64,000 nt of DNA from Tribonema minus (taxonomy: Eukaryota > Sar > Xanthophyceae > Tribonematales > Tribonemataceae). The position numbers were made by a program, and so were the translations under genes. The stretch spans positions 558,001 through 622,000 of the forward strand of contig JAFCMP010000112.1 in assembly GCA_017506865.1 (NCBI GenBank). Direction: 5' to 3'. Shown here piece after piece: positions 1-64,000 of the stretch. The notes under the pieces were generated by a model. That model saw nothing but the letters and a program-made list of their open reading frames with translations. It ran no database searches and was not told the DNA's origin. Every line of letters begins with the position of its first letter. Position 1 is the stretch's first letter.

Positions 1-1
1 G

Positions 2-3000
2 CACGCGCCGCCCGGCAGCCGCGCCAGCGCTCAGCCCGCGCACGCACAAGGGCGCACGCGCAGCCCCGCATCGTTTGCAGCTCGAGAGCTCAGCGACGAT
101 GAGGGGGAGCGGGTCCGCAGCGGCGACGCGCCGTCGCGTGCGACCGGCGGCAGCGCTCAGCTCCCGCCGGCGCTCGGCGGCGCGCGCAGCCTGAACTGCG
201 CATCGCCGCCGCGGCGCAGCGACGACGACGACGGCGACGCGGAGGCGCAGGCCTGCGGCGATGTCATGGACGAGGGCGGGGAGGAGGAGGAAGAGGAGGA
301 AGAGGAGGACGAAGAGAGCGTGTGCAGCGCCGCCGCCGCTGACGCCTCCGACAGTTACGACACGTCCGACACGGAGCCGCGCTCCACGCTGCGGCGCGGC
401 GCCGCCGCTGCCCCGCAGCCTACGCGCGGCGAGGCCGATTGGGCGGCACTGCTGCCGCTGTCGCCGCTGCTGCCGCCGCCTCAGCAGGCGCCGCAGGCGC
501 GCGCGCCGCCGCCGCCGCCGCCGCTGCTGAGCGTCGGCCCCATTGTTGAAGCTGGCGGTGAAGATGCGGATGCGGACTTGCCGCAGCGGCGGCAGGCGGC
601 GTCGCCGCGCGGCAGCGAGGACGACGAGGATGCGTCCGCTGCTCAGCGCATCCGCGAGCTGTACAATGCCGCGCTCACGGCCAGCAAGGACAGCAGGTGG
701 GTCACCGCGGCGGCTGCACCGGGAGGGCGCGCTGGCGCTGCGAATGAATCCTTGTTGGCAGTTCCAGCGTTCACGCTACGGTTATCTGTTCAAGGCACAG
801 AATGCGAGTGCATGCCTCAGTCGTATGACGCATCATTGTTACAATGGATACTTCATGTTGTACTTCATATGCAACGCCGCAACTGCGCATCAATGCGCAA
901 GAGCTGTTGCGCTGATACTTTACAATGCGAACCACTTTCCCCCCCGCCCGCGCGCAAACGCAGCTCATCGGAGCACGCGCGGTCGCCGAAGTCATACTCA
1001 GAGTCCACGTGCAGCGAGTCGGATTCCAGCTCTCCGTGGCAATACTCGCCCGAGGAGGCAGCAGCGGCGCTGGCCACCGGGGAGGGTGATGGGGAGCACT
1101 CGGAGAGGCACATGCCCATGTTCGACTGCCTGTTGGTGGTGGGGGTACCGGATGAGTGGGACCTGAGGTGAGTCACAGGCTTGAAGATGAAGTTACGCTA
1201 AGAAGGGGTGTTGTCAGCGCTGGGGCGCTCACTGCTGCCATTGCTGCAATGTACTGGGTGCCGCGCGGGTGCTGCGCCGCTGCTTTCGGCGGTGCGCAGG
1301 GGGGGGAGGTCCAGGGGTGGTGCGTGGAATGTGCTAGTATCCGCAGCAGTCATCCACGTCTCTTGCCCACATCACATGGCCGTGCCCCTTGACAAAGCGG
1401 TGTTTGCACGGGAATATGACACTGTGTCATTTTACGCATGTAGCACACTCTTGCAGGTGGCGGAGGACCCGCTCAGGCACTGCAGCATATGCGCACAAAC
1501 TGGGCCTCACGCTGCACTTATCACGGTATGCTACTTTACAGTACGGGTACTGAAGCAGTGCTCAGCCAAGTGTTGATTGAGGGCTACTGGCACAAACTGG
1601 CACAAGCAGCAGCCCCCCCCACGTTTACTCCTCCCTTACCAAGCCTTTGGCTTTCGGCGCGAAAGTGCGCCCTCAATCCTCTCACCCACTCACTTGCTCA
1701 CTCACCGCCCCCCCCCCCCCACCACCCCCCCCATCCCCATCCCTCAGCGACGTGCCATGCGCCAACAGCGGCAGCAGCTCCGCCTCCGACGCCGCCAGCG
1801 ACAGCGACAGCGATAACCGCGACGACGGCGTGCTGGGCTCGCCGCGCGCGCTGTGGGGCGGCAGCAGCAGCGCTCAGACGCCGCCCGAGAGCCCCGCGCA
1901 GCGCGTCGCAGCGCAGATGGGGCGGCTGCGCGATCACGTGGCTGCGCAGACGAGCCGCCTGCTCGGCGCGCGGCAGGACGCGGCGGCGGGCGGCGCGGCG
2001 GCGGCGGCGGCAGCGCAGCAGCACTTCTTCGCCGCCGAGGCGCCGTCGCCGCCGCCGCCGCCGCCTGCTGAGGTGAGCGACGCTTGCCGTGTTGACGGAG
2101 GGTCGTGTTTGCACGCTCATGCTGCATCGCCACAGTAGGCGCTTTGGGTGAGAGCTGCGGCAGAGGTCACACACAGCAGCAGCGCTGCTAGCGTCGCTGC
2201 CACCGCTGCCATCCCATAGTGCGCAATGTGCGCGCAGCGCTGCCAATGCCACGCGCAGCCCCCCCCCGCCCCCTGCGCACCGCCTTTGACCAGGCGTCGT
2301 GGTCAGCGCATCTTGCAAGTCATGCCTCCGCGGCCAGCACCCCCTGCTGCAACGCGCGCTGACATCACTCTCGCTGCGCCGCGTCACGCTGCAGCAGCGC
2401 ACAGCGGCGGCGGCGCGGCGCGGGCCCCACGACCCGGTGCCGCACGCGTGCGGCTGGCGCGGCCGCCTCGCGCCGCAGGTGCTGCTGCGCTACCCCGCCG
2501 ACGCCGCGCTTCCGTGCAACAACGTCGCCGACTACTGCTTCCCGTGGGGCATACAGGTGCGCACGGCGCGTGTCGCGCGGTGCGTCCGCGCAGCGGACCA
2601 TTGGGGGTCGGGAATGTTTTTGCAGCGCCGACCCCGCCGGCGTGCTCGGTCCGCGAGTACACCGTTGAACTCAGTGAGCAGCGGTGGCTCCCGCGCAGCA
2701 GCCGTGCGCCATGATGGACCGCGTGTGGCGCTTTCGCTTGCAGACCACTGAAGGCGCCTGCGCTGCTGCGCATCTTTGCCATGTCACTGCAGCATCATGT
2801 GCACGTGTGTTGGTGTGGCGTCTCGCCTGCAGAGAGCCCATCTCAGATCGCCGTACGACATCTTCAAAATTATTGTACTCATGTATGTATGACACCATGG
2901 CACCCATTGAGGTAGTACGACGACTACTGAACACCGTTGCTCGTCACCCCGTGCGCATGCCCCTCGCCCGAGCCCCCGAACGAGTCCATGAGCGCGCTGA

Positions 3001-6000
3001 ACCCCCTCTTTGGCGTGTCGCCCATTGAAGTACAACTCATGAAATTGAACCCCCTGTCACCTGTCACCGCCCGCAGGTGGACCCCATGCCCCCAGACGAT
3101 TCCATGAGCGCGCTGATTGACCTCCTCTACGGCGCATCACCCGCTGAAGCTGTATGACCATTGAACACATCCTCGTCATCTCCCCCCCACACACACCAGG
3201 TGGACCCGGTGCCCCTAGACGAGTCCATGAGCGCGCTGAACGACCTCCTCTGCGGCGCGTCACTCATTGAAGCACCAGTCATGATTTTTTTACCCCCCTG
3301 TCACTGCCCCCCCCCCCCCCCCCCCCCTTGCCAGGTGGACCCAGTGCCCCTGGACGAGTCCATGAGCGCGCTGAACGACCTGCTCTACGGCGCGTCGCCC
3401 GTGCGGCGCGGCGACGCGTCCTTCGTCTTCAGCTTCTGCGGCGACCACGGCTTCAGCCGCGGCGGCGGGCGCGCCGCGGCGCAGCGCATGTACGGCGTCT
3501 GCGTCGTCGTGCAGCAGCTCCACGTCAGCGGCGCGGCGGCGCCGGGTGCGTGAGACGCGCGCGCGCTTTGCGTAGCGACTACAAGTGTGCTGTGCTGAAG
3601 GGGTAGCGAGTCGTTTGCGGTTGTGCAGGGAGCTGCGCTGCCCGCCCCCTCCCCCCTCGTGACTGCAGTGGCGGGGGTGCGCAGGCGTCGCGGATTGGCT
3701 TAGGGCTGTGTCGCAATGTGATGGCGGCACGTGCCAGCGGCAGGCTGCGGGTGCAGAGCTCACACAGTGCCTTGGTCGCAGTTGTGCCGTGCCGTGCAAC
3801 GAGCGTAACATCGAGCACGGTACGTGTGAGGGGCGGCTGCACAAAACATTGGTTCCGGGGTTTTCTGCGATGCACCATGTACTTAAAACGCAGGACTCAT
3901 GTTTGCAGCCAACCCGTGGCGTGCACCAGCCATTGTCATCATGCCGTGTGCATCCCCCCGGTAGCAGCACACAGCACTGGCGTAGCCTTGGTGCACTGCG
4001 CCCCCCGCAGCGTACTCTGGCGTGCAATGCGCTCATGCAGAGACACAGGCGGTGATGCTCATGTGACGCTGTCACGCATCGCTCGTCATGCGACAGAACC
4101 GCCAGCTCCGGTCGTGGCCACAGCTCAAGGAGTCAAGAAGGCAACGCGTGCATGATTGCCCGAGACGGCGCCTCCATCAGTCCCCCCCCCTCCCCCCCCC
4201 CTCCCCCTCGTGCAGCGCACACACGTGTGCTGAATTTGCCTCCTCAAACCTCTCTCTTACGCGCCGCCGCCGCCGCCGCAGACACCGCAGACCCAGACAC
4301 GGACGCGCCCAGCTCCTGCGACCGCTGTGTCTCCAAGGCGTACTGCCTCCTCACGCGCCGCCCCTTCCTGGACCTCCACCTCAAGATCCTGTGGGAGGTG
4401 CTCGACGCGGAGCGCGTGGCGCGCGCGGAGGCCGTGGCAGCGCTCGTCCGCGGCAGCAGCGGAGGCGGCAGCGCGCGCCGCCGCCGCCACGACCCCGGGC
4501 CGCTGGAGATTGCCGAGGCTTGCGCCGCCGCAGGTGCGCACGCGCGTCGGGATCTTGGGCGCGCTGCTTTCGCATGATGGCTGCATCATGATGCCTTGTG
4601 GCTGCTTTGGGCGGCCGCCGCTGGCTCTGCGCTGCGAGTGTGTGGTAGGGGCGCTGCATGATCGCGCGTGCTGCGCCGCTTCTGTGGACGCCCCGCCAGT
4701 GCCGTCGTGTTGCGCGGGAAGTGCTGGGGGTCGATCGCTGAGGCGTGAGAGTGCCAGGACAAGCATATCAGTGTGGCAGGCGGCGGCGGGCGGCGCGCAC
4801 GCGGCTTGTGACGTCCAACGCTCACGCTGACCGTTGATTGTTGACTGTTGACATGGGGTCGTATTGCGATCAACAACAGCGCTCGGTACGTGCGCTTTAG
4901 GCCACCCCGCGCAGCAACCGTCCCACGACTCCGCACAGACTTACACTTTGCATACAGTGCTTGCGCCCGGCAGCACTCGCCAACCCATGCAGCCCCACGC
5001 TTACCTAGAGGACCGACACAGATTACACGTTAAGTGATTCGCACGTCTCTCGCATGCCTACTACGCTGGAACAACAACCCTTCGCCTGCCCTGCTACGAC
5101 CTTCTGTTGTCCGAGACGCGGCTTGACCGTCGAACACGCGTGACCTCACAACGCGACATCCCCCCTCGTTGTTTCTCTGACAGGATACGTGTGGGAACTC
5201 ACACCGCGTCATCCCCCCTTGTTCTTTTCCAACACAGGCGTGCGATCGCGCGAGCTCGTGCTCGACGCGTGCCGCCGCTACCGCTGCCTCGTGCCGCCCA
5301 AGCCGGGCCGCCTGCTGCGCCACGCGGCGCTGCCGGGGCTGGCGCCGCTGGAGTGGGTGCGGCCGCGCGCAGTGCGCAAGCGCAAGGACCGACGCATCAA
5401 CAAGGTACGTGCCCGCGCTGAGCTGTGCCGTTGCGGAAGTTCATATTCAACTTTGAAGTGTGTGGAAAGCGGGGCTGGCGCCGCTGGAGTGGGTGCGGCC
5501 GCGCGCGGCACGCAAACGCAAAGACCGACGCATCACCAAGGTGCGCGCCCGCTGTGCGCGCCCGCTGAGCTGCGCTGCTGCAGAAGTCCATGTTCAAAAT
5601 TGTAGTCTGTGGCTGGATGTACAGTACTGGCAGCCAGCTGCAGTTGGCCTGGCGGTCAGTGAGCGTTTAGAATCATAGGTAGCGCCTGCGTTCAGTTGCG
5701 CGCACGAACGCGTGCGAGCACACGCTTGCCACGAGCACAAGAGCTGCATATCTTGCACTTTTCATAGGGTTTTTGCCCCTCATGCGGACGTTGATAAAAG
5801 CACTTGCAGCGCGTACCATGACTGCAAGAAGATTAGGGGTGCCGCTGTAGCGATATCCCGGTGCGGGTCATTGTCTGGCGTGCCTGACGGACGTCACTGC
5901 CCACCCGGGCCGCGTTGGTCTGTGACCGAGCGCGGCGGCCGCACAACTGAAGTCTCGTCGATGCTATAGGCAGACCTTCCTGCATGATGTCATTGGGTAG

Positions 6001-9000
6001 TTTACAGTAGTGCTTGGGTCTCGGCCCAAGCATTGCTCAGACACGTGATGTCGGCCGCATAAGCAGGTCTGCGCAGTCGTGGAGCAGTGCATGGAATATG
6101 CGCTTGGCAGAAAGACTCATCCAAAGGCATAGCAACGTTCTCATATGCTTCGGACATGTTCATCAAGGATGTGTGTGAGTATGTGAAGTGCGCCCCAGAC
6201 CGGAGGTACATGTCAGTCGCTTGCGGATGCTTTGTTGGGGGTGATATGGGAGGCCCGGTGAACCACCGTCCCGCTCATCAAGGAGGCGATGCTTTGCTTA
6301 GTTATATAGCCTTTCTTTCTAGCGTCAGCGCCTGGCGCCCAGTGACTCCCTCTGCTTATCTTTATGATATCGGGGTTCACGTAGATAGCCACAATCTCCA
6401 GTTCAGGGCCCATTATGGTGACCTTGGCCTGCATGAAAACTTTGAGATGGAGTCTGCGTGGAGCTGGGTGGCCCTAAGACGGGTCTGTCTGTGGGGGGAG
6501 AGTCTTGTAGCTTTGTTTGGTATCCCTGCTAGTATGTGGGGGACAGTCGCTTGCGGGAGCTTTGTTGGGGGTGATGTGGGGGGCGGGGTGTGGCGTGCAA
6601 GCTTTGCATGCTACATCCAAGAGTGAGAACAAGGCGACACACCTACAACATGGCATTTCCACAGCCACAAGTGGAATATAATAAGAGTACATGGGCCTTT
6701 ATAAATACAAGTCCATACGTACATGTCAGCAAGCATGCCCAACCAGAACGTCGATGATTGCACATGCTGGCGGCAGTCCGGCATCCTTGGGTTAGGGTTA
6801 GGATTAGGGGTTAGGGTTAGGGTTAGGGTTAGGAGTAGGGTTAGGATTAGGGTTAGGGTTAGGGGTTTGGATTAGGGTTAGGGTTAGGATTAGGATTAGG
6901 GTTAGGGTTAGGGTTAGGGTTAGGATTAGGGTTAGGCGTGTGCGCCCCTAAGCACGGGTGCGCGCACAGTGTGTCTGTGCCGTGCTGAGCACTGCGCTGC
7001 CATGCTATGTGCCTGGCATTTGGCGAATTCCTGTAGCGCCAGTACACTGCTTCAAGTCCATACGTACACTGCTTCTAGCATACTCCTCGAGAACTGGGCA
7101 CTGCACATGCCAATTGAACATCACGATACTGTAGCAGCAGTGGGACCTCGACCCAATGCCGACGCGAGTCGTGATGATCAACCCAGCCAACAGTGACCTC
7201 AATCATGCATCATCTCAACATTGTGGTCGCTGGCCGCTCCACGCTGCAGCCTTGGTCAAGCCAAATGGAATTTTAGTGGCGGCACAAGTAGCTGTACTGC
7301 GCATCTTGCCCCCCCCCCCCCCTCCCCTCCCCTGCGCCCCCCCTCTGAATGCCCTCCATCCCACTCACTGCCACCAGCCCGCTCCCCCATGTCCCCCCAC
7401 CGCAGATGCCAGCCCACATGCAGGACGGCCTGGCGATGATGGCGGAGGTTGGCCCCTGGGCCCTCCCCTGCGCGCTGTCGTGGGTGCCGCCGCGCACGCT
7501 GCTGTTTGTCGTTGGAGCGCTGCTGTGCGAGCACCAGGTAAGCAGACCTACGCGTCGTGTACATGCGTGACTCACATGCATGCACACTGGCACGCATACT
7601 GTGTGAGCACCAGGCAAGCATACTTGCGCGCGGGCATAGGCGTACCTTCCACGCATGCACGATGACGCGCATGTACACTGGCACGTGTGGTGCTGAACAA
7701 AGGAACGGGGGGGGGGGGGGGGGATGTTCGTGGCTGCCATTGGGGTTTGTTGTGTGGGGTCTGTATTGAGGGGGGTTCGGTCGTGCGCGCCATCAGTGCA
7801 GCTGAACGCTGTGACATGAGAGCGCCGCAGGCATTCACTGCTCCACAGTGGCGGAAAGTACGTGCATGCCCGCGTGTTGTCTCGGTCAAGCCCGTCACGT
7901 TGTTCGAGTCATCGCGCTGCGGCGGCTCATACGTGACAGTGCTCACCTCCGCTGGCTGCACAATATTCTTACAGAATTGCCAGCACGACATCACAAATGC
8001 TGGCCCCTCTAGCTGCGCCCCAGCAGATTGCCTGATTGCAGTATCTTAAAGGCTCCAACAGCACATCATTTATAAGTCACCATTGAAATGCCGCAACTTC
8101 ACAGCTGCAGCGCCTCGCGCCTCATTTTGCCACCGCAAGCCGTGACTCAACGGAGCCCAGAGCCCCCGCGGTCAATCGCGCTTGTGCACTGCAATCGCTC
8201 CAGCCCGCTCACCCCCCCCCCCAAACGCCCCCCCCCACCCCCCACCCCCTCTCAGGTCATCGTCACCAGCACGCGCGCCGGCCTGGTCTCCAGCGCCGTG
8301 CTCGCGCTCGCGTCGCTGCTGCGGCCGCTGCTGTGGGTGGGCCTGCTCGTCCCGGTGCTGCCGGCGGGCACGTGGGACGTCATGGACGCGCCCGTGCCGT
8401 ACCTGCTCGGCGCGCTGCGGCCACCGCGCGGCGCGGCCGCGGCGGCGGCGGCGGCGGCGGCGCGCGCGCTGCCGGCATGCCAGTCCGACCTGCAGAGCGG
8501 CCAGGTGCGCGTCGCGCGCTGCGCGGGGGTTTGAGTCGGGTTTGAAGTAGGGTTAGGGAGTGTTTAATGTGTGCGCGTGTCACGGTGTGCTTGGCGGCGC
8601 AGGCACTGCGGGGGGTTCAGGGGAGGACGTGGACGATGGTGTGGTACGCTCGTTGCGGGCATACCGCTGCAGCCCGGAGACTCGCCGCGGCATGCCACGC
8701 CGCGTGACGGCAGCCCATATGTCACACATTCGCATCCCCGGGTCTCCTGCAGTTGCTGTTGAACATGACAACACCGCGGGAGCGCTGCCAGCGCACGCCG
8801 CCCCCGAGCTGCGCGTTTCACCTCCGCCAACCGTCGCGCGCGGCGCTGACGATGCCGACGGCTGCGTGCCTCCCTCACCTGTATCTCCCCTCCCTGCTTC
8901 CCTTCTGCCCCCATCACTGCTGTGCGCGCAGATCCTGCTGGACCTGGACGCGCGCGCGGTTCTCGTGCGCGACGACGACGTGCACGCGCAGCGCGTGTCG

Positions 9001-10106
9001 CTGCTGCCCGGCGCCGCGGACCTGCTCACGGCCGTCGCGCCGCAGCTGCGCGCGCTCGCGGCCGAGGGGCGTGCGCTGCGCAGCGCGCCGCTGTACGAGC
9101 CGTCGTCGCACCAGGCAGTCGCCGCGGACGTGAGTGTCTGTCGGCGCTCCGCTGCGAGGTGTACCTCTTGGAGTGTGCAGTGGGCTATATCAGGGGCATG
9201 ATGGTTGCGCGGAAATGCAGCCTCGTGAATTTGGGTTGATGGCGTGTGCAGCGCTGCTGAAGCGTCGTCCCAGCAGGCGCTCTCAACGGGCACACAGGAG
9301 TCAATCGCACACGAGTGACTCTCAAGCCTGCAGTATGAGTTGTGCGCACGTGTGTTTGGGAAAGAGCGACCTAGTGCATGACTGCCTGTGTAATGCCATG
9401 CGCCTAAACCATGAGAGGGGGGCGACCCACCGCAGCGAGCAGCAACGCTGACGCGGTGCTCTTCACCCCCCTCACACTCCTGCTGCTCATGTTTTCCGTT
9501 TGCTCATTTTCCTGCGCGTCCAGTCTGTAAGGGAGATCATCCACGCGCACGTGGCAGCGCTCTGCTCCGAGGTCCACCAGCACGCGGCGTCCATCACGCG
9601 CGAGGGCGCCGCTCTTGACAGCTGGGCGGTCGCCAACGCCGACGACATGCCCTTCCTCAAGACCTTTGTAGGCACGCAGGTGATGCATGCCGCCGCCTCC
9701 TTTTTATTGCCAGCGTAAGCGCACGGCATGAGGGCGAGGAGCTGCGCAGGTAACGGTCAGCGTAGGTACTCCGGTGCTCGGCGTTCACTGCCGTGTGTGT
9801 TTATTGTGCGCGCAACTGATGGCGCTTCCCCGCAGCGCGTGCAGCAGTGCGCCACGGGCCGCGCCTGACGCACGCCTGGCCTTGAATGATGGCGGGCTGC
9901 ACCACTTCAAGGCATGAGGTGCTGAGGCGCCTACAGCGTGGTGGCACCTCGATCCCAATGCTGCATGTTTGACTGGCAGCATAGACTGGTAACACTGGCA
10001 CAACGACTGACGCGTCTCCCCCGCCGCCCCCTTGCGCCCCCGCCCCCCGCAGCTGTTCCTCGCGTACCGGCAGACGCAGGCGTCGAGCAAGCGCGGCCAG
10101 CGATGA
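2..10106 (+). CDS. DENN-domain protein (putative Rab GEF), 5'-partial, 12 exons
   Basis: Exons: <2-696, 964-1167, 1748-2072, 2395-2556, 3335-3545, 4282-4533, 5238-5404, 7406-7537, 8256-8504, 8932-9129, 9524-9679, 10053-10106. All junctions are GT-AG with matching phases, giving about 934 residues in the window; the frame is still open at the left edge, so the true start lies outside. The first ~230 residues are acidic, Ser/Pro/Ala-rich and probably disordered. uDENN begins with FDCLLVVG (exon 2), resumes at LLRYPADAALPC...YCFPWGIQ (exon 4) and ends with RMYGVCVVVQQL (exon 5). cDENN follows: KAYCLLTRRPFLDLHLKILW (exon 6), WALPCALSWVPPRTLLFVVG (exon 8), VIVTSTRAGLVSSAVLAL and DAPVPYLLG (exon 9), LLDLDARAVLV (exon 10). 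dDENN is exons 11-12 (FLKTFVGTQ/LFLAYRQTQ). DENN proteins act as GDP-GTP exchange factors for Rab GTPases in membrane traffic. The substrate Rab cannot be read from sequence. Exon 3 inserts ~108 low-complexity residues into uDENN. Confidence 0.88.
2960..3420 (+). repeat. Four tandem copies of the 5' edge of DENN exon 5
   Basis: The intron end plus the first ~75 bp of exon 5 is repeated, with acceptor-like CAG/GTGGAC at about 3075, 3198 and 3333 and a more decayed unit near 2965. The shared peptide is DESMSALNDLL. Only the last unit runs on into the conserved uDENN end. Spacings are 123 and 135 bp, both multiples of three. The 3198 unit is open in frame through to the real exon, so it could serve as an alternative acceptor adding 45 residues; the 3075 unit meets a TGA first. 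Confidence 0.9.
5339..5541 (+). repeat. Tandem duplication of the 3' edge of DENN exon 7
   Basis: The last ~66 bp of exon 7 (GLAPLEWVRPRA...RRI) with its donor at 5404/5405 is repeated at 5476-5541, including a second AAG/GTGCG donor. The period is 137 bp, not a multiple of three, so the copy is probably a decoy within the intron. Confidence 0.85.
6452..6690 (+). repeat. Dispersed repeat B, copy 1 (239 bp)
   Basis: Nearly identical to the reverse complement of 20417-20655, with the same length. It lies in the 2-kb intron between DENN exons 7 and 8. A short related piece precedes it near 6218-6250 (the GTCGCTTGCGG...TTTGTTGGGGGTGAT stretch). No open frame I would call a gene; no terminal inverted repeats seen. 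Confidence 0.85.
6788..6936 (+). repeat. Interstitial telomere-like array (TTAGGG)n
   Basis: About 150 bp of TTAGGG units with some GTTAGGA and other variants, inside a DENN intron. Shorter pieces occur at 26648-26672 (CCCTAA, four units, BRUTUS intron), near 8550 and near 58186. TTAGGG is one of the telomere types known in green algae. Whether it is the telomere of this organism is inference. Confidence 0.95.
9836..9868 (+). other. Possible alternative terminal exon of the DENN gene
   Basis: A CAG acceptor at 9833-9835 is followed, in the phase required by exon 11, by ten codons (RVQQCATGRA) and TGA. Using it would replace the last exon, whose LFLAYRQTQ fits the dDENN pattern better. I therefore treat 10053-10106 as the main exon and this as an optional or cryptic one. 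Confidence 0.2.
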
Positions 10107-11565
10107 GCGCGTGCCCCCCCCCCCCCCACCGGGCTCCCCTGATGAGCGCCAACAGCTCCCACTCCAGCGCATCTCGCAAAGATATTACTTCCAATGCGTC
10201 CGGAGCTTCGCGACGCGGCCTTGCGCGCGCGGCGGCGTCAAGCGCGCTGGCAATTGCAGCATGACAGCCTCTGCCGCAATCAAAAGCGCTGCGACCTGTG
10301 CCCAGCGCCGCGGCATCAGCAGCGGCGTGCCGCGGGCGCCGATACCCTGCGACACGGCCGCCGCGCTGCGCTGCAGGGCTCTGGCGCTGCTGCCGCGCCG
10401 CGCTCGTCGCGCTGCTGCTGCTGCCGCCGCACACCGCTGCAACGCTACAACCGGCGCTGCCGCCGCGACGCGCTCGGTCCGCTGCTGTTGCACGCTGCGA
10501 CTCCACTGCGGCGCGCAGCTCGCGGCCAGACAGCAAGTCGCGTGCCCGCTCGTCCGCGGCGTGTATGTGTCTGTGTGAGATTGTTTGTCGGTGCGCTACG
10601 TGTACGTGCATTTTGTTCAATGTTTACCATCCGCTCCAGCAAGGAAGTAAGTGGGGACTGGCGCGGTGCCCCCCACTGCGCTGTCACCGAAATGCTATGC
10701 TATACATTGCTGAGCGCTGTGTTAGTCGTCATACAGCCACGACTGCACTCGATCCACGCACTGCACCATGGCTGGGCACTGCCCGACTGACGCAGTACAG
10801 CCCTTAACCTCTGATTTAGCTTGCTTTGTGCGCCTCTCTAGGAGCTTGCTTTGTGCTTCCCTGTGTCTTGCTGACGGTTATGGATTGGTAGGTGTTGCCC
10901 ACGCCATGTGCACAATCTTGTCAGACTTTGACTTTCAGTACTGTGTGATGGCAGTACTTTGGGGTACTTTTTATTAATTCTCGCTCAGGGCGCGAAAAAG
11001 CCCAGATGATGGTCTAACTTGATGCTGCTGTACGGAATCTGCATGTCGTTTGACTTCTGAAAGTGTCTCAACGACAAACCCCTCAAACTTTGGGGTACTT
11101 CTTGTTGAAGCACATGTATTGTAAGGAGCATGACAATGACTTCAAACGGCAGGGCAGGCTAGAATCGACGTCAGGAACATTGGAGCATATACAGCGGGCA
11201 GCAGCACACCATAGCAGGCACTGAAAAGTAGAGCGGCCGTGCATGACATCATTTCATCTACTCATGACTCATAAACCACTGATCATCACTAAAGGAGCAT
11301 TGTAGTGCTCTCAGCTGGTTACTCTTGAAGTCGCAATGCGTCTTTGCCAAATCGCGCCTGTTGGAAGGCTGTAGCACTGGATCTACAAATTACCCAAACT
11401 AGACCGGTGGAAACATGCTAAGCAATTATCTACTTGACGAGCAAGCGACGCTCCCCTATGCCAAAATACTAGTGGACCGACCATACAGCCGTGACCCTAC
11501 ATCGAGCGCTACGCCCCGGCAGGCGCTTCAATCACTCTGCACCACAATGCAGTCATCGCTGTCAT
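10107..11565. other. Intergenic region after the DENN gene
   Basis: The first ~500 bp stay GC-rich and carry overlapping long frames on both strands (for example on the minus strand below 10611) that show no recognisable domain and no consistent splice pattern; I do not call a gene. The rest is less GC-rich and contains dispersed repeat A (10962-11090). Sequence just before 11566 resembles that beside the second paralog (about 20750-20954), so the duplicated block extends beyond the coding part. Confidence 0.5.
10962..11090 (+). repeat. Dispersed repeat A, copy 1
   Basis: Shares the GTACTTTTTATTAATTC start, a CTCAGGGCGCGAAAAAGCCC core and a GAAAGTGTC..CAACGACAA end with copies at 22800-22967 (inverted), 42683-42848 and 42861-42980. 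No coding potential seen. Confidence 0.8.
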
Positions 11566-12760
11566 TTACATCAGCAGTGCCACCGGAGTCGCCCGCTTCG
11601 GCAGCAGCAACGGCGTCAGCACGCGCCAGAACTCCGTCAGCAGCTGCCGCACGCACACGTCGCCCTCGCAGTCGCCGGCAAAGTCACTGGCGCCCAGAGC
11701 CTTCTCGATGAGGGCTCGCGGCGGCACCTTGCTGCCGGCCTTGACCAGAGGCGGCCACACGTCCGCGACGGCCGCCGCCGCGCTGAGGCAGAACGCGCCG
11801 GCCAGCTTTGGGGCGCAGTCGTATGCCTCGCTGATGACGCTGCCCAAGTACCGCGCGAAGACGATGGCCAGGCGCCACTGAGCCTCCACGTCGGCGTCCG
11901 CGGCTGCGACGGCGCGCAGAGACACGACAACGCTCAGCATATGACGTGGACTGCCACGCGCGTCACCGCTCTGAAAGGACTGCGGCGGTGGCGGTCACGG
12001 ATTGCACGCCGGGTGTGGGCGATCAGCGTCGTTGCGCAGCAAGCAAGGTGTGCGATATGGTGGCTTCGCGACGCGCCGCCACACCCGCCGTTGCTGCCGC
12101 CTTGTCCAACGCCGCTGAAATCAGGGCTCCCACAGCATTTCATGCAAGTACATCGAACCAACTCGAAAGCCTTTCAAGCTGGAACAATGTGGCGTCATGA
12201 TTGACATGCGCTCTTCCGCATCACTTCGTCAAGCCCTCATTCAAAACAGGTGACGCGAGATGCCGTTGCTGTGAAGGCATGCGCTCCTTGATGAAAGCCA
12301 GCAGAGGGGTTGTTGTGCTGTGTGTGGTGCTTCGCCAACAGCCAAGACCCGCATCGACGATGATGGTCTCCGCATCTGTCTACGCCTCTACAAGTATCCT
12401 GGAAAGCTGCGGCAGACACGAGACTATACAAAGCATTGACTGCACTGACATGTGCTGGGGAGGTACCATGGCGCAGGATGCAGCGACGAATTTCGCACCT
12501 GCAATTGCCGTTGCAACTCCGGCGAGGTCGAGCCGCTGCTGATGGCAAACCTTGTCAAAGGTCTTGTCGGATTTCCAATGTAAGCCGTACTCTATGCTCT
12601 CGCATTCCTTGCACAGATCGACAAACAGGCGCTCGGCTTTTTCGAAAGGCGTCTCCCGGTTGAGAACCTCGTTTGCGAGATCTTGCTGTAGTTGTGTGAG
12701 CTCGTCTACTGAACTCCGATTTACCAGAGTTTATATTTCGTTGTTAAGCCGCTTCACCAT
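11566..12760 (-). pseudogene. Paralog 1 of an unknown two-exon gene, early stop
   Basis: Exons 12760-12499 and 11903-11566 correspond to those of the gene at 20955-22374. Exon 1 has exactly the same length (262 bp), and splice sites and phases are conserved. The aligned ATG opens MVKRLNNEI and is then stopped by TAA at codon 10 (12731-12733); paralog 2 has a sense codon there. The rest of exon 1 and exon 2 (EAQWRLAI, ADVWPPL, VCVRQLLT) remain open. Either it is a young pseudogene or translation starts downstream. The C-terminus differs (ends RATPVALLM). The family is not recognised. The 3' end of retrotransposon copy 1 lies ~70 bp upstream of the ATG. Confidence 0.6.
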
Positions 12761-12902
12761 GACGCAAGCCCCTCCACGCTCTCAGCGCAACACTGCTGCC
12801 TGGCCGGGGCGCGAAAATTCAAACTGACCACTTGAAGTTGTATATTATGTCCTGGACCGCATGGGCTGCGCGCACGATAAATCGGGCTTGCAATAACTAA
12901 AT

Positions 12903-15900
12903 CTACGGAGGAGCCGGCGGTTCGGCGCTGGCCGGCGAGGGCCGCGGCACTTGCAACAGTGCGATGCGGCGGTAAGCGCTGACGTCGCCATCAGGGGCAA
13001 TGACTGCGTTCCAGTTGTCGATCACGACACGTGTGAGCGCGCGCTGTAGCGCGAGGGAGGTGCGGCGGCGCCAGAAGGCAACGCGCTGCGCGAGATTGTA
13101 GCTGCCCTGCGAGCTCTGCTCGGCGAGTGCGTGTAGCAGCGCTTGGGTGTCGCGTGACATAGCGCCGAAGTGGTCAAAGGCTGCGGAAAATAGGGTGTGT
13201 GTAGTGGGGTCCAGGGCCCCTGAGACTACGTATGTGTCTATCTTTTCCTGCGAAGCCGATTCAAGCACGCGCTGCACATCGCGCGCGCCCCCCTGAGCCT
13301 GACGGAGGCGGGAGGGGCATGAGCTGTCACGTATGGTGACGTCTATGCAACAAGCTACTTCAAAGCCGCCGCGCAGTTTAGTGCACCGGCCTGCTGCTAC
13401 CGCGTCGGCGCTCGGCTGCACTTTAGGGACTGGAAGGCAGACCTGGTTGCTGCCAAAGACGATGTCCATGAACTTGTTGAACCCGTGGCGCGCCGCGTAG
13501 CGGCGGAAGGGGGCAAGGGTGTCCCGGTCGAGACCGCGGAGGTGGGCCACCTGCTTGAGCATCTGAAAGAGCGCGTCTGCGAGCAAGTTGTGTCGCGTGA
13601 CGTTAAGCCCTTGTGTGCAGCGGCGCAGGTGGGCACCCGAGTCCACTGGTCTATGGCACTTGGGGCACCGCGCCGCAGCGGGGGCGGGGCGCTCCACGCC
13701 CAGGTGGCGCCGCAGCGTCTCGCGGAATTCCGGCGGGGACATGGTCTCCGCTGGGTCAGTGCTCGGCAATTGCGCCAAGAAACCCATGGCCCCCTTAGAG
13801 GCGCCGCTGCGCCACGCCGCGACTGCTTCCAACGCATTTGCTGCTTCAAGCCGACGCAGCTGCGTGGCGGCGAGCGCTGCGTCTAGCACCCGTGATAGCG
13901 CCGCTTGACGCCGCGGCAGCACGGCGGCCGGCGGGGCCTGGGCAGAGCCTGGCTCGCGCGCCACCGCTGGCGCAGCAGCGCGGCGCGCGCCGGCGCGAGT
14001 CCGCATGCCCGGCCCCGCAGCTCCGCCTGCCCGTTGCAGCAGATCGCGCAGCGCCCGCCATGCGCCGTCGTCCTGGCGCCAGTCCTGGTACCAGACCGTG
14101 GGCAGGAGCAGTGCGAGGGCCGCTGCAGCCTCATCGCTGCCGCTGCGCAGCTGCTGCAGGCAGGTAGCTATCTGGGTGAAGGTGAAGCCATAGCGGGCAT
14201 GCTCTAGGACGCGGCTGCGTGCCGCCACTGGAAATGCCGCCAGTGCCGGCCCCATGCACTCGAGGGAACGTGCAGCAAATGCGGCACATGCACGGGGCGC
14301 CGCGCCCAGCACGCCAAAGCCACCACTCCCCAGCCGCAGATGCACGCGTACCTGCTGATGTGCTGGTAGCGTCACTGGGGCCTCGCCACCCCAGTCGGCG
14401 CCGCGTACCCATGCCACTGCCGCCGCCCACAGAGAGGGCGGCGCCGCCGCCGCCGAAACCGCCGGCGGGCCGCGGCAATCGTCACCCGCCGCCGGCGCGC
14501 GCTGGTGGGCCGGCGGCGTAAGACCCGCCGATGGCTCCTGCGCCAGCGCGGCCACGGCCGCTAGCGTGATGGCGTCGAAGCGCCGTAGCTCCTCGTGCGT
14601 GAGGGATGGCGCTGTATTGCGCGAGACATGCCCTGCGCGGGCGGGGACGGCAAGACGCAGAATGGAGAAGGCAGCCTGCACATCCTCCATCTGCACAAGC
14701 TCCGCAACCAGGCGGTCGGTGCCGGGGGCACGAAGGGTCGCCGCCACTTGCGCGCGCACGAAGCCCTCGGTGCCGACCGGCACCCCCATCAGCGTGATGC
14801 CGTCGTCACATACTGGTACGGGGACATTGGCGGCGGCAAAGACGGCGGCGGCGCGCTCGCGGGCGCCGCCTGAGGCCGGCACCACCGCCGCGCATTTCGT
14901 GACGTTGACCTGAATGTTGAGCTCGCTCAGCGCCTGTTGTATGAAGCAGAACGCGCGGCCAACGTGGTCGAGCACCGGCGCGTCACAGCTGGGCGTCATG
15001 ATGGTGAGGTCATCGAGGTAGCCCGGAAGCGCCAGTTGCGGGAACTTGGCGCGGGCAGCCACCATGGTGCCGCGCAGTGCCAGCGCGAACAGCAGCGGCC
15101 CCAATGGGTCGCCCTGCTGCACGCCCTGTTGGGAGAGGATGATGGCGGCGTCGGCGTGCCCATCTAGGCCAAATTGTAGCCAAGGGGCCCGGCCGGGGCC
15201 GTAGATGTGCTCGACGTAGCCGTACAGGCCAGGCAGATGCTCGGCCACCGCGGTGAGGACTGCCGAGCGCGACAGCGCGTTGAAGGCATTACTGCCGTCA
15301 ATGGCAAGGAGCACGCCGCCGCACTCATGCGTGAGCTGCGCCATGAGCGCCACTCTCTCTGCGCCCCCCCGCGCGCCGACCCCAAACTGGCCAATTGGTT
15401 CCAGCAGCGCGGAGACGCGGTCCCGGGTGTCCGTGCAGAAGGTGCGGGCGAACAGGCGGCGGATGGTGTCGCCGCACGCGATGGGGCGCGCCTTCTCGCC
15501 CACAGCGCTGAGGCGCGCGGCCGCGTGAAGGCGCCAAAAGGGGGCGGGCAGCGCGGCGGGGGTGGAGTACACCGCGGTACCCAGCCACGCCAGCAGCTCA
15601 AGGAGCCAGTCAACCGTGCGCCCCGACGTGTGCGCCGTGTGCCGGACGCACTGCTGGAGGTGGGAGTTGCGCAGCCCAGAGGGACCGGCGGCCGAGCCAG
15701 GGTTGGCGGCGAGGATGGCCTCGCGTAGCCCGTCCGCCGTGAATGAAGCGCAGTTGAGTGGTGCCGGCGCCGCCAGCGCCGCCGCCGCCACCAAGCTGCG
15801 CGCCCGCGATGCCGCGGCATCCAGCTTCGCAGACGCATCGCCAGCTGGGTGTTTAGCCTGCAGTTTATGCAAGGTAGCAGAGTCGCGGGGGGCAGATGTG

Positions 15901-17069
15901 TCAGCACCCTCCGCCAGCAGCCGCGCGGCGCGCCCGACGCCGCCCGGCTGCCGCGCCGTCGCCGCCGCGCGTTCCCGCACTGCCGCCGCCGCCTCCGTCA
16001 TAGACCTAGCGCGGCGCGTGCACGCACGGGCGGCGCCGCGGCGGCAGAAGGCCAGCGCTGTGCGCGTGAGCAGGTCCAGGTCGCCTGCCACGAAGGCCGC
16101 AAAACGGTGCGCCCGCGGCAGGGAGCCGTCGGGTACAAGCAGCAGGCACGGCAGCAGATGCAGCAGCTTGCACCATGCACCGGCTGTGGCGGACGCCTGT
16201 GCCGCTGCCTCAACCCCGTGTGCCTGCGCTACCGCCGTCTGCGCTTCCCGGAGGCCCGCCAGCGTGGCCGTCAAGGCGGCTGTGAAGTCCGAGCGGTGCT
16301 CCAGGCGAATGCGGCGGCCGACCACCAGTTGCTGCTGCAGAACATAGTCAAAGGAGAGGTCGTCAAGCGCTGCGCGCGCGGGCGAGAGCGGCGCCAGCGT
16401 CCAGAGCGGAAGCGCGCTGCGCCATGTTGGCCCTGCCGCAGCCACAGCGGCAGCTGCGCGGGCGCCGGGGCCGCGCGCGCCGCCGCTGGCTGTAGAGAGG
16501 GGGAGGATGGGGGGCAGAGGCGCGACGCGGGGCCCGTGTGGCCGCTGCGTTGCGGCCGCCCCCCGGGACTTGTACAGGTGGTCGCGCTGGTGCAATTTCG
16601 TGCGCACGCACCCTGGCTCGCCGCACGAGGCGCATGCGCAGAGTAGCAGCTCGGGTTCCACGGCGTAGTAGGTGCCCGCGCCGGCTCGGTGGAGAGTCAA
16701 ACACTCATCGTCGACCGCCTGCATACGCGCGAGAAAGTCGGCAGGCACATTCGGATGCTCGCGGCGCTGGTGATCCGCCAGCGTCGTGGCGATGCGGCGC
16801 GCCAGCGCCAGCGACGCCGACGTCTGCGCCGTGAGCGTGTTCGCCTCCCCGTTCCGGCGGAGGCGCGGTTTGGGCACTGGCACCCGAAAGAGGCAGCCAG
16901 TGTCATATAAAGGGCAGCGCGGATAGATGGCAGCTGTTGCAGGCTGAGCGGGCGCCTGCACTGCCTCAGGCTGCGCAGGGTCTATGCCCGCCGCGGCAGC
17001 CGCTGCTGCAGCAGCAGCTGCCGCAATGGCCGCCGGTGCGGCTCCCCCTGAAGTAGAGTCAGACATCAT
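12903..17069 (-). CDS. Retrotransposon ORF2: reverse transcriptase and restriction-like endonuclease, copy 1
   Basis: Starts at an ATGATG 33 bp after the ORF1 stop; 1388 residues, intact. There is a Cys/His cluster near 144-162 (CACASCGEPGCV...H). The reverse transcriptase shows GPSGLRNSHL (~462), motif A LLAIDGSNAFNALS (Asp590), motif B GVQQGDPLGPLLF (~649-661) and catalytic YLDD (684-687). The C-terminal knuckle is CPKC..H..C (Cys1135, Cys1138, His1147, Cys1151). The endonuclease-like residues are SAD (Asp1222), CIDVT (Asp1243) and QEKIDTY (Lys1276). No APE-type endonuclease is present at the N-terminus. The enzyme would nick the target and prime cDNA synthesis there. Copy 2 differs at only about nine residues. 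Confidence 0.92.
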   Translation of the reverse strand: MMSDSTSGGAAPAAIAAAAAAAAAAAAGIDPAQPEAVQAPAQPATAAIYPRCPLYDTGCLFRVPVPKPRLRRNGEANTLTAQTSASLALARRIATTLADHQRREHPNVPADFLARMQAVDDECLTLHRAGAGTYYAVEPELLLCACASCGEPGCVRTKLHQRDHLYKSRGAAATQRPHGPRVAPLPPILPLSTASGGARGPGARAAAAVAAAGPTWRSALPLWTLAPLSPARAALDDLSFDYVLQQQLVVGRRIRLEHRSDFTAALTATLAGLREAQTAVAQAHGVEAAAQASATAGAWCKLLHLLPCLLLVPDGSLPRAHRFAAFVAGDLDLLTRTALAFCRRGAARACTRRARSMTEAAAAVRERAAATARQPGGVGRAARLLAEGADTSAPRDSATLHKLQAKHPAGDASAKLDAAASRARSLVAAAALAAPAPLNCASFTADGLREAILAANPGSAAGPSGLRNSHLQQCVRHTAHTSGRTVDWLLELLAWLGTAVYSTPAALPAPFWRLHAAARLSAVGEKARPIACGDTIRRLFARTFCTDTRDRVSALLEPIGQFGVGARGGAERVALMAQLTHECGGVLLAIDGSNAFNALSRSAVLTAVAEHLPGLYGYVEHIYGPGRAPWLQFGLDGHADAAIILSQQGVQQGDPLGPLLFALALRGTMVAARAKFPQLALPGYLDDLTIMTPSCDAPVLDHVGRAFCFIQQALSELNIQVNVTKCAAVVPASGGARERAAAVFAAANVPVPVCDDGITLMGVPVGTEGFVRAQVAATLRAPGTDRLVAELVQMEDVQAAFSILRLAVPARAGHVSRNTAPSLTHEELRRFDAITLAAVAALAQEPSAGLTPPAHQRAPAAGDDCRGPPAVSAAAAPPSLWAAAVAWVRGADWGGEAPVTLPAHQQVRVHLRLGSGGFGVLGAAPRACAAFAARSLECMGPALAAFPVAARSRVLEHARYGFTFTQIATCLQQLRSGSDEAAAALALLLPTVWYQDWRQDDGAWRALRDLLQRAGGAAGPGMRTRAGARRAAAPAVAREPGSAQAPPAAVLPRRQAALSRVLDAALAATQLRRLEAANALEAVAAWRSGASKGAMGFLAQLPSTDPAETMSPPEFRETLRRHLGVERPAPAAARCPKCHRPVDSGAHLRRCTQGLNVTRHNLLADALFQMLKQVAHLRGLDRDTLAPFRRYAARHGFNKFMDIVFGSNQVCLPVPKVQPSADAVAAGRCTKLRGGFEVACCIDVTIRDSSCPSRLRQAQGGARDVQRVLESASQEKIDTYVVSGALDPTTHTLFSAAFDHFGAMSRDTQALLHALAEQSSQGSYNLAQRVAFWRRRTSLALQRALTRVVIDNWNAVIAPDGDVSAYRRIALLQVPRPSPASAEPPAPP

Positions 17070-17102
17070 TACGGTGGATGAGGGGAGCGCCGCACCGGCG
17101 GC

Positions 17103-19595
17103 TTACAGGCCCGAGGCGCCGCCGCCTCCCTCCGATGCCGGCGGCTGGGCCGTCGAGGTGGAGAGGAAGCGGTCGGCGGCGGACTGACCTTGGGGCAGCC
17201 CGCGCGCGGGGCGTGCAGCGGGGGGTTCCGCCGCCGAGCCCGGCGTGCGCTCAGCAGCCGTGCGCTTGCGGCTGGCGCGGGGTGTGCCACTGTCGGACAT
17301 AAGCGCGCTGCTGTCACTGGCAGGCATGGGGGGCTGCCTACTGCGCGAGGGGGAGGCGCTGCAGTCGCTGCCGTGCCGAGCCGCTGGCGACGATGCGCGC
17401 CGACACCGCGAGCGCCCGCGTGAGCAAGAGCGCGGCGGCTGCCGCGGCGCCGCCGCTGCCTCCAGTGCCACCGCGGGGTCCGCTGCCGCGCTTGCGGCCG
17501 CTGCCGCTGCCGCGCTGGCAGCGCCTACAGCAGGCGGCGGCGCGCCCGCCGCCGCCGCGCCTGCCGCCGCCGCGCCCGCCGCCGTTGCCCCGTCCGCCGC
17601 CACCGCCGCCGCAGCGCCAGCCGCTGCAGAGCTAGCCTCAAGGTCTCCCGCCACGGGCGTGGTGGCCACCGCGCCGGCGGCGTCCGCCGCCGGCACCGCC
17701 ACGCTCGCAGCGCGCGCCGCTTCCGCTGTCAGCTGCGCCTCGAGTCGAGCGGTCGCCGCAGCGTTGCGCACCTGCTCTCCTTCGCGCAGGCTCCGTTGCT
17801 GCGCCGCCAGCCGCTCCGCACGAACTTGCTCTGCCAGAGACCGGTCGCGATCGGCCTCAGCAGCCCGCTTTCCCGCCTCGGAGGCTGCCAGCAGCTTTGT
17901 CAGTGCCTTGACCTGCTGCTGCAGCCCCTTCCGCGCGGTCCTCCCCTCCAGGATGCCCCCCTGCAGCTGCTGAATGCGCTGCTCCTGGCCCAGCTGCGCA
18001 GGGTCCGCGTCGGCCGCCGGCGGCGGCGGCGAGGCGCCCGGCGACGCGCTCGCCAGCGCGGGCGTCGAGGCGGCGGCAGCGTCCGTCGCGGCGGCGCCGG
18101 TCGCCGCCGGCGCTGGGGGGTGCGAGGCGGCGGCGCCGGTGGGCGCACGCTGCGTCGCGGCGGCTGCCGCCGCGGCGGCTGCAGCCGTGGCTACCGCAGG
18201 GGCACCGGCGGCTGTGCCAGTGGCGGCGGCTGGCGTGGTGCAGGCCGCGGGGAGCGTGGTGTGCGCGCAGCGCGTTGCCCGGCACTGCTGACCCGGGCGC
18301 GTGAAGTGCCGTCGCAAGCAGGACGGGCACGCTGTCAGATTGTCAGGGCCCAGCAGCCGCAGCGCTACTTCCGTGCCGTCCACCGCGCATAGGACCGAGT
18401 GCGCGAGTCGCCGCGCAACGCCGCGGACCACTGTTAGCTCCCAAACACCCGCGGCGCCTGGCGATGCCGCCGACGCCGGCGCCGCGGATGAGGCCGCACC
18501 GTTAATGCCTACGCCGCAGGTCTTCAGAGCGCTGGCCAGCAGCAGAAAGGCGGCGGAAGTGCCGCCGCCGCCCGCCCGCAAGCGCACCGGCGCGATGGGC
18601 ATGCCAGGAGCTGCGAGTGCGGGCGCAAGCAGCATTGCAAGCTGCGCTGCAGACCACGCCGCCGGCGCGCCGCGCACGGTGACCGTGACCGGGGCGCTCA
18701 TGTCACCAGCGCGGGTGATGCGCAGGCGGAAGCCGCTGAAGCTGAAGTCAGCGGAGTCGCCGACCGTTCCGAGCGCCGCGTCAACGAGCGCGGCCGGCGC
18801 CCGCAAGCATAGCGTGCGGAAGTCATCGCGAGGCGACAGAGGCCCCAGCGTCTCTGCACCCTTGAATAGGGACGCAAGTGAGGCAGCGTCTCCAGCGCCG
18901 GCCCTCGCCGCGTCGTGCATGTGCGTGAGCGCCGCCGCTAGCAGCTGCTGGCGCCCCCGCGTGAGTCGGGCGCGGCGCTGTGCAGCCGCCGCAGGGGTGC
19001 TGCGCTCGCGCTCGTGAGGCTGACGGGCCGGCGCGAGCTCTGCTAACAGTGCGCGGACGCTGGCCGGCAAGGCAGCCAAGTGCTCCTGGGTGTAGCAGGT
19101 GACTGGATCCACCGTAAACGAGACTAGGTCTGTGCCGGCTGCCGCCGCCGGCGGCACAAATGGCTGTCCCTCCGCTGTCGGACGGCCCTGCACGCGCGCC
19201 GCCATCGCCATGAGGCGGCCCGCAGCGGCTCCACCCTGGCGCCCCACCGCCGCGACAGCGGGGGGCACGAAGAAGTACTGCTCCTGTTCCGCGGCGTGGA
19301 ACATCTCGCTCGCCTGTTGGTATAGCTGCCCTGGAGTGAGGGCGGATGGGGCTGGGGTTGGCGTGTAGCTGCCTCGGGGAGTGAAGTAGGCTCCATCGTG
19401 GCCGTGCAGCAGCCGTGCCTCCTCCCGAAGCAGGTTGCTCTTCGCTGTAAGCGACGGGGGTGTTGTCGCAGTTTTGGCGGCTTTGGCCGCCCACGAGGCA
19501 GCAGCAGCAGGAGGGGTGGCCGCGCGACCATTTGGGCCAGCTGGCGTGTCGCCAGTCGCCGCTGGCAGCACCACCTCCATCGCTTCGGATGGCAT
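17103..19595 (-). CDS. Retrotransposon ORF1 protein, copy 1
   Basis: The first ATG in frame is at 19595 (MPSEAMEVV), giving about 830 residues; the frame is open further upstream to the element's 5' end but without ATG. Numbering from that upstream end, a Cys/His knuckle lies at ~471-491 (CPSC...H...C...C), preceded by a folded-looking stretch at ~300-460. Long Ala-rich linkers follow, then a coiled-coil-like charged helix at ~580-680 (EQRIQQLQGGI ... LAEQVRAERLAAQQRSL). The C-terminus is Arg/Ser-rich with basic patches. Such ORF1 proteins bind element RNA and form the retrotransposition particle. It differs from copy 2 by only about three residues. Stop TAA at 17103. Confidence 0.85.
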   Translation of the reverse strand: MPSEAMEVVLPAATGDTPAGPNGRAATPPAAAASWAAKAAKTATTPPSLTAKSNLLREEARLLHGHDGAYFTPRGSYTPTPAPSALTPGQLYQQASEMFHAAEQEQYFFVPPAVAAVGRQGGAAAGRLMAMAARVQGRPTAEGQPFVPPAAAAGTDLVSFTVDPVTCYTQEHLAALPASVRALLAELAPARQPHERERSTPAAAAQRRARLTRGRQQLLAAALTHMHDAARAGAGDAASLASLFKGAETLGPLSPRDDFRTLCLRAPAALVDAALGTVGDSADFSFSGFRLRITRAGDMSAPVTVTVRGAPAAWSAAQLAMLLAPALAAPGMPIAPVRLRAGGGGTSAAFLLLASALKTCGVGINGAASSAAPASAASPGAAGVWELTVVRGVARRLAHSVLCAVDGTEVALRLLGPDNLTACPSCLRRHFTRPGQQCRATRCAHTTLPAACTTPAAATGTAAGAPAVATAAAAAAAAAATQRAPTGAAASHPPAPAATGAAATDAAAASTPALASASPGASPPPPAADADPAQLGQEQRIQQLQGGILEGRTARKGLQQQVKALTKLLAASEAGKRAAEADRDRSLAEQVRAERLAAQQRSLREGEQVRNAAATARLEAQLTAEAARAASVAVPAADAAGAVATTPVAGDLEASSAAAGAAAAVAADGATAAGAAAAGAAAAGAPPPAVGAASAAAAAAASAAADPAVALEAAAAPRQPPRSCSRGRSRCRRASSPAARHGSDCSASPSRSRQPPMPASDSSALMSDSGTPRASRKRTAAERTPGSAAEPPAARPARGLPQGQSAADRFLSTSTAQPPASEGGGGASGL

Positions 19596-19741
19596 GAAAC
19601 GACTTGAAGTTGAAATGGGGCGGGCCCTGCCCCGCCCCTGGGACACGGTGGCGGCTGCCCCTCGTGGAGGGTGCCGAGCGTTGGCTGAACAGCAGGCACA
19701 CAGGGTGGGAGTCACCAACGTGGCGCCAGCAAAATCCACCC

Positions 19742-20954
19742 AGAAACGTTTTGTGGTTGTTGAAGTTTGGGGGTCCCCAATTCGTATAAGATGCTCGGCA
19801 TGTGATCAAATCGTCCATCAGATCTATTGCAGACCCATCGCCTTGCGCAATGGCAATTATGAAGCCACAGCTTGAGTGTATGCCACTGCCAGCCTTGCAC
19901 ATGTTCAAGTTCAACTCACCTGCACCTTTGACGCAACCCTGCAGGGCTAGTGCATGTATGGTTTTAGCGTGTGCTGGCTCCATTCTTCATTTTTGTCGAG
20001 TGATTGCTGTCTGCTCCGCCATCAAAACGCGAGGGGTGCGCCATGGCACATGTTGCACGCTGCCTCTGGCAGTTTTGTAATCCGCCAATGACTTACTCTT
20101 GTCCTGCTTGCGCTCATGTTTCGTGGTGAAAGTAGGGCAAGACTGAATAGTTTATGCTGCCTTACCAACCAGGCTTTTCACATCCCTGATTCCGACAGCT
20201 GTTGTTGTTTCCCGTCTCTGTCATACAATGCCAGCGCATTTGTGGGAATGGTCATGACAGCTTGGAACGCTTGAAGGCGGAATGAAAGCACGTCAGACAG
20301 TGTGCTGCAAGCAGCATTCAATGAGCATTGCATGATGGCAGCCACATCAGAGCAGTTTGGTTGGGCACAGCAACATGGCAGTTGAGACAGAGCGTAGTAC
20401 GATGCGCTGGTGTGGTGTACTTTTATTATATTCCACTTGTGGCTGTGGAAATGCCATGTTGTAGGTGTGTCGCCTTGTTCTCACTCTTGGATGTAACATG
20501 CAAAGCTTGCACGCCACACCCCGCCCCCCACATCACCCCCAACAAAGCACCCGCAAGCGACTGTCCCCCACATACTAGCAGGGATACCAAACAAAGCTAC
20601 AAGACTCTCCCCCCACAGACAGACCCGTCTTAGGGCCACCCAGCTCCACGCAGACCGTGTACTACTACACTCACAATGTCATTGGAGTGCTATCGTGCCG
20701 TTACCGCTCATGTTATGTAGCAATGCGCCTTTGCACATGGACCGCTGACTAAAGTGCTCTAGCACCGGATTTACAATGATCAAACAAGTCCGGTCGAAGC
20801 ATGCTACAGATCACTCTTTTTACGGTAAAGGCCCACAAGGCCTCTGGCAGCCACGGCAGCTAGCTAACCTCATGATGGCGGTCACATCTGCCAGCGCGCC
20901 ATGCCCAGGGCCGCTGTCCCACACCGCGTCACTGCCGCTCGCCAATGGCGCGCC
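19742..20954. other. Gene-free gap between retrotransposon copy 1 and paralog 2
   Basis: Moderate GC. Contains repeat B copy 2 (20417-20655). A TTGAAGTTT word lies near 19754. Beyond 20655 the sequence is the 3' flank of paralog 2. No coding exon supported. Confidence 0.5.
20417..20655 (-). repeat. Dispersed repeat B, copy 2 (239 bp, inverted)
   Basis: Inverted partner of 6452-6690 with only scattered substitutions over the full 239 bp. It sits in the gap between retrotransposon copy 1 and the second paralogous gene. Confidence 0.85.
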
Positions 20955-22374
20955 TCAATCGCTCTCCACCACGATGCAGTCGTCGGAGTCGTCGGCGTCA
21001 TCGCCCGCTGCGGCGGCGGCATCGGCGGCGGCAGCAACGTCCGCGCGCGCCAGAAAGCTCGTCAGCAGCTGCCGCACGCACACGCCCCCCTCGTAATCGC
21101 CGGCAAAGCCGCTGACGCGCATCGCCGCGTCTATGAGAGCGCGCGACGGCACCTTGGCGCCGGCCTCTGTCAGCGGCGGCCACACGTCCGCGGCGGCGCC
21201 CACGGCGTCGGAGCAGAAGTCGCCGCAGCTGCCGTTGACCAGCTTGCCGGCGTAGTCCGTGGCCTCGCTGATGGTGGCGCCGATGTAGCGCGTGAAGTCG
21301 ATGGCCAGGCGCCACTGAGCCTCCACGTCGTCGCCCGCGGCTGCGACGAGTATGAGACACGGCAGCGCTCAGCATTTGACGTGGACTGCCGTGATTCCAA
21401 ACGACCTGCTGCAGCAGGTGTGATCTGAGTTTCCGAGGCAGGCATCGTGACAGCGGCGCTGCATCAGCCTGGAAATTCGTGTGCATAGACCTCCGAGATC
21501 AGGACGCTGTGAACGGCACGCGTGATGACCTCTGTGTGGTGCCGTCGCACATGCCGTCGCTGCTCAGCGTTCATTGCGTCAACATTGAGTGGCTGGCTCT
21601 CTCATTGCTGCCAAAGTGGTGGGTTCAACGCATCAATAGTGGCTCTTATTGCTGGCAAGGTGGTGGTCTGCTCGTATTGACCAATGACCGCATCTGCGTT
21701 GAGTGGCAGGGCGTGACGCACTAGGCCATGTGCGCGCATGTGTGATTGCAATCAGGGCAGTCAAGCCTCCTCGTATGCATCCAACTTCTAGTCGCTCTAA
21801 ATGGCTGCAATATGTGGCGCTGTGGGCACCACCCTGAGACACGACATCGCAGCTGTCATGCAAGCTACACAATGCAAGAGGTGACTGCTGCGAAGGCACG
21901 TGCATGTAAATCACAGCCAGCAGTGGGTTGTGCAGTGGCGCTCACACGGCCCAATACCGCATGGACTGTGCCTCATGCCAAGTCCAACGTACACTCAAAC
22001 AACGCGTCCTTCCGGCGCGAGACAGTACAAAATACAATTTCATTGCAGTGCAATCTGTGTCGCCTCAGCTTTTTGACCTTGAACGGGTATCGCAGCGACG
22101 GTCATCACGCACCTGCAATCGCACTTGCAACCTCGGCAATCTCCAGGCTCTGCAGCGCACCGACGGCATCAGCGGTTTTCTCGGATTTCCAATGCGAGCC
22201 ATATTCTATGCTGTCGCATTCCTCGCACATGGCGGCAAACAGGCGCTGGGCTTTCTCTGCAGGCGTCTCCCGGTTCAGCACCTCGTTGGCGAGATCTTGC
22301 TGCAGCTGTTTCAGCTCGGGCAATGAGCTCCCATTGACGAGGGTTGATATCTCGTCAATAAGCCGCTTCACCAT
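20955..22374 (-). CDS. Paralog 2 of an unknown two-exon gene, intact
   Basis: Exon 1 is 22374-22113 and exon 2 is 21340-20955, joined in phase 1 across a 772-bp GT-AG intron, giving 215 residues. The N-terminal half is helical and charged (MVKRLIDEISTLVNG, ELKQLQQDLANEVLN, EKAQRLFAAMCEEC). The C-terminal half contains EAQWRLAIDFTRYIG, ADVWPPLTEAGAKVPSRALI and VCVRQLLTSFL, and the protein ends in an Ala-rich acidic tail (GDDADDSDDCIVVESD). No transmembrane segment or signal peptide is seen. I do not recognise the family. Conservation of frame, exon length and splice sites with paralog 1 argues that it was a real gene at the time of duplication. It is Ala-rich but not simply low-complexity. Confidence 0.6.
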
Positions 22375-22487
22375 GATGTACAAGGTTTTCACGCTCCCCG
22401 CAGAACTAGTGTGCTTGAGGATCGGTCATGTCATCCGGGCGGCGCGCAAAAAAAATTCGAAATTTGAATTATGAACTGAACTTCAAG

Positions 22488-22711
22488 TCCCTCGCGCTAC
22501 AGCGCGCGCTCACACGTGTCGTGATCGACAACTGGAACGCAGTCATTGCCCCTGATGGCGACGTCAGTGCTTACCGCCGCATCGCACTGTTGCAAGTGCC
22601 GCGGCCCTCGCCGGCCAGCGCCGAACCGCCGGCCCCTCCGTAGATTTAGTTATCGCCCGATTATCGTGTGCTCAACCCCCATGCGGTCCAGGACATAATA
22701 TACAACTTCAA
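22488..22711 (+). mobile_element. 5'-truncated retrotransposon relative (last ~50 codons of ORF2 plus 3' UTR)
   Basis: Encodes the ORF2 C-terminus from LALQRALTRVVIDNW to the stop, then a 3' UTR ending ACATAATATACAACTTCAAG, in the opposite orientation to the two full copies. The 3' UTR is diverged from theirs (e.g. ATCGCCCGATTATCG), so it comes from another subfamily member or an older insertion. AACTTCAAG also occurs immediately before the fragment (22479-22487), so it is bracketed by the same word. Confidence 0.9.
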
Positions 22712-23997
22712 GTACCAAGTAAAGTGAACCTAGATGCTCAATGAGGTACTCTGGCCGTGTCATGACACACATGGCAGAATCCAGGGGGGGGGGCACATGG
22801 AGGAGGACGTAGGGGAGGACCCCGAGATGGCATTTGGCGGCGGCGGCGTTTGAGTGGTTGTCGTTGCGACACTTTCAGACTGTCATACGACATGTAGATT
22901 CTTTACAGCTAGATGCCAATCATCTGGGCTTTTTCGCGCCCTGAGCGAGAAGTCATAAAAAGTACAAAGGACCCATAAGACAAAAACGACACCAGGTGCT
23001 GACTACAGGATTTGGTGTTTGTCTGTTGTCAGCTTTGAGAAAGGCACGTCCAAAGCCGCTGTGCTGTAGCTGGGAACATAGCAGGGCACAAAAAGTCCCA
23101 CAGCAGGTTCAACCACAGACCACTGAAAGCATGCTCAGTCTGTCTGTCAACATGACCACACGCAATGCAGTCACACGGCACAATGCAGTCACGCAGTATT
23201 ACATTTTGATCAAAACAGAGCAATACGCGTTCCATGCGCGGCAACGGCCTGAAGGCAGCAGCAGGGATCATGGGCACACACGCAACGGGAAAGAGCATCA
23301 GTTCTGCGCGTGTTTGTGTGACAAGGAGGGAGATGATCGCCGTAGCGTTCATTCATTCACATGCATGTTACTATCCGCTAGCAATGCGCACTGCGGAGGG
23401 CGTGGTGCACGCTACGCCATCCTGATTCCATGACGCATGCAGTACATCTACAGTACGCTGCTGTTGTGCGCAACACAGAGGCCCGGCCGCACGCGCACTG
23501 CCTTTGCAGCGCCCCCCTTCTCTTGTTCAGATGAGGCAATCACCTGTATGAGGTGAGGGCTGACGGCGGCGCGGAATTGCTGGTCTCTTCAGGAGTTCTG
23601 GGAGCAGAAGAAGGAGGGAGCATGTGCCGTGCCTCTTCACCCCGACCACCATGTCGCAGCAATTTCTTCTCCCTTGCTACCCGAGTATTGTCGAACGTTG
23701 TACAGTGGCAGGCGCGCCATTGCTGACGGCGCACGCGCTCTCAAAGCTGCAATTCAGCTTCGAATACCTCCCCCCAAAAATACTGGACCGTGGCCCCCAA
23801 CCGCACTTCCCAACCACCCCCTCTCTGATGGACCACTACAGGCGCTATCGCCGTCCGTCCTGCCGCTCCAGAAGACGTCGCAGGTGCTGAGTGATGCAAC
23901 AGCTGCCCAGCCCCACACCCGCAACGCAGCACTCATGCCGCTGGCGCCCAGTGATAAAAAAAGCAATGAGCGCAGCGCCTCGCCGCCGCGGCAGCAC
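22712..23997. other. Gene-free gap downstream of the BRUTUS-like gene
   Basis: Holds repeat A copy 2 (22800-22967). The part nearest 23997 must include the 3' UTR of the minus-strand BRUTUS-like gene. Open frames around 23540-23890 show no recognisable protein. Confidence 0.4.
22800..22967 (-). repeat. Dispersed repeat A, copy 2 (inverted)
   Basis: Reverse complement of the 42683-42848 copy over about 165 bp, including the GCCGCCGCC / CCTCCCCTACG end. It lies just beyond the truncated retrotransposon at 22488-22711. Confidence 0.85.
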
Positions 23998-26900
23998 CTA
24001 GCTCGCCGCCGGCGCGCCGCCGCTGGCGCTGTCCGGCGACGCGTCGGGGCTCGAGACGACGGCGGGCGCCGCCAGCTGCTCCTCCACGCGCGTGTTGTAG
24101 CTGCTGCACGCGAGGCACTTGTGGTAGCCCGACATGTGGTACGGGACGGTCGTGAAGGCCTCGCAGTCGTGGCAGAGCACCTGCGCAGTGACGTAGAGGG
24201 GGGGGGGGGGGGGGGGGGGGGGGGGTGAGCGCGCGGCTGCAGCGAGGGCTTCGATTGGTGGTGGTTTGGCTACGCCGTGGTGCACATGTCTGTGACGCGC
24301 TGGCGTTATGTAGCGGAACTCATGAGCTGCGTCGTCAGGTGTTGCATCGGCCAGGTGGCTGCCACACCAGGAAGGTCTGCACGTGATGCACTGACACAGC
24401 GAGCTCACTGCATTACTGTGTTACGCTGCGGCAATTACGCTGCGGCAACAAGTGCTTGGAAGCCCGGTCTCCGCCGCCCGTGTATGCGCCGCCAACGCAC
24501 ATGGGGGGGGGGGGAGGGAGCGGATATGCGATCACGCGCTGAGGGCTCTCCAAACGCACCCCCTCTTGATCACGCGCACTTCTGCCGCGGTGGTACACCA
24601 TGAGAACTCACAGGCTGCGCAGCGCGAACAGGCGTCGCACCCTTTCAGCTTGCCGCGGCTGCCGCACCTGACGCACACCGCCGTACCCGAACACACGGGG
24701 TGGGCACAGTGCGCGAGCAGACGCCCTTCTCACCTTGACGCGCCCCGTGTCCATCGCACACACACACCTGCCGCACCAGACGCACACCGTCAAACCCTGA
24801 CGTACGGGAGCCACGCAGTGCTAGCAGGCAGCGCAAGCGGAGAAGCCCCTCTCACCTTGACGCGCCCCCTGTCTACCATATATATGTACACAGAGCTGCT
24901 ACATCTTACACATACCGTCGAACCCAAATGCGGGGCAGACACAGAGCGCGAGCCCTTCTCACCTTGGCGCGGCGCCCCGCGTACTCCGGCGGCATGGGCT
25001 GCGCCGCGACGACAGCATCCAGCTGGCCAAAGTACTCCGTCATGTCCTCCATCGAGCGCAGGCAGATGGGGCAGCGGTACCAGTGCGCCTGCTCCTCCGC
25101 GTGGCGCACGTACTCGCGGTAGCAGTTCAGGTGCAGGAAGTGGCCGCAGCGCAGGCCCTGCAGGGGAGTGCGCGCGAGGGGATGCCAAGGTTAGCGCAGG
25201 GGCATTGCAACTGATGAGCAGCCGGCTCGTGGGGGAAGTTGATGTGACTTTCATGTTGAGGTGCAGGAAGTGGCCGCAGCGCAGGCCCTGCACGAATGCG
25301 CGCGCAAAGCCATGCATGCCAAGGTCAGTGCAGGGGCATGATAACGGCTGATGCGCAGCCGGCTCGTGGGGGGCAGTTGAAGAGGCTCGCGTGCTCGCCA
25401 ACAGGCGTGTGTGCTCTGCTGCAGCACTGTGGCGTATCACGATGGGGATGCGCAAGGGGCGCAGAAGGCAGCACTAGGCATGTGTTGACAAGAACACGAG
25501 GCCGTGGCGCGGCGCGTGGCGCCGTGTCAGTCACATGTTTTGCTCAGAAGTACGTGCACGCATCTGTGATCCCCCCCCCCCCCCCGACTCTCACCCTGCA
25601 AAGAGCACATGTTTTTGAATCTCTGCATATACATGCGTCGCGCAGAGCAGAGGCACAAACTAGCAGCGCACGCCACTGACCTTGACCTGCTGCGTCGACT
25701 CGAACATGCCCGTGGAGCAGATGGGGCAGTTGCTCTCGAGCGAGTGCGTGACGCAGCGGTGCGTGTCGGCGCTCTCGACCGTGACGCACGCGTTGCACTT
25801 CATGCAGTGGCAGTAGTCGACGCCGAGGCCCTTGCCGAGGCGGCACACGTTGCAGTACGGGCAGTGGTAGATGTCCTTGGACGCGTCGTCGTCGTGGAGG
25901 TGGCAGATGGCGCAGTAGTAGCGCGACAGCGCTCGCCGCGCGGGCGCCGCTGCTGCCGCTGCCGCTGCTGCTGCTGCCGTGGCCAATGCGCTGCTGCAGT
26001 TTCCAGGACAGAGCGAGGGATGTGCAACACTGCGTCAGGGCTGCAGCATCAGAGCAGTGTGACAGCGGTGGCGCCGCGCTGAAACGTAGATGGCGCCGGG
26101 GGCACGAAATGCAGCCATGGCGGCGCAGTTGAAGTGTGGGGGTTCCGCCGCGCAGTGCCAGCGTGCAGGTTGCGCACGCTGTGCTCCGTCCCCCACAGCC
26201 GCAGCACTCAGCGGGCTCGCTGGACGCACAAGTTCGTGCAAAAAAGCTGCAAGCGCACCCCATACCTGGGCGTTCCCACAGCAGTGTCGGCCGCGCCGCA
26301 GGGGCATGCTGCCACCGCCGCAGCTGCGCCCTCCAGCGCGCCTGGCGCTGCTGCACTGGCAGTGGAGCTGTTGCTGGGGCAGGCGGCGTGCGCGCACGCG
26401 CCGGAAATGGGCTGCAGCGCTCCGCAGACCATGCACAGCATTTCCACGACGCGGTAGCGGTCCATGGTGTGATCCATCACCTGCATGCAGCGGCAGGGAA
26501 AGCGCATCAGTGAGCGGCGCCGTAAAGCACCTCATGCGGCCGGTCTGCGCCTCAAGCACGATCAAGTGGCTCAAGCACGACCGAGTGGCACCATGGAGCG
26601 AGTCATACGGTAGTTGGTTAGCGGGTCACGTGGTCGAGGAGCTTTGTAACCCTAACCCTAACCCTAACCCTAAGGCACTGCGCCGCGTACTTCCACACCT
26701 CCTACGCTCATCAAAACAGCAAAGGCATCACAGCTTCATGTACGACACCACGGAGGCGGGCCACTGCCAGTCCTGCCTGCGGCGAGCAACACGCGCAGAA
26801 ACTGACATCCCTCGCATGGCAACCGTCACTGCGCTGGGCACTGCCGCAGCGACGGCGGCGCGCACCTGATCATGGCAGAGGCGGCAGGTGAAGAGGCGGC

Positions 26901-27329
26901 CGCAGCACGGCGCGCGCAGCTTGGTGCGCCGCTGGTAGTGCGGGCAGCCCAGCATGCCCCTGGCGCCCTCCGCTGGCGCCTGCAGCACGGCGAGATGCAC
27001 AGACGCGGCGGTCACAACGTGCTCGCTCGCGCTCGTTTGCTGAGCGCCATGATGCAAATGGGAAGCTCGGGCTGCACGTGTGGCGGCAACAGCGAGCTGG
27101 ATGGCTGCTGAAAGAGAGCTTGGTGTGTGCCTGCAACGCTAGATGTTCATGTCCAAAGACGGTGTGGCAGCTACAGCGGCAGCGCCATGCTGTGGTCCTG
27201 CCTGCGGCGCAGTCATTACCCATGCAGGGGTGCTGCACACAAGACGCACAACATGTCGCAGAGCGGACAGCAGCGTGCTGCCCACCAAAGAGTCCGCACT
27301 CAGACTGAGCTCAAGCGCCGCTAGAGGCA

Positions 27330-27360
<31 letters not shown>

Positions 27361-30300
27361 TGGAAGCAGCACCAGCAGCAGCGCTCATCACCTGTCGCCA
27401 CGTCGCCTCCAGCTCCGCGCGCGGAAACAGCGGCGCTGCGCCGACCGCCAGCACCACCTCCTCCTCCTCATCGTCCCCCTCCCTGGCCGGCGCCGTCTTG
27501 TAATAGTGCCGCGGCGGCGCGAGGTTCAGCCCCCCCGGGCGGCACCGCACCACCCCCCTGCCCTGCCCGCCCGCGGCGCCTGCGGGGAGCGTCAGCGGCG
27601 CCGCCGCCGCCGCTGCTGCCGGCGCAGCGGGAGCGGCGGCGGCGGCTGCGCACGCTGCTGGGCACAGCGCCGAGCTCAAGCGCCGCTCCGCACATGTCGC
27701 CGCGCTGCAGCAGCTCGCGCACGCCTCTGACGCCGCAGCGCCGTCGCTGCTGCTGCTGGGGCCAGGACCGGTGTCCTCTGAGTCCGTGCGCGCGCGCTTG
27801 ATGCTGCGCGGCGGATACACGGCAGCCAGCGCTCAGTACGTGAGGTGCCGGCGGCTGCAGCAGGCGCTCACTGCGTCGCGCGCGCTGCTGAATGCGTGTG
27901 CATCCGCAACTTGTCATGGTGCGCAATTTGTCCGAGCCATAGAACAAGCACAGCACTACTGAGGAACGCTGGGCACGTTGGCCATGCTTAGCTGATGGCA
28001 CATGGGCATCATTGCCAGAAGCGTGTGCGCTGCACAGCTCAGTGGCGCGCGTTCGATAAACAGAGTGCGAGCACCAAGAGCGAATAAAGCCTGCAACTCG
28101 CAAACTGTACATGGGGAGTCCTTGATCATGGCGCCAAATTCCTGACTGCTGCGACACGAGATGGACGACGTGAGAGCGGTCTCGCGCGTCTCGCCGCCCA
28201 AACTGCGCAAAGCATGCCTGCAACACGCCTTGATCTTGCGAGGCGCTCACGCATGTTGACGACACACGCACACAACCCACCAACACATGCCGGCGGCACA
28301 ACTGCCACCGCTCATGACCGCGCTTCCCTTACCGCGCAACCCGCCGTTTGCAAAGCAGTAGGGTGACGATATACGACGCACACACACACTCACACCCCAC
28401 AGTAACACATGCGGCATTCCGCAAATCGCAGACCCGGCTCGCCGCGCACCTGCGGTACATGTCACTGCGCAGCGCCTGCATCAGCGCGCTCTTGCGGCTC
28501 GTGGGCAGGTTCGGCACCTGCCCGAGGCGACGCACCGCCGCCTGGAACTCCGCCTCCGTCAGCGGCACCGCGCCGCGCGGGCAGCGCCCCGCCAGCTCGC
28601 ACACCACGCAGCCGCCGCCGCTGCTGCCGCCGCCGCAGCCACCCTCCTCCAGAGACCCCAGCACCACCCCCGTGAATTCGCGCGCCAGCGAGCACCTGCT
28701 GGCGAGGTCCTCAGTGCCTGCGGCGCTGCCGGCGCCGCTGCTGCCGCTGCCGTCGTGCGGCGGGTCCACCGTGGAGGCGGAGCGCTTCCGCTGGAGGCCG
28801 CCCTGTCGTGGTGGAAAAGCGCAAGAGGAGAGCGGCGGCAGGGGGTGCGTATGTGACGCTGATGAGTGTCGCTCTGAGCTAGTTGACATTGCGCAGTATC
28901 ATGGGTTCCCGCCCTGGCCTAGTTGACGTACGTTGTTGCGCGGTGTCATGCTGGCTGCGACAACAAGCACATCTCCGGACGAGTGCTGCGTCTATGAGGC
29001 ATGGGGAGGAACAGTGCACAACGTAGTTGACAGGGACTTGCAGTAGCATGCATGCTGCTTGCATCAGATCCATTCTGTGACCGATGTGCTTCTGTCAATG
29101 TGACTGATGCGCACATCAGCGCAGGTCTGGCTGTCGTGAGCAACGAGGTCACGAAGCACGTCAGCGGAGTGTCACATGCTTGAAGTGCGCTTAGTCTACT
29201 GCTTTTCTGCGTCAATTTGAGGGGTACTTGAAGCATGCTTCAACCATATTGCGGGTGCAGTTGGGCGTACCTGAGGCAACCCATCCCAGCTGAATCCTCC
29301 ACTGGCCAACCACTTCTCAAAGTAGGTGTCTTTCACCGCCTGTTGAAAGCAAGCACATGGAGAGATAGCAAACAGGCATTGAGCACATATATATATGGGA
29401 ATAAGTTGCTCTCCTGAATGTGACTCTCAAGTGTGTCGCTGCCGCCCCCATCATCTGCTTGCAGCATGTGCTTTACTGCGCACATGACCATGTCCGCCGC
29501 TTCTGAAGCAAACAGTGCGGAATGTACACGTCGAGCCGTGAGACAGCATTGGGGCAGCACCATGAGCAATCAAACTAGTAAATGACGCAACATTTATGAA
29601 GCCTACAGCTTCCATGACGCCATTGAGCTGCAAGCTCCAACACGGGCCTCTGCAGCGCACCAGCAGCTGCACAAAAGAGGCGGCGCTCTACCATATGCCC
29701 CTGCCGTGTGAATGAACTTCTCACTTATTTTATCGCTGTGAAAACCCCCAGCCGAGTGGGCAGTCACTGTCGTCAGTATCAACAAGTACAATTGTGCGCT
29801 TCCCGCATTACTGCGGCAGCGCTCCACACACCTGGCGCATGTAGCCCATCATGCTGCCCACATCGCCGGGCGGTAGATTCTTGATCATCATGGTCAGTAT
29901 TTTCTGCATGAGCTCGCTTGGTCGCTGCGATAATAGTGCGCACAAGCAGCAGCAGGCGCAGACACTCAGTGGCGTTGTCAGGCGACAGCGTGCTGATGAG
30001 GTGCTGTACAAGCACGTTGAGAGCGCAGCCAGCAGAAGCTTGGACAACAGGGCGGTTCCAGTGAGCAGAATAAAGTGTGCACTCTCGACACTTGAACTAC
30101 TGCAGCAGCTCCTGCACCGTGCACACGCATGTGTAACACACGAAGCATGTGCCGTGTGCGACAGCAGCCGTGTGCTGACCTTATTCTACATCATCCAGAG
30201 CTGACACGGCAACGCACTTGCAGACGGTGTGAGCATGCCTGGTGTGCGCCAGGGCTCACCTTCCCCATGATCTTTCCCACCAGCGCCTCCATCTCCGTCG

Positions 30301-33300
30301 GCGAGAAGAACCGCTTGATGAGCGGCAGCGCTGACGTCTCCTCCTGCGGTGCCGTTCAGACACGGGGAAAGGCCAAGAAGGCGACAGTTATAACTAGCAG
30401 TTACAGCGCCTGAGCACCTATGACATGCCCACCTCACGATGCCACGGTATACTCTCCCACCAATGGGCAACACGGCAGTATCGTGTGCAACTAGGGGAGT
30501 GAAGTCGTTGCACGTGCATTACTGGCCGCTCTCGGTCAACTCTGCGTTGACATGTCGGACGGCTCGCACGCTCAGCCACTCTCCCAAACCAAGAATATGA
30601 TCGCATCAAAGACCAGCCACCTACCGTCCACAACAATGCACACGCCGTGCACGCGCACCGCTCGCACAGATCATCCGCGCACCGCAGCGCAGCTCGACCA
30701 CGACGCGCAGCCCCGATTCCGCAGCGCAGCGAAGCGCCCAGACAACAACGCTGCGAGCGCTGTTTCTCAGCAGCGCAGCCCATCAGCTGCAACGCGACGC
30801 GGCGGCCTTTCCCACCTTGTCGAGGTGCGCCAGCAGGTGCGTGCACGTCTCGCGCGTCTTGAGCTCCAGCTGGTTAGTAAAACGCCGAGACATCACTGAT
30901 GCTGAGCGCTGATTCAGCGCAGTTGAGCGCTGCGACACGACGGAACACCTCACCTTGTCGAGGTGCGCCAGCAGGTGCGTGCACGTCTCGCGCGTCTTGA
31001 GCTCCAGCTGGGTCAGCAGCTCGTAGCGCCGCTGCGGGCTCCTGCGCGCCGCGCGCAGCCCCGTCAGCAGCTCCTCCATGCCCTGTGCCGCCGCGGCGCG
31101 CGCGACAATTCATTCAGTCAGTAATTCATGGATTCAGGATGTCTGATGTCTGAGGTAATGTGAGTTCGGCACAACGTGCGCCTCACCACGGGCCCTATTG
31201 GGCAAAATGAAGGTGTCAGCAGCGCCCCCGTGCGCCGTGCGCGCAGACTGCACACCGTGCTCGCTATCGCAGTGCGTGTAGTAGATGAAACAGCGCTTTC
31301 GTGTTCCTGTACTGATCCAGCTGCAGCGGCAACGTGGCCCACAGTCAGCACACATCAAGCTTGCGCGGTTTTATGCACGGGCTGTCAGCATATAGCAGCG
31401 CTGCACCATACACACTGGCGCATCTGCGAGCTTCACAGTTTGCTGATCAAACTTCAACTTCAATTTAACAGAGACCGGGCTCGCAACGCTCACAGCACTA
31501 CATAGTGGCTGTTTTGTCATACACCACTCATGAGTGCGATGCATGGCATGCATACCGATATAGTCTTCAGCAGTCCGAATATACTGACACAGCGATGCTA
31601 CCGCAGCAGCCATGCTGATGTTTAACAACAATCAGTGTGTCAGAGTAGCCAAGAAAGCTGTGCACAGGGTGCGTCTTGGCAATGGCCAGATGAGGTTCGT
31701 TACAACCTTTCACGACACTACGAACTAGGCGACTATTGGGCTTCATGCTTGCATGAGTATGTGATGCATCATATCTCTACAGCCACCCATCACATACTTC
31801 AAGTATGAAGTACTGCATCTGCAAGCCATCCATCGGCAGACTCGCGCATGCAGCGCCCACGTATGCCCAGGTTTGGCACCCCACTGTGCATCTGTCCACA
31901 AATAGCACATCTCTTCATCTCTCAGATCCGGATTGGTCAGTGGTCCATGCTCTTTTTGTGCGCCGCGCAACCCACTGCCTCCATGTTCAAATTACTTAGA
32001 CAGATGCACCACACAGCGCAATGCAAATGCAACGTATGCAGATGAGCACTGACCTGGAACAGCGCGTGCTCCTGGGAATGCTCCTCAGTGTACTCATGCT
32101 CATTCACCACCACGCCAAAATCTGCTCCCGAGTGCGCCTCCCCCTCCCCCCCCCCTCTGCTTGTTTTTTCCCGCAGCGCTGGCCAGATAATCTCGTCCTC
32201 CGCCGTGGAATGCGACTGAAAAACCGCCCAGAGCAGCTGAAACTGACTCATAACCTATCAGCCAAAATCACAGTGAGGTGCAGCAGCGTGGCTGTGAGGA
32301 GTGTGCTGATGCGCGATATTATAGCGCTGAGCTGCTTGCATCCATTTGCAGCAAAGCGTATCGTGCGAGCGGTTGATATGTGTGTACGCCCACTGTTATC
32401 ACTTGCAGAGGCCTATCAGAGGGCCGCAGACTGCAGAGTCCCTACATCATGACGGATCAACGTGCAGTGGTTTTTGTGGCACGCCTGGCTTGTCATTGAG
32501 TGACATGCTCAGCAGAAACGGCGCTCTCTTGTTGCGCATGGTGATTCCTGATCTGCCAGCTTACTCCATGTCTGGTGTGCAGGCTTACACCACGTTCAGT
32601 GAAGCGCCCTCTGCGCCAGTGCGTCACAAGAGTGTGTCCAAACACATGAATGTGCAATTCAGGGCAAAGTGAGGTACCCGCGTCACCCAGCCTGAGGTTG
32701 TGTCAGTGCATGAATCCACAAAAACTATGGCGCAGCAAACAGTGCTACAGACGAAGCAGCCTTTGTCTCTGGCAGTCAGCGCACTGGTCCTGGCCACCGC
32801 ATCTGACCTTCTTCTAGACTGCACGCTACCAAGAGCAGTGAAAGTCTTGTCAGAAAAAGCGACACACACAGTGCTCGGCAGTACACACCTGAACTTCTTT
32901 TGCCAGATGCTCAGCGCTCAACGTCTCGCCGCCGCTGTGCGCCATCTCCGCCGCCTGCAGAAAGAGGTTGCAAACAGGGCTGCTTGCTCTCAGCGCATGA
33001 CGCCCTTGACATGTCATCAAGGCACTCACGCGATGAATGATCATGCGAATCGGTGGCCGCATATTTTGCAGTACAAGAACGCAATGTAAGGAATTGACAT
33101 TATGATCATGTGGTTGCATGTAGCCAGCAACAGAAGCGAGCACTCCGCACAGCTCATGCAGACACTGCACTGCAAAAGCCTGCCATCCTCGCAATTAAAG
33201 CGCACCTGCGTTCGTAGCTGCCCCACATTGGCGCGCAGTGATCTCAGCTCACCCCTGAGAAACACCACGAAATGAGATATTGCTGCTGTCATGAGAGTCA

Positions 33301-33322
33301 GCGCACTGATTAAATCTGACAT
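23998..33322 (-). CDS. BTS: BRUTUS-like hemerythrin/CHY/RING E3 ubiquitin ligase, 14 exons
   Basis: Exons: 33322-33206, 32954-32889, 32242-32054, 31082-30954, 30343-30260, 29924-29832, 29339-29271, 28802-28450, 27803-27392, 26979-26866, 26480-26266, 25990-25681, 25157-24963, 24180-23998. Phases agree throughout; about 842 residues. The hemerythrin domain (~1-200) has ligand-like His17, HSTAE (72-76), HEYTEEH (110-116) and HLDKEE (164-169). After a disordered linker come the CHY finger (GCPHYQRR...CCGRLFTCRLCHD; MLCMVC), CTCHY finger (YYCAIC...IYHCPYCNVCRLGKGLGVDY), RING-H2 (NCPIC ... RCGHFLH ... RCPIC) and C-terminal zinc ribbon (LCHDC ... YHKCLAC). In plants this family binds iron through hemerythrin domains and targets iron-response transcription factors. 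Plant members carry several hemerythrin domains; this model has one, so an upstream exon may be missing. The start ATG at 33322 is the first in frame. Confidence 0.9.
24650..24965 (-). repeat. Repeated donor edge of the RING exon (three units)
   Basis: The CTCACCTTGRCGCG block, read on the minus strand as exon end plus AAG/GTGAG donor, occurs at about 24733, 24853 and 24958. Only the last is the donor of the RING exon (24963/24962); the other two lie downstream in the intron as decoys, 105-120 bp apart. Confidence 0.8.
25131..25385 (-). repeat. Tandem duplication at the acceptor edge of the RING exon
   Basis: Two ~130-bp units share GTGCAGGAAGTGGCCGCAGC and the downstream GCAGCCGGCTCGTGGGGG block. 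The inner one (acceptor at 25157/25158) leads into GLRCGHFLHLN and the rest of the RING; the outer one (near 25287) encodes the same first residues and then goes out of frame. Confidence 0.88.
30816..31012 (-). repeat. Tandem duplication at the donor edge of a hemerythrin exon
   Basis: The exon end encoding LELKTRETCTHLLAHLDK with its AAG/GT donor (30954) is repeated 138 bp downstream (donor near 30816). The frame stays open between them, so use of the second donor would insert 46 residues including a duplicate of the fourth hemerythrin helix. Confidence 0.88.
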
Positions 33323-34706
33323 GTGAATTTATGCCCTCTGACGCCGCTCCGCAAAAGCAAATCTTGTGGTGGGTGCAGAGGACGCATTGGTGGCTTGGTA
33401 CGCAATGGAGTTCCCATTATATCATATGATCAGGGCCAATGGTAGCAATCGAGGCCCTTGCAACTGTCTCCTTTCTTTTGCGATATTGAAGTCTAATTTG
33501 GGACACACCATACCTACATAGCAAGAGCACATCAAATTGCAGCCCACGAAGCCAAGGCTCCACCCAGCAATGATGCATGAGAGCAGAGCAGCCTGCAATT
33601 GCTTTTTGTCAGTCGCAGTCAGTGGCAACGTTCTTTTATCCAACACATCGCCATGGTGGTCTAGCACCATCAACATGGCGTTGTGGTAATACTGCTGTCA
33701 CAAAACAACAAATGTTCATGGACACAGCTTTGTTGTGCCTTCCCACCTGAGGCACATGTGGAAGTGAACAATCTCTATCAGCGGGCAGTCCTCAAAAGCT
33801 CTATGCCTGTACACAGTACAAGATGAGGACAGACGGAATGTTGTGTCAGATTTTGAATGATATTGTTTTTTAAATCGATGAGCAAGGCAAATCATGTACG
33901 TGGTTACATGGCCACAGCATTGAAGTGGACAAATCAAGCACAATGTGCAGCTGCCATGATTATCGCGCACGCGGTGCGTGTTGCGTGGGTGCGTATAGAT
34001 CGTACATGACCTCTGAGAACTCCCAAGTTGGTGCTGTGATGACCATGAAACTTCAACTGATGATCAATGTTGGGGTTGCGTATCTATCCAAAATGTGTCG
34101 CTCTGCAGCAGCACAGGCGGCAGGCGCTGCACAGTAGCACCTTCGGATTTGAAGCTGACATGACAGCTCAGTTGCAAATGAGAGCAAATGAGCGAGCGAC
34201 TTTGGTCAATCGCAGACACGGCAAACAGTAAAGCTGGAATACTGCCGTGCGAGACAGGGACATATAGATCTCTCACCTGTCATCTTCCACGGACAGGCTG
34301 GGCGCCACAGACACCGGAGACGGGCAGCGGGGAGGCAGGCAGCAGCAACGACAACATGACATCGATGAGCTGGTGATGTCCCCCCCGCTGTGATGGCTGC
34401 ACTAGGGTGGCCACAGCATTAACTGGCAGCCGGACCTCAGGAAGCTCATCGACATGCCTCTTGCTGTACGCACTTCTACAGCATCTAGTTCGCGCTCGCC
34501 TGGGAGCAACGCGCGCCCAATGGCATGCTGGGCGCGTGCCTCAGGCCTATCAAAGCAGAGAGTGAGCGCAGGCAAGATCTCTCACCTGTCCACTGCGGCA
34601 GCCATTAGCCTTCCAGGATGAAGTTATTCCTCGCCTATCTGGGCAGATTCACACCGTCGTCGTCTCCTCACAGCTTCAGCGGAAACTTCATTTTCGATTT
34701 CGAAGG
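33323..34706. other. Region upstream of the BRUTUS-like gene, no confident gene
   Basis: Two minus-strand stretches look exon-like. About 33695-33500 encodes YYHNAMLMVLDHHGDVLDK and a hydrophobic segment, followed by a GTATGG donor. About 33812-33747 encodes HRAFEDCPLIEIVHFHMCL before a GTGGGA donor. Their phases do not join to each other, and I cannot connect them to the BRUTUS start. They may belong to an unrecognised 5' exon set or be chance. Confidence 0.3.
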
Positions 34707-34777
34707 TTGAAGTTGTATATTATGTCCTGGACCGCATGGGCTGCGCGCACGATAAATCGGGCTTGCAATAACTAAAT

Positions 34778-37700
34778 CTACGGAGGGGCCGGCGGTTCGG
34801 CGCTGGCCGGCGAGGGCCGCGGCACTTGCAACAGTGCGATGCGGCGGTAAGCGCTGACGTCGCCATCAGGGGCGATGACTGCGTTCCAGTTGTCGATCAC
34901 GACACGTGTGAGCGCGCGCTGTAGCGCGAGGGAGGTGCGGCGGCGCCAGAAGGCAACGCGCTGCGCGAGATTGTAGCTGCCCTGCGAGCTCTGCTCGGCG
35001 AGTGCGTGTAGCAGCGCTTGGGTGTCGCGTGACATAGCGCCGAAGTGGTCAAAGGCTGCGGAAAATAGGGTGTGTGTAGTGGGGTCCAGGGCCCCTGAGA
35101 CTACGTATGTGTCTATCTTTTCCTGCGAAGCCGATTCAAGCACGCGCTGCACATCGCGCGCGCCCCCCTGAGCCTGACGGAGGCGGGAGGGGCATGAGCT
35201 GTCACGTATGGTGACGTCTATGCAACAAGCTACTTCAAAGCCGCCGCGCAGTTTAGTGCACCGGCCTGCTGCTACCGCGTCGGCGCTCGGCTGCACTTTA
35301 GGGACTGGAAGGCAGACCTGGTTGCTGCCAAAGACGATGTCCATGAACTTGTTGAACCCGTGGCGCGCCGCGTAGCGGCGGAAGGGGGCAAGGGTGTCCC
35401 GGTCGAGACCGCGGAGGTGGGCCACCTGCTTGAGCAGCTGAAAGAGCGCGTCTGCGAGCAAGTTGTGTCGCGTGACGTTAAGCCCTTGTGTGCAGCGGCG
35501 CAGGTGGGCACCCGAGTCCACTGGTCTATGGCACTTGGGGCACCGCGCCGCAGCGGGGGCGGGGCGCTCCACGCCCAGGTGGCGCCGCAGCGTCTCGCGG
35601 AATTCCGGCGGGGACATGGTCTCCGCTGGGTCAGTGCTCGGCAATTGCGCCAAGAAACCCATGGCCCCCTTAGAGGCGCCGCTGCGCCACGCCGCGACTG
35701 CTTCCAACGCATTTGCTGCTTCAAGCCGACGCAGCTGCGTGGCGGCGAGCGCTGCGTCTAGCACCCGTGATAGCGCCGCTTGACGCCGCGGCAGCACGGC
35801 GGCCGGCGGGGCCTGGGCAGAGCCTGGCTCGCGCGCCACCGCTGGCGCAGCAGCGCGGCGCGCGCCGGCGCGAGTCCGCATGCCCGGCCCCGCAGCTCCG
35901 CCTGCCCGTTGCAGCAGATCGCGCAGCGCCCGCCATGCGCCGTCGTCCTGGCGCCAGTCCTGGTACCAGACCGTGGGCAGGAGCAGTGCGAGGGCCGCTG
36001 CAGCCTCATCGCTGCCGCTGCGCAGCTGCTGCAGGCAGGTAGCTATCTGGGTGAAGGTGAAGCCATAGCGGGCATGCTCTAGGACGCGGCTGCGTGCCGC
36101 CACTGGAAATGCCGCCAGTGCCGGCCCCATGCACTCGAGGGAACGTGCAGCAAATGCGGCACATGCACGGGGCGCCGCGCCCAGCACGCCAAAGCCACCA
36201 CTCCCCAGCCGCAGATGCACGCGTACCTGCTGATGTGCTGGTAGCGTCACTGGGGCCTCGCCACCCCAGTCGGCGCCGCGTACCCATGCCACTGCCGCCG
36301 CCCACAGAGAGGGCGGCGCCGCCGCCGCCGAAACCGCCGGCGGGCCGCGGCAATCGTCACCCGCCGCCGGCGCGCGCTGGTGGGCCGGCGGCGTAAGACC
36401 CGCCGATGGCTCCTGCGCCAGCGCGGCCACGGCCGCTAGCGTGATGGCGTCGAAGCGCCGTAGCTCCTCGTGCGTGAGGGATGGCGCTGTATTGCGCGAT
36501 ACATGCCCTGCGCGGGCGGGGACGGCAAGACGCAGAATGGAGAAGGCAGCCTGCACATCCTCCATCTGCACAAGCTCCGCAACCAGGCGGTCGGTGCCGG
36601 GGGCACGAAGGGTCGCCGCCACTTGCGCGCGCACGAAGCCCTCGGTGCCGACCGGCACCCCCATCAGCGTGATGCCGTCGTCACATACTGGTACGGGGAC
36701 ATTGGCGGCGGCAAAGACGGCGGCGGCGCGCTCGCGGGCGCCGCCTGAGGCCGGCACCAGCGCCGCGCATTTCGTGACGTTGACCTGAATGTTGAGCTCG
36801 CTCAGCGCCCGTTGTATGAAGCAGAACGCGCGGCCAACGTGGCCGAGCACCGGCGCGTCACAGCTGGGCGTCATGATGGTGAGGTCATCGAGGTAGCCCG
36901 GAAGCGCCAGTTGCGGGAACTTGGCGCGGGCAGCCACCATGGTGCCGCGCAGTGCCAGCGCGAACAGCAGCGGCCCCAATGGGTCGCCCTGCTGCACGCC
37001 CTGTTGGGAGAGGATGATGGCGGCGTCGGCGTGCCCATCTAGGCCAAATTGCAGCCAAGGGGCCCGGCCGGGGCCGTAGATGTGCTCGACGTAGCCGTAC
37101 AGGCCAGGCAGATGCTCGGCCACCGCGGTGAGGACTGCCGAGCGCGACAGCGCGTTGAAGGCATTACTGCCGTCAATGGCAAGGAGCACGCCGCCGCACT
37201 CATGCGTGAGCTGCGCCATGAGCGCCACTCTCTCTGCGCCCCCCCGCGCGCCGACCCCAAACTGGCCAATTGGTTCCAGCAGCGCGGAGACGCGGTCCCG
37301 GGTGTCCGTGCAGAAGGTGCGGGCGAACAGGCGGCGGATGGTGTCGCCGCACGCGATGGGGCGCGCCTTCTCGCCCACAGCGCTGAGGCGCGCGGCCGCG
37401 TGAAGGCGCCAAAAGGGGGCGGGCAGCGCGGCGGGGGTGGAGTACACCGCGGTACCCAGCCACGCCAGCAGCTCAAGGAGCCAGTCAACCGTGCGCCCCG
37501 ACGTGTGCGCCGTGTGCCGGACGCACTGCTGGAGGTGGGAGTTGCGCAGCCCAGAGGGACCGGCGGCCGAGCCAGGGTTGGCGGCGAGGATGGCCTCGCG
37601 TAGCCCGTCCGCCGTGAATGAAGCGCAGTTGAGTGGTGCCGGCGCCGCCAGCGCCGCCGCCGCCACCAAGCTGCGCGCCCGCGATGCCGCGGCATCCAGC

Positions 37701-38944
37701 TTCGCAGACGCATCGCCAGCTGGGTGTTTAGCCTGCAGTTTATGCAAGGTAGCGGAGTCGCGGGGGGCAGATGTGTCAGCACCCTCCGCCAGCAGCCGCG
37801 CGGCGCGCCCGACGCCGCCCGGCTGCCGCGCCGTCGCCGCCGCGCGCTCCCGCACTGCCGCCGCCGCCTCCGTCATAGACCTAGCGCGGCGCGTGCCCGC
37901 ACGGGCGGCGCCGCGGCGGCAGAAGGCCAGCGCTGTGCGCGTGAGCAGGTCCAGGTCGCCTGCCACGAAGGCCGCAAAACGGTGCGCCCGCGGCAGGGAG
38001 CCGTCGGGTACAAGCAGCAGGCACGGCAGCAGATGCAGCAGCTTGCACCATGCACCGGCTGTGGCGGACGCCTGTGCCGCTGCCTCAACCCCGTGTGCCT
38101 GCGCTACCGCCGTCTGCGCTTCCCGGAGGCCCGCCAGCGTGGCCGTCAGGGCGGCTGTGAAGTCCGAGCGGTGCTCCAGGCGAATGCAGCGGCCGACCAC
38201 CAGTTGCTGCTGCAGAACATAGTCAAAGGAGAGGTCGTCAAGCGCTGCGCGCGCGGGCGAGAGCGGCGCCAGCGTCCAGAGCGGAAGCGCGCTGCGCCAT
38301 GTTGGCCCTGCCGCAGCCACAGCGGCAGCTGCGCGGGCGCCGGGGCCGCGCGCGCCGCCGCTGGCTGTAGAGAGGGAGAGGATGGGGGGCAGAGGCGCGA
38401 CGCGGGGCCCGTGTGGCCGCTGCGTTGCGGCCGCCCCCCGGGACTTGTACAGGTGGTCGCGCTGGTGCAATTTCGTGCGCACGCACCCTGGCTCGCCGCA
38501 CGAGGCGCATGCGCAGAGTAGCAGCTCGGGTTCCACGGCGTAGTAGGTGCCCGCGCCGGCTCGGTGGAGAGTCAAACACTCATCGTCGACCGCCTGCATA
38601 CGCGCGAGAAAGTCGGCAGGCACATTCGGATGCTCGCGGCGCTGGTGATCCGCCAGCGTCGTGGCGATGCGGCGCGCCAGCGCCAGCGACGCCGACGTCT
38701 GCGCCGTGAGCGTGTTCGCCTCCCCGTTCCGGCGGAGGCGCGGTTTGGGCACTGGCACCCGAAAGAGGCAGCCAGTGTCATATAAAGGGCAGCGCGGATA
38801 GATGGCAGCCGTTGCAGGCTGAGCGGGCGCCTGCACTGCCTCAGGCTGCGTAGGGTCTATGCCCGCCGCGGCAGCCGCTGCTGCAGCAGCAGCTGCCGCA
38901 ATGGCCGCCGGTGCGGCTCCCCCTGAATAAGAGTCAGACATCAT
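34778..38944 (-). CDS. Retrotransposon ORF2: reverse transcriptase and restriction-like endonuclease, copy 2
   Basis: 1388 residues, intact, with every motif named for copy 1 conserved (YLDD, GVQQGDPLGP, CPKC..H..C, CIDVT, QEKIDTY). Differences include Thr6/Tyr6, Arg/Cys in VGRxIRLEH, Asp/Gly in PVLxHVG and Met/Leu in FQxLKQV, none in a catalytic motif. Confidence 0.92.
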   Translation of the reverse strand: MMSDSYSGGAAPAAIAAAAAAAAAAAAGIDPTQPEAVQAPAQPATAAIYPRCPLYDTGCLFRVPVPKPRLRRNGEANTLTAQTSASLALARRIATTLADHQRREHPNVPADFLARMQAVDDECLTLHRAGAGTYYAVEPELLLCACASCGEPGCVRTKLHQRDHLYKSRGAAATQRPHGPRVAPLPPILSLSTASGGARGPGARAAAAVAAAGPTWRSALPLWTLAPLSPARAALDDLSFDYVLQQQLVVGRCIRLEHRSDFTAALTATLAGLREAQTAVAQAHGVEAAAQASATAGAWCKLLHLLPCLLLVPDGSLPRAHRFAAFVAGDLDLLTRTALAFCRRGAARAGTRRARSMTEAAAAVRERAAATARQPGGVGRAARLLAEGADTSAPRDSATLHKLQAKHPAGDASAKLDAAASRARSLVAAAALAAPAPLNCASFTADGLREAILAANPGSAAGPSGLRNSHLQQCVRHTAHTSGRTVDWLLELLAWLGTAVYSTPAALPAPFWRLHAAARLSAVGEKARPIACGDTIRRLFARTFCTDTRDRVSALLEPIGQFGVGARGGAERVALMAQLTHECGGVLLAIDGSNAFNALSRSAVLTAVAEHLPGLYGYVEHIYGPGRAPWLQFGLDGHADAAIILSQQGVQQGDPLGPLLFALALRGTMVAARAKFPQLALPGYLDDLTIMTPSCDAPVLGHVGRAFCFIQRALSELNIQVNVTKCAALVPASGGARERAAAVFAAANVPVPVCDDGITLMGVPVGTEGFVRAQVAATLRAPGTDRLVAELVQMEDVQAAFSILRLAVPARAGHVSRNTAPSLTHEELRRFDAITLAAVAALAQEPSAGLTPPAHQRAPAAGDDCRGPPAVSAAAAPPSLWAAAVAWVRGADWGGEAPVTLPAHQQVRVHLRLGSGGFGVLGAAPRACAAFAARSLECMGPALAAFPVAARSRVLEHARYGFTFTQIATCLQQLRSGSDEAAAALALLLPTVWYQDWRQDDGAWRALRDLLQRAGGAAGPGMRTRAGARRAAAPAVAREPGSAQAPPAAVLPRRQAALSRVLDAALAATQLRRLEAANALEAVAAWRSGASKGAMGFLAQLPSTDPAETMSPPEFRETLRRHLGVERPAPAAARCPKCHRPVDSGAHLRRCTQGLNVTRHNLLADALFQLLKQVAHLRGLDRDTLAPFRRYAARHGFNKFMDIVFGSNQVCLPVPKVQPSADAVAAGRCTKLRGGFEVACCIDVTIRDSSCPSRLRQAQGGARDVQRVLESASQEKIDTYVVSGALDPTTHTLFSAAFDHFGAMSRDTQALLHALAEQSSQGSYNLAQRVAFWRRRTSLALQRALTRVVIDNWNAVIAPDGDVSAYRRIALLQVPRPSPASAEPPAPP

Positions 38945-38977
38945 TACGGTGGATGAGGGGAGCGCCGCACCGGCGGC

Positions 38978-41470
38978 TTACAGGCCCGAGGCGCCGCCGC
39001 CTCCCTCCGGTGCCGGCGGCTGGGCCGTCGAGGTGGAGAGGAAGCGGTCGGCGGCGGACTGACCTTGGGGCAGCCCGCGCGCGGGGCGTGCAGCGGGGGG
39101 TTCCGCCGCCGAGCCCGGCGTGCGCTCAGCAGCCGTGCGCTTGCGGCTGGCGCGGGGTGTGCCACTGTCGGACATAAGCGCGCTGCTGTCACTGGCAGGC
39201 ATGGGGGGCTGCCTACTGCGCGAGGGGGAGGCGCTGCAGTCGCTGCCGTGCCGAGCCGCTGGCGACGATGCGCGCCGACACCGCGAGCGCCCGCGTGAGC
39301 AAGAGCGCGGCGGCTGCCGCGGCGCCGCCGCTGCCTCCAGTGCCACCGCAAGGTCCGCTGCCGCGCTTGCGGCCGCTGCCGCTGCTGCGCTGGCAGCACC
39401 TACAGCAGGCGGCGGCGCGCCCGCCGCCGCCGCGCCTGCCGCCGCCGCGCCCGCCGCCGTTGCCCCGTCCGCCGCCACCGCCGCCGCAGCGCCAGCCGCT
39501 GCAGAGCTAGCCTCAAGGTCTCCCGCCACGGGCGTGGTGGCCACCGCGCCGGCGGCGTCCGCCGCCGGCACCGCCACGCTCGCAGCGCGCGCCGCTTCCG
39601 CTGTCAGCTGCGCCTCGAGTCGAGCGGTCGCCGCAGCGTTGCGCACCTGCTCTCCTTCGCGCAGGCTCCGTTGCTGCGCCGCCAGCCGCTCCGCACGAAC
39701 TTGCTCTGCCAGAGACCGGTCGCGATCGGCCTCAGCAGCCCGCTTTCCCGCCTCGGAGGCTGCCAGCAGCTTTGTCAGTGCCTTGACCTGCTGCTGCAGC
39801 CCCTTCCGCGCGGTCCTGCCCTCCAGGATGCCCCCCTGCAGCTGCTGAATGCGCTGCTCCTGGCCCAGCTGCGCAGGGTCCGCGTCGGCCGCCGGCGGCG
39901 GCGGCGAGGCGCCCGGCGACGCGCTCGCCAGCGCGGGCGTCGAGGCGGCGGCAGCGTCCGTCGCGGCGGCGCCGGTCGCCGCCGGCGCTGGGGGGTGCGA
40001 GGCGGCGGCGCCGGTGGGCGCACGCTGCGTCGCGGCGGCTGCCGCCGCGGCGGCTGCAGCCGTGGCTACCGCAGGGGCACCGGCGGCTGTGCCAGTGGCG
40101 GCGGCTGGCGTGGTGCAGGCCGCGGGGAGCGTGGTGTGCGCGCAGCGCGTTGCCCGGCACTGCTGACCCGGGCGCGTGAAGTGCCGTCGCAGGCAGGACG
40201 GGCACGCTGTCAGATTGTCAGGGCCCAGCAGCCGCAGCGCTACTTCCGTGCCGTCCACCGCGCATAGGACCGAGTGCGCGAGTCGCCGCGCAACGCCGCG
40301 GACCACTGTTAGCTCCCAAACACCCGCGGCGCCTGGCGATGCCGCCGACGCCGGCGCCGCGGATGAGGCCGCACCGTTAATGCCTACGCCGCAGGTCTTC
40401 AGAGCGCTGGCCAGCAGCAGAAAGGCGGCGGAAGTGCCGCCGCCGCCCGCCCGCAAGCGCACCGGCGCGATGGGCATGCCAGGAGCTGCGAGTGCGGGCG
40501 CAAGCAGCATTGCAAGCTGCGCTGCAGACCACGCCGCCGGCGCGCCGCGCACGGTGACCGTGACCGGGGCGCTCATGTCACCAGCGCGGGTGATGCGCAG
40601 GCGGAAGCCGCTGAAGCTGAAGTCAGCGGAGTCGCCGACCGTTCCGAGCGCCGCGTCAACGAGCGCGGCCGGCGCCCGCAAGCATAGCGTGCGGAAGTCA
40701 TCACGAGGCGACAGAGGCCCCAGCGTCTCTGCACCCTTGAATAAGGACGCAAGTGAGGCAGCGTCTCCAGCGCCGGCCCTCGCCGCGTCGTGCATGTGCG
40801 TGAGCGCCGCCGCTAGCAGCTGCTGGCGCCCCCGCGTGAGTCGGGCGCGGCGCTGTGCAGCCGCCGCAGGGGTGCTGCGCTCGCGCTCGTGAGGCTGACG
40901 GGCCGGCGCGAGCTCTGCTAACAGTGCGCGGACGCTGGCCGGCAAGGCAGCCAAGTGCTCCTGGGTGTAGCAGGTGACTGGATCCACCGTAAACGAGACT
41001 AGGTCTGTGCCGGCTGCCGCCGCCGGCGGCACAAATGGCTGTCCCTCCGCTGTCGGACGGCCCTGCACGCGCGCCGCCATCGCCATGAGGCGGCCCGCAG
41101 CGGCTCCACCCTGGCGCCCCACCGCCGCGACAGCGGGGGGCACAAAGAAGTACTGCTCCTGTTCCGCGGCGTGGAACATCTCGCTCGCCTGTTGGTCTAG
41201 CTGCCCTGGAGTGAGGGCGGATGGGGCTGGGGTTGGCGTGTAGCTGCCTCGGGGAGTGAAGTAGGCTCCATCGTGGCCGTGCAGCAGCCGTGCCTCCTCC
41301 CGAAGCAGGTTGCTCTTCGCTGTAAGCGACGGGGGTGTTGTCGCAGTTTTGGCGGCTTTGGCCGCCCACGAGGCAGCAGCAGCAGGAGGGGTGGCCGCGC
41401 GACCATTTGGGCCAGCTGGCGTGTCGCCAGTCGCCGCTGGCAGCACCACCTCCATCGCTTCGGATGGCAT
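38978..41470 (-). CDS. Retrotransposon ORF1 protein, copy 2
   Basis: ATG at 41470 (MPSEAMEVV), stop at 38978; co-linear with the copy 1 protein. It has the same knuckle, Ala-rich linkers and coiled coil. Residue differences noted: Tyr/Asp in GQLxQQAS, Pro/Leu in ADxAVALEA, Ser/Pro in QPPAxEGGG. Intact. Confidence 0.85.
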   Translation of the reverse strand: MPSEAMEVVLPAATGDTPAGPNGRAATPPAAAASWAAKAAKTATTPPSLTAKSNLLREEARLLHGHDGAYFTPRGSYTPTPAPSALTPGQLDQQASEMFHAAEQEQYFFVPPAVAAVGRQGGAAAGRLMAMAARVQGRPTAEGQPFVPPAAAAGTDLVSFTVDPVTCYTQEHLAALPASVRALLAELAPARQPHERERSTPAAAAQRRARLTRGRQQLLAAALTHMHDAARAGAGDAASLASLFKGAETLGPLSPRDDFRTLCLRAPAALVDAALGTVGDSADFSFSGFRLRITRAGDMSAPVTVTVRGAPAAWSAAQLAMLLAPALAAPGMPIAPVRLRAGGGGTSAAFLLLASALKTCGVGINGAASSAAPASAASPGAAGVWELTVVRGVARRLAHSVLCAVDGTEVALRLLGPDNLTACPSCLRRHFTRPGQQCRATRCAHTTLPAACTTPAAATGTAAGAPAVATAAAAAAAAAATQRAPTGAAASHPPAPAATGAAATDAAAASTPALASASPGASPPPPAADADPAQLGQEQRIQQLQGGILEGRTARKGLQQQVKALTKLLAASEAGKRAAEADRDRSLAEQVRAERLAAQQRSLREGEQVRNAAATARLEAQLTAEAARAASVAVPAADAAGAVATTPVAGDLEASSAAAGAAAAVAADGATAAGAAAAGAAAAGAPPPAVGAASAAAAAAASAAADLAVALEAAAAPRQPPRSCSRGRSRCRRASSPAARHGSDCSASPSRSRQPPMPASDSSALMSDSGTPRASRKRTAAERTPGSAAEPPAARPARGLPQGQSAADRFLSTSTAQPPAPEGGGGASGL

Positions 41471-42077
41471 GAAACGACTTGAAGTTGAAATGGGGCGGGC
41501 CCTGCCCCGCCCCTGGGACACGGTGGCGGCTGCCCCTCGTGGAGGGTGCCGAGCGTTGGCTGAACAGCAGGCACACAGGGTGGGAGTCACCAACGTGGCG
41601 CCAGCAAAATCCACCCCTGCACCACGGTTTTTGTGCCCTTCTCTCTGGAGGAGATGGGGGAGTGCCCTCCCTCTCTTCCTTGGCCGTGCCTGTGTTCAGC
41701 AGCAAGCGCTTTGTCTGGCGGCAGCATGTCAAGCAGCAGTAAGGCTCCGACGAATATCGCATCTCAGACCAATCTGCCTGCCTTGTGAGCAAGGGGGCTG
41801 CGATCAAGTCTTGCAGATTGTGCTGGGATTTGATATTCCGCAGGCTTGCTATTGCTTGGCGTACTGCTTTACGGCGGTGTTGCTTGTGTAGGTAGTTCCC
41901 CCGCGAATGCGGTCTCCACCTTGTTGTGGTGCGGGGGCCTGGCACTGAGCCTTACCGGTTCAGGTCCACCAAGAGAGACTTTGACTACATTCCTGACTTG
42001 AACGCAACACTAGCGTACATTACTACCGTAAACACAACAACAGCGCATCTAGCTGCCTTGCGTATCATCATCATTCA

Positions 42078-42150
42078 CACACTGTGGTGCAATGGAAGCA
42101 CGCCAGCGCCTATATGCGCCGGAGATGCAGGTTCAATTCCTGTCGGTGTG
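42078..42150 (+). tRNA. tRNA-like cloverleaf (atypical; possible tRNA pseudogene or SINE head)
   Basis: CACACTG at the 5' end pairs fully with CGGTGTG at the 3' end (one G-T). The D-arm is GTGC/GCAC around AATGGAA, and the T-arm is GCAGG/CCTGT around TTCAATT. The anticodon arm is odd: a seven-pair stem with one mismatch closes a six-base loop (CTATAT) instead of a five-pair stem and seven-base loop, so no anticodon can be assigned with confidence. Acceptor and T-arm geometry are too regular for chance, but a functional tRNA is doubtful. Confidence 0.4.
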
Positions 42151-42682
42151 ATGCTGCCCACCATCCAAGTGCCTGCTAGGCTAATACTCCTACTGTCTAC
42201 GACAAATCCTACCTCTAACAAATCACATTGCTACTAGCTCAATTGCCTCAAGTATACACTAACACAGGCATAATCTTTGTGTGTATCATGGCGCACATTC
42301 ATACGCACATGACACTTGATCGCGTGCCAAATTGCTATTTTGAACCTGGACCAGCGCCAAACGTCAGCAGTCGTCTCTGCATCTGTTGTGCAGCAAACAG
42401 GGTCACATGTGATGCGTAGCTGCACATGCTGCTGCGCACGCCCATGCATAGCCTGTCTGAAAACAAGGCCTTGCATTACTGAGCATGCAGCCATGATGTA
42501 CGCAGCTGTGTCAGCATGCCCTCTCTGGGGGGCTTGTCGTATCTTGCGTACGCTTATGTTCACATATGTGTGCGTCATGGGGGGCAACATATAGACGCCG
42601 TACGCAGGGCCTTGCTGCGCTTGTCCTTTGTTACAGAACGTGGCAGGCTGGTGCACGCATTGGCGAATCAGTGATCTCAGTA

Positions 42683-42848
42683 AAGTACTTTTTATTAATT
42701 CTCGCTCAGGGCGCGAAAAAGCCCAGATGATTGGCATCTAGCTGTAAGGAATCTACATGTCGTATGACAGTCTGAAAGTGTCGCAACGACAACCACTCAA
42801 ACGCCGCCGCCGCCAAATGGCATCTCGGGGTCCTCCCCTACGCCCTAA
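42683..42848 (+). repeat. Dispersed repeat A, copy 3
   Basis: Full-length version: GTACTTTTTATTAATTC at the left, CCCTAAAGTACT at the right, so the ends carry a short inverted match (AGTACTTT/AAAGTACT). That hints at a small transposon-derived element. Confidence 0.85.
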
Positions 42849-42860
42849 AGTACTACTCAT

Positions 42861-42980
42861 GTACTTTTTTTGTTGATTCTCGCTCATGGCGTGAAAAATC
42901 CCAGATGGTGAATGTCCATGGAGTTGCAACCAGAATCAGCATGTGTCTTTGCGAACGCCATGAAAGTGTCTCAATGCGCA
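42861..42980 (+). repeat. Dispersed repeat A, copy 4 (diverged, tandem to copy 3)
   Basis: Begins GTACTTTTTTTGTTGATTC and keeps the CTCATGGCGTGAAAAATCCCA core and the GAAAGTGTCTCAA end, but is more diverged than copy 3, which ends only a few bases upstream. Confidence 0.7.
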
Positions 42981-43907
42981 TTGCCAATCACTTCCAAACA
43001 ACATCGTCATATCGCATCTCCCCGCCCTCGAAGTCCTCGTCCATCTGCCCCCCTTACACTCCGCCATATGCGTCATGACACGCAAAGAGTACACCATCTG
43101 GAGCGCTGCCGACAGAGCTGAGCGGATGCGCGCCAGTACTATGCCTTTTAGGGCCAGATGGCTGGTGTTAGGGCAGCGGCAGCAAGCTCATGTGCCACAA
43201 ACCAGGGAGGCAAGCAAGCAGCTGTCCTAAGGGGGTACCAAGATCACCAAAGCAAACCTACATCAGAGGCACCATGGGACTCGTAAAGACAATCGCTGAC
43301 AAGCACACACATCAACAGGCAGGCAAACACAAAACCCGATGAGTAGCTAATGCACCTGTATATGTATTTGCCCCTGTTGCCAGTGTCTCAGGTAGAGACA
43401 GTGCACCACAGTCACTTGGCAAAGCCAAAACTCCTTGAAAAGGGGACAGACTACCCCCCACCACCACCAACAATCAGGAGAACCTCTAGAAGTGGAACTT
43501 GGCAGAGTGCTGTCACTGACCTGCCAGCTGCAATTGCCTCCGCATCAAAGGCCTACAGCGCTGGCATCTCTTCTATAACTACCATAACAGCCCTAGGCTG
43601 TCCCAAGAACCGTCTCAAAGCAGAGACCAGTCCCGAGGAACGCCCCCAGCCAACGGCACATGCCGTACCACTGGCTGCTCCAGGCACCGACATCCTGATC
43701 GCATACTCCGTGGCAACAGCCTCCAGCAGCTTCCGCCCCTGCGCCCCGATGCTGCCGAATTACCCGAACGCCAAAGTGGCAAATTTGTAGCATCACCTCC
43801 ACCTCTTGGCGCCCACCAAGGGATTGACTGCCTGCTTGAAGCTGGAAGATTAACTTGAGGTTTATCTATGCTGAGCCGCAAAATCTGAGACAGCGTGCAT
43901 GAGATCT

Positions 43908-45041
43908 ACTGCGGTCATCATCGCTTGCTGCCGTGGCCGCGCCGGCGGCGAGCGGTTCTTCCTCATCCACGACGTGATCGAGACGGTCGAATCCAGGATA
44001 GACGGTCTACATCATGATCGTCAGGATATCGCCGCCGACCATCGCAATCACCAGCATGCATTGTCGCACGCTGTCGCGTTGCTGCGGGCCATGCAAAACT
44101 GCAGCATCAGTGCTACCAGCGACAGGCTGCTGCTACCACAGAGTCTGCTGTCAGATGTATGGGGCATCGGGCCTAGCACGCAACAACAGATCGCCGACAG
44201 CACACCCAACCTATTTATCCGACAGCGAGCCCGACTACTCAATATCTGGACTGCTGGCGATGTGCATCATGTCTTTGCCGATGTGGCGGAGGCCTACGAT
44301 AGGGAGCACGGGGCTCCCAGTGCGGGGAGCGCGTCAGCTGCCGGTAGGATCCAATCACCAAAGCGTATCCTCCGTTGTCAAGCATGATGTGTGCATTAGC
44401 TGAAAAGCAATGATAAACGATGTGGTGTCCCACGCCATGCACGATTGTGTCAGACGGCCATATGTACACGAACTCGTGTGCAGATGCCGCTCGTCTGGAA
44501 TCCGTACACCTCATCACACAGCGCATGTGGAGTTCTGAAGACATTACCATGTACAGCTTAGGCACAGATCTTGCTTGACAAAGGAGGATGCGAGTTAGCG
44601 ATTGAATCTTATCGTCAGCTGATGCGCTCACCGCCATGAAAGGCCCGTGCCGCCAACTGCGGGCCTCCACCATATTAGCGAAGACATGATGCACGTCGCC
44701 AGCAGTCCAGACGATCGAGTGCTCGGGCTCGCTGTCGCAAGTCTGCTCTGGCGTTGTCGGCGATCTGTTGTTTGCGTTGTATGTCCGATGCCCCGCATGT
44801 CCGACAACAGCCTCTGTGGTACCAACAGCCTGTCGGTGGTGATATGGATGCTGGGGTCCTGCATGGTCCGCAAAAGCGCGACAGCGTGCGACAATGCACG
44901 CGGTGATGGCGATGGTGGCGGCGGTTTTTCTGTTGATTATGACAGTCTCCTGGGTACGATCGTCTCAATCACGTCGTCAATTAGGAAGTACCGCTCGCCG
45001 TCGGCGCGGCTACGGTAGCGGGCCATGATGACCGCAGCAGA
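43908..45041. repeat. Large imperfect inverted duplication (arms ~480 bp, spacer ~170 bp)
   Basis: Left arm 43908-44390 and the reverse complement of 44561-45041 share CTGCGGTCATCAT at the outer end and CCTTTGTCAAGC/CCGTTGTCAAGC at the inner end, roughly three-quarters identical by eye. The left arm is open as a 162-residue frame (GERFFLIHDVIETV; ALLRAMQ; DRLLLPQSLLSDVWGIG). The right arm keeps much of the same peptide (GERYFLIDDVIETI; ALLRTMQ; DRLLVPQRLLSDMRGIG) but has lost the continuous frame. This suggests two inverted copies of an unidentified coding fragment. Confidence 0.8.
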
Positions 45042-45858
45042 TAATAACAGTAGGCTGTTGCATCAGCAGATTTGTGGCTCAGAATAAAGCTCAAGTTGGC
45101 TCGCGGCGCAGCAGATCTTCCGGCTTCAACCGGGAGAAGGAATAGGATGGTACGTGAATGATGTAAGCAATCTGTACATACTTACATGTTCGGCCTGGCA
45201 AACCAAGATTTTTGGGGACACGAAAGTTGCAGGAGCATGCGAGAATTGTACACAAGGGTATCAAGTCATAAGCCAGCAAGGCACACATGCTCCAAAGCAT
45301 GCCTGCTACGTGCTGGGAAAAAATGTTGGGTCTAAACCACCATACCAGATGAAGCAACATTTGGTGATATCCAGCAGGAAGTTGGCATGGCTTCGAGTGG
45401 GAGGGACTATGGCAGCACCGTGCCTGAGCAGGTTAGCTCAGAGGACGCGCTTTGCAGGAGATGATGAAAGCTCAAATCGCACTTCTGAAGTAGTTGCAGA
45501 TGCGACGGTTGCTGAGCATGGGGGCGTGTTTTAGCAGGGACACGAGCAGCGCCGGTCCGGTTCACAACCAGAAACCAAATCGCTTGCTAAGCAAGGGTGC
45601 GCGCGAATGACGGCGCGCAAGGCGCCCAGGTGCATTATGTGATGTGCTCAAAATTCATTGCGCTCGCAGTGAGGACATGTACTGCCCCCCTCCCCCCCCC
45701 CCCCTCCCCCCATTGCCTTGTGTGAACACCCACAATGGCGCCCGCTGACTCCACGCTGATGCTCTCGCTGCGACCCACGCCGCACATGGCGTGTCTGTGT
45801 GTACCCCCCATGAGAGACATTACTGTTACATGTGTCCCGATATGATGCAGACTATCAT

Positions 45859-48800
45859 CTACTGAAATGCGCTTGCGTCCGCGTCGTCCCCCCCCTCGCC
45901 CCCCTCTGCGCCCCCCTCTTGTATGGTGAAGGGCTCCAGCTCCAGCGCGCCGGCATCAAATTCTGCCAGGAAGGCCTTGAGAGCCTCCTCGGTCAGTGTT
46001 TCCTGTCGCGCATTGGATCAAAAAGCAGCGGACGCGGGCGTGTGAGACGCGCGTGCAGGGCTGCTGCGCAGAAGCTGTGTCGAGTCAAGGAGGAGGGGAG
46101 GAGGGGCAGGGGCGCTGTGTGTTGGCCAGAGGTGCCAGGCAGTGCGTGCAAAGCTGCTGCGACGACGCAGCATTGAGTCAAGAGGGGGGGGGGGGGGGGG
46201 GGCTGTGTGCTGGCCTGAGGTGCCGGGCACTCGGTCGTGCAGGCTTTGGGGAGCTGCATGTGGCGACGGCGGACGCCGTGCTGAGGCCGGCGCTGCGCAA
46301 GCGCAGGCCTTGCGAGAACGATTGCACGCACGATCAAGAGCCATGCAGTCAAAAGCCATGGGGCGGGAAGGCCAGCAATAACCTCCTTAGGGTAGCAGAG
46401 GCACTCAGAATGGCCCCTAGACATCTGAGCTATGCCTTGTCGCCGCCTGTTGCATGCCCGGAGTAGCGACGCTGAGCCCCGCGGGCAATGTGCGTGTGCA
46501 CCAGTCAGCACAAGCCACAGAAAAAGCTCTGTGGGCATCCGATGCGCATCCACTCCGCAGCGGCGCAGCAACGCCAGCGTGCAATTGCGACGATGGTGGC
46601 ATCGCGTGCGCAGGAGCGGCGCATGTGTGTGGGTGGGGAGGACGCCGCGATCACGCTCTGTGGCGCCAATTCACGCCGCCTGCCCAATCCGTGAGAAACC
46701 CGCTAAGTAGTGCCAAGCACGCGAAGGCCGCAGCGAGACCATTGCGCAGATGCCGCAAATGAACAGAGGTACCCATATTGAAGTGTCAACTCCCTGGCGA
46801 GAGAGGTGCATGACCGCTGCTGAGCACTGACCTCGCTGATGGCGCGCTTCCCCTCGATGATGGACACCAGCCCGAAGCGCGGGCGCATGGCGTCCTTCTT
46901 GCTCTTCATGAACTTCCACTTCCCCTGCGAAATCGCCGCGGCGGCGCAGACGGCAGCGGCTGACGGTCAGTCTTTGGGTTCACATGAAGCCAACAACTCA
47001 GGCGGTCGGGTGTTCTTCGCAGATAGGCATCGACAGATGGACATGGGCGCACGCCTCGAGCTGCTGTTGGATCGTGCGAGGATTGCAGCGCGCATGTGAG
47101 GGCACGCTGAGCCCCCTCCCCCCTTCTCCCCCGCTCCTCCTCATAAGGCACGCGCACTGTTATCATGCTTGTAAGGGCAGGCGCAATATGGATGGACTGA
47201 GAATCCGGATGATTATGAGAAAGCCAGCGTTCACACCCACAGTACCAGGCATGATGGCCATCCGTGTGTCGGCACACACACTCATGCCTCGCCGCCCCCC
47301 GCAGTGAACGCGCACACTAAGCCGCTTCTGGCCAATCGCTCCGCATACTCCGCCTGCAGCTGCATCTCCCCAGCGCGCAGCGCAGACTGCTAATGACAGC
47401 ATAGACCGTTGAAGCACACCACCACACTAAGAAAGAAACAGAAACACGCCACCGCCTCGCAGCACATCGCAACGCAACGCCACCCCACACGTCAGACTGG
47501 ACGCACGCCACGCCTCAAAGACAGCCAACTACGGCGTCCCGGGCCGAACCAGCCACGGCAGACTGTGCACTGACACCCACAATGCCGCCTATGGCGAGCG
47601 CTGCTGCTGCTGCGCACCTGGATCTCCTCCAGCCCGCTCAGCTTGCGGATGGTGGCCGACAGCTGGTCGATCTCCGTGGCGGCCAGGAAGGTGGCCTTGC
47701 GTGGCGCCTCGAGAACGGCTGCGCCCCCCTGTTCCAAGGCGGCCTGCACGCGGCGCGGCGCGGCGGGCGAAACGCGCGTGAGCTGGAGTGCCAAGCTTTC
47801 TGCTGATATCTTCAAGAGTTGAAAATTTCATGATGTTGTGTTCAAATGTGGTCGTCAATGGGATTTCCCCAGTTTTTGGATGGCAAATTTCGACCAAAAG
47901 TCGTGCGCGGTACACGCACCGCGGAGGAGCGAGCACATAGGTGGTGTTGGTGGTGCATGGAGGCCTGGCGGTTGCGCGTCGCATGAGGGGCCCTGCTTGG
48001 AGTAGTCAGATGCCCGCACAGAGCGCTGCCCAACGTAACGACAGATTCGGCACGGCAGTGAATGACTGTCTGCAGTGCATGTCAAAGAGTCCATCAAGTC
48101 CGGCAGGCTGCTTGCAGCGCAGCGGATGGGCTGCAACCTCCCACGACGCCACCCCTGAAACTACCGACGTCATCGCCTTGAACTACGCAGCGACAATGGC
48201 CATGCGCAAGTATCAGGCGACCACCATGGGCACTCACGGAGAATGCCGCCGCCCTCTCCTCGGCCAGCGGCTTGGCGATGGCGCTGAGCTTGGCCTGGTC
48301 CTCCTTGCTGGCGCCGTCCATGAAGAGCATCACCACGGGGCCCCGCGCGAGCGCCTCCGGAGAGTCGCCTGGTGAACATGTGACATGCGTGCGCCAACAT
48401 CATCATCATCAACCACGGCCGCGCCTCAAAATGGCAACCAGCGATGCGGCAAACGTGGAGCTGAACCACCGCATACTTCTACGTGTTCTGTCTTGAGCCA
48501 GGTCAAGCATACTGGTCACAAGTACTGCATTGACGGCACTGTCCATTGCAAAACACCATAGTGGCGATGGCCTTACATCAAATCAGCCTCACGTTGACTC
48601 ACAGAACACCCTTGCATGCGCAACAAACGGACGAGGTCATATACATGCAATTGACTTGCTGGAAGCCAGTGAGTGCAGCGTGCACATGTCACCCTCATCT
48701 GCATCAGCTTTCCATGCGGTCAGACAATGCGCACTGTGTAAAACACACATATATATATGCCTCACACGCGCCAAGCGACTGTGACTCAGACTCACTCAGG

Positions 48801-51800
48801 TCCGCGAAGGGCTTGGGGTGCCACGGGAAGTTGGCGCCGGGCGTGCCCGTCTGCACGTCCTTGGTGACGTCCATGCGCCCGTTGGCAGTGATCAGCTGGT
48901 GGCGGCGAGCAAGAGACGCAGGCAAACAGCGCATCAGATGATGAGGCTTTGTGGTGACGTCGACGCATGCGTTGGCGGTGATCAGCTGGTGGCAATTGCA
49001 TCAAGCAACGGCAGTGGCGATGCAGACAAACAGCGCGACAGAAGATAAGAGTTCGTGGTGTCGTCCATGCACTCGTTGGCGGTGATCAGCTGGCGCCAGT
49101 TTCAGCGGCGGGCAACGAGCCGTGCAGACACGACTGAAATGAGTGCGGCAGGGGATGGGACAAAGGGTTTCCGGCACTGTGGACACTGAGCGGTGGCAAT
49201 GATCAGCTGGTGGCAGTTACAGCCACGAGCGACGGCAGTGGTGACGCAAAAGATGGGCGTGGCAGGGGATGGGACAAGGGGTGTTGATCGCCGCTGATAC
49301 TGAGCTCCATATAGTAAAAGTCGAAGACATGTCAGTGCGGAGCACCAGGACACTCGCAAGCAGCGCCAGCTGCCTTCATTCTGAGACTTAGACAGCGCGC
49401 TGCGAAAAAACAGAATAGCTCCCGAGACAACTCAATTGACTCACCCCCTTCGAACACAGCGAGATGGCGAGCGCACCACACGCACCGTCTTTCACATTGC
49501 GCAGGAGACAGCACGAGGACGCCCAGCCTTTCACATCAATACCATTGAAACCATACAGCAGACCATACTGCGGTACTGCAAAATGGAACATTAATCATGA
49601 CCATCCGACGGCGGCGGCGGCGGCAAGGCGACAGGGGCGGCGCGCGCACCTTGTCGTTCTCGTCAAAGATGAGCAGCGTCGGCAGGCCCTGCACGCCGAG
49701 CAGGCGCGGCACGATGGCGCGGTGCTTGCTGCCGTACGGGATGGCCAGCCACGGCATGGTGCCAAAGTAGCTCTTCTGCTCGGACTCCTCCTTGTCGCTG
49801 CGGGGGCCAGGGGGTAGGTAGGTACATAGCGGCAGTGTGACAGAGAGTGTTGAGGAGCGGGGCGGGGAGGGGGTGCAGTGGGGGCCGAGCAGCGGCGCTG
49901 CACTGCCAAGCGTTGATCAGCTGTTGAACATGCTCTACTTAGCAGCTGTTGGCGGTGACGCGCCGCAGCGTGCCTGCGGAGCTGCATGTGCGATTCGCCC
50001 GGACACCGTTGACACCCGCGAATGGCGTGAAGTCAAAGCTTTCAATTAGAGGAGTCTGCTTTTGACGGAGAGCAGCAAATCAGCAGAATTGTGCGCATGA
50101 TGCACCAACCATGACAGTGCGTCGGCGTTCGGCAGCATGAAACTGACAGTACGTTGATGTTGTGGTCACAATGTGGTGTCAGCATTGTGCAGGGAGGTGC
50201 GCCAAGGACAGCGCTGCACGGTCACTGCTATGCCCACCGTTACGCCACGCAGCTCAACAACCACGAGCGCAAGCGCCGCGCTAAGCGCGCAAGCGTATGA
50301 CCCAATTATAGCTGCAGCTGCTGCACGAATGGAGCCAGTCCATGTCCTGGTGAAACATGCTGCATGCAGGACAGGCCGCAAAGCTCTAATCCATGGCTTG
50401 GTACAAATGAATGCTGCGCGCCGAAGCGCAGGCGCGAGGCGACTGCAAGCACCACATGTCAACTCTTGAAGATGTGTTGTTGATGAAGTCTGGACTGGGG
50501 ACGCTTGGCAGTTTGCGCGCGCCGCTCATTGCCGCACCCATGTTGAAGTGCAGACAGCGCTTCAAGGGTGACGCACCTGCCAATGTAGACGATCTCAAGC
50601 TCCTTGCCGGCAGCCTTGACGGCCTCGTACGTCTCCTTCAGCAGCGGCGTGAACTGCATTTCGTGGGCAGACCACGCACAGCAAAAATGCAACACCAGAG
50701 GCGCATGTGAGGGACGAATCTCACGTAAAGTGCATCATGAGGGTGACTACAGCCGTAGTGTTCACTCACGAGCTGTGCTCAGAACTGCGCATTGCTACAT
50801 CTTACCAGATGACTAGACTATAGCATGACGCCAGCAGCAATGCTCAGGCATGTATGGGGCCGCCCCAAAACGGCGAGAGGTTTTGCCAAAAGGCACTATT
50901 CTGCACATCAACACAGGACCGGGGGGGGGAGGTAGATCGTCCGTTCGTGTCAAACAGGACCTGCTCCTGAATGCCCCGAGAGTGCAAGCCGCATCTGTAT
51001 CGCGCACTGCGCCGAGCGAGCTGCTGCAGGCGAGCGGCGAGGTCGGCGCAAGTGCTTATTCCAGCAGGTCCTGTTTGTCACACAGCGCAACGCTCGTCCG
51101 CCGGCAGCAGCGCCGGCGCGCCGCGCGGCACTCCTTCCCCAGCTGAACGCGCAAAATGCTGGTTGTCGGGTTACGGTTATGGGTAGTACCGTAGGCTGGC
51201 ATGTAGGTACACACCTGCTTGCAGGGCGCGCACCAGTCGGCGCTGAAGTACAAGCCTAGGACCTTCCCCTGCAGCGCCTCGGGGCCGACCTTGGTGCCGT
51301 CCGCGCGCTCAAACTCGGGCCCCAGCAGGTCGCGCAGCCCCTTGTTGTGCCATGGGAAGTCCTCCGGGAAGTAGGCCATGTTGCTGTGGGTCAAGTTGGG
51401 GGGCAAGAAAGGGGGGGGGGGGGGGAAGGGGTAGTGTTCATGAGTGAAATCAGGTACGAGTGCAGATGAACTCTATGATGTGGCATGCGATATCAGCTGT
51501 AGGTGAAAGGCTCAGCGTGGTGTCACAATGAGTGCTCCGAAGTGTGCATGTGGGCGGGGGGTCGATGCCAACAAATGAATTCATGGACTTCAACATCAGA
51601 CGTTAACGCTCGGCCAGGCAATGTGAACATGCTTCTCAAGAGGCAAGCGTCAAAGATGGCCGACGAAGGCCATCAAGCAGAGGCATGTTCGCAGCGCGCT
51701 ACGCACAAAAGCCATCATCAACATTATGCGACTCAAAAGGGTGCTCTACAGTAATTGAAGTATCGGCAGCATTGCTCCTCACTCACGTGTAGCCGTCGGT

Positions 51801-54800
51801 GGTGATAATTTTTCCCTGCGGGTCCAGGATGACCACGGAGGGCAGCACGGAGACGCCGGCCTTGCGGATGAGGTTGATCGCTGTGGCGTTGTCGGGCTTC
51901 ACGCTGAGCCACGGCATGTCCTTGAACGCCTCCTGCGGAAGCCACAGCCCACAATGGGTCGGGTGAGTTTTGAATACATGTGAGTATACATGTATACATG
52001 CAAGTACATCGCTTTCAAGGGTGGCTCAAGCTTCCACTTGGGCGAGTGGCGTACTTCCAGCGCAAAATGCGCAACCATGTCCCAGCGGGCCTGCGAGTGC
52101 GAGGGTCGCTGCTGAGGCCCGTGCGGCGGAGGTCCCATGTCAACGCACCCCACCATGAACACTCTGTGTGGCACAGTCATGCTGCAAAAACAGCCCCACC
52201 CACACAATCCAGCAGGAATACAAGCAAACACGGCATAAGACGGCAAAAGCTGCTCTGGTACGATTGCGGGCGGCTGCAAAGTTGAAGTTGTCACATGTTC
52301 AACAAACGGGTCTGAGCGCTGCCACGGACCTGCGTCTTCTCCGCGGCGTCCTGCACGGGCACGTAGACCACCTCCAGCGGCTGCCCCGCCTTCTGCGCGC
52401 GCTCATACACGCTCTTCATCACGATGGATGACGCCACGAAGCCGGGCCGCCCCTCCTCCTGTGAAGAGGGGAGTGACAAATTCAACAAGCGTACAGCTGA
52501 AGTTTGTACAGCTGTGCAGCATCACGCTCGTTTCTTACGATGGGCGGCCCCGCAAAGCCGGGCTGCCACCCTCCTCCTGTGAACACAGGGGAGGTAGCAA
52601 GTTTAACAGATGTGCAGCACTTGAAGTTTGTGCAGCACGTGCGTGATGCCTCACGCTCCTGTTATTGCCATCTGCAACCCCGGGGAGGGCAGACTGCTTC
52701 CACTGCCGCATAGCGCAGCGCTGCATACGGTGGACCTTCGAGCAATGTTTTGAAGCGATCATTGCCCTTATGCCAGGTTCCCAACGACACTCTGCCGCGA
52801 GCCCCCCGTACCTATGTTTCGCAGCACGACCAGACTTTGAATTTGCGATCGGGCACTACGTATTGCATGGTGACGTTCTCGAAGGCGAGCGGGGCGCAAG
52901 AGAATAAACATACACTTCCTGCCTTGAAGTTTTTTCGTGCGATGTGACGTGCCAAAGCTCAGCCTGCGCGCTGAATTTCTGCCTCACTGACAGTCAAAGT
53001 CGATTCTGAGCACCAACATGGAGCACCTGGCAGCTAAATCAACAGTGTTTTTTGCTACCAATGCATGTTGTCACTGCTTGCCCTGAGTTGGGTCACGGGT
53101 CGAGCAACGGCACTTCTGCCAACTGCTGATAGAGCATTGACAAACTGTTGCACAAGCGCGGCAAGGCGTGTCACTGCTCATCAGCGGCTGGGCTGAGCGT
53201 TGCTGCAACGTGTTCCAAGCACACATACTGACGGGGCCATCCCCATCTAGTCTAGTGAGACTTTCACAAAGCTGATACTTCAGACAAACTATTCATCAAG
53301 TGCGGCAACATTCTGACAGCAGAAAGCTGCTGATGCTGTTTTGCTAGCTGCAAATCTCACAACGCTTGCTTCTTGCAGCCGCTGAGAGACCGACCTGTGT
53401 CACAGGTGAGCAGCGTGATGGCCCGAAGCTGGCATGGGCAGGCTACGCTGCAAGCTGGCACATAGCACAGTGCGTCAGCAGCTAGCTCCTGTACTTGTGG
53501 ACTTGTGTTTATAAAGGCTGCGAGGGAGGCCGGGTGTCCTATGCAATCATAAACCTTGCTCCCTCTAAGCAGCAGCTTAGTCTGTACAGTGTGAGCGCTC
53601 CACTCCGCTCTCAAATTCCACCAGCCATGGCAGTTGGCTGTGGCTTACTACAATGCGACCGCAATACGTACGCAGTCCACTGGTCGCAGGCGGCAGCCCC
53701 AGGAGGTCATTGTCCCCGTGCAATTAAGCCTTTCAAGCTCATTGTCAATCTTTAACCATCCGGTAAATCCTTGCCTCGTCAGAAGGCATCACACCGACGC
53801 CGCAGCATTGAAGCATATTCCTACCCACAGGCGCCAGAGGACAGATTATCCTGTACATACGGTATCGGCTGCCTGCGCGTGGAAGATTTAATCCCGCACA
53901 CTACGTCACATATACTTGGCCTACATCATATCAACATCCTCCATCATTCTTCTCAACTTTCAACTACATCCTGGAAGACTTCGCGCGGGTGCCTCACCTG
54001 ATTGGCTCCCGCCAGCTGCTCCTCCACCGCCTGCGAGGTGAAGTACAGCGCCACGTGCTTCCCTTCCAGCGCAGCCCCCGTCTCCACCTCCTCCGTAACG
54101 CCCTTGCTCGCGTCCGCTACCTGGACTCACGCCGCACCCGCACGAGCGAGAGTGGGCGGTGTGAGGCGGCAGTGCTGTCCAGTGTTGTTAATCCCGTGCC
54201 CCCGGGGGGGGAAGGGAGTTACCGGGAGTAAGGGAGCGACCAGGATCTAAAGGGTGCTTCCGGCACTCCCGGCTAACCCTAGTTGAAGTTGGAAAAACCA
54301 TAGTTGAAGTTGGACAAGCCCTAGTTGAAGATCGGCTCATTTTGTGGCACATGGCACTCTCTCCTCATCGATGAGCATGCTGCTACACCGCCTCACCGCC
54401 TCACACTGTCTGACAACACTTAGGCTGTCTCAAAACACACGCGTGGCGCCTGTGAAGTTCAACGGTGAAGTAAGATCAACTGTTTTTCAAAACGTAAAGA
54501 AATGGCAGAGCAGCGCAGCAGCGAAGGCACGCCAGCGCAGAACATTATAACCAACTTCAAGATCCCTGAGCCGGGAGTGCCGGGAGCGAGCCAGATTCTG
54601 GCTACTCCCACGGGACCACGGGCGCGAGTGCCTCAAAGTGCCGGGATTAACAACGCTGGTGCTGTCAGCTGACGGCGTCTCTGTCTGCATCAACGCAGCT
54701 GCGTGCGCCGCCTGGCATATCAACGTTGTTTGTGAGCACGGCGACGACAATGGGAAGTAGTGCAGATGGTGTTTGCCATCGCAGCGCATGCGGTGCGCGT

Positions 54801-55756
54801 GCTGCGTTGCAGGTCTGTCAGTCAGCAGTGAGCCATGTGTCGAGTGGCGTGCACGATTGCCAGCGCGAGCGCCCACGCAACTTGAGAGGAGCCCATCTGA
54901 TGGCGGCGTGAACTGTGGCGTAGCCTGCTCTGCCACGGCACTGAGCGTGTGAAATCTGCTGCCATGGTGCGTGTGGGGCACGCAGTTCAGCGCCAGTTGT
55001 ATGCTGACTTGAACTTGCAGTACTGCTCGCTGAAGCAGCTCAAACGCTGAGCAGTCATCCTGCTCTACAGTTTTTGTGCCAGCAATTCTGCTGCCGTGTT
55101 GACGCTGACAGGCGAGTACAAGCGAGCATTGAACTGCTGCCAGCACGAGAGCGCACAAAATCTCTAACACACAGCGCTGCTATCAGCGCGATGCCAATAG
55201 CAGCACACCAAGTCACCTTGAGCAGGCTTGACCCCATGATGTCCTTGAACGTTTTGGCTGCCAGCTCCTCATCTCCAAATAGCGCAGGGTCCTCCACGGC
55301 AGAGCCCTGCAGCAGATCATCAGGTGCAATGCAAGTTGCAGCATACTTCAAAGTACATAAAAGAAGTGAATGAGCAGTGCGATTGCTGTAGTACACGAAA
55401 GCAGCAGTGACTCACAACACAATGGTGCAAGGCTAGCACATCCAGGATCATCAATTCAGTCATGACCGATCACATGAGTGGTGTAAAATATGCACTCACA
55501 GGCAATCGTCGACATCACATGGCAGTCGGGTGTAACGTTGACTCTCAAATGCGACATTGTGGAAGTAGTGAGCAACAGCCTTCCACGGAACTGCAAGAAA
55601 TTAACAAAACAATTGACTCACCGTGCTTTCTGATTGCCCGCCTCTGACTGAAACCCGATGTACCCAGTGGTTGAGTCCATGTATGCGTGCCGATGCGAGC
55701 CCTGGGAGAGACGATGCGGCCGCCAGCAGCAGCGATGCTGCTGCAGAATACTTCAT
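45859..55756 (-). CDS. Secretory nucleoredoxin-like thioredoxin-fold protein, 13 exons
   Basis: Exons: 55756-55622, 55306-55217, 54120-53998, 52458-52330, 51932-51787, 51383-51215, 50653-50577, 49797-49650, 48895-48796, 48368-48238, 47782-47618, 46924-46832, 46002-45859; about 549 residues, phases consistent. It starts with a signal peptide (MKYSAAASLLLAAASSLPGL..). Thioredoxin-like domain 1 (~76-205: LEGKHVALYFTSQAVEEQL, LPSVVILDPQGKI) lacks the CxxC. Domain 2 (~209-339) has LQGKVLGLYFSADWCAPCKQ (Cys259/Cys262), FTPLLKETYEAVKAAGKELE and GLPTLLIFDENDK. The linkers EDFPWHNKGLRDLL and ANFPWHPKPFADLS mark the repeat units. A third, PDI b'-like domain follows (VVMLFMDGASKEDQAKL ... PRFGLVSIIEGKRAI), then an acidic tail. 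Nucleoredoxins are disulfide reductases, usually cytosolic or nuclear; the leader predicts secretion or the ER. The acceptor of exon 11 (47782) is the least certain. It diverges from the peptidase gene across 563 bp. Confidence 0.85.
46030..46230 (-). repeat. Imperfect tandem duplication in the last intron of the nucleoredoxin gene
   Basis: Two ~100-bp units share a GAGTCAAG(G)AGGGG block, a GGGGGCTGTGTG(T/C)TGGCC block and AGGTGCC(A/G)GGCA. The first starts about 30 bp outside the last exon. One unit contains a long G run (~46183-46202). The pair does not include the acceptor itself. Confidence 0.65.
48880..49215 (-). repeat. Four copies of a nucleoredoxin exon's acceptor edge
   Basis: The word GTGATCAGCTGG (minus strand: acceptor CCAG followed by CTGATCAC, coding LIT) occurs near 48888, 48977, 49080 and, as AATGATCAGCTGG, near 49199. 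Flanking GACGTCSATGCRYKCGTTGGC is shared by the first three. The first is the real start of exon 9 (48895). Periods are about 89, 103 and 119 bp. Confidence 0.85.
52445..52650 (-). repeat. Tandem duplication at the acceptor of nucleoredoxin exon 4
   Basis: The stretch coding EEGRPGF with its CACAG acceptor (52458/52459) is repeated 119 bp upstream in the intron (CCCTCCTCCTGTGA at 52451 and 52570), together with flanking GAAGTTTGT(A/G)CAGC. The second copy has drifted (EEGGSPAL). Confidence 0.85.
54180..54658. mobile_element. hAT-type MITE (479 bp) in nucleoredoxin intron 2
   Basis: Termini CAGTGTTGTTAATCCCG (left) and CGGGATTAACAACGCTG (right) are inverted repeats with one mismatch, and similarity between the arms continues for roughly 100 bp (GGGAGTGCCGGGAGCG-like blocks). 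The element is bracketed by a perfect 8-bp direct repeat GTGCTGTC at 54172-54179 and 54659-54666. CAG-type ends and an 8-bp target duplication are the hallmarks of the hAT superfamily. There is no transposase frame, so it is non-autonomous. Three AGTTGAAG words lie inside (54281-54330). Confidence 0.85.
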
Positions 55757-56319
55757 GATGCCCGTGCCTGTCTCAGCAGGTCACAATGCAAGAGGTCAGC
55801 ACAGCATGCGTCATTGCTCGAGATGGTGGAGCGGGGGAGTTAATTCACTGCCATGCACAGCAAGGTACTTAAGGGTACCACTGCCGCGATGGCCGCAACA
55901 CAACACACCACGCACTTCAACATGTCATATTTGCGGTTCTGAGCCGCCTCATATCACGCGCTTGCGCCAGATCTGCCGGAGCTTGTATGAGCAAGGCATC
56001 CTCGCCGAGCGTCAAAAAGCTTACAGCGCCATGCGCACATGCCGCCATGGGGTGCTCGGATCACTCACACTCGATCAAAATGATTACACGTGGCTCGAGG
56101 ATAGATCGCGGCTAGAAAAGCAGGCGATGGCGGTGTCTGGTGCCTGTCGTTGTTTGCTCAAGCCGATTTAGGATTAAGATCAATGAGGGCGCCTCTTACC
56201 GCGTTGCTTGCCAGATGTGACACGTGCGATGTGTGGAATGAACCTGCAAGAAAGCAGGAAAAACTTGAAGTTGGTGGGTGTGCACTTTTCTGAAGCTGTG
56301 GAAGCGCTTGAACAGCGTG
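55757..56319. promoter_or_regulatory. Divergent intergenic region (nucleoredoxin-like / signal peptide peptidase)
   Basis: The 563 bp between the two start codons must hold both promoters and 5' UTRs. I see no clear TATA box. An ACTTGAAGTTGG word lies at 56263-56274, about 50 bp before the peptidase ATG. Confidence 0.4.
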
Positions 56320-59300
56320 ATGGCCGACGCACAGGTGGCAGCTGCCCCGGAGGGCAGCAACAAGGTCATGCTGGCGTGCTATGTGGCCATGTTTACTCTG
56401 TGGGGACTGGCGCAGGTGGTGTTGGTGAGTTGCGGTGCCGGCGAGGACACATAATTATTGTGTGAGGTGGGAGATGGCAGCGCTGTCGCGTCCGTGGAGC
56501 TCCGGACTCAAATTCAAAGCTTGCTGCAATCATCGACTCTTTCCAATCGCCCTGCCGCACGCCGGGCGTGCTCCGCGTCAATTACACCCATCATGTTCAA
56601 CTGGCCAGCAGGATTTTCTGCCCCGTGATCCGCTGTGACGATCATTGATGCACTCAATTGTCGTCATCAAGACCTTCCATTATCAAGCCTCGTACTACAT
56701 CAAGAAGACACTGTGCCGCGATGCCCGAATTGCAAACTGGTCAGATCATGGACTAGACAGCTCAGCGGCAACCGGACCCCTCGATGGCATGTCGCATTGC
56801 CATGAGGAGTAGAATGTGAGCCTGGCAGTTCTGCCAGGTGTCCTCAGCATGGCCTGATCAGTCTGAGCGGCTTTCTCACAGCGTGTACTTCTGCCATACC
56901 CCATCCAATGCGACATCAACCATGACGCGCTTGGCTGGCTGCAGCTGCTGAGAATGGCCATTCAATTGAGTGCACAGCGGCCACCACATAAATAGGAACC
57001 AAAAGCATGGTCAATAGCTTCAACTCTGTCTGCCCGCTGCCCCCTCCCCCCTCCCCCGCCCCCCCCGCTTTGGGCGCCCAGATACCCGTGCCGGTGAACC
57101 TCATCAGCATGAGCACCATCATCATCTACGTGGGCGCGCACAGGAGCCTGCGGCTGCGCGACAAGGCGCACCCCGACAACGCCGAGTCGGAGACGCTGTC
57201 CAAGGAGGACGCCATGAAGTTCCCGCTCGTTGGCAGCGCCACGCTCTTTGGCCTGTACATGCTCTTCAAGCTGCTGGACAAGGTGCGCGCTTGCACTTGC
57301 GCTTGCACTTGCGCTTGCGGTCGCGGACGTGCAGCGGTACGTCACTGCTGAAGATGGCCATCTGCAGGTGCTGTGCGCAGAGAAGAGGACCAGCAACTGC
57401 CGTTCATCGGCTTGCAGTTGCGGACGTTCAGTGGTACTTTGCTGCTGAAGATGGCCATCTGCAGTTGATGCGAACAGAGAAGTGGGCCAGCAACTGCCGG
57501 TCATCGGCTGGCACTGGTGGCGAGTGTAAGCTTGTGCTTTGCCATTTGTGACTTGTGGGCACACGGGCTCATCTGTCGCGCCGCTTGCAGCGCTGCTACG
57601 TCTTGCACTGTCCAGGAACCTTCACGAGTGTTGCCCGTGCGAGCGCTGCTGCACACCTGGTATGTACAACATGCACCGCCAGTGCACTTTCCACGGTATA
57701 CGCCAGTTGGGTCCTAGGCGCACACCTGCACAATGCACACCACGGTGCTGGCACCTTGAGGTGCATGCGCACAAAGCCAATTATTTGCGGCTGTCTTCTA
57801 CGTGGCCCTGATGTGCTCGCCACATGTGTTACAACTTGCAGCTGCCGTCTGTTCAGAACCACCAAGCGCCACGCGGTCGCTGACCGTGCGCTTCACGTGT
57901 TGAAGTCACGCGTCAACGACGGCCGTGCAGCCGTCGCGTCAGCGCACGCCGGCTCACACATGCACTCTCTACTGCGCGCCGTTCGCCCCGCTCGCATCGC
58001 AGGACATGGTGAACCTGGTGCTCTCGGTGTACTTCAGCGGCATGGGCGCGCTCACGCTGGCGGGCACGTTTGACCCGCTCGTGCACGTCGTCGTCAAGAG
58101 CGAGACGCTGTACGGCCGCAAGTTCAACCTCCCGTGGGTCGGCGAGGTGGACCTGACCTTCACGCCCAGCGGACTGGTGAGCGGGCCCTAGGGTTAGGGT
58201 AGTCTGCGAGTGCAAATGCGTGGTGCAACCTTCACAACGCGTCGCTGCTGCCGTGTTGCTCTCGGAAGGCCTTGCTCGCGACCGCAGCGTCGCAACACGC
58301 CCCGCATAGCTGCTGATCCGATTGGGTACACTTCTGCAGCTGCACACAACGTGACTTGAGTGTCAGGGAAGCGGATCGACGCCTGATCACACTCGACCTT
58401 GCTGATCAGCGCTCGCACGATAGGCAGCGTCGCACAGTGTGCATTGATGCCGCAGGCCAGCGCGGCACCGGCCCTTGTTACCTGTGCCACCCGCTGTTCT
58501 GCTCCTACGGGGCTCGATGACGTCAGACATGCTGCTAATGCTGCCGCCGCTGCTGCTGCTGCTGCGTGCGCTCTGACCGGCGCAGGTGAGCCTGGCATTC
58601 GGCCTGGCCTTCGGCGCGGTCTACTTCCAGACCAAGCACTGGACGATGAACAACATCCTGGGCATCAGCTTCTGCGTGCAGGCGCTGGAGCGCATCTCGC
58701 TGGGCTCTTACAAGGTACGCGCGCGCAAATGAGACGCAGCAGCGCTCGTCAGCAGGGAACTTGCGCGGCGCGCGATCGGCGGCAGCTGGCTTGTGTTGGG
58801 TCTGCGGTTGCTGAGCCGTGCTGCATTGGCTCACTGTTCTTCGAGCCGCACAGTTGCCGTTGATGAGGGCAGCAGCAGCAACACGCCGTCGGACGGCAAA
58901 GCACTAGCGCAAGCGCTCCTTCTCTGTACAATAGTGCGTGGCACGTGCAATTTATGCTGGTTTTGTAGTAATTGCATGCTGCGTTGTGCAGCCTTGGGAC
59001 CAGGGGTCGGATAAGTATGTCTGGCTGTTTGATCCGCACAGGCCTTTGTTGGACACCGCAGCAGCATGCTTAATGCAGGTCAACGTGCAACTTCAACTTC
59101 AGCTTCTGTGTTCTGTCGTCTTGTTGCCCTCACGCCCATGCCTCCGCCGTGGCGCTTGCAGATTGGGGCGATACTGCTGGTGGGCCTCTTCTTTTACGAC
59201 ATCTTCTGGGTGTTTGGCACGGAGGTCATGGTCACCGTTGCCAAGTCCTTCGACGGGCCCATCAAGGTGCGTCCGCCGCTCCGCCTTGTGTCAGGATCCA

Positions 59301-60779
59301 GTGCGAGGGTCACCACAGAGCAGTGTCATCAGCGCCTTCAGAGGCCGTCATGCGCTGTCATGCGCACTGGGCTGCGCTGCTCTCGCGAAGAAGCGCGTAG
59401 CTCCCCCTGCGGTGCTGCTTCTGCGGCAGCGCGACTTCTCAGCCTGGAAGCAGCGGGACGCGATGCGCCACTGAGGCGACTGTCACAGCGCCAGCAGGTC
59501 GCCTCGTGAGCCCGTGGAAAGCCTGAAGCCTCTTGCGGTCGGATCTCGTCCCACGCTCTCCAGAAGCAGATGGCGCAGCGGGCATGCAGTGCGCGCACAT
59601 GTTCAAACCAACATGCATCAACATGCCAGGCATCCCCCATGCAAACAGCTTTCGCGTCAAGCAAGCGCACTTCGCGTGACCACCCACCCACGTGGCGTCG
59701 CCAGCCACAGCGCAAGATGCCTGCGTGCCTCAGTCGCAGAGCGCTACAGCGCATCGCATGCCCATACAAACTGACCAAACGCCCCCCCGCCCCCCCCACC
59801 CACCCCCCGCGCCCCCTCGCAGCTCGTCTTCCCGCGCAAGTTCGGGAACCCCCTGGCGGACCCCCCCATCAAGGCGGAGTTCTCCATGCTGGGGCTTGGG
59901 GACATCGTCATCCCCGGCCTCTTCGTGGCGCTGCTGTTGCGCTATGATGCGCACTCCGCCGGCGCCAGCCCCGCGCTGCGCGACCTCGCGGCGTTCGCCA
60001 AGCCCTTCTTCCACACCAACATTGTCGCGTATGTGCTGGGCCTCGGTGAGTTCGGCGCGCGCGCTTGAGTACGCTCGCCCGGCTTGCTATGCTCTCTTGG
60101 CGCCTTCTCGCTCAGGGCGCCAACAACTTGGGCCCAGACGATCAGTGTGACGCTTGCTCCAATTATTCTACTTCCTGTCCGCCCCTGCGCACCCCCCCGC
60201 TGCGCTACCCCCGCTCGGCGCCGCCCAGCAGACCTGATGATGCCTTGTGCACAGAAACACTGCTCGTGGCCACCGTGCCCAGCGTGCCTTTGGCATCAGG
60301 CACTGTCCCACATAATGAGACTTCACGGTAGGGCAGCGATGCGTAGTCTGTGCGCTGCGCCGTGTGCTGCGGCGGCTGCGGCAGCGGCGGTGTTGATTTC
60401 ACAACGCACTTGTGCAGCATGCACGGGCCCTCTTAGCATCCGTGCACTTGTGCGTGCACGCGCATGCGCCGCAACCGCGCACACACACACCTACACACAC
60501 GCACTGCTCACAATCCGCCCTCGCACCATCGCGTCGCGCGCCGCCCGCCGCCGTCGCCGCCGCGCAGTCGCGACCATGGTGGTCATGTACCAGTTCGACG
60601 CGGCGCAGCCGGCGCTGCTGTACCTGGTGCCGGCGTGCCTCGTGGCGTCGCTCGTCCCCGCGCTCGCGCGCAAGGAGTTCGGCGCGCTGCTCGCGTACAG
60701 TGAGGAGGACGAGGAAAAGGCGGAGGAAAAGGCGGACGGCAAGCCGGTAGCGGGCGCGGATGCCAAGAAGACCAAGTGA
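56320..60779 (+). CDS. SPP: Signal peptide peptidase (intramembrane aspartyl protease), 7 exons
   Basis: Exons: 56320-56424, 57082-57282, 58003-58176, 58586-58714, 59162-59266, 59823-60045, 60568-60779; all GT-AG with matching phases, 382 residues, the usual size for SPP. The catalytic motifs are FYDIFW (Asp216) and LGLGD (Asp265), with the PAL motif QPALLYLVPA at ~326-335. Family-typical stretches include PVPVNLISMSTIIIYVGAHR, MKFPLVGSATLFGLY and FSGMGALTL. Nine hydrophobic segments are expected. The protein ends AKKTK, a di-lysine KKxx-type ER retrieval signal as in other SPPs. The enzyme cleaves leftover signal peptides and type II membrane segments within the ER membrane. The start ATG gives MADAQVAAAPEGSNKV before the first membrane segment. 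Close in size and motifs to plant and animal SPP rather than SPPL2, which has a luminal protease-associated domain. Confidence 0.96.
57323..57515 (+). repeat. Two-unit tandem duplication in peptidase intron 2
   Basis: Units 57323-57420 and 57421-57515 (period 98 bp) share CGGACGTKCAGYGGTAC, GCTGAAGATGGCCATCTGCAG and CCAGCAACTGCCGKTCATCGGC. The first unit starts ~40 bp after the exon 2 donor, following a short GCGCTTGCACTT microsatellite; unlike the other cases it does not include the splice site. Confidence 0.88.
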
Positions 60780-63060
60780 ATCGCGTCGCGCGCGCAGAGG
60801 GCGTGGTCACGTGGATGAATACTATTATGACACACTGTGTGTTGGACTGGGTGTGGACTGTGCATCCTCTCTTGATTGGCGCTGCCGTTAGCTGCTGCTG
60901 TTGGTGCGCGCTCGCTTGGAGGATGCAGGCACTTACTTGTGTGTTTGGGCGCGATGCGGTGGCATTGATGGTCGCACATGTTCACCCTACTGTCACTGTC
61001 ATGCAGGTGCCAGTTTGGTCAGCTTCGCGTGATGTGATGGAGTGCACTGCAGCAACGAGTGCGCAACTGGGATGGCACGCATCACGCTGGACATGTTCTC
61101 ATAGCAGCAGCATATTCCTGTGCAGACTCTTGTGTTCGGGCAGAGTCATCGTTGTTGAAGCGTGCACTGGCAGTTGCTGCACTCTCCCATTTTACACAGC
61201 ATTCTGCAGTCTACTTCAAGATGTATATTCTTGCAAGAGTGACCACCATAGCAGACACCATTGAAAGTGTCAAGGCATAACACTTGTAAGCAAAGCCTAT
61301 GGGCCTGCGAGCGAAGCTGCCATGTTCTATGCAGGCCCATACCCTCCGATTAATCTTGCTCTGATGTTACTTTTAAAAGCCTGCAGCCATGGTATGTGGC
61401 AAACTAAGTCTTGTGAATGGTAGTACTAGGTTTATGATACTTCGAAGTACGTGATACAGTTGCCACAAGAATGTTTACGCTACATAGTCTTGCGGAAACG
61501 GGTGTTCAAGTATATGGACTTAAAACACGCAACAGTCCCGGAGTCCCCCGCAGTTTGCCTGGCATTCAATTTGCATTGACGTGGTGCTTCTGCTGATATG
61601 ATTTGTCATGCACCAAATGTTGGAACACGGGGCCTTGCGGCCCAGGAGGCCCACTGGCCAGCAAGGAGACGCCCCACCACCAGATCCCGTGCAAGAGAGA
61701 TCATTGCAGGTGCAGCTGCGCAGGCAAGGCAGGTGCATTCCCACTTGTCAATGCTCAGCAAACCCTAAGCATGTGATAGTGGGGCTAAGCTGCAGTCGAC
61801 AAGTTCAACTCCTAGGCGGAGAGTCACCGCCACAGCCCCATCTCTATACGATCGCTCTCGTCCCGGCCACAGCAAGCACAGCTGTTGTGGTTCCAGCCAA
61901 CCCAACTCGACAGCGTCGGTGTTCCTGCTGCCCTGTTGTTCGCCTGCAACGCCCCAGCTACGTCAATAGGGTACACATGATGCCACACAAACTTCAAGCT
62001 GATGGTCGCCGCAGGGCCCCTTGCGCGAGAAGAGCGGGATCTAGGCCGCGCGCGTGCGCGTGTACATAAAAAGCGGCAAGACATTCATCCTCCATTGGAT
62101 ATTGCCATATATTTTACTGCATTCCCCATGCGCTGTTCTGGAAGTACAGATTCAACAGGCGAGCAACGCACTAATCTGCGAGCGAAGCTCGCAACAGGGC
62201 CCCCTTGGCCGTGCCGAGCAGAGCGAGATTGATCTAAGCTGTGCGTATGTGTGTGAGGAGGTCGCGGGCACCCAGACGCGACCCCTCCCGGCACATGCGC
62301 GCGCGGCCTAGATCATCACGCTCTGCTCGGCACGGCCAGGGCCCTGTTGCAAGCTTCGCTCGCTCGCAGATTATGTGCTTGCTCACCTGTCCAATCTCGT
62401 ACTTCCAGAACAGTGCGCATGTGGAATGCAACAAAATATATATGGCAATATCCAATGGAGGGTGAATGTCTTGCCGCTTTTCATGTACACGCGCACGCGC
62501 GGATCCCCTCTGCTCGCAAGCCAGGGGCCCTGATATGGGCCAATGCATCCACTGCACGGGGTTCCCGCATGCTCTTTGCAGACACCCATTTCACGCATGT
62601 GAATGTCCCCTGCATCAGCGCTGTCGTCTGAAACCCTTTGACGTTGACATCTAATGTGCGAGCGACGACTAGCAATGCTGGCAAACAGCTCATGCAATGC
62701 CACAGCTCACGTGGCGCTCCAAGACAGCGCAGCGCACCATCAAATCGCATGCACAGCCGCCATCCTCAGCCGCAGGGCACCACAACCCATCACATCATCG
62801 CCTCACCGCGCACGCGCACGCGCGACGCGACGCTCACAAGATTCGGTGCTCATATGTATTCCCGTGCCTTCGCTCCGAATTGGGCGGTGCGCAGCAGGAG
62901 TGAAGGGCAGACTGGCGGCGAACTCGGCGCTGCCGTCGCGAATGCGCATGACACGTGACGCAATCGAGCATGGAATGTAATATTGACACTACCAGGCGAC
63001 ACCGCGCGCCGCCGCGCCGCAACGCGCTCTCGCGCCAGCGCGCTCCGCGCCCCGCCGCGG
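60780..63060. other. Intergenic region between the peptidase and mS38-like genes
   Basis: It starts with the peptidase 3' UTR; a TGTAA word, the common green-algal polyadenylation signal, lies near 61286. A 10-bp hairpin (ATGGGCCTGC / GCAGGCCCAT) spans about 61298-61340. The foldback element 62012-62532 occupies the middle. No coding exon supported. Confidence 0.5.
62012..62532. mobile_element. Foldback (inverted-repeat) element with CAGGG termini
   Basis: Two ~220-bp arms (about 62012-62240 and 62300-62532) are inverted copies: GCGGCAAGACATTC, ATATTGCCATATAT, CGAGCGAAGCT and CGTGCCGAGCAGAGCG recur as reverse complements. The outer ends read CAGGGCCCC and its complement GGGGCCCTG. CAGGG termini suit the hAT superfamily, but the bases just outside (GGTCGCCG left, ATATGGGC right) are not a target duplication, so the class is uncertain. 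No transposase. Confidence 0.7.
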
Positions 63061-63560
63061 CTACGAGGTCTTCCTGGCCGCGCTGCGCATGCGCTCGCGC
63101 TTGCGGCGCTTCTTCCACTTGTGCTTGTTCATCTTGGCCACGCGCTTGCGCCGCGTCGACGTCATGAGCCACCGCCCCGTGTCGCTCGCGACGTCGTCCG
63201 CTGGCGCTTCTGCGGCGTCGTCGGCGGCGGCGTGCGCGCCGCGGGGGTGCGCCGCTGCCGTGAACTGCGGCGTGCAGGCGCGTAGGCGGCACATCAGTAC
63301 ACAAGTCGAACTCGTTGTTGTTGATGTTCTGATTGTGGTGTGACGTGCGCGTGTGCGCGGTCGGCGCGATGTAGCTGTATGGGCTGCAGATGCGGCAGCG
63401 CGGTGCCGTGATGCAGCGCACAGCAGCAGCTTCGCGTGTGCCACCACGTGAGGATTGGGCGCGATACAACGGTGAGCTCGAGGAGAGCACGATGCACCTG
63501 CGCGTTGCTGCGCTGCGGCGCTGTGGCGCGCACTGTTCGGCGTCGCTTGTTGCGGAGCAT
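63061..63560 (-). CDS. Mitoribosomal small-subunit protein mS38 / COX24-like (DUF1713)
   Basis: Exon 2 (63264-63061) encodes TSTRRKRVAKMNKHKWKKRR and then KRERMRSAARKTS before TAG. The KMNKHKWKKRRKRER core is the signature of the AURKAIP1/COX24 C-terminal domain, now known as mitoribosomal protein mS38, a basic helix that binds small-subunit rRNA. Exon 1 is inferred as 63560-63498 (MLRNKRRRTVRATAPQRSNAQ): an ATG, an Arg-rich start suited to mitochondrial import, and a CAG/GTGCAT donor in the matching phase 0, giving 88 residues. The C-terminal exon is well supported; exon 1 is less so. Another ATG (about 63600) opens a different frame and does not fit the phase. Confidence 0.7.
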
Positions 63561-64000
63561 GCAGCCTGAGGCTGTGAACAACAGGAAGTCAGTGACGCCA
63601 TGCGCAGTGAAGAATCACTGTCTGAGCTCCACTCGGCTCTGCTGCTGTGGGCACATGCAACTTCAATTTATGGCACCTGGTACTTTCCTCGCGCACACCC
63701 CAATGCAGGGAGGGACACTTGTGGATGCCAAGCAGATGGGCGGCATAAGGCCGGCAGTTGCCTAGGGCATGAATGTACCAGGAGTGCTGGTAGATGTAGC
63801 AGCCACAAGCCCCCCGCAAGGCAGCTCCACAAATGTGCACCACGTCAACTTGCGATTGCATGGCACCGCTGCCGTCACCTCTGACTGTGAAACACGGCTG
63901 CCATCACCTCTGGCTGTGAAAGCTCCCGGAAACAAATCCTGTTTGCACGGTGCGTACACTGCACAGCCTACAGCACAGGCCAGATGCAGTTCGGACGTCA
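63561..64000. other. Right end of window, no gene seen
   Basis: Upstream side of the mS38-like gene. It contains an AACTTCAATTT word near 63658 and a partial direct repeat (GGCTGCCATCACCTCTG and GCTGCCGTCACCTCTG near 63850-63915). No frame with recognisable homology. Confidence 0.4.

Follow-up and report, generated by a model that had tools for sequence, protein, structure and literature searches.

The window, a stretch of 64,000 nucleotides of the Tribonema minus genome, carries genes whose predicted products match uDENN and DENN, a CHY zinc finger with a zinc ribbon, thioredoxin-like and Peptidase_A22B entries in Pfam. This agrees with the names (DENN, BRUTUS-like, nucleoredoxin-like and peptidase) that a sequence-only reading had given them. 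The same reading had claimed that direct repeats at the exon-intron junctions of these genes copy the splice site together with some exon. BLAST self-comparison and base-by-base reading recover all the junction repeats it named, and these repeats contain copies of a splice site with an exon edge. The named repeats have a period of 90-148 bp and a BLAST identity of 68-85%. Copies in the window are separated by 0-16 bp (elsewhere in the larger sample described below by up to 39 bp, at C 70897), that is, the duplications are direct and adjacent.

On the forward strand, a four-copy array with a unit of about 116-135 bp lies across a 3′ splice junction of the DENN gene (2972..3400). The acceptor copies read ...AG/GTGGACCC (the slash marks the exon edge), and their AG dinucleotides end at 3076, 3199 and 3334; the last (3334) would be the functional acceptor, judging by the exon that continues from it. 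A tandem pair (136 bp) spans a 5′ splice junction of the same gene at 5334..5612. Its unit comprises 71 bp of exon edge and about 61 bp of intron, and its donors, AAG/GTACGT and AAG/GTGCGC, place the exon edges at 5404 and 5540. A further forward-strand pair (76 bp; 7523..7672), absent from the sequence-only reading, crosses the predicted 5′ junction of an exon in a DENN-domain prediction and has GC as its decoy donor.

On the reverse strand, a 5′ splice junction of the BRUTUS-like gene is present in three copies (24658..24985), with CAAG/GTGAGA donors at edges 24734, 24856 and 24963. The exon 24963-25157 adjoins the outer copy, and a decoy drew a false exon from the gene finder. A pair (130 bp) across a 3′ junction at 25125..25387 carries two acceptors, GCAG/GGCCTGCG, with exon edges at 25157 and 25287; its exon parts differ at 1 of 33 sites. 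Another pair (148 bp; 30732..31011) crosses a 5′ junction and has CGACAAG/GTG donors at 30816 (inner) and 30954 (outer), of which the gene finder chose the inner. Here the exon part is identical at 58 of 58 sites and the intron part differs at 17 of 73 (23%), a sharper contrast than would be expected if a single copy were decaying neutrally.

The nucleoredoxin-like gene, also on the reverse strand, has about four copies of a 90-104 bp unit across a 3′ splice junction (48862..49282), in which acceptor copies CCACCAG/CTGATCAC have edges at 48895 and 48985, and a pair (115 bp; 52404..52642) across another 3′ junction, with two TTCACAG/GAGGAGG acceptors at edges 52458 and 52576. Two cases reported as intronic were also located: a 93 bp pair within an intron of this gene at 46051..46229 and, on the forward strand, a 97 bp pair within an intron of the signal peptide peptidase gene at 57313..57513, which starts 31 bp past the exon ending ...GACAAG at 57282.

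Repeats with units of 40-400 bp were searched for in a 334 kb sample of the same genome, in which a self-trained ab initio HMM gene finder predicted the junctions (298 introns). The gene finder makes errors: it called decoys as exons in the DENN and BRUTUS-like genes, and in an XPD gene it set a donor 12 bp late and translated intron sequence as 53 residues of the predicted protein. At the 304 kb stage a complexity filter removed 4 of 52 clusters; after local shuffling in 3-mer blocks 1 cluster appeared, against the remaining 48, and chance is therefore excluded. In the full 334 kb, 26 of 56 filtered clusters cross an intron-exon boundary (classes J and multi, here counted together), 10 are intron-internal (I) and 5 intergenic (N); the other classes (E, 9; edge, 4; WE, 1; WI, 1) are left out of the J:I:N comparison. 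Unit lengths among the non-exonic clusters, listed up to 215, are 63-212 bp. The phenomenon is not peculiar to the four genes to which it had been ascribed.

Junction clusters are more numerous than random placement allows. When aged duplications were placed at random and passed through the same pipeline, 92 junction-spanning, 233 intron-internal and 204 intergenic clusters were recovered, so that the observed 26:10 corresponds to an odds ratio of 6.6 (p 6e-7 against intron-internal, p 1e-8 against intergenic clusters). With simulated ages of up to 0.35 per copy, the junction share is 27/37 (counting the WE cluster; 26/36 without it) against an expected 0.30 (p 1e-7). Repeats cover 7.1% of the sequence at 0-25 bp from predicted junctions, but 1.9% of introns beyond 400 bp. 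Unit midpoints number 0.56, 0.19, 0.48 and 0.15 per kb at 0-30, 30-60, 60-90 and 90-120 bp into introns (two J midpoints taken on the inner copy, at 30732 and C 17661, fell outside these bins), compared with 0.03-0.07 per kb at 120-600 bp and 0.054 per kb in intergenic DNA. In exon sequence lying over 150 bp from a junction, coding repeats bring coverage to 13%.

Some traits of the excess count against a duplication process focused on junctions. When pairs are collapsed to the last copy instead of the first, J falls from 24 of 48 clusters to 13 (304 kb). At identities of at least 80%, J and I have 4 clusters each and the excess is not significant, so the junction excess sits in the 68-80% class. 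Young duplications are rare (2 of 42 at identities of at least 85%), a scarcity not expected if the process were constant and ongoing. The exon share of junction-spanning units averages 0.37 (n = 19) versus 0.58 in the simulation (p 0.001), so a selection filter or a bias to the intron side also acts.

Genome-wide, pairs of the 5′ splice motif spaced 85-115 bp apart number 496, and those of the motif read backwards 36; at far spacing the counts are 187 and 16. Per motif copy, the near-spacing excess over chance is 2.3% for the donor and 0.21% for its backwards form, and donor pairs stand about 9-11 fold above backwards pairs per copy (by arithmetic on pair counts). Acceptors do not follow: the motif YCCGCAGG (10 of 41 sample copies lie at predicted acceptors) has 96 near pairs genome-wide versus 57 backwards, or 0.30% versus 0.39% per copy, with no excess. 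The proposed junction enrichment beyond the window therefore stands for the sample and for donor pairs, but not for this acceptor motif. Another candidate, TTGCAGG (376 near and 311 far pairs; backwards, 22 and 13), says nothing about acceptors because none of its 78 sample copies lies at a predicted one.

The decoys look neutral. The splice dinucleotide is intact in 16 of 19, about the expectation at 9% divergence per copy, and exon parts have diverged 0.52 times as much as intron parts (n = 19, leaving out 5 multi clusters, the WE cluster and 2 J clusters lacking an alignable junction). Unit length is free of frame constraint: it is divisible by three in 8 of 21 J events and in 32 of the 100 genome-wide donor pairs listed (of 496). 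Homology argues that the extra copy would be absent from the protein. The first aligned stretch of XPD ends at the duplicated donor, and human XPD runs continuously from residue 471 to 472 where the two aligned stretches end and resume; by homology, in this one case, both copies would lie at the donor end of a single intron between these residues, with no new intron between them. In an ABCG gene, 3 of 4 event junctions lie inside aligned stretches, where there is no insertion.

We think it fairly probable that segments of about 70-180 bp have been tandemly duplicated around splice junctions more than elsewhere, the product being spliced away and the inner copy persisting as a neutral decoy. 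A segment containing exon edge, splice site and intron edge would become E/I-E/I (or I/E-I/E). If the outermost site stays in use by the spliceosome, as we infer for each case, the entire inner copy would fall within the intron; the protein would be unchanged, the intron would gain the length of one unit, and decay of the inner copy would follow. Repeated events would give arrays of 3-4 copies. The excess suggests that duplications originate more often close to exon edges, most clearly at 5′ sites. For the origin itself we favor the repair of staggered breaks, in which two offset nicks are filled in and the ends rejoined, since most copies abut and little filler lies between them; replication slippage would also be compatible with the tests here. 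Patch-mediated break repair was reportedly described by Vaughn and Bennetzen in 2014 as a source of tandem duplications in rice. Judged from the title of that work, the likeness lies in short tandem duplications, and what it offers is a mechanism of origin; it is cited in PMC5244254. More tentatively, splice junctions, above all 5′ ones, may be duplication hotspots of the lineage, triggered by DNA structure (linked to transcription or splicing), nicks or chromatin.

An excess at junctions could also come from what survives rather than from what arises. If duplications arose uniformly and exon-internal ones were purged unless in frame, junction and intron-interior copies would remain without any hotspot, and the in-frame units of 7 of 9 exon-internal repeats, the neutral decay of decoys and the even split among the most similar pairs all fit. 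We nevertheless hold this unlikely, as uniform placement through the pipeline predicts a junction share of only about 0.3, unit density declines inside introns, beyond the reach of selection on protein, and donor pairs so far outnumber backwards ones. The remark that ordinary repeats would not prefer junctions thus overlooked that splicing hides the copies from the protein, yet hiding alone gives too small a share. Splicing thus shelters duplications at junctions, and their concentration there, at 5′ junctions at least, has some further cause. Differential loss would be another route: sequence near exons might be shielded from large indels, so that old duplications last there and are lost from deep introns and intergenic DNA. 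The strongest excess being among older copies suits this idea, but if copies far from exons were short-lived, only near-identical pairs should be found there, whereas intron-interior and intergenic events are not younger than junction ones (median BLAST identity 76.8%, n = 15, versus 75.0%, n = 27; p 0.55; small numbers), and we doubt it as well.

Selection for the decoys as alternative or back-up splice sites, with junction copies accumulating in consequence, appears quite improbable. The identical exon part at 30732..31011 and the frequently intact dinucleotides would be in its favor, but that frequency is the one neutral decay predicts, the divergence ratio requires only one constrained copy, and there is no frame preference. 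Introner elements are dispersed families that add intron sequence in some algae, and elements of this kind carrying splice sites might generate the repeats. In their favor, GTGMGTCAC is followed by TTGAAGT within 20 bp 918 times versus 35 backwards, and TTGAAGT-type words occur in 29 of 59 donor-pair strings (from the first 61 of 100 listed; the other two lack the motif) versus 36 of 237 sample donors. However, 207 TTGAAGT contexts share a conserved imperfect palindrome of about 10 bp and no longer element, and of 21 J events only 5 have the motif close to where the copies meet (background 9%). A whole-genome search with one 401 bp DENN array found itself and matches of 30-35 bp only, and thus not the near-identical intron sequence at unrelated loci expected of introners. 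Such an origin is very improbable. Recurrent duplication at junctions with splicing away of the product remains the reading we prefer.

Precedents exist, and the statement that no named description was known is too strong. In potato RdRp, one tandem duplication crosses an intron-exon boundary; acceptor, pyrimidine tract and exon start are all duplicated, and the mRNA gains both a new intron and new exon sequence (PMC4974935). The segments described here resemble it in being short and crossing the boundary. Unlike the potato case, their copies appear to lie inside an existing intron, which becomes longer with the protein unchanged, and at many junctions. Intron gain by tandem genomic duplication has been reviewed (PMC3443670). 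In Chlamydomonas reinhardtii and Volvox carteri, short-unit tandem repeats are more frequent near intron-exon junctions (PMC3887541), much as density here rises toward intron ends. Those units are 1-50 bp only, a limitation its authors name, and shorter than the units listed here; the passages of that paper on the repeats speak of no duplicated splice sites or exon edges, and its main text has no word starting with "splice". By titles and abstract openings, no recurrent splice-junction duplication was recognised in the openly licensed literature.

Junction duplication provides a concrete, dateable route to intron growth and to decoy splice sites, both of which had been anticipated and which the repeats do bring about, with 26 junction clusters per 298 predicted introns in the sample. 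The hundreds of donor-motif pairs in the genome amount to a natural experiment on how the spliceosome chooses between twin sites in similar context. If the hotspot is real, introns would ratchet longer from their ends, steadily gaining decoys on which alternative splicing could draw. The Chlamydomonas group has conspicuously long introns, and the advantage of keeping such length is described as unknown (PMC8226300).

Several possible correlates of the events were also considered. Once gene length is allowed for, events show no clustering by gene (p 0.60 for 38 events and 44 genes). Of the J units, 9 of 27 contain TTGAAGT-type words, as do 120 of 538 controls taken close to junctions; although hits are denser in J units (9.7 per kb, against 4.3 in the controls), the correlate is unconvincing. 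GC content was rejected as a driver, there being no difference from background for intron-interior (0.598 vs. 0.579) or intergenic events (0.522 vs. 0.544). The J events have a lower GC content than segments taken at random from junctions (0.593 vs. 0.658, p 3e-5).

The genome that contains the window comprises 158 Mb in 554 contigs. The sequence-only reading had described direct repeats of about 90–140 bp at exon-intron junctions of four window genes (DENN, BRUTUS-like, nucleoredoxin-like and a peptidase). BLAST self-comparison recovered the repeats it named, and reading of the coordinates found, at each junction case, a duplicated donor or acceptor together with the exon edge. The four gene names were consistent with Pfam matches. 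Exons in the window are GC-rich, and acceptors are GCAG.

Junctions were taken from a purpose-written hidden Markov gene finder, self-trained ab initio on the sequence itself and run on 264, then 304, then 334 kb in four stretches including the window. In the 334 kb it predicts 298 introns (median 454 bp), whose donors resemble GT[GA][AC]GT and whose acceptors resemble GCAG. Known families are matched by the proteins it predicts: XPD helicase, ABCG transporter, glutathione synthase, protein kinase, DAGK, SPP, thioredoxin-like and DENN. The gene finder also errs: spare inner copies of splice sites (decoys) in the DENN and BRUTUS-like genes were predicted as exons, and in XPD a donor was placed 12 bp late, putting 53 residues of intron sequence into the protein.

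Non-simple tandem clusters number 56 in 334 kb: 21 span one junction, 5 span several, 10 are intron-interior, 5 intergenic, 9 exon-internal, 4 at gene edges, 1 whole-exon and 1 whole-intron. For the expectation, 880 simulated duplications were inserted at random into intergenic DNA, intron interiors or junctions, given an age with one exon copy held under constraint, and passed through detection and gene calling. Those detected were 233 intron-interior, 204 intergenic, 70 single-junction, 22 multi-junction and a few others. The observed ratio of junction (single or multiple) to intron-interior clusters, 26:10, gives odds 6.6 times the simulated (p = 6e-7). In a second simulation with older ages, compared at equal BLAST identity, the expected junction share was 0.24–0.34 per identity bin vs. 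27/37 observed; the excess is significant in every bin below 80% and not significant among the eight events above 80% (four junction, four intron-interior). Repeats cover 7% of sequence within 25 bp of junctions, 2% of deep intron and 2.3% of intergenic DNA. Unit midpoints are densest 0–30 bp into the intron; a second dense bin at 60–90 bp holds mainly intron-interior events starting near the exon. The 19 alignable single-junction events lie at 13 5′ and 6 3′ sites.

A test independent of the gene finder counted same-strand pairs of the donor motif AGGTGMGT, 11 of whose 42 sample copies sit at predicted donors. Genome-wide, 496 pairs lie 85–115 bp apart vs. 36 for the backwards motif; at 285–315 bp the counts are 187 and 16. 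Near minus far, this amounts to 1.6% of donor-motif copies vs. 0.18% of backwards-motif copies, where motif totals for the genome are extrapolated from the 334 kb sampled. Consecutive predicted donors show no particular preference for the short spacing (4/290 vs. 7/290), so gene structure does not explain the excess. Acceptor-motif pairs showed no excess over the control motif genome-wide, and the genome-wide case therefore rests on 5′ sites.

In the 19 alignable events the copies differ at 65/706 exon and 202/1216 intron sites, a corrected divergence ratio of 0.52, as expected with one exon copy constrained and the other drifting. The splice dinucleotide is intact in 16 of 19 decoys, the functional copy being that assigned by the gene finder, wrongly at 30732–31011 (the minus-strand BRUTUS-like 5′ pair) and perhaps at others. 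The unit length is divisible by three in 8 of 21 single-junction events and 32 of the 100 genome-wide donor pairs listed, vs. 7 of 9 exon-internal repeats; the inner copy is hence probably kept out of the mRNA as a rule. The XPD alignment runs to human residue 471 in the stretch preceding the duplicated CTGCTG|GTGAGC donor and picks up at 472 in the following stretch, so that homologues have nothing where the prediction had 53 extra residues. The ABCG transporter gene (C45:170302–177540; block C 70302–77540, stretch L032) carries five junction-associated clusters in 7 kb, four of them single-junction events with alignments. Three of these junctions fall inside aligned stretches with no insertion and the fourth outside good alignment; the prediction has a 20-residue gap a few residues ahead of one aligned junction. 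In the glutathione synthase gene (about 5295–5540 of stretch L010), a predicted GC-AG intron has its AAG|GCGAGT donor tandemly duplicated, and the decoy is likewise GC.

That splicing conceals junction duplications from selection is well supported, but concealment alone, as simulated, yields far fewer junction cases than observed. Faster loss of duplications away from exons would also enrich junctions, but it predicts younger copies far from exons, which the small sample does not show. As both accounts fall short, we favor the view that duplications originate more often near exon edges, most clearly at 5′ sites; repair of staggered breaks would be our preferred guess for their source. The higher-origin reading is limited by the scarcity of young copies and by the exon share of the unit, 0.37 vs. 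0.58 by chance, which may reflect a filter against exon-rich decoys. Very few tandem pairs reach 85% BLAST identity (2 of the 42 junction, intron-interior and intergenic clusters in 334 kb), although under a process acting steadily they should be the most frequent class; the shortfall may reflect a past burst, instability of young copies or collapse in the assembly.

Short-unit tandem repeats near intron-exon junctions are described in C. reinhardtii and V. carteri, with units of at most 50 bp (PMC3887541), and a single tandem duplication crossing a junction is reported to have created a new intron in potato (PMC4974935). Among titles and abstract beginnings of openly licensed papers, we recognized no description of recurrent junction duplication lengthening introns.

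BLAST self-comparison of the window also revealed a 6.9-kb element in two copies 99.6% identical (12832–19741 and 34707–41616), within or adjoining the BRUTUS-like and nucleoredoxin-like genes. The first encodes a reverse transcriptase ORF (RVT_1); the element is a recent retrotransposon, not a gene-cluster duplication. Two segment pairs about 76% identical and 9.4–9.6 kb apart (11523–11955/20950–21390 and 12480–12762/22092–22376) flank this first copy. Interstitial TTAGGG telomere-type arrays lie at 6787–6936 and 26647–26673, and introns are over-rich in TAGGGT- and GGGTTA-type words. Counted on both strands, the 334 kb contain 207 copies of TTGAAGT, an estimated 10-fold the number expected from base composition, often within the imperfect palindrome ACTTGAAGT; GTGMGTCAC followed by TTGAAGT within 20 bp is found 918 times genome-wide vs. 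35 backwards.
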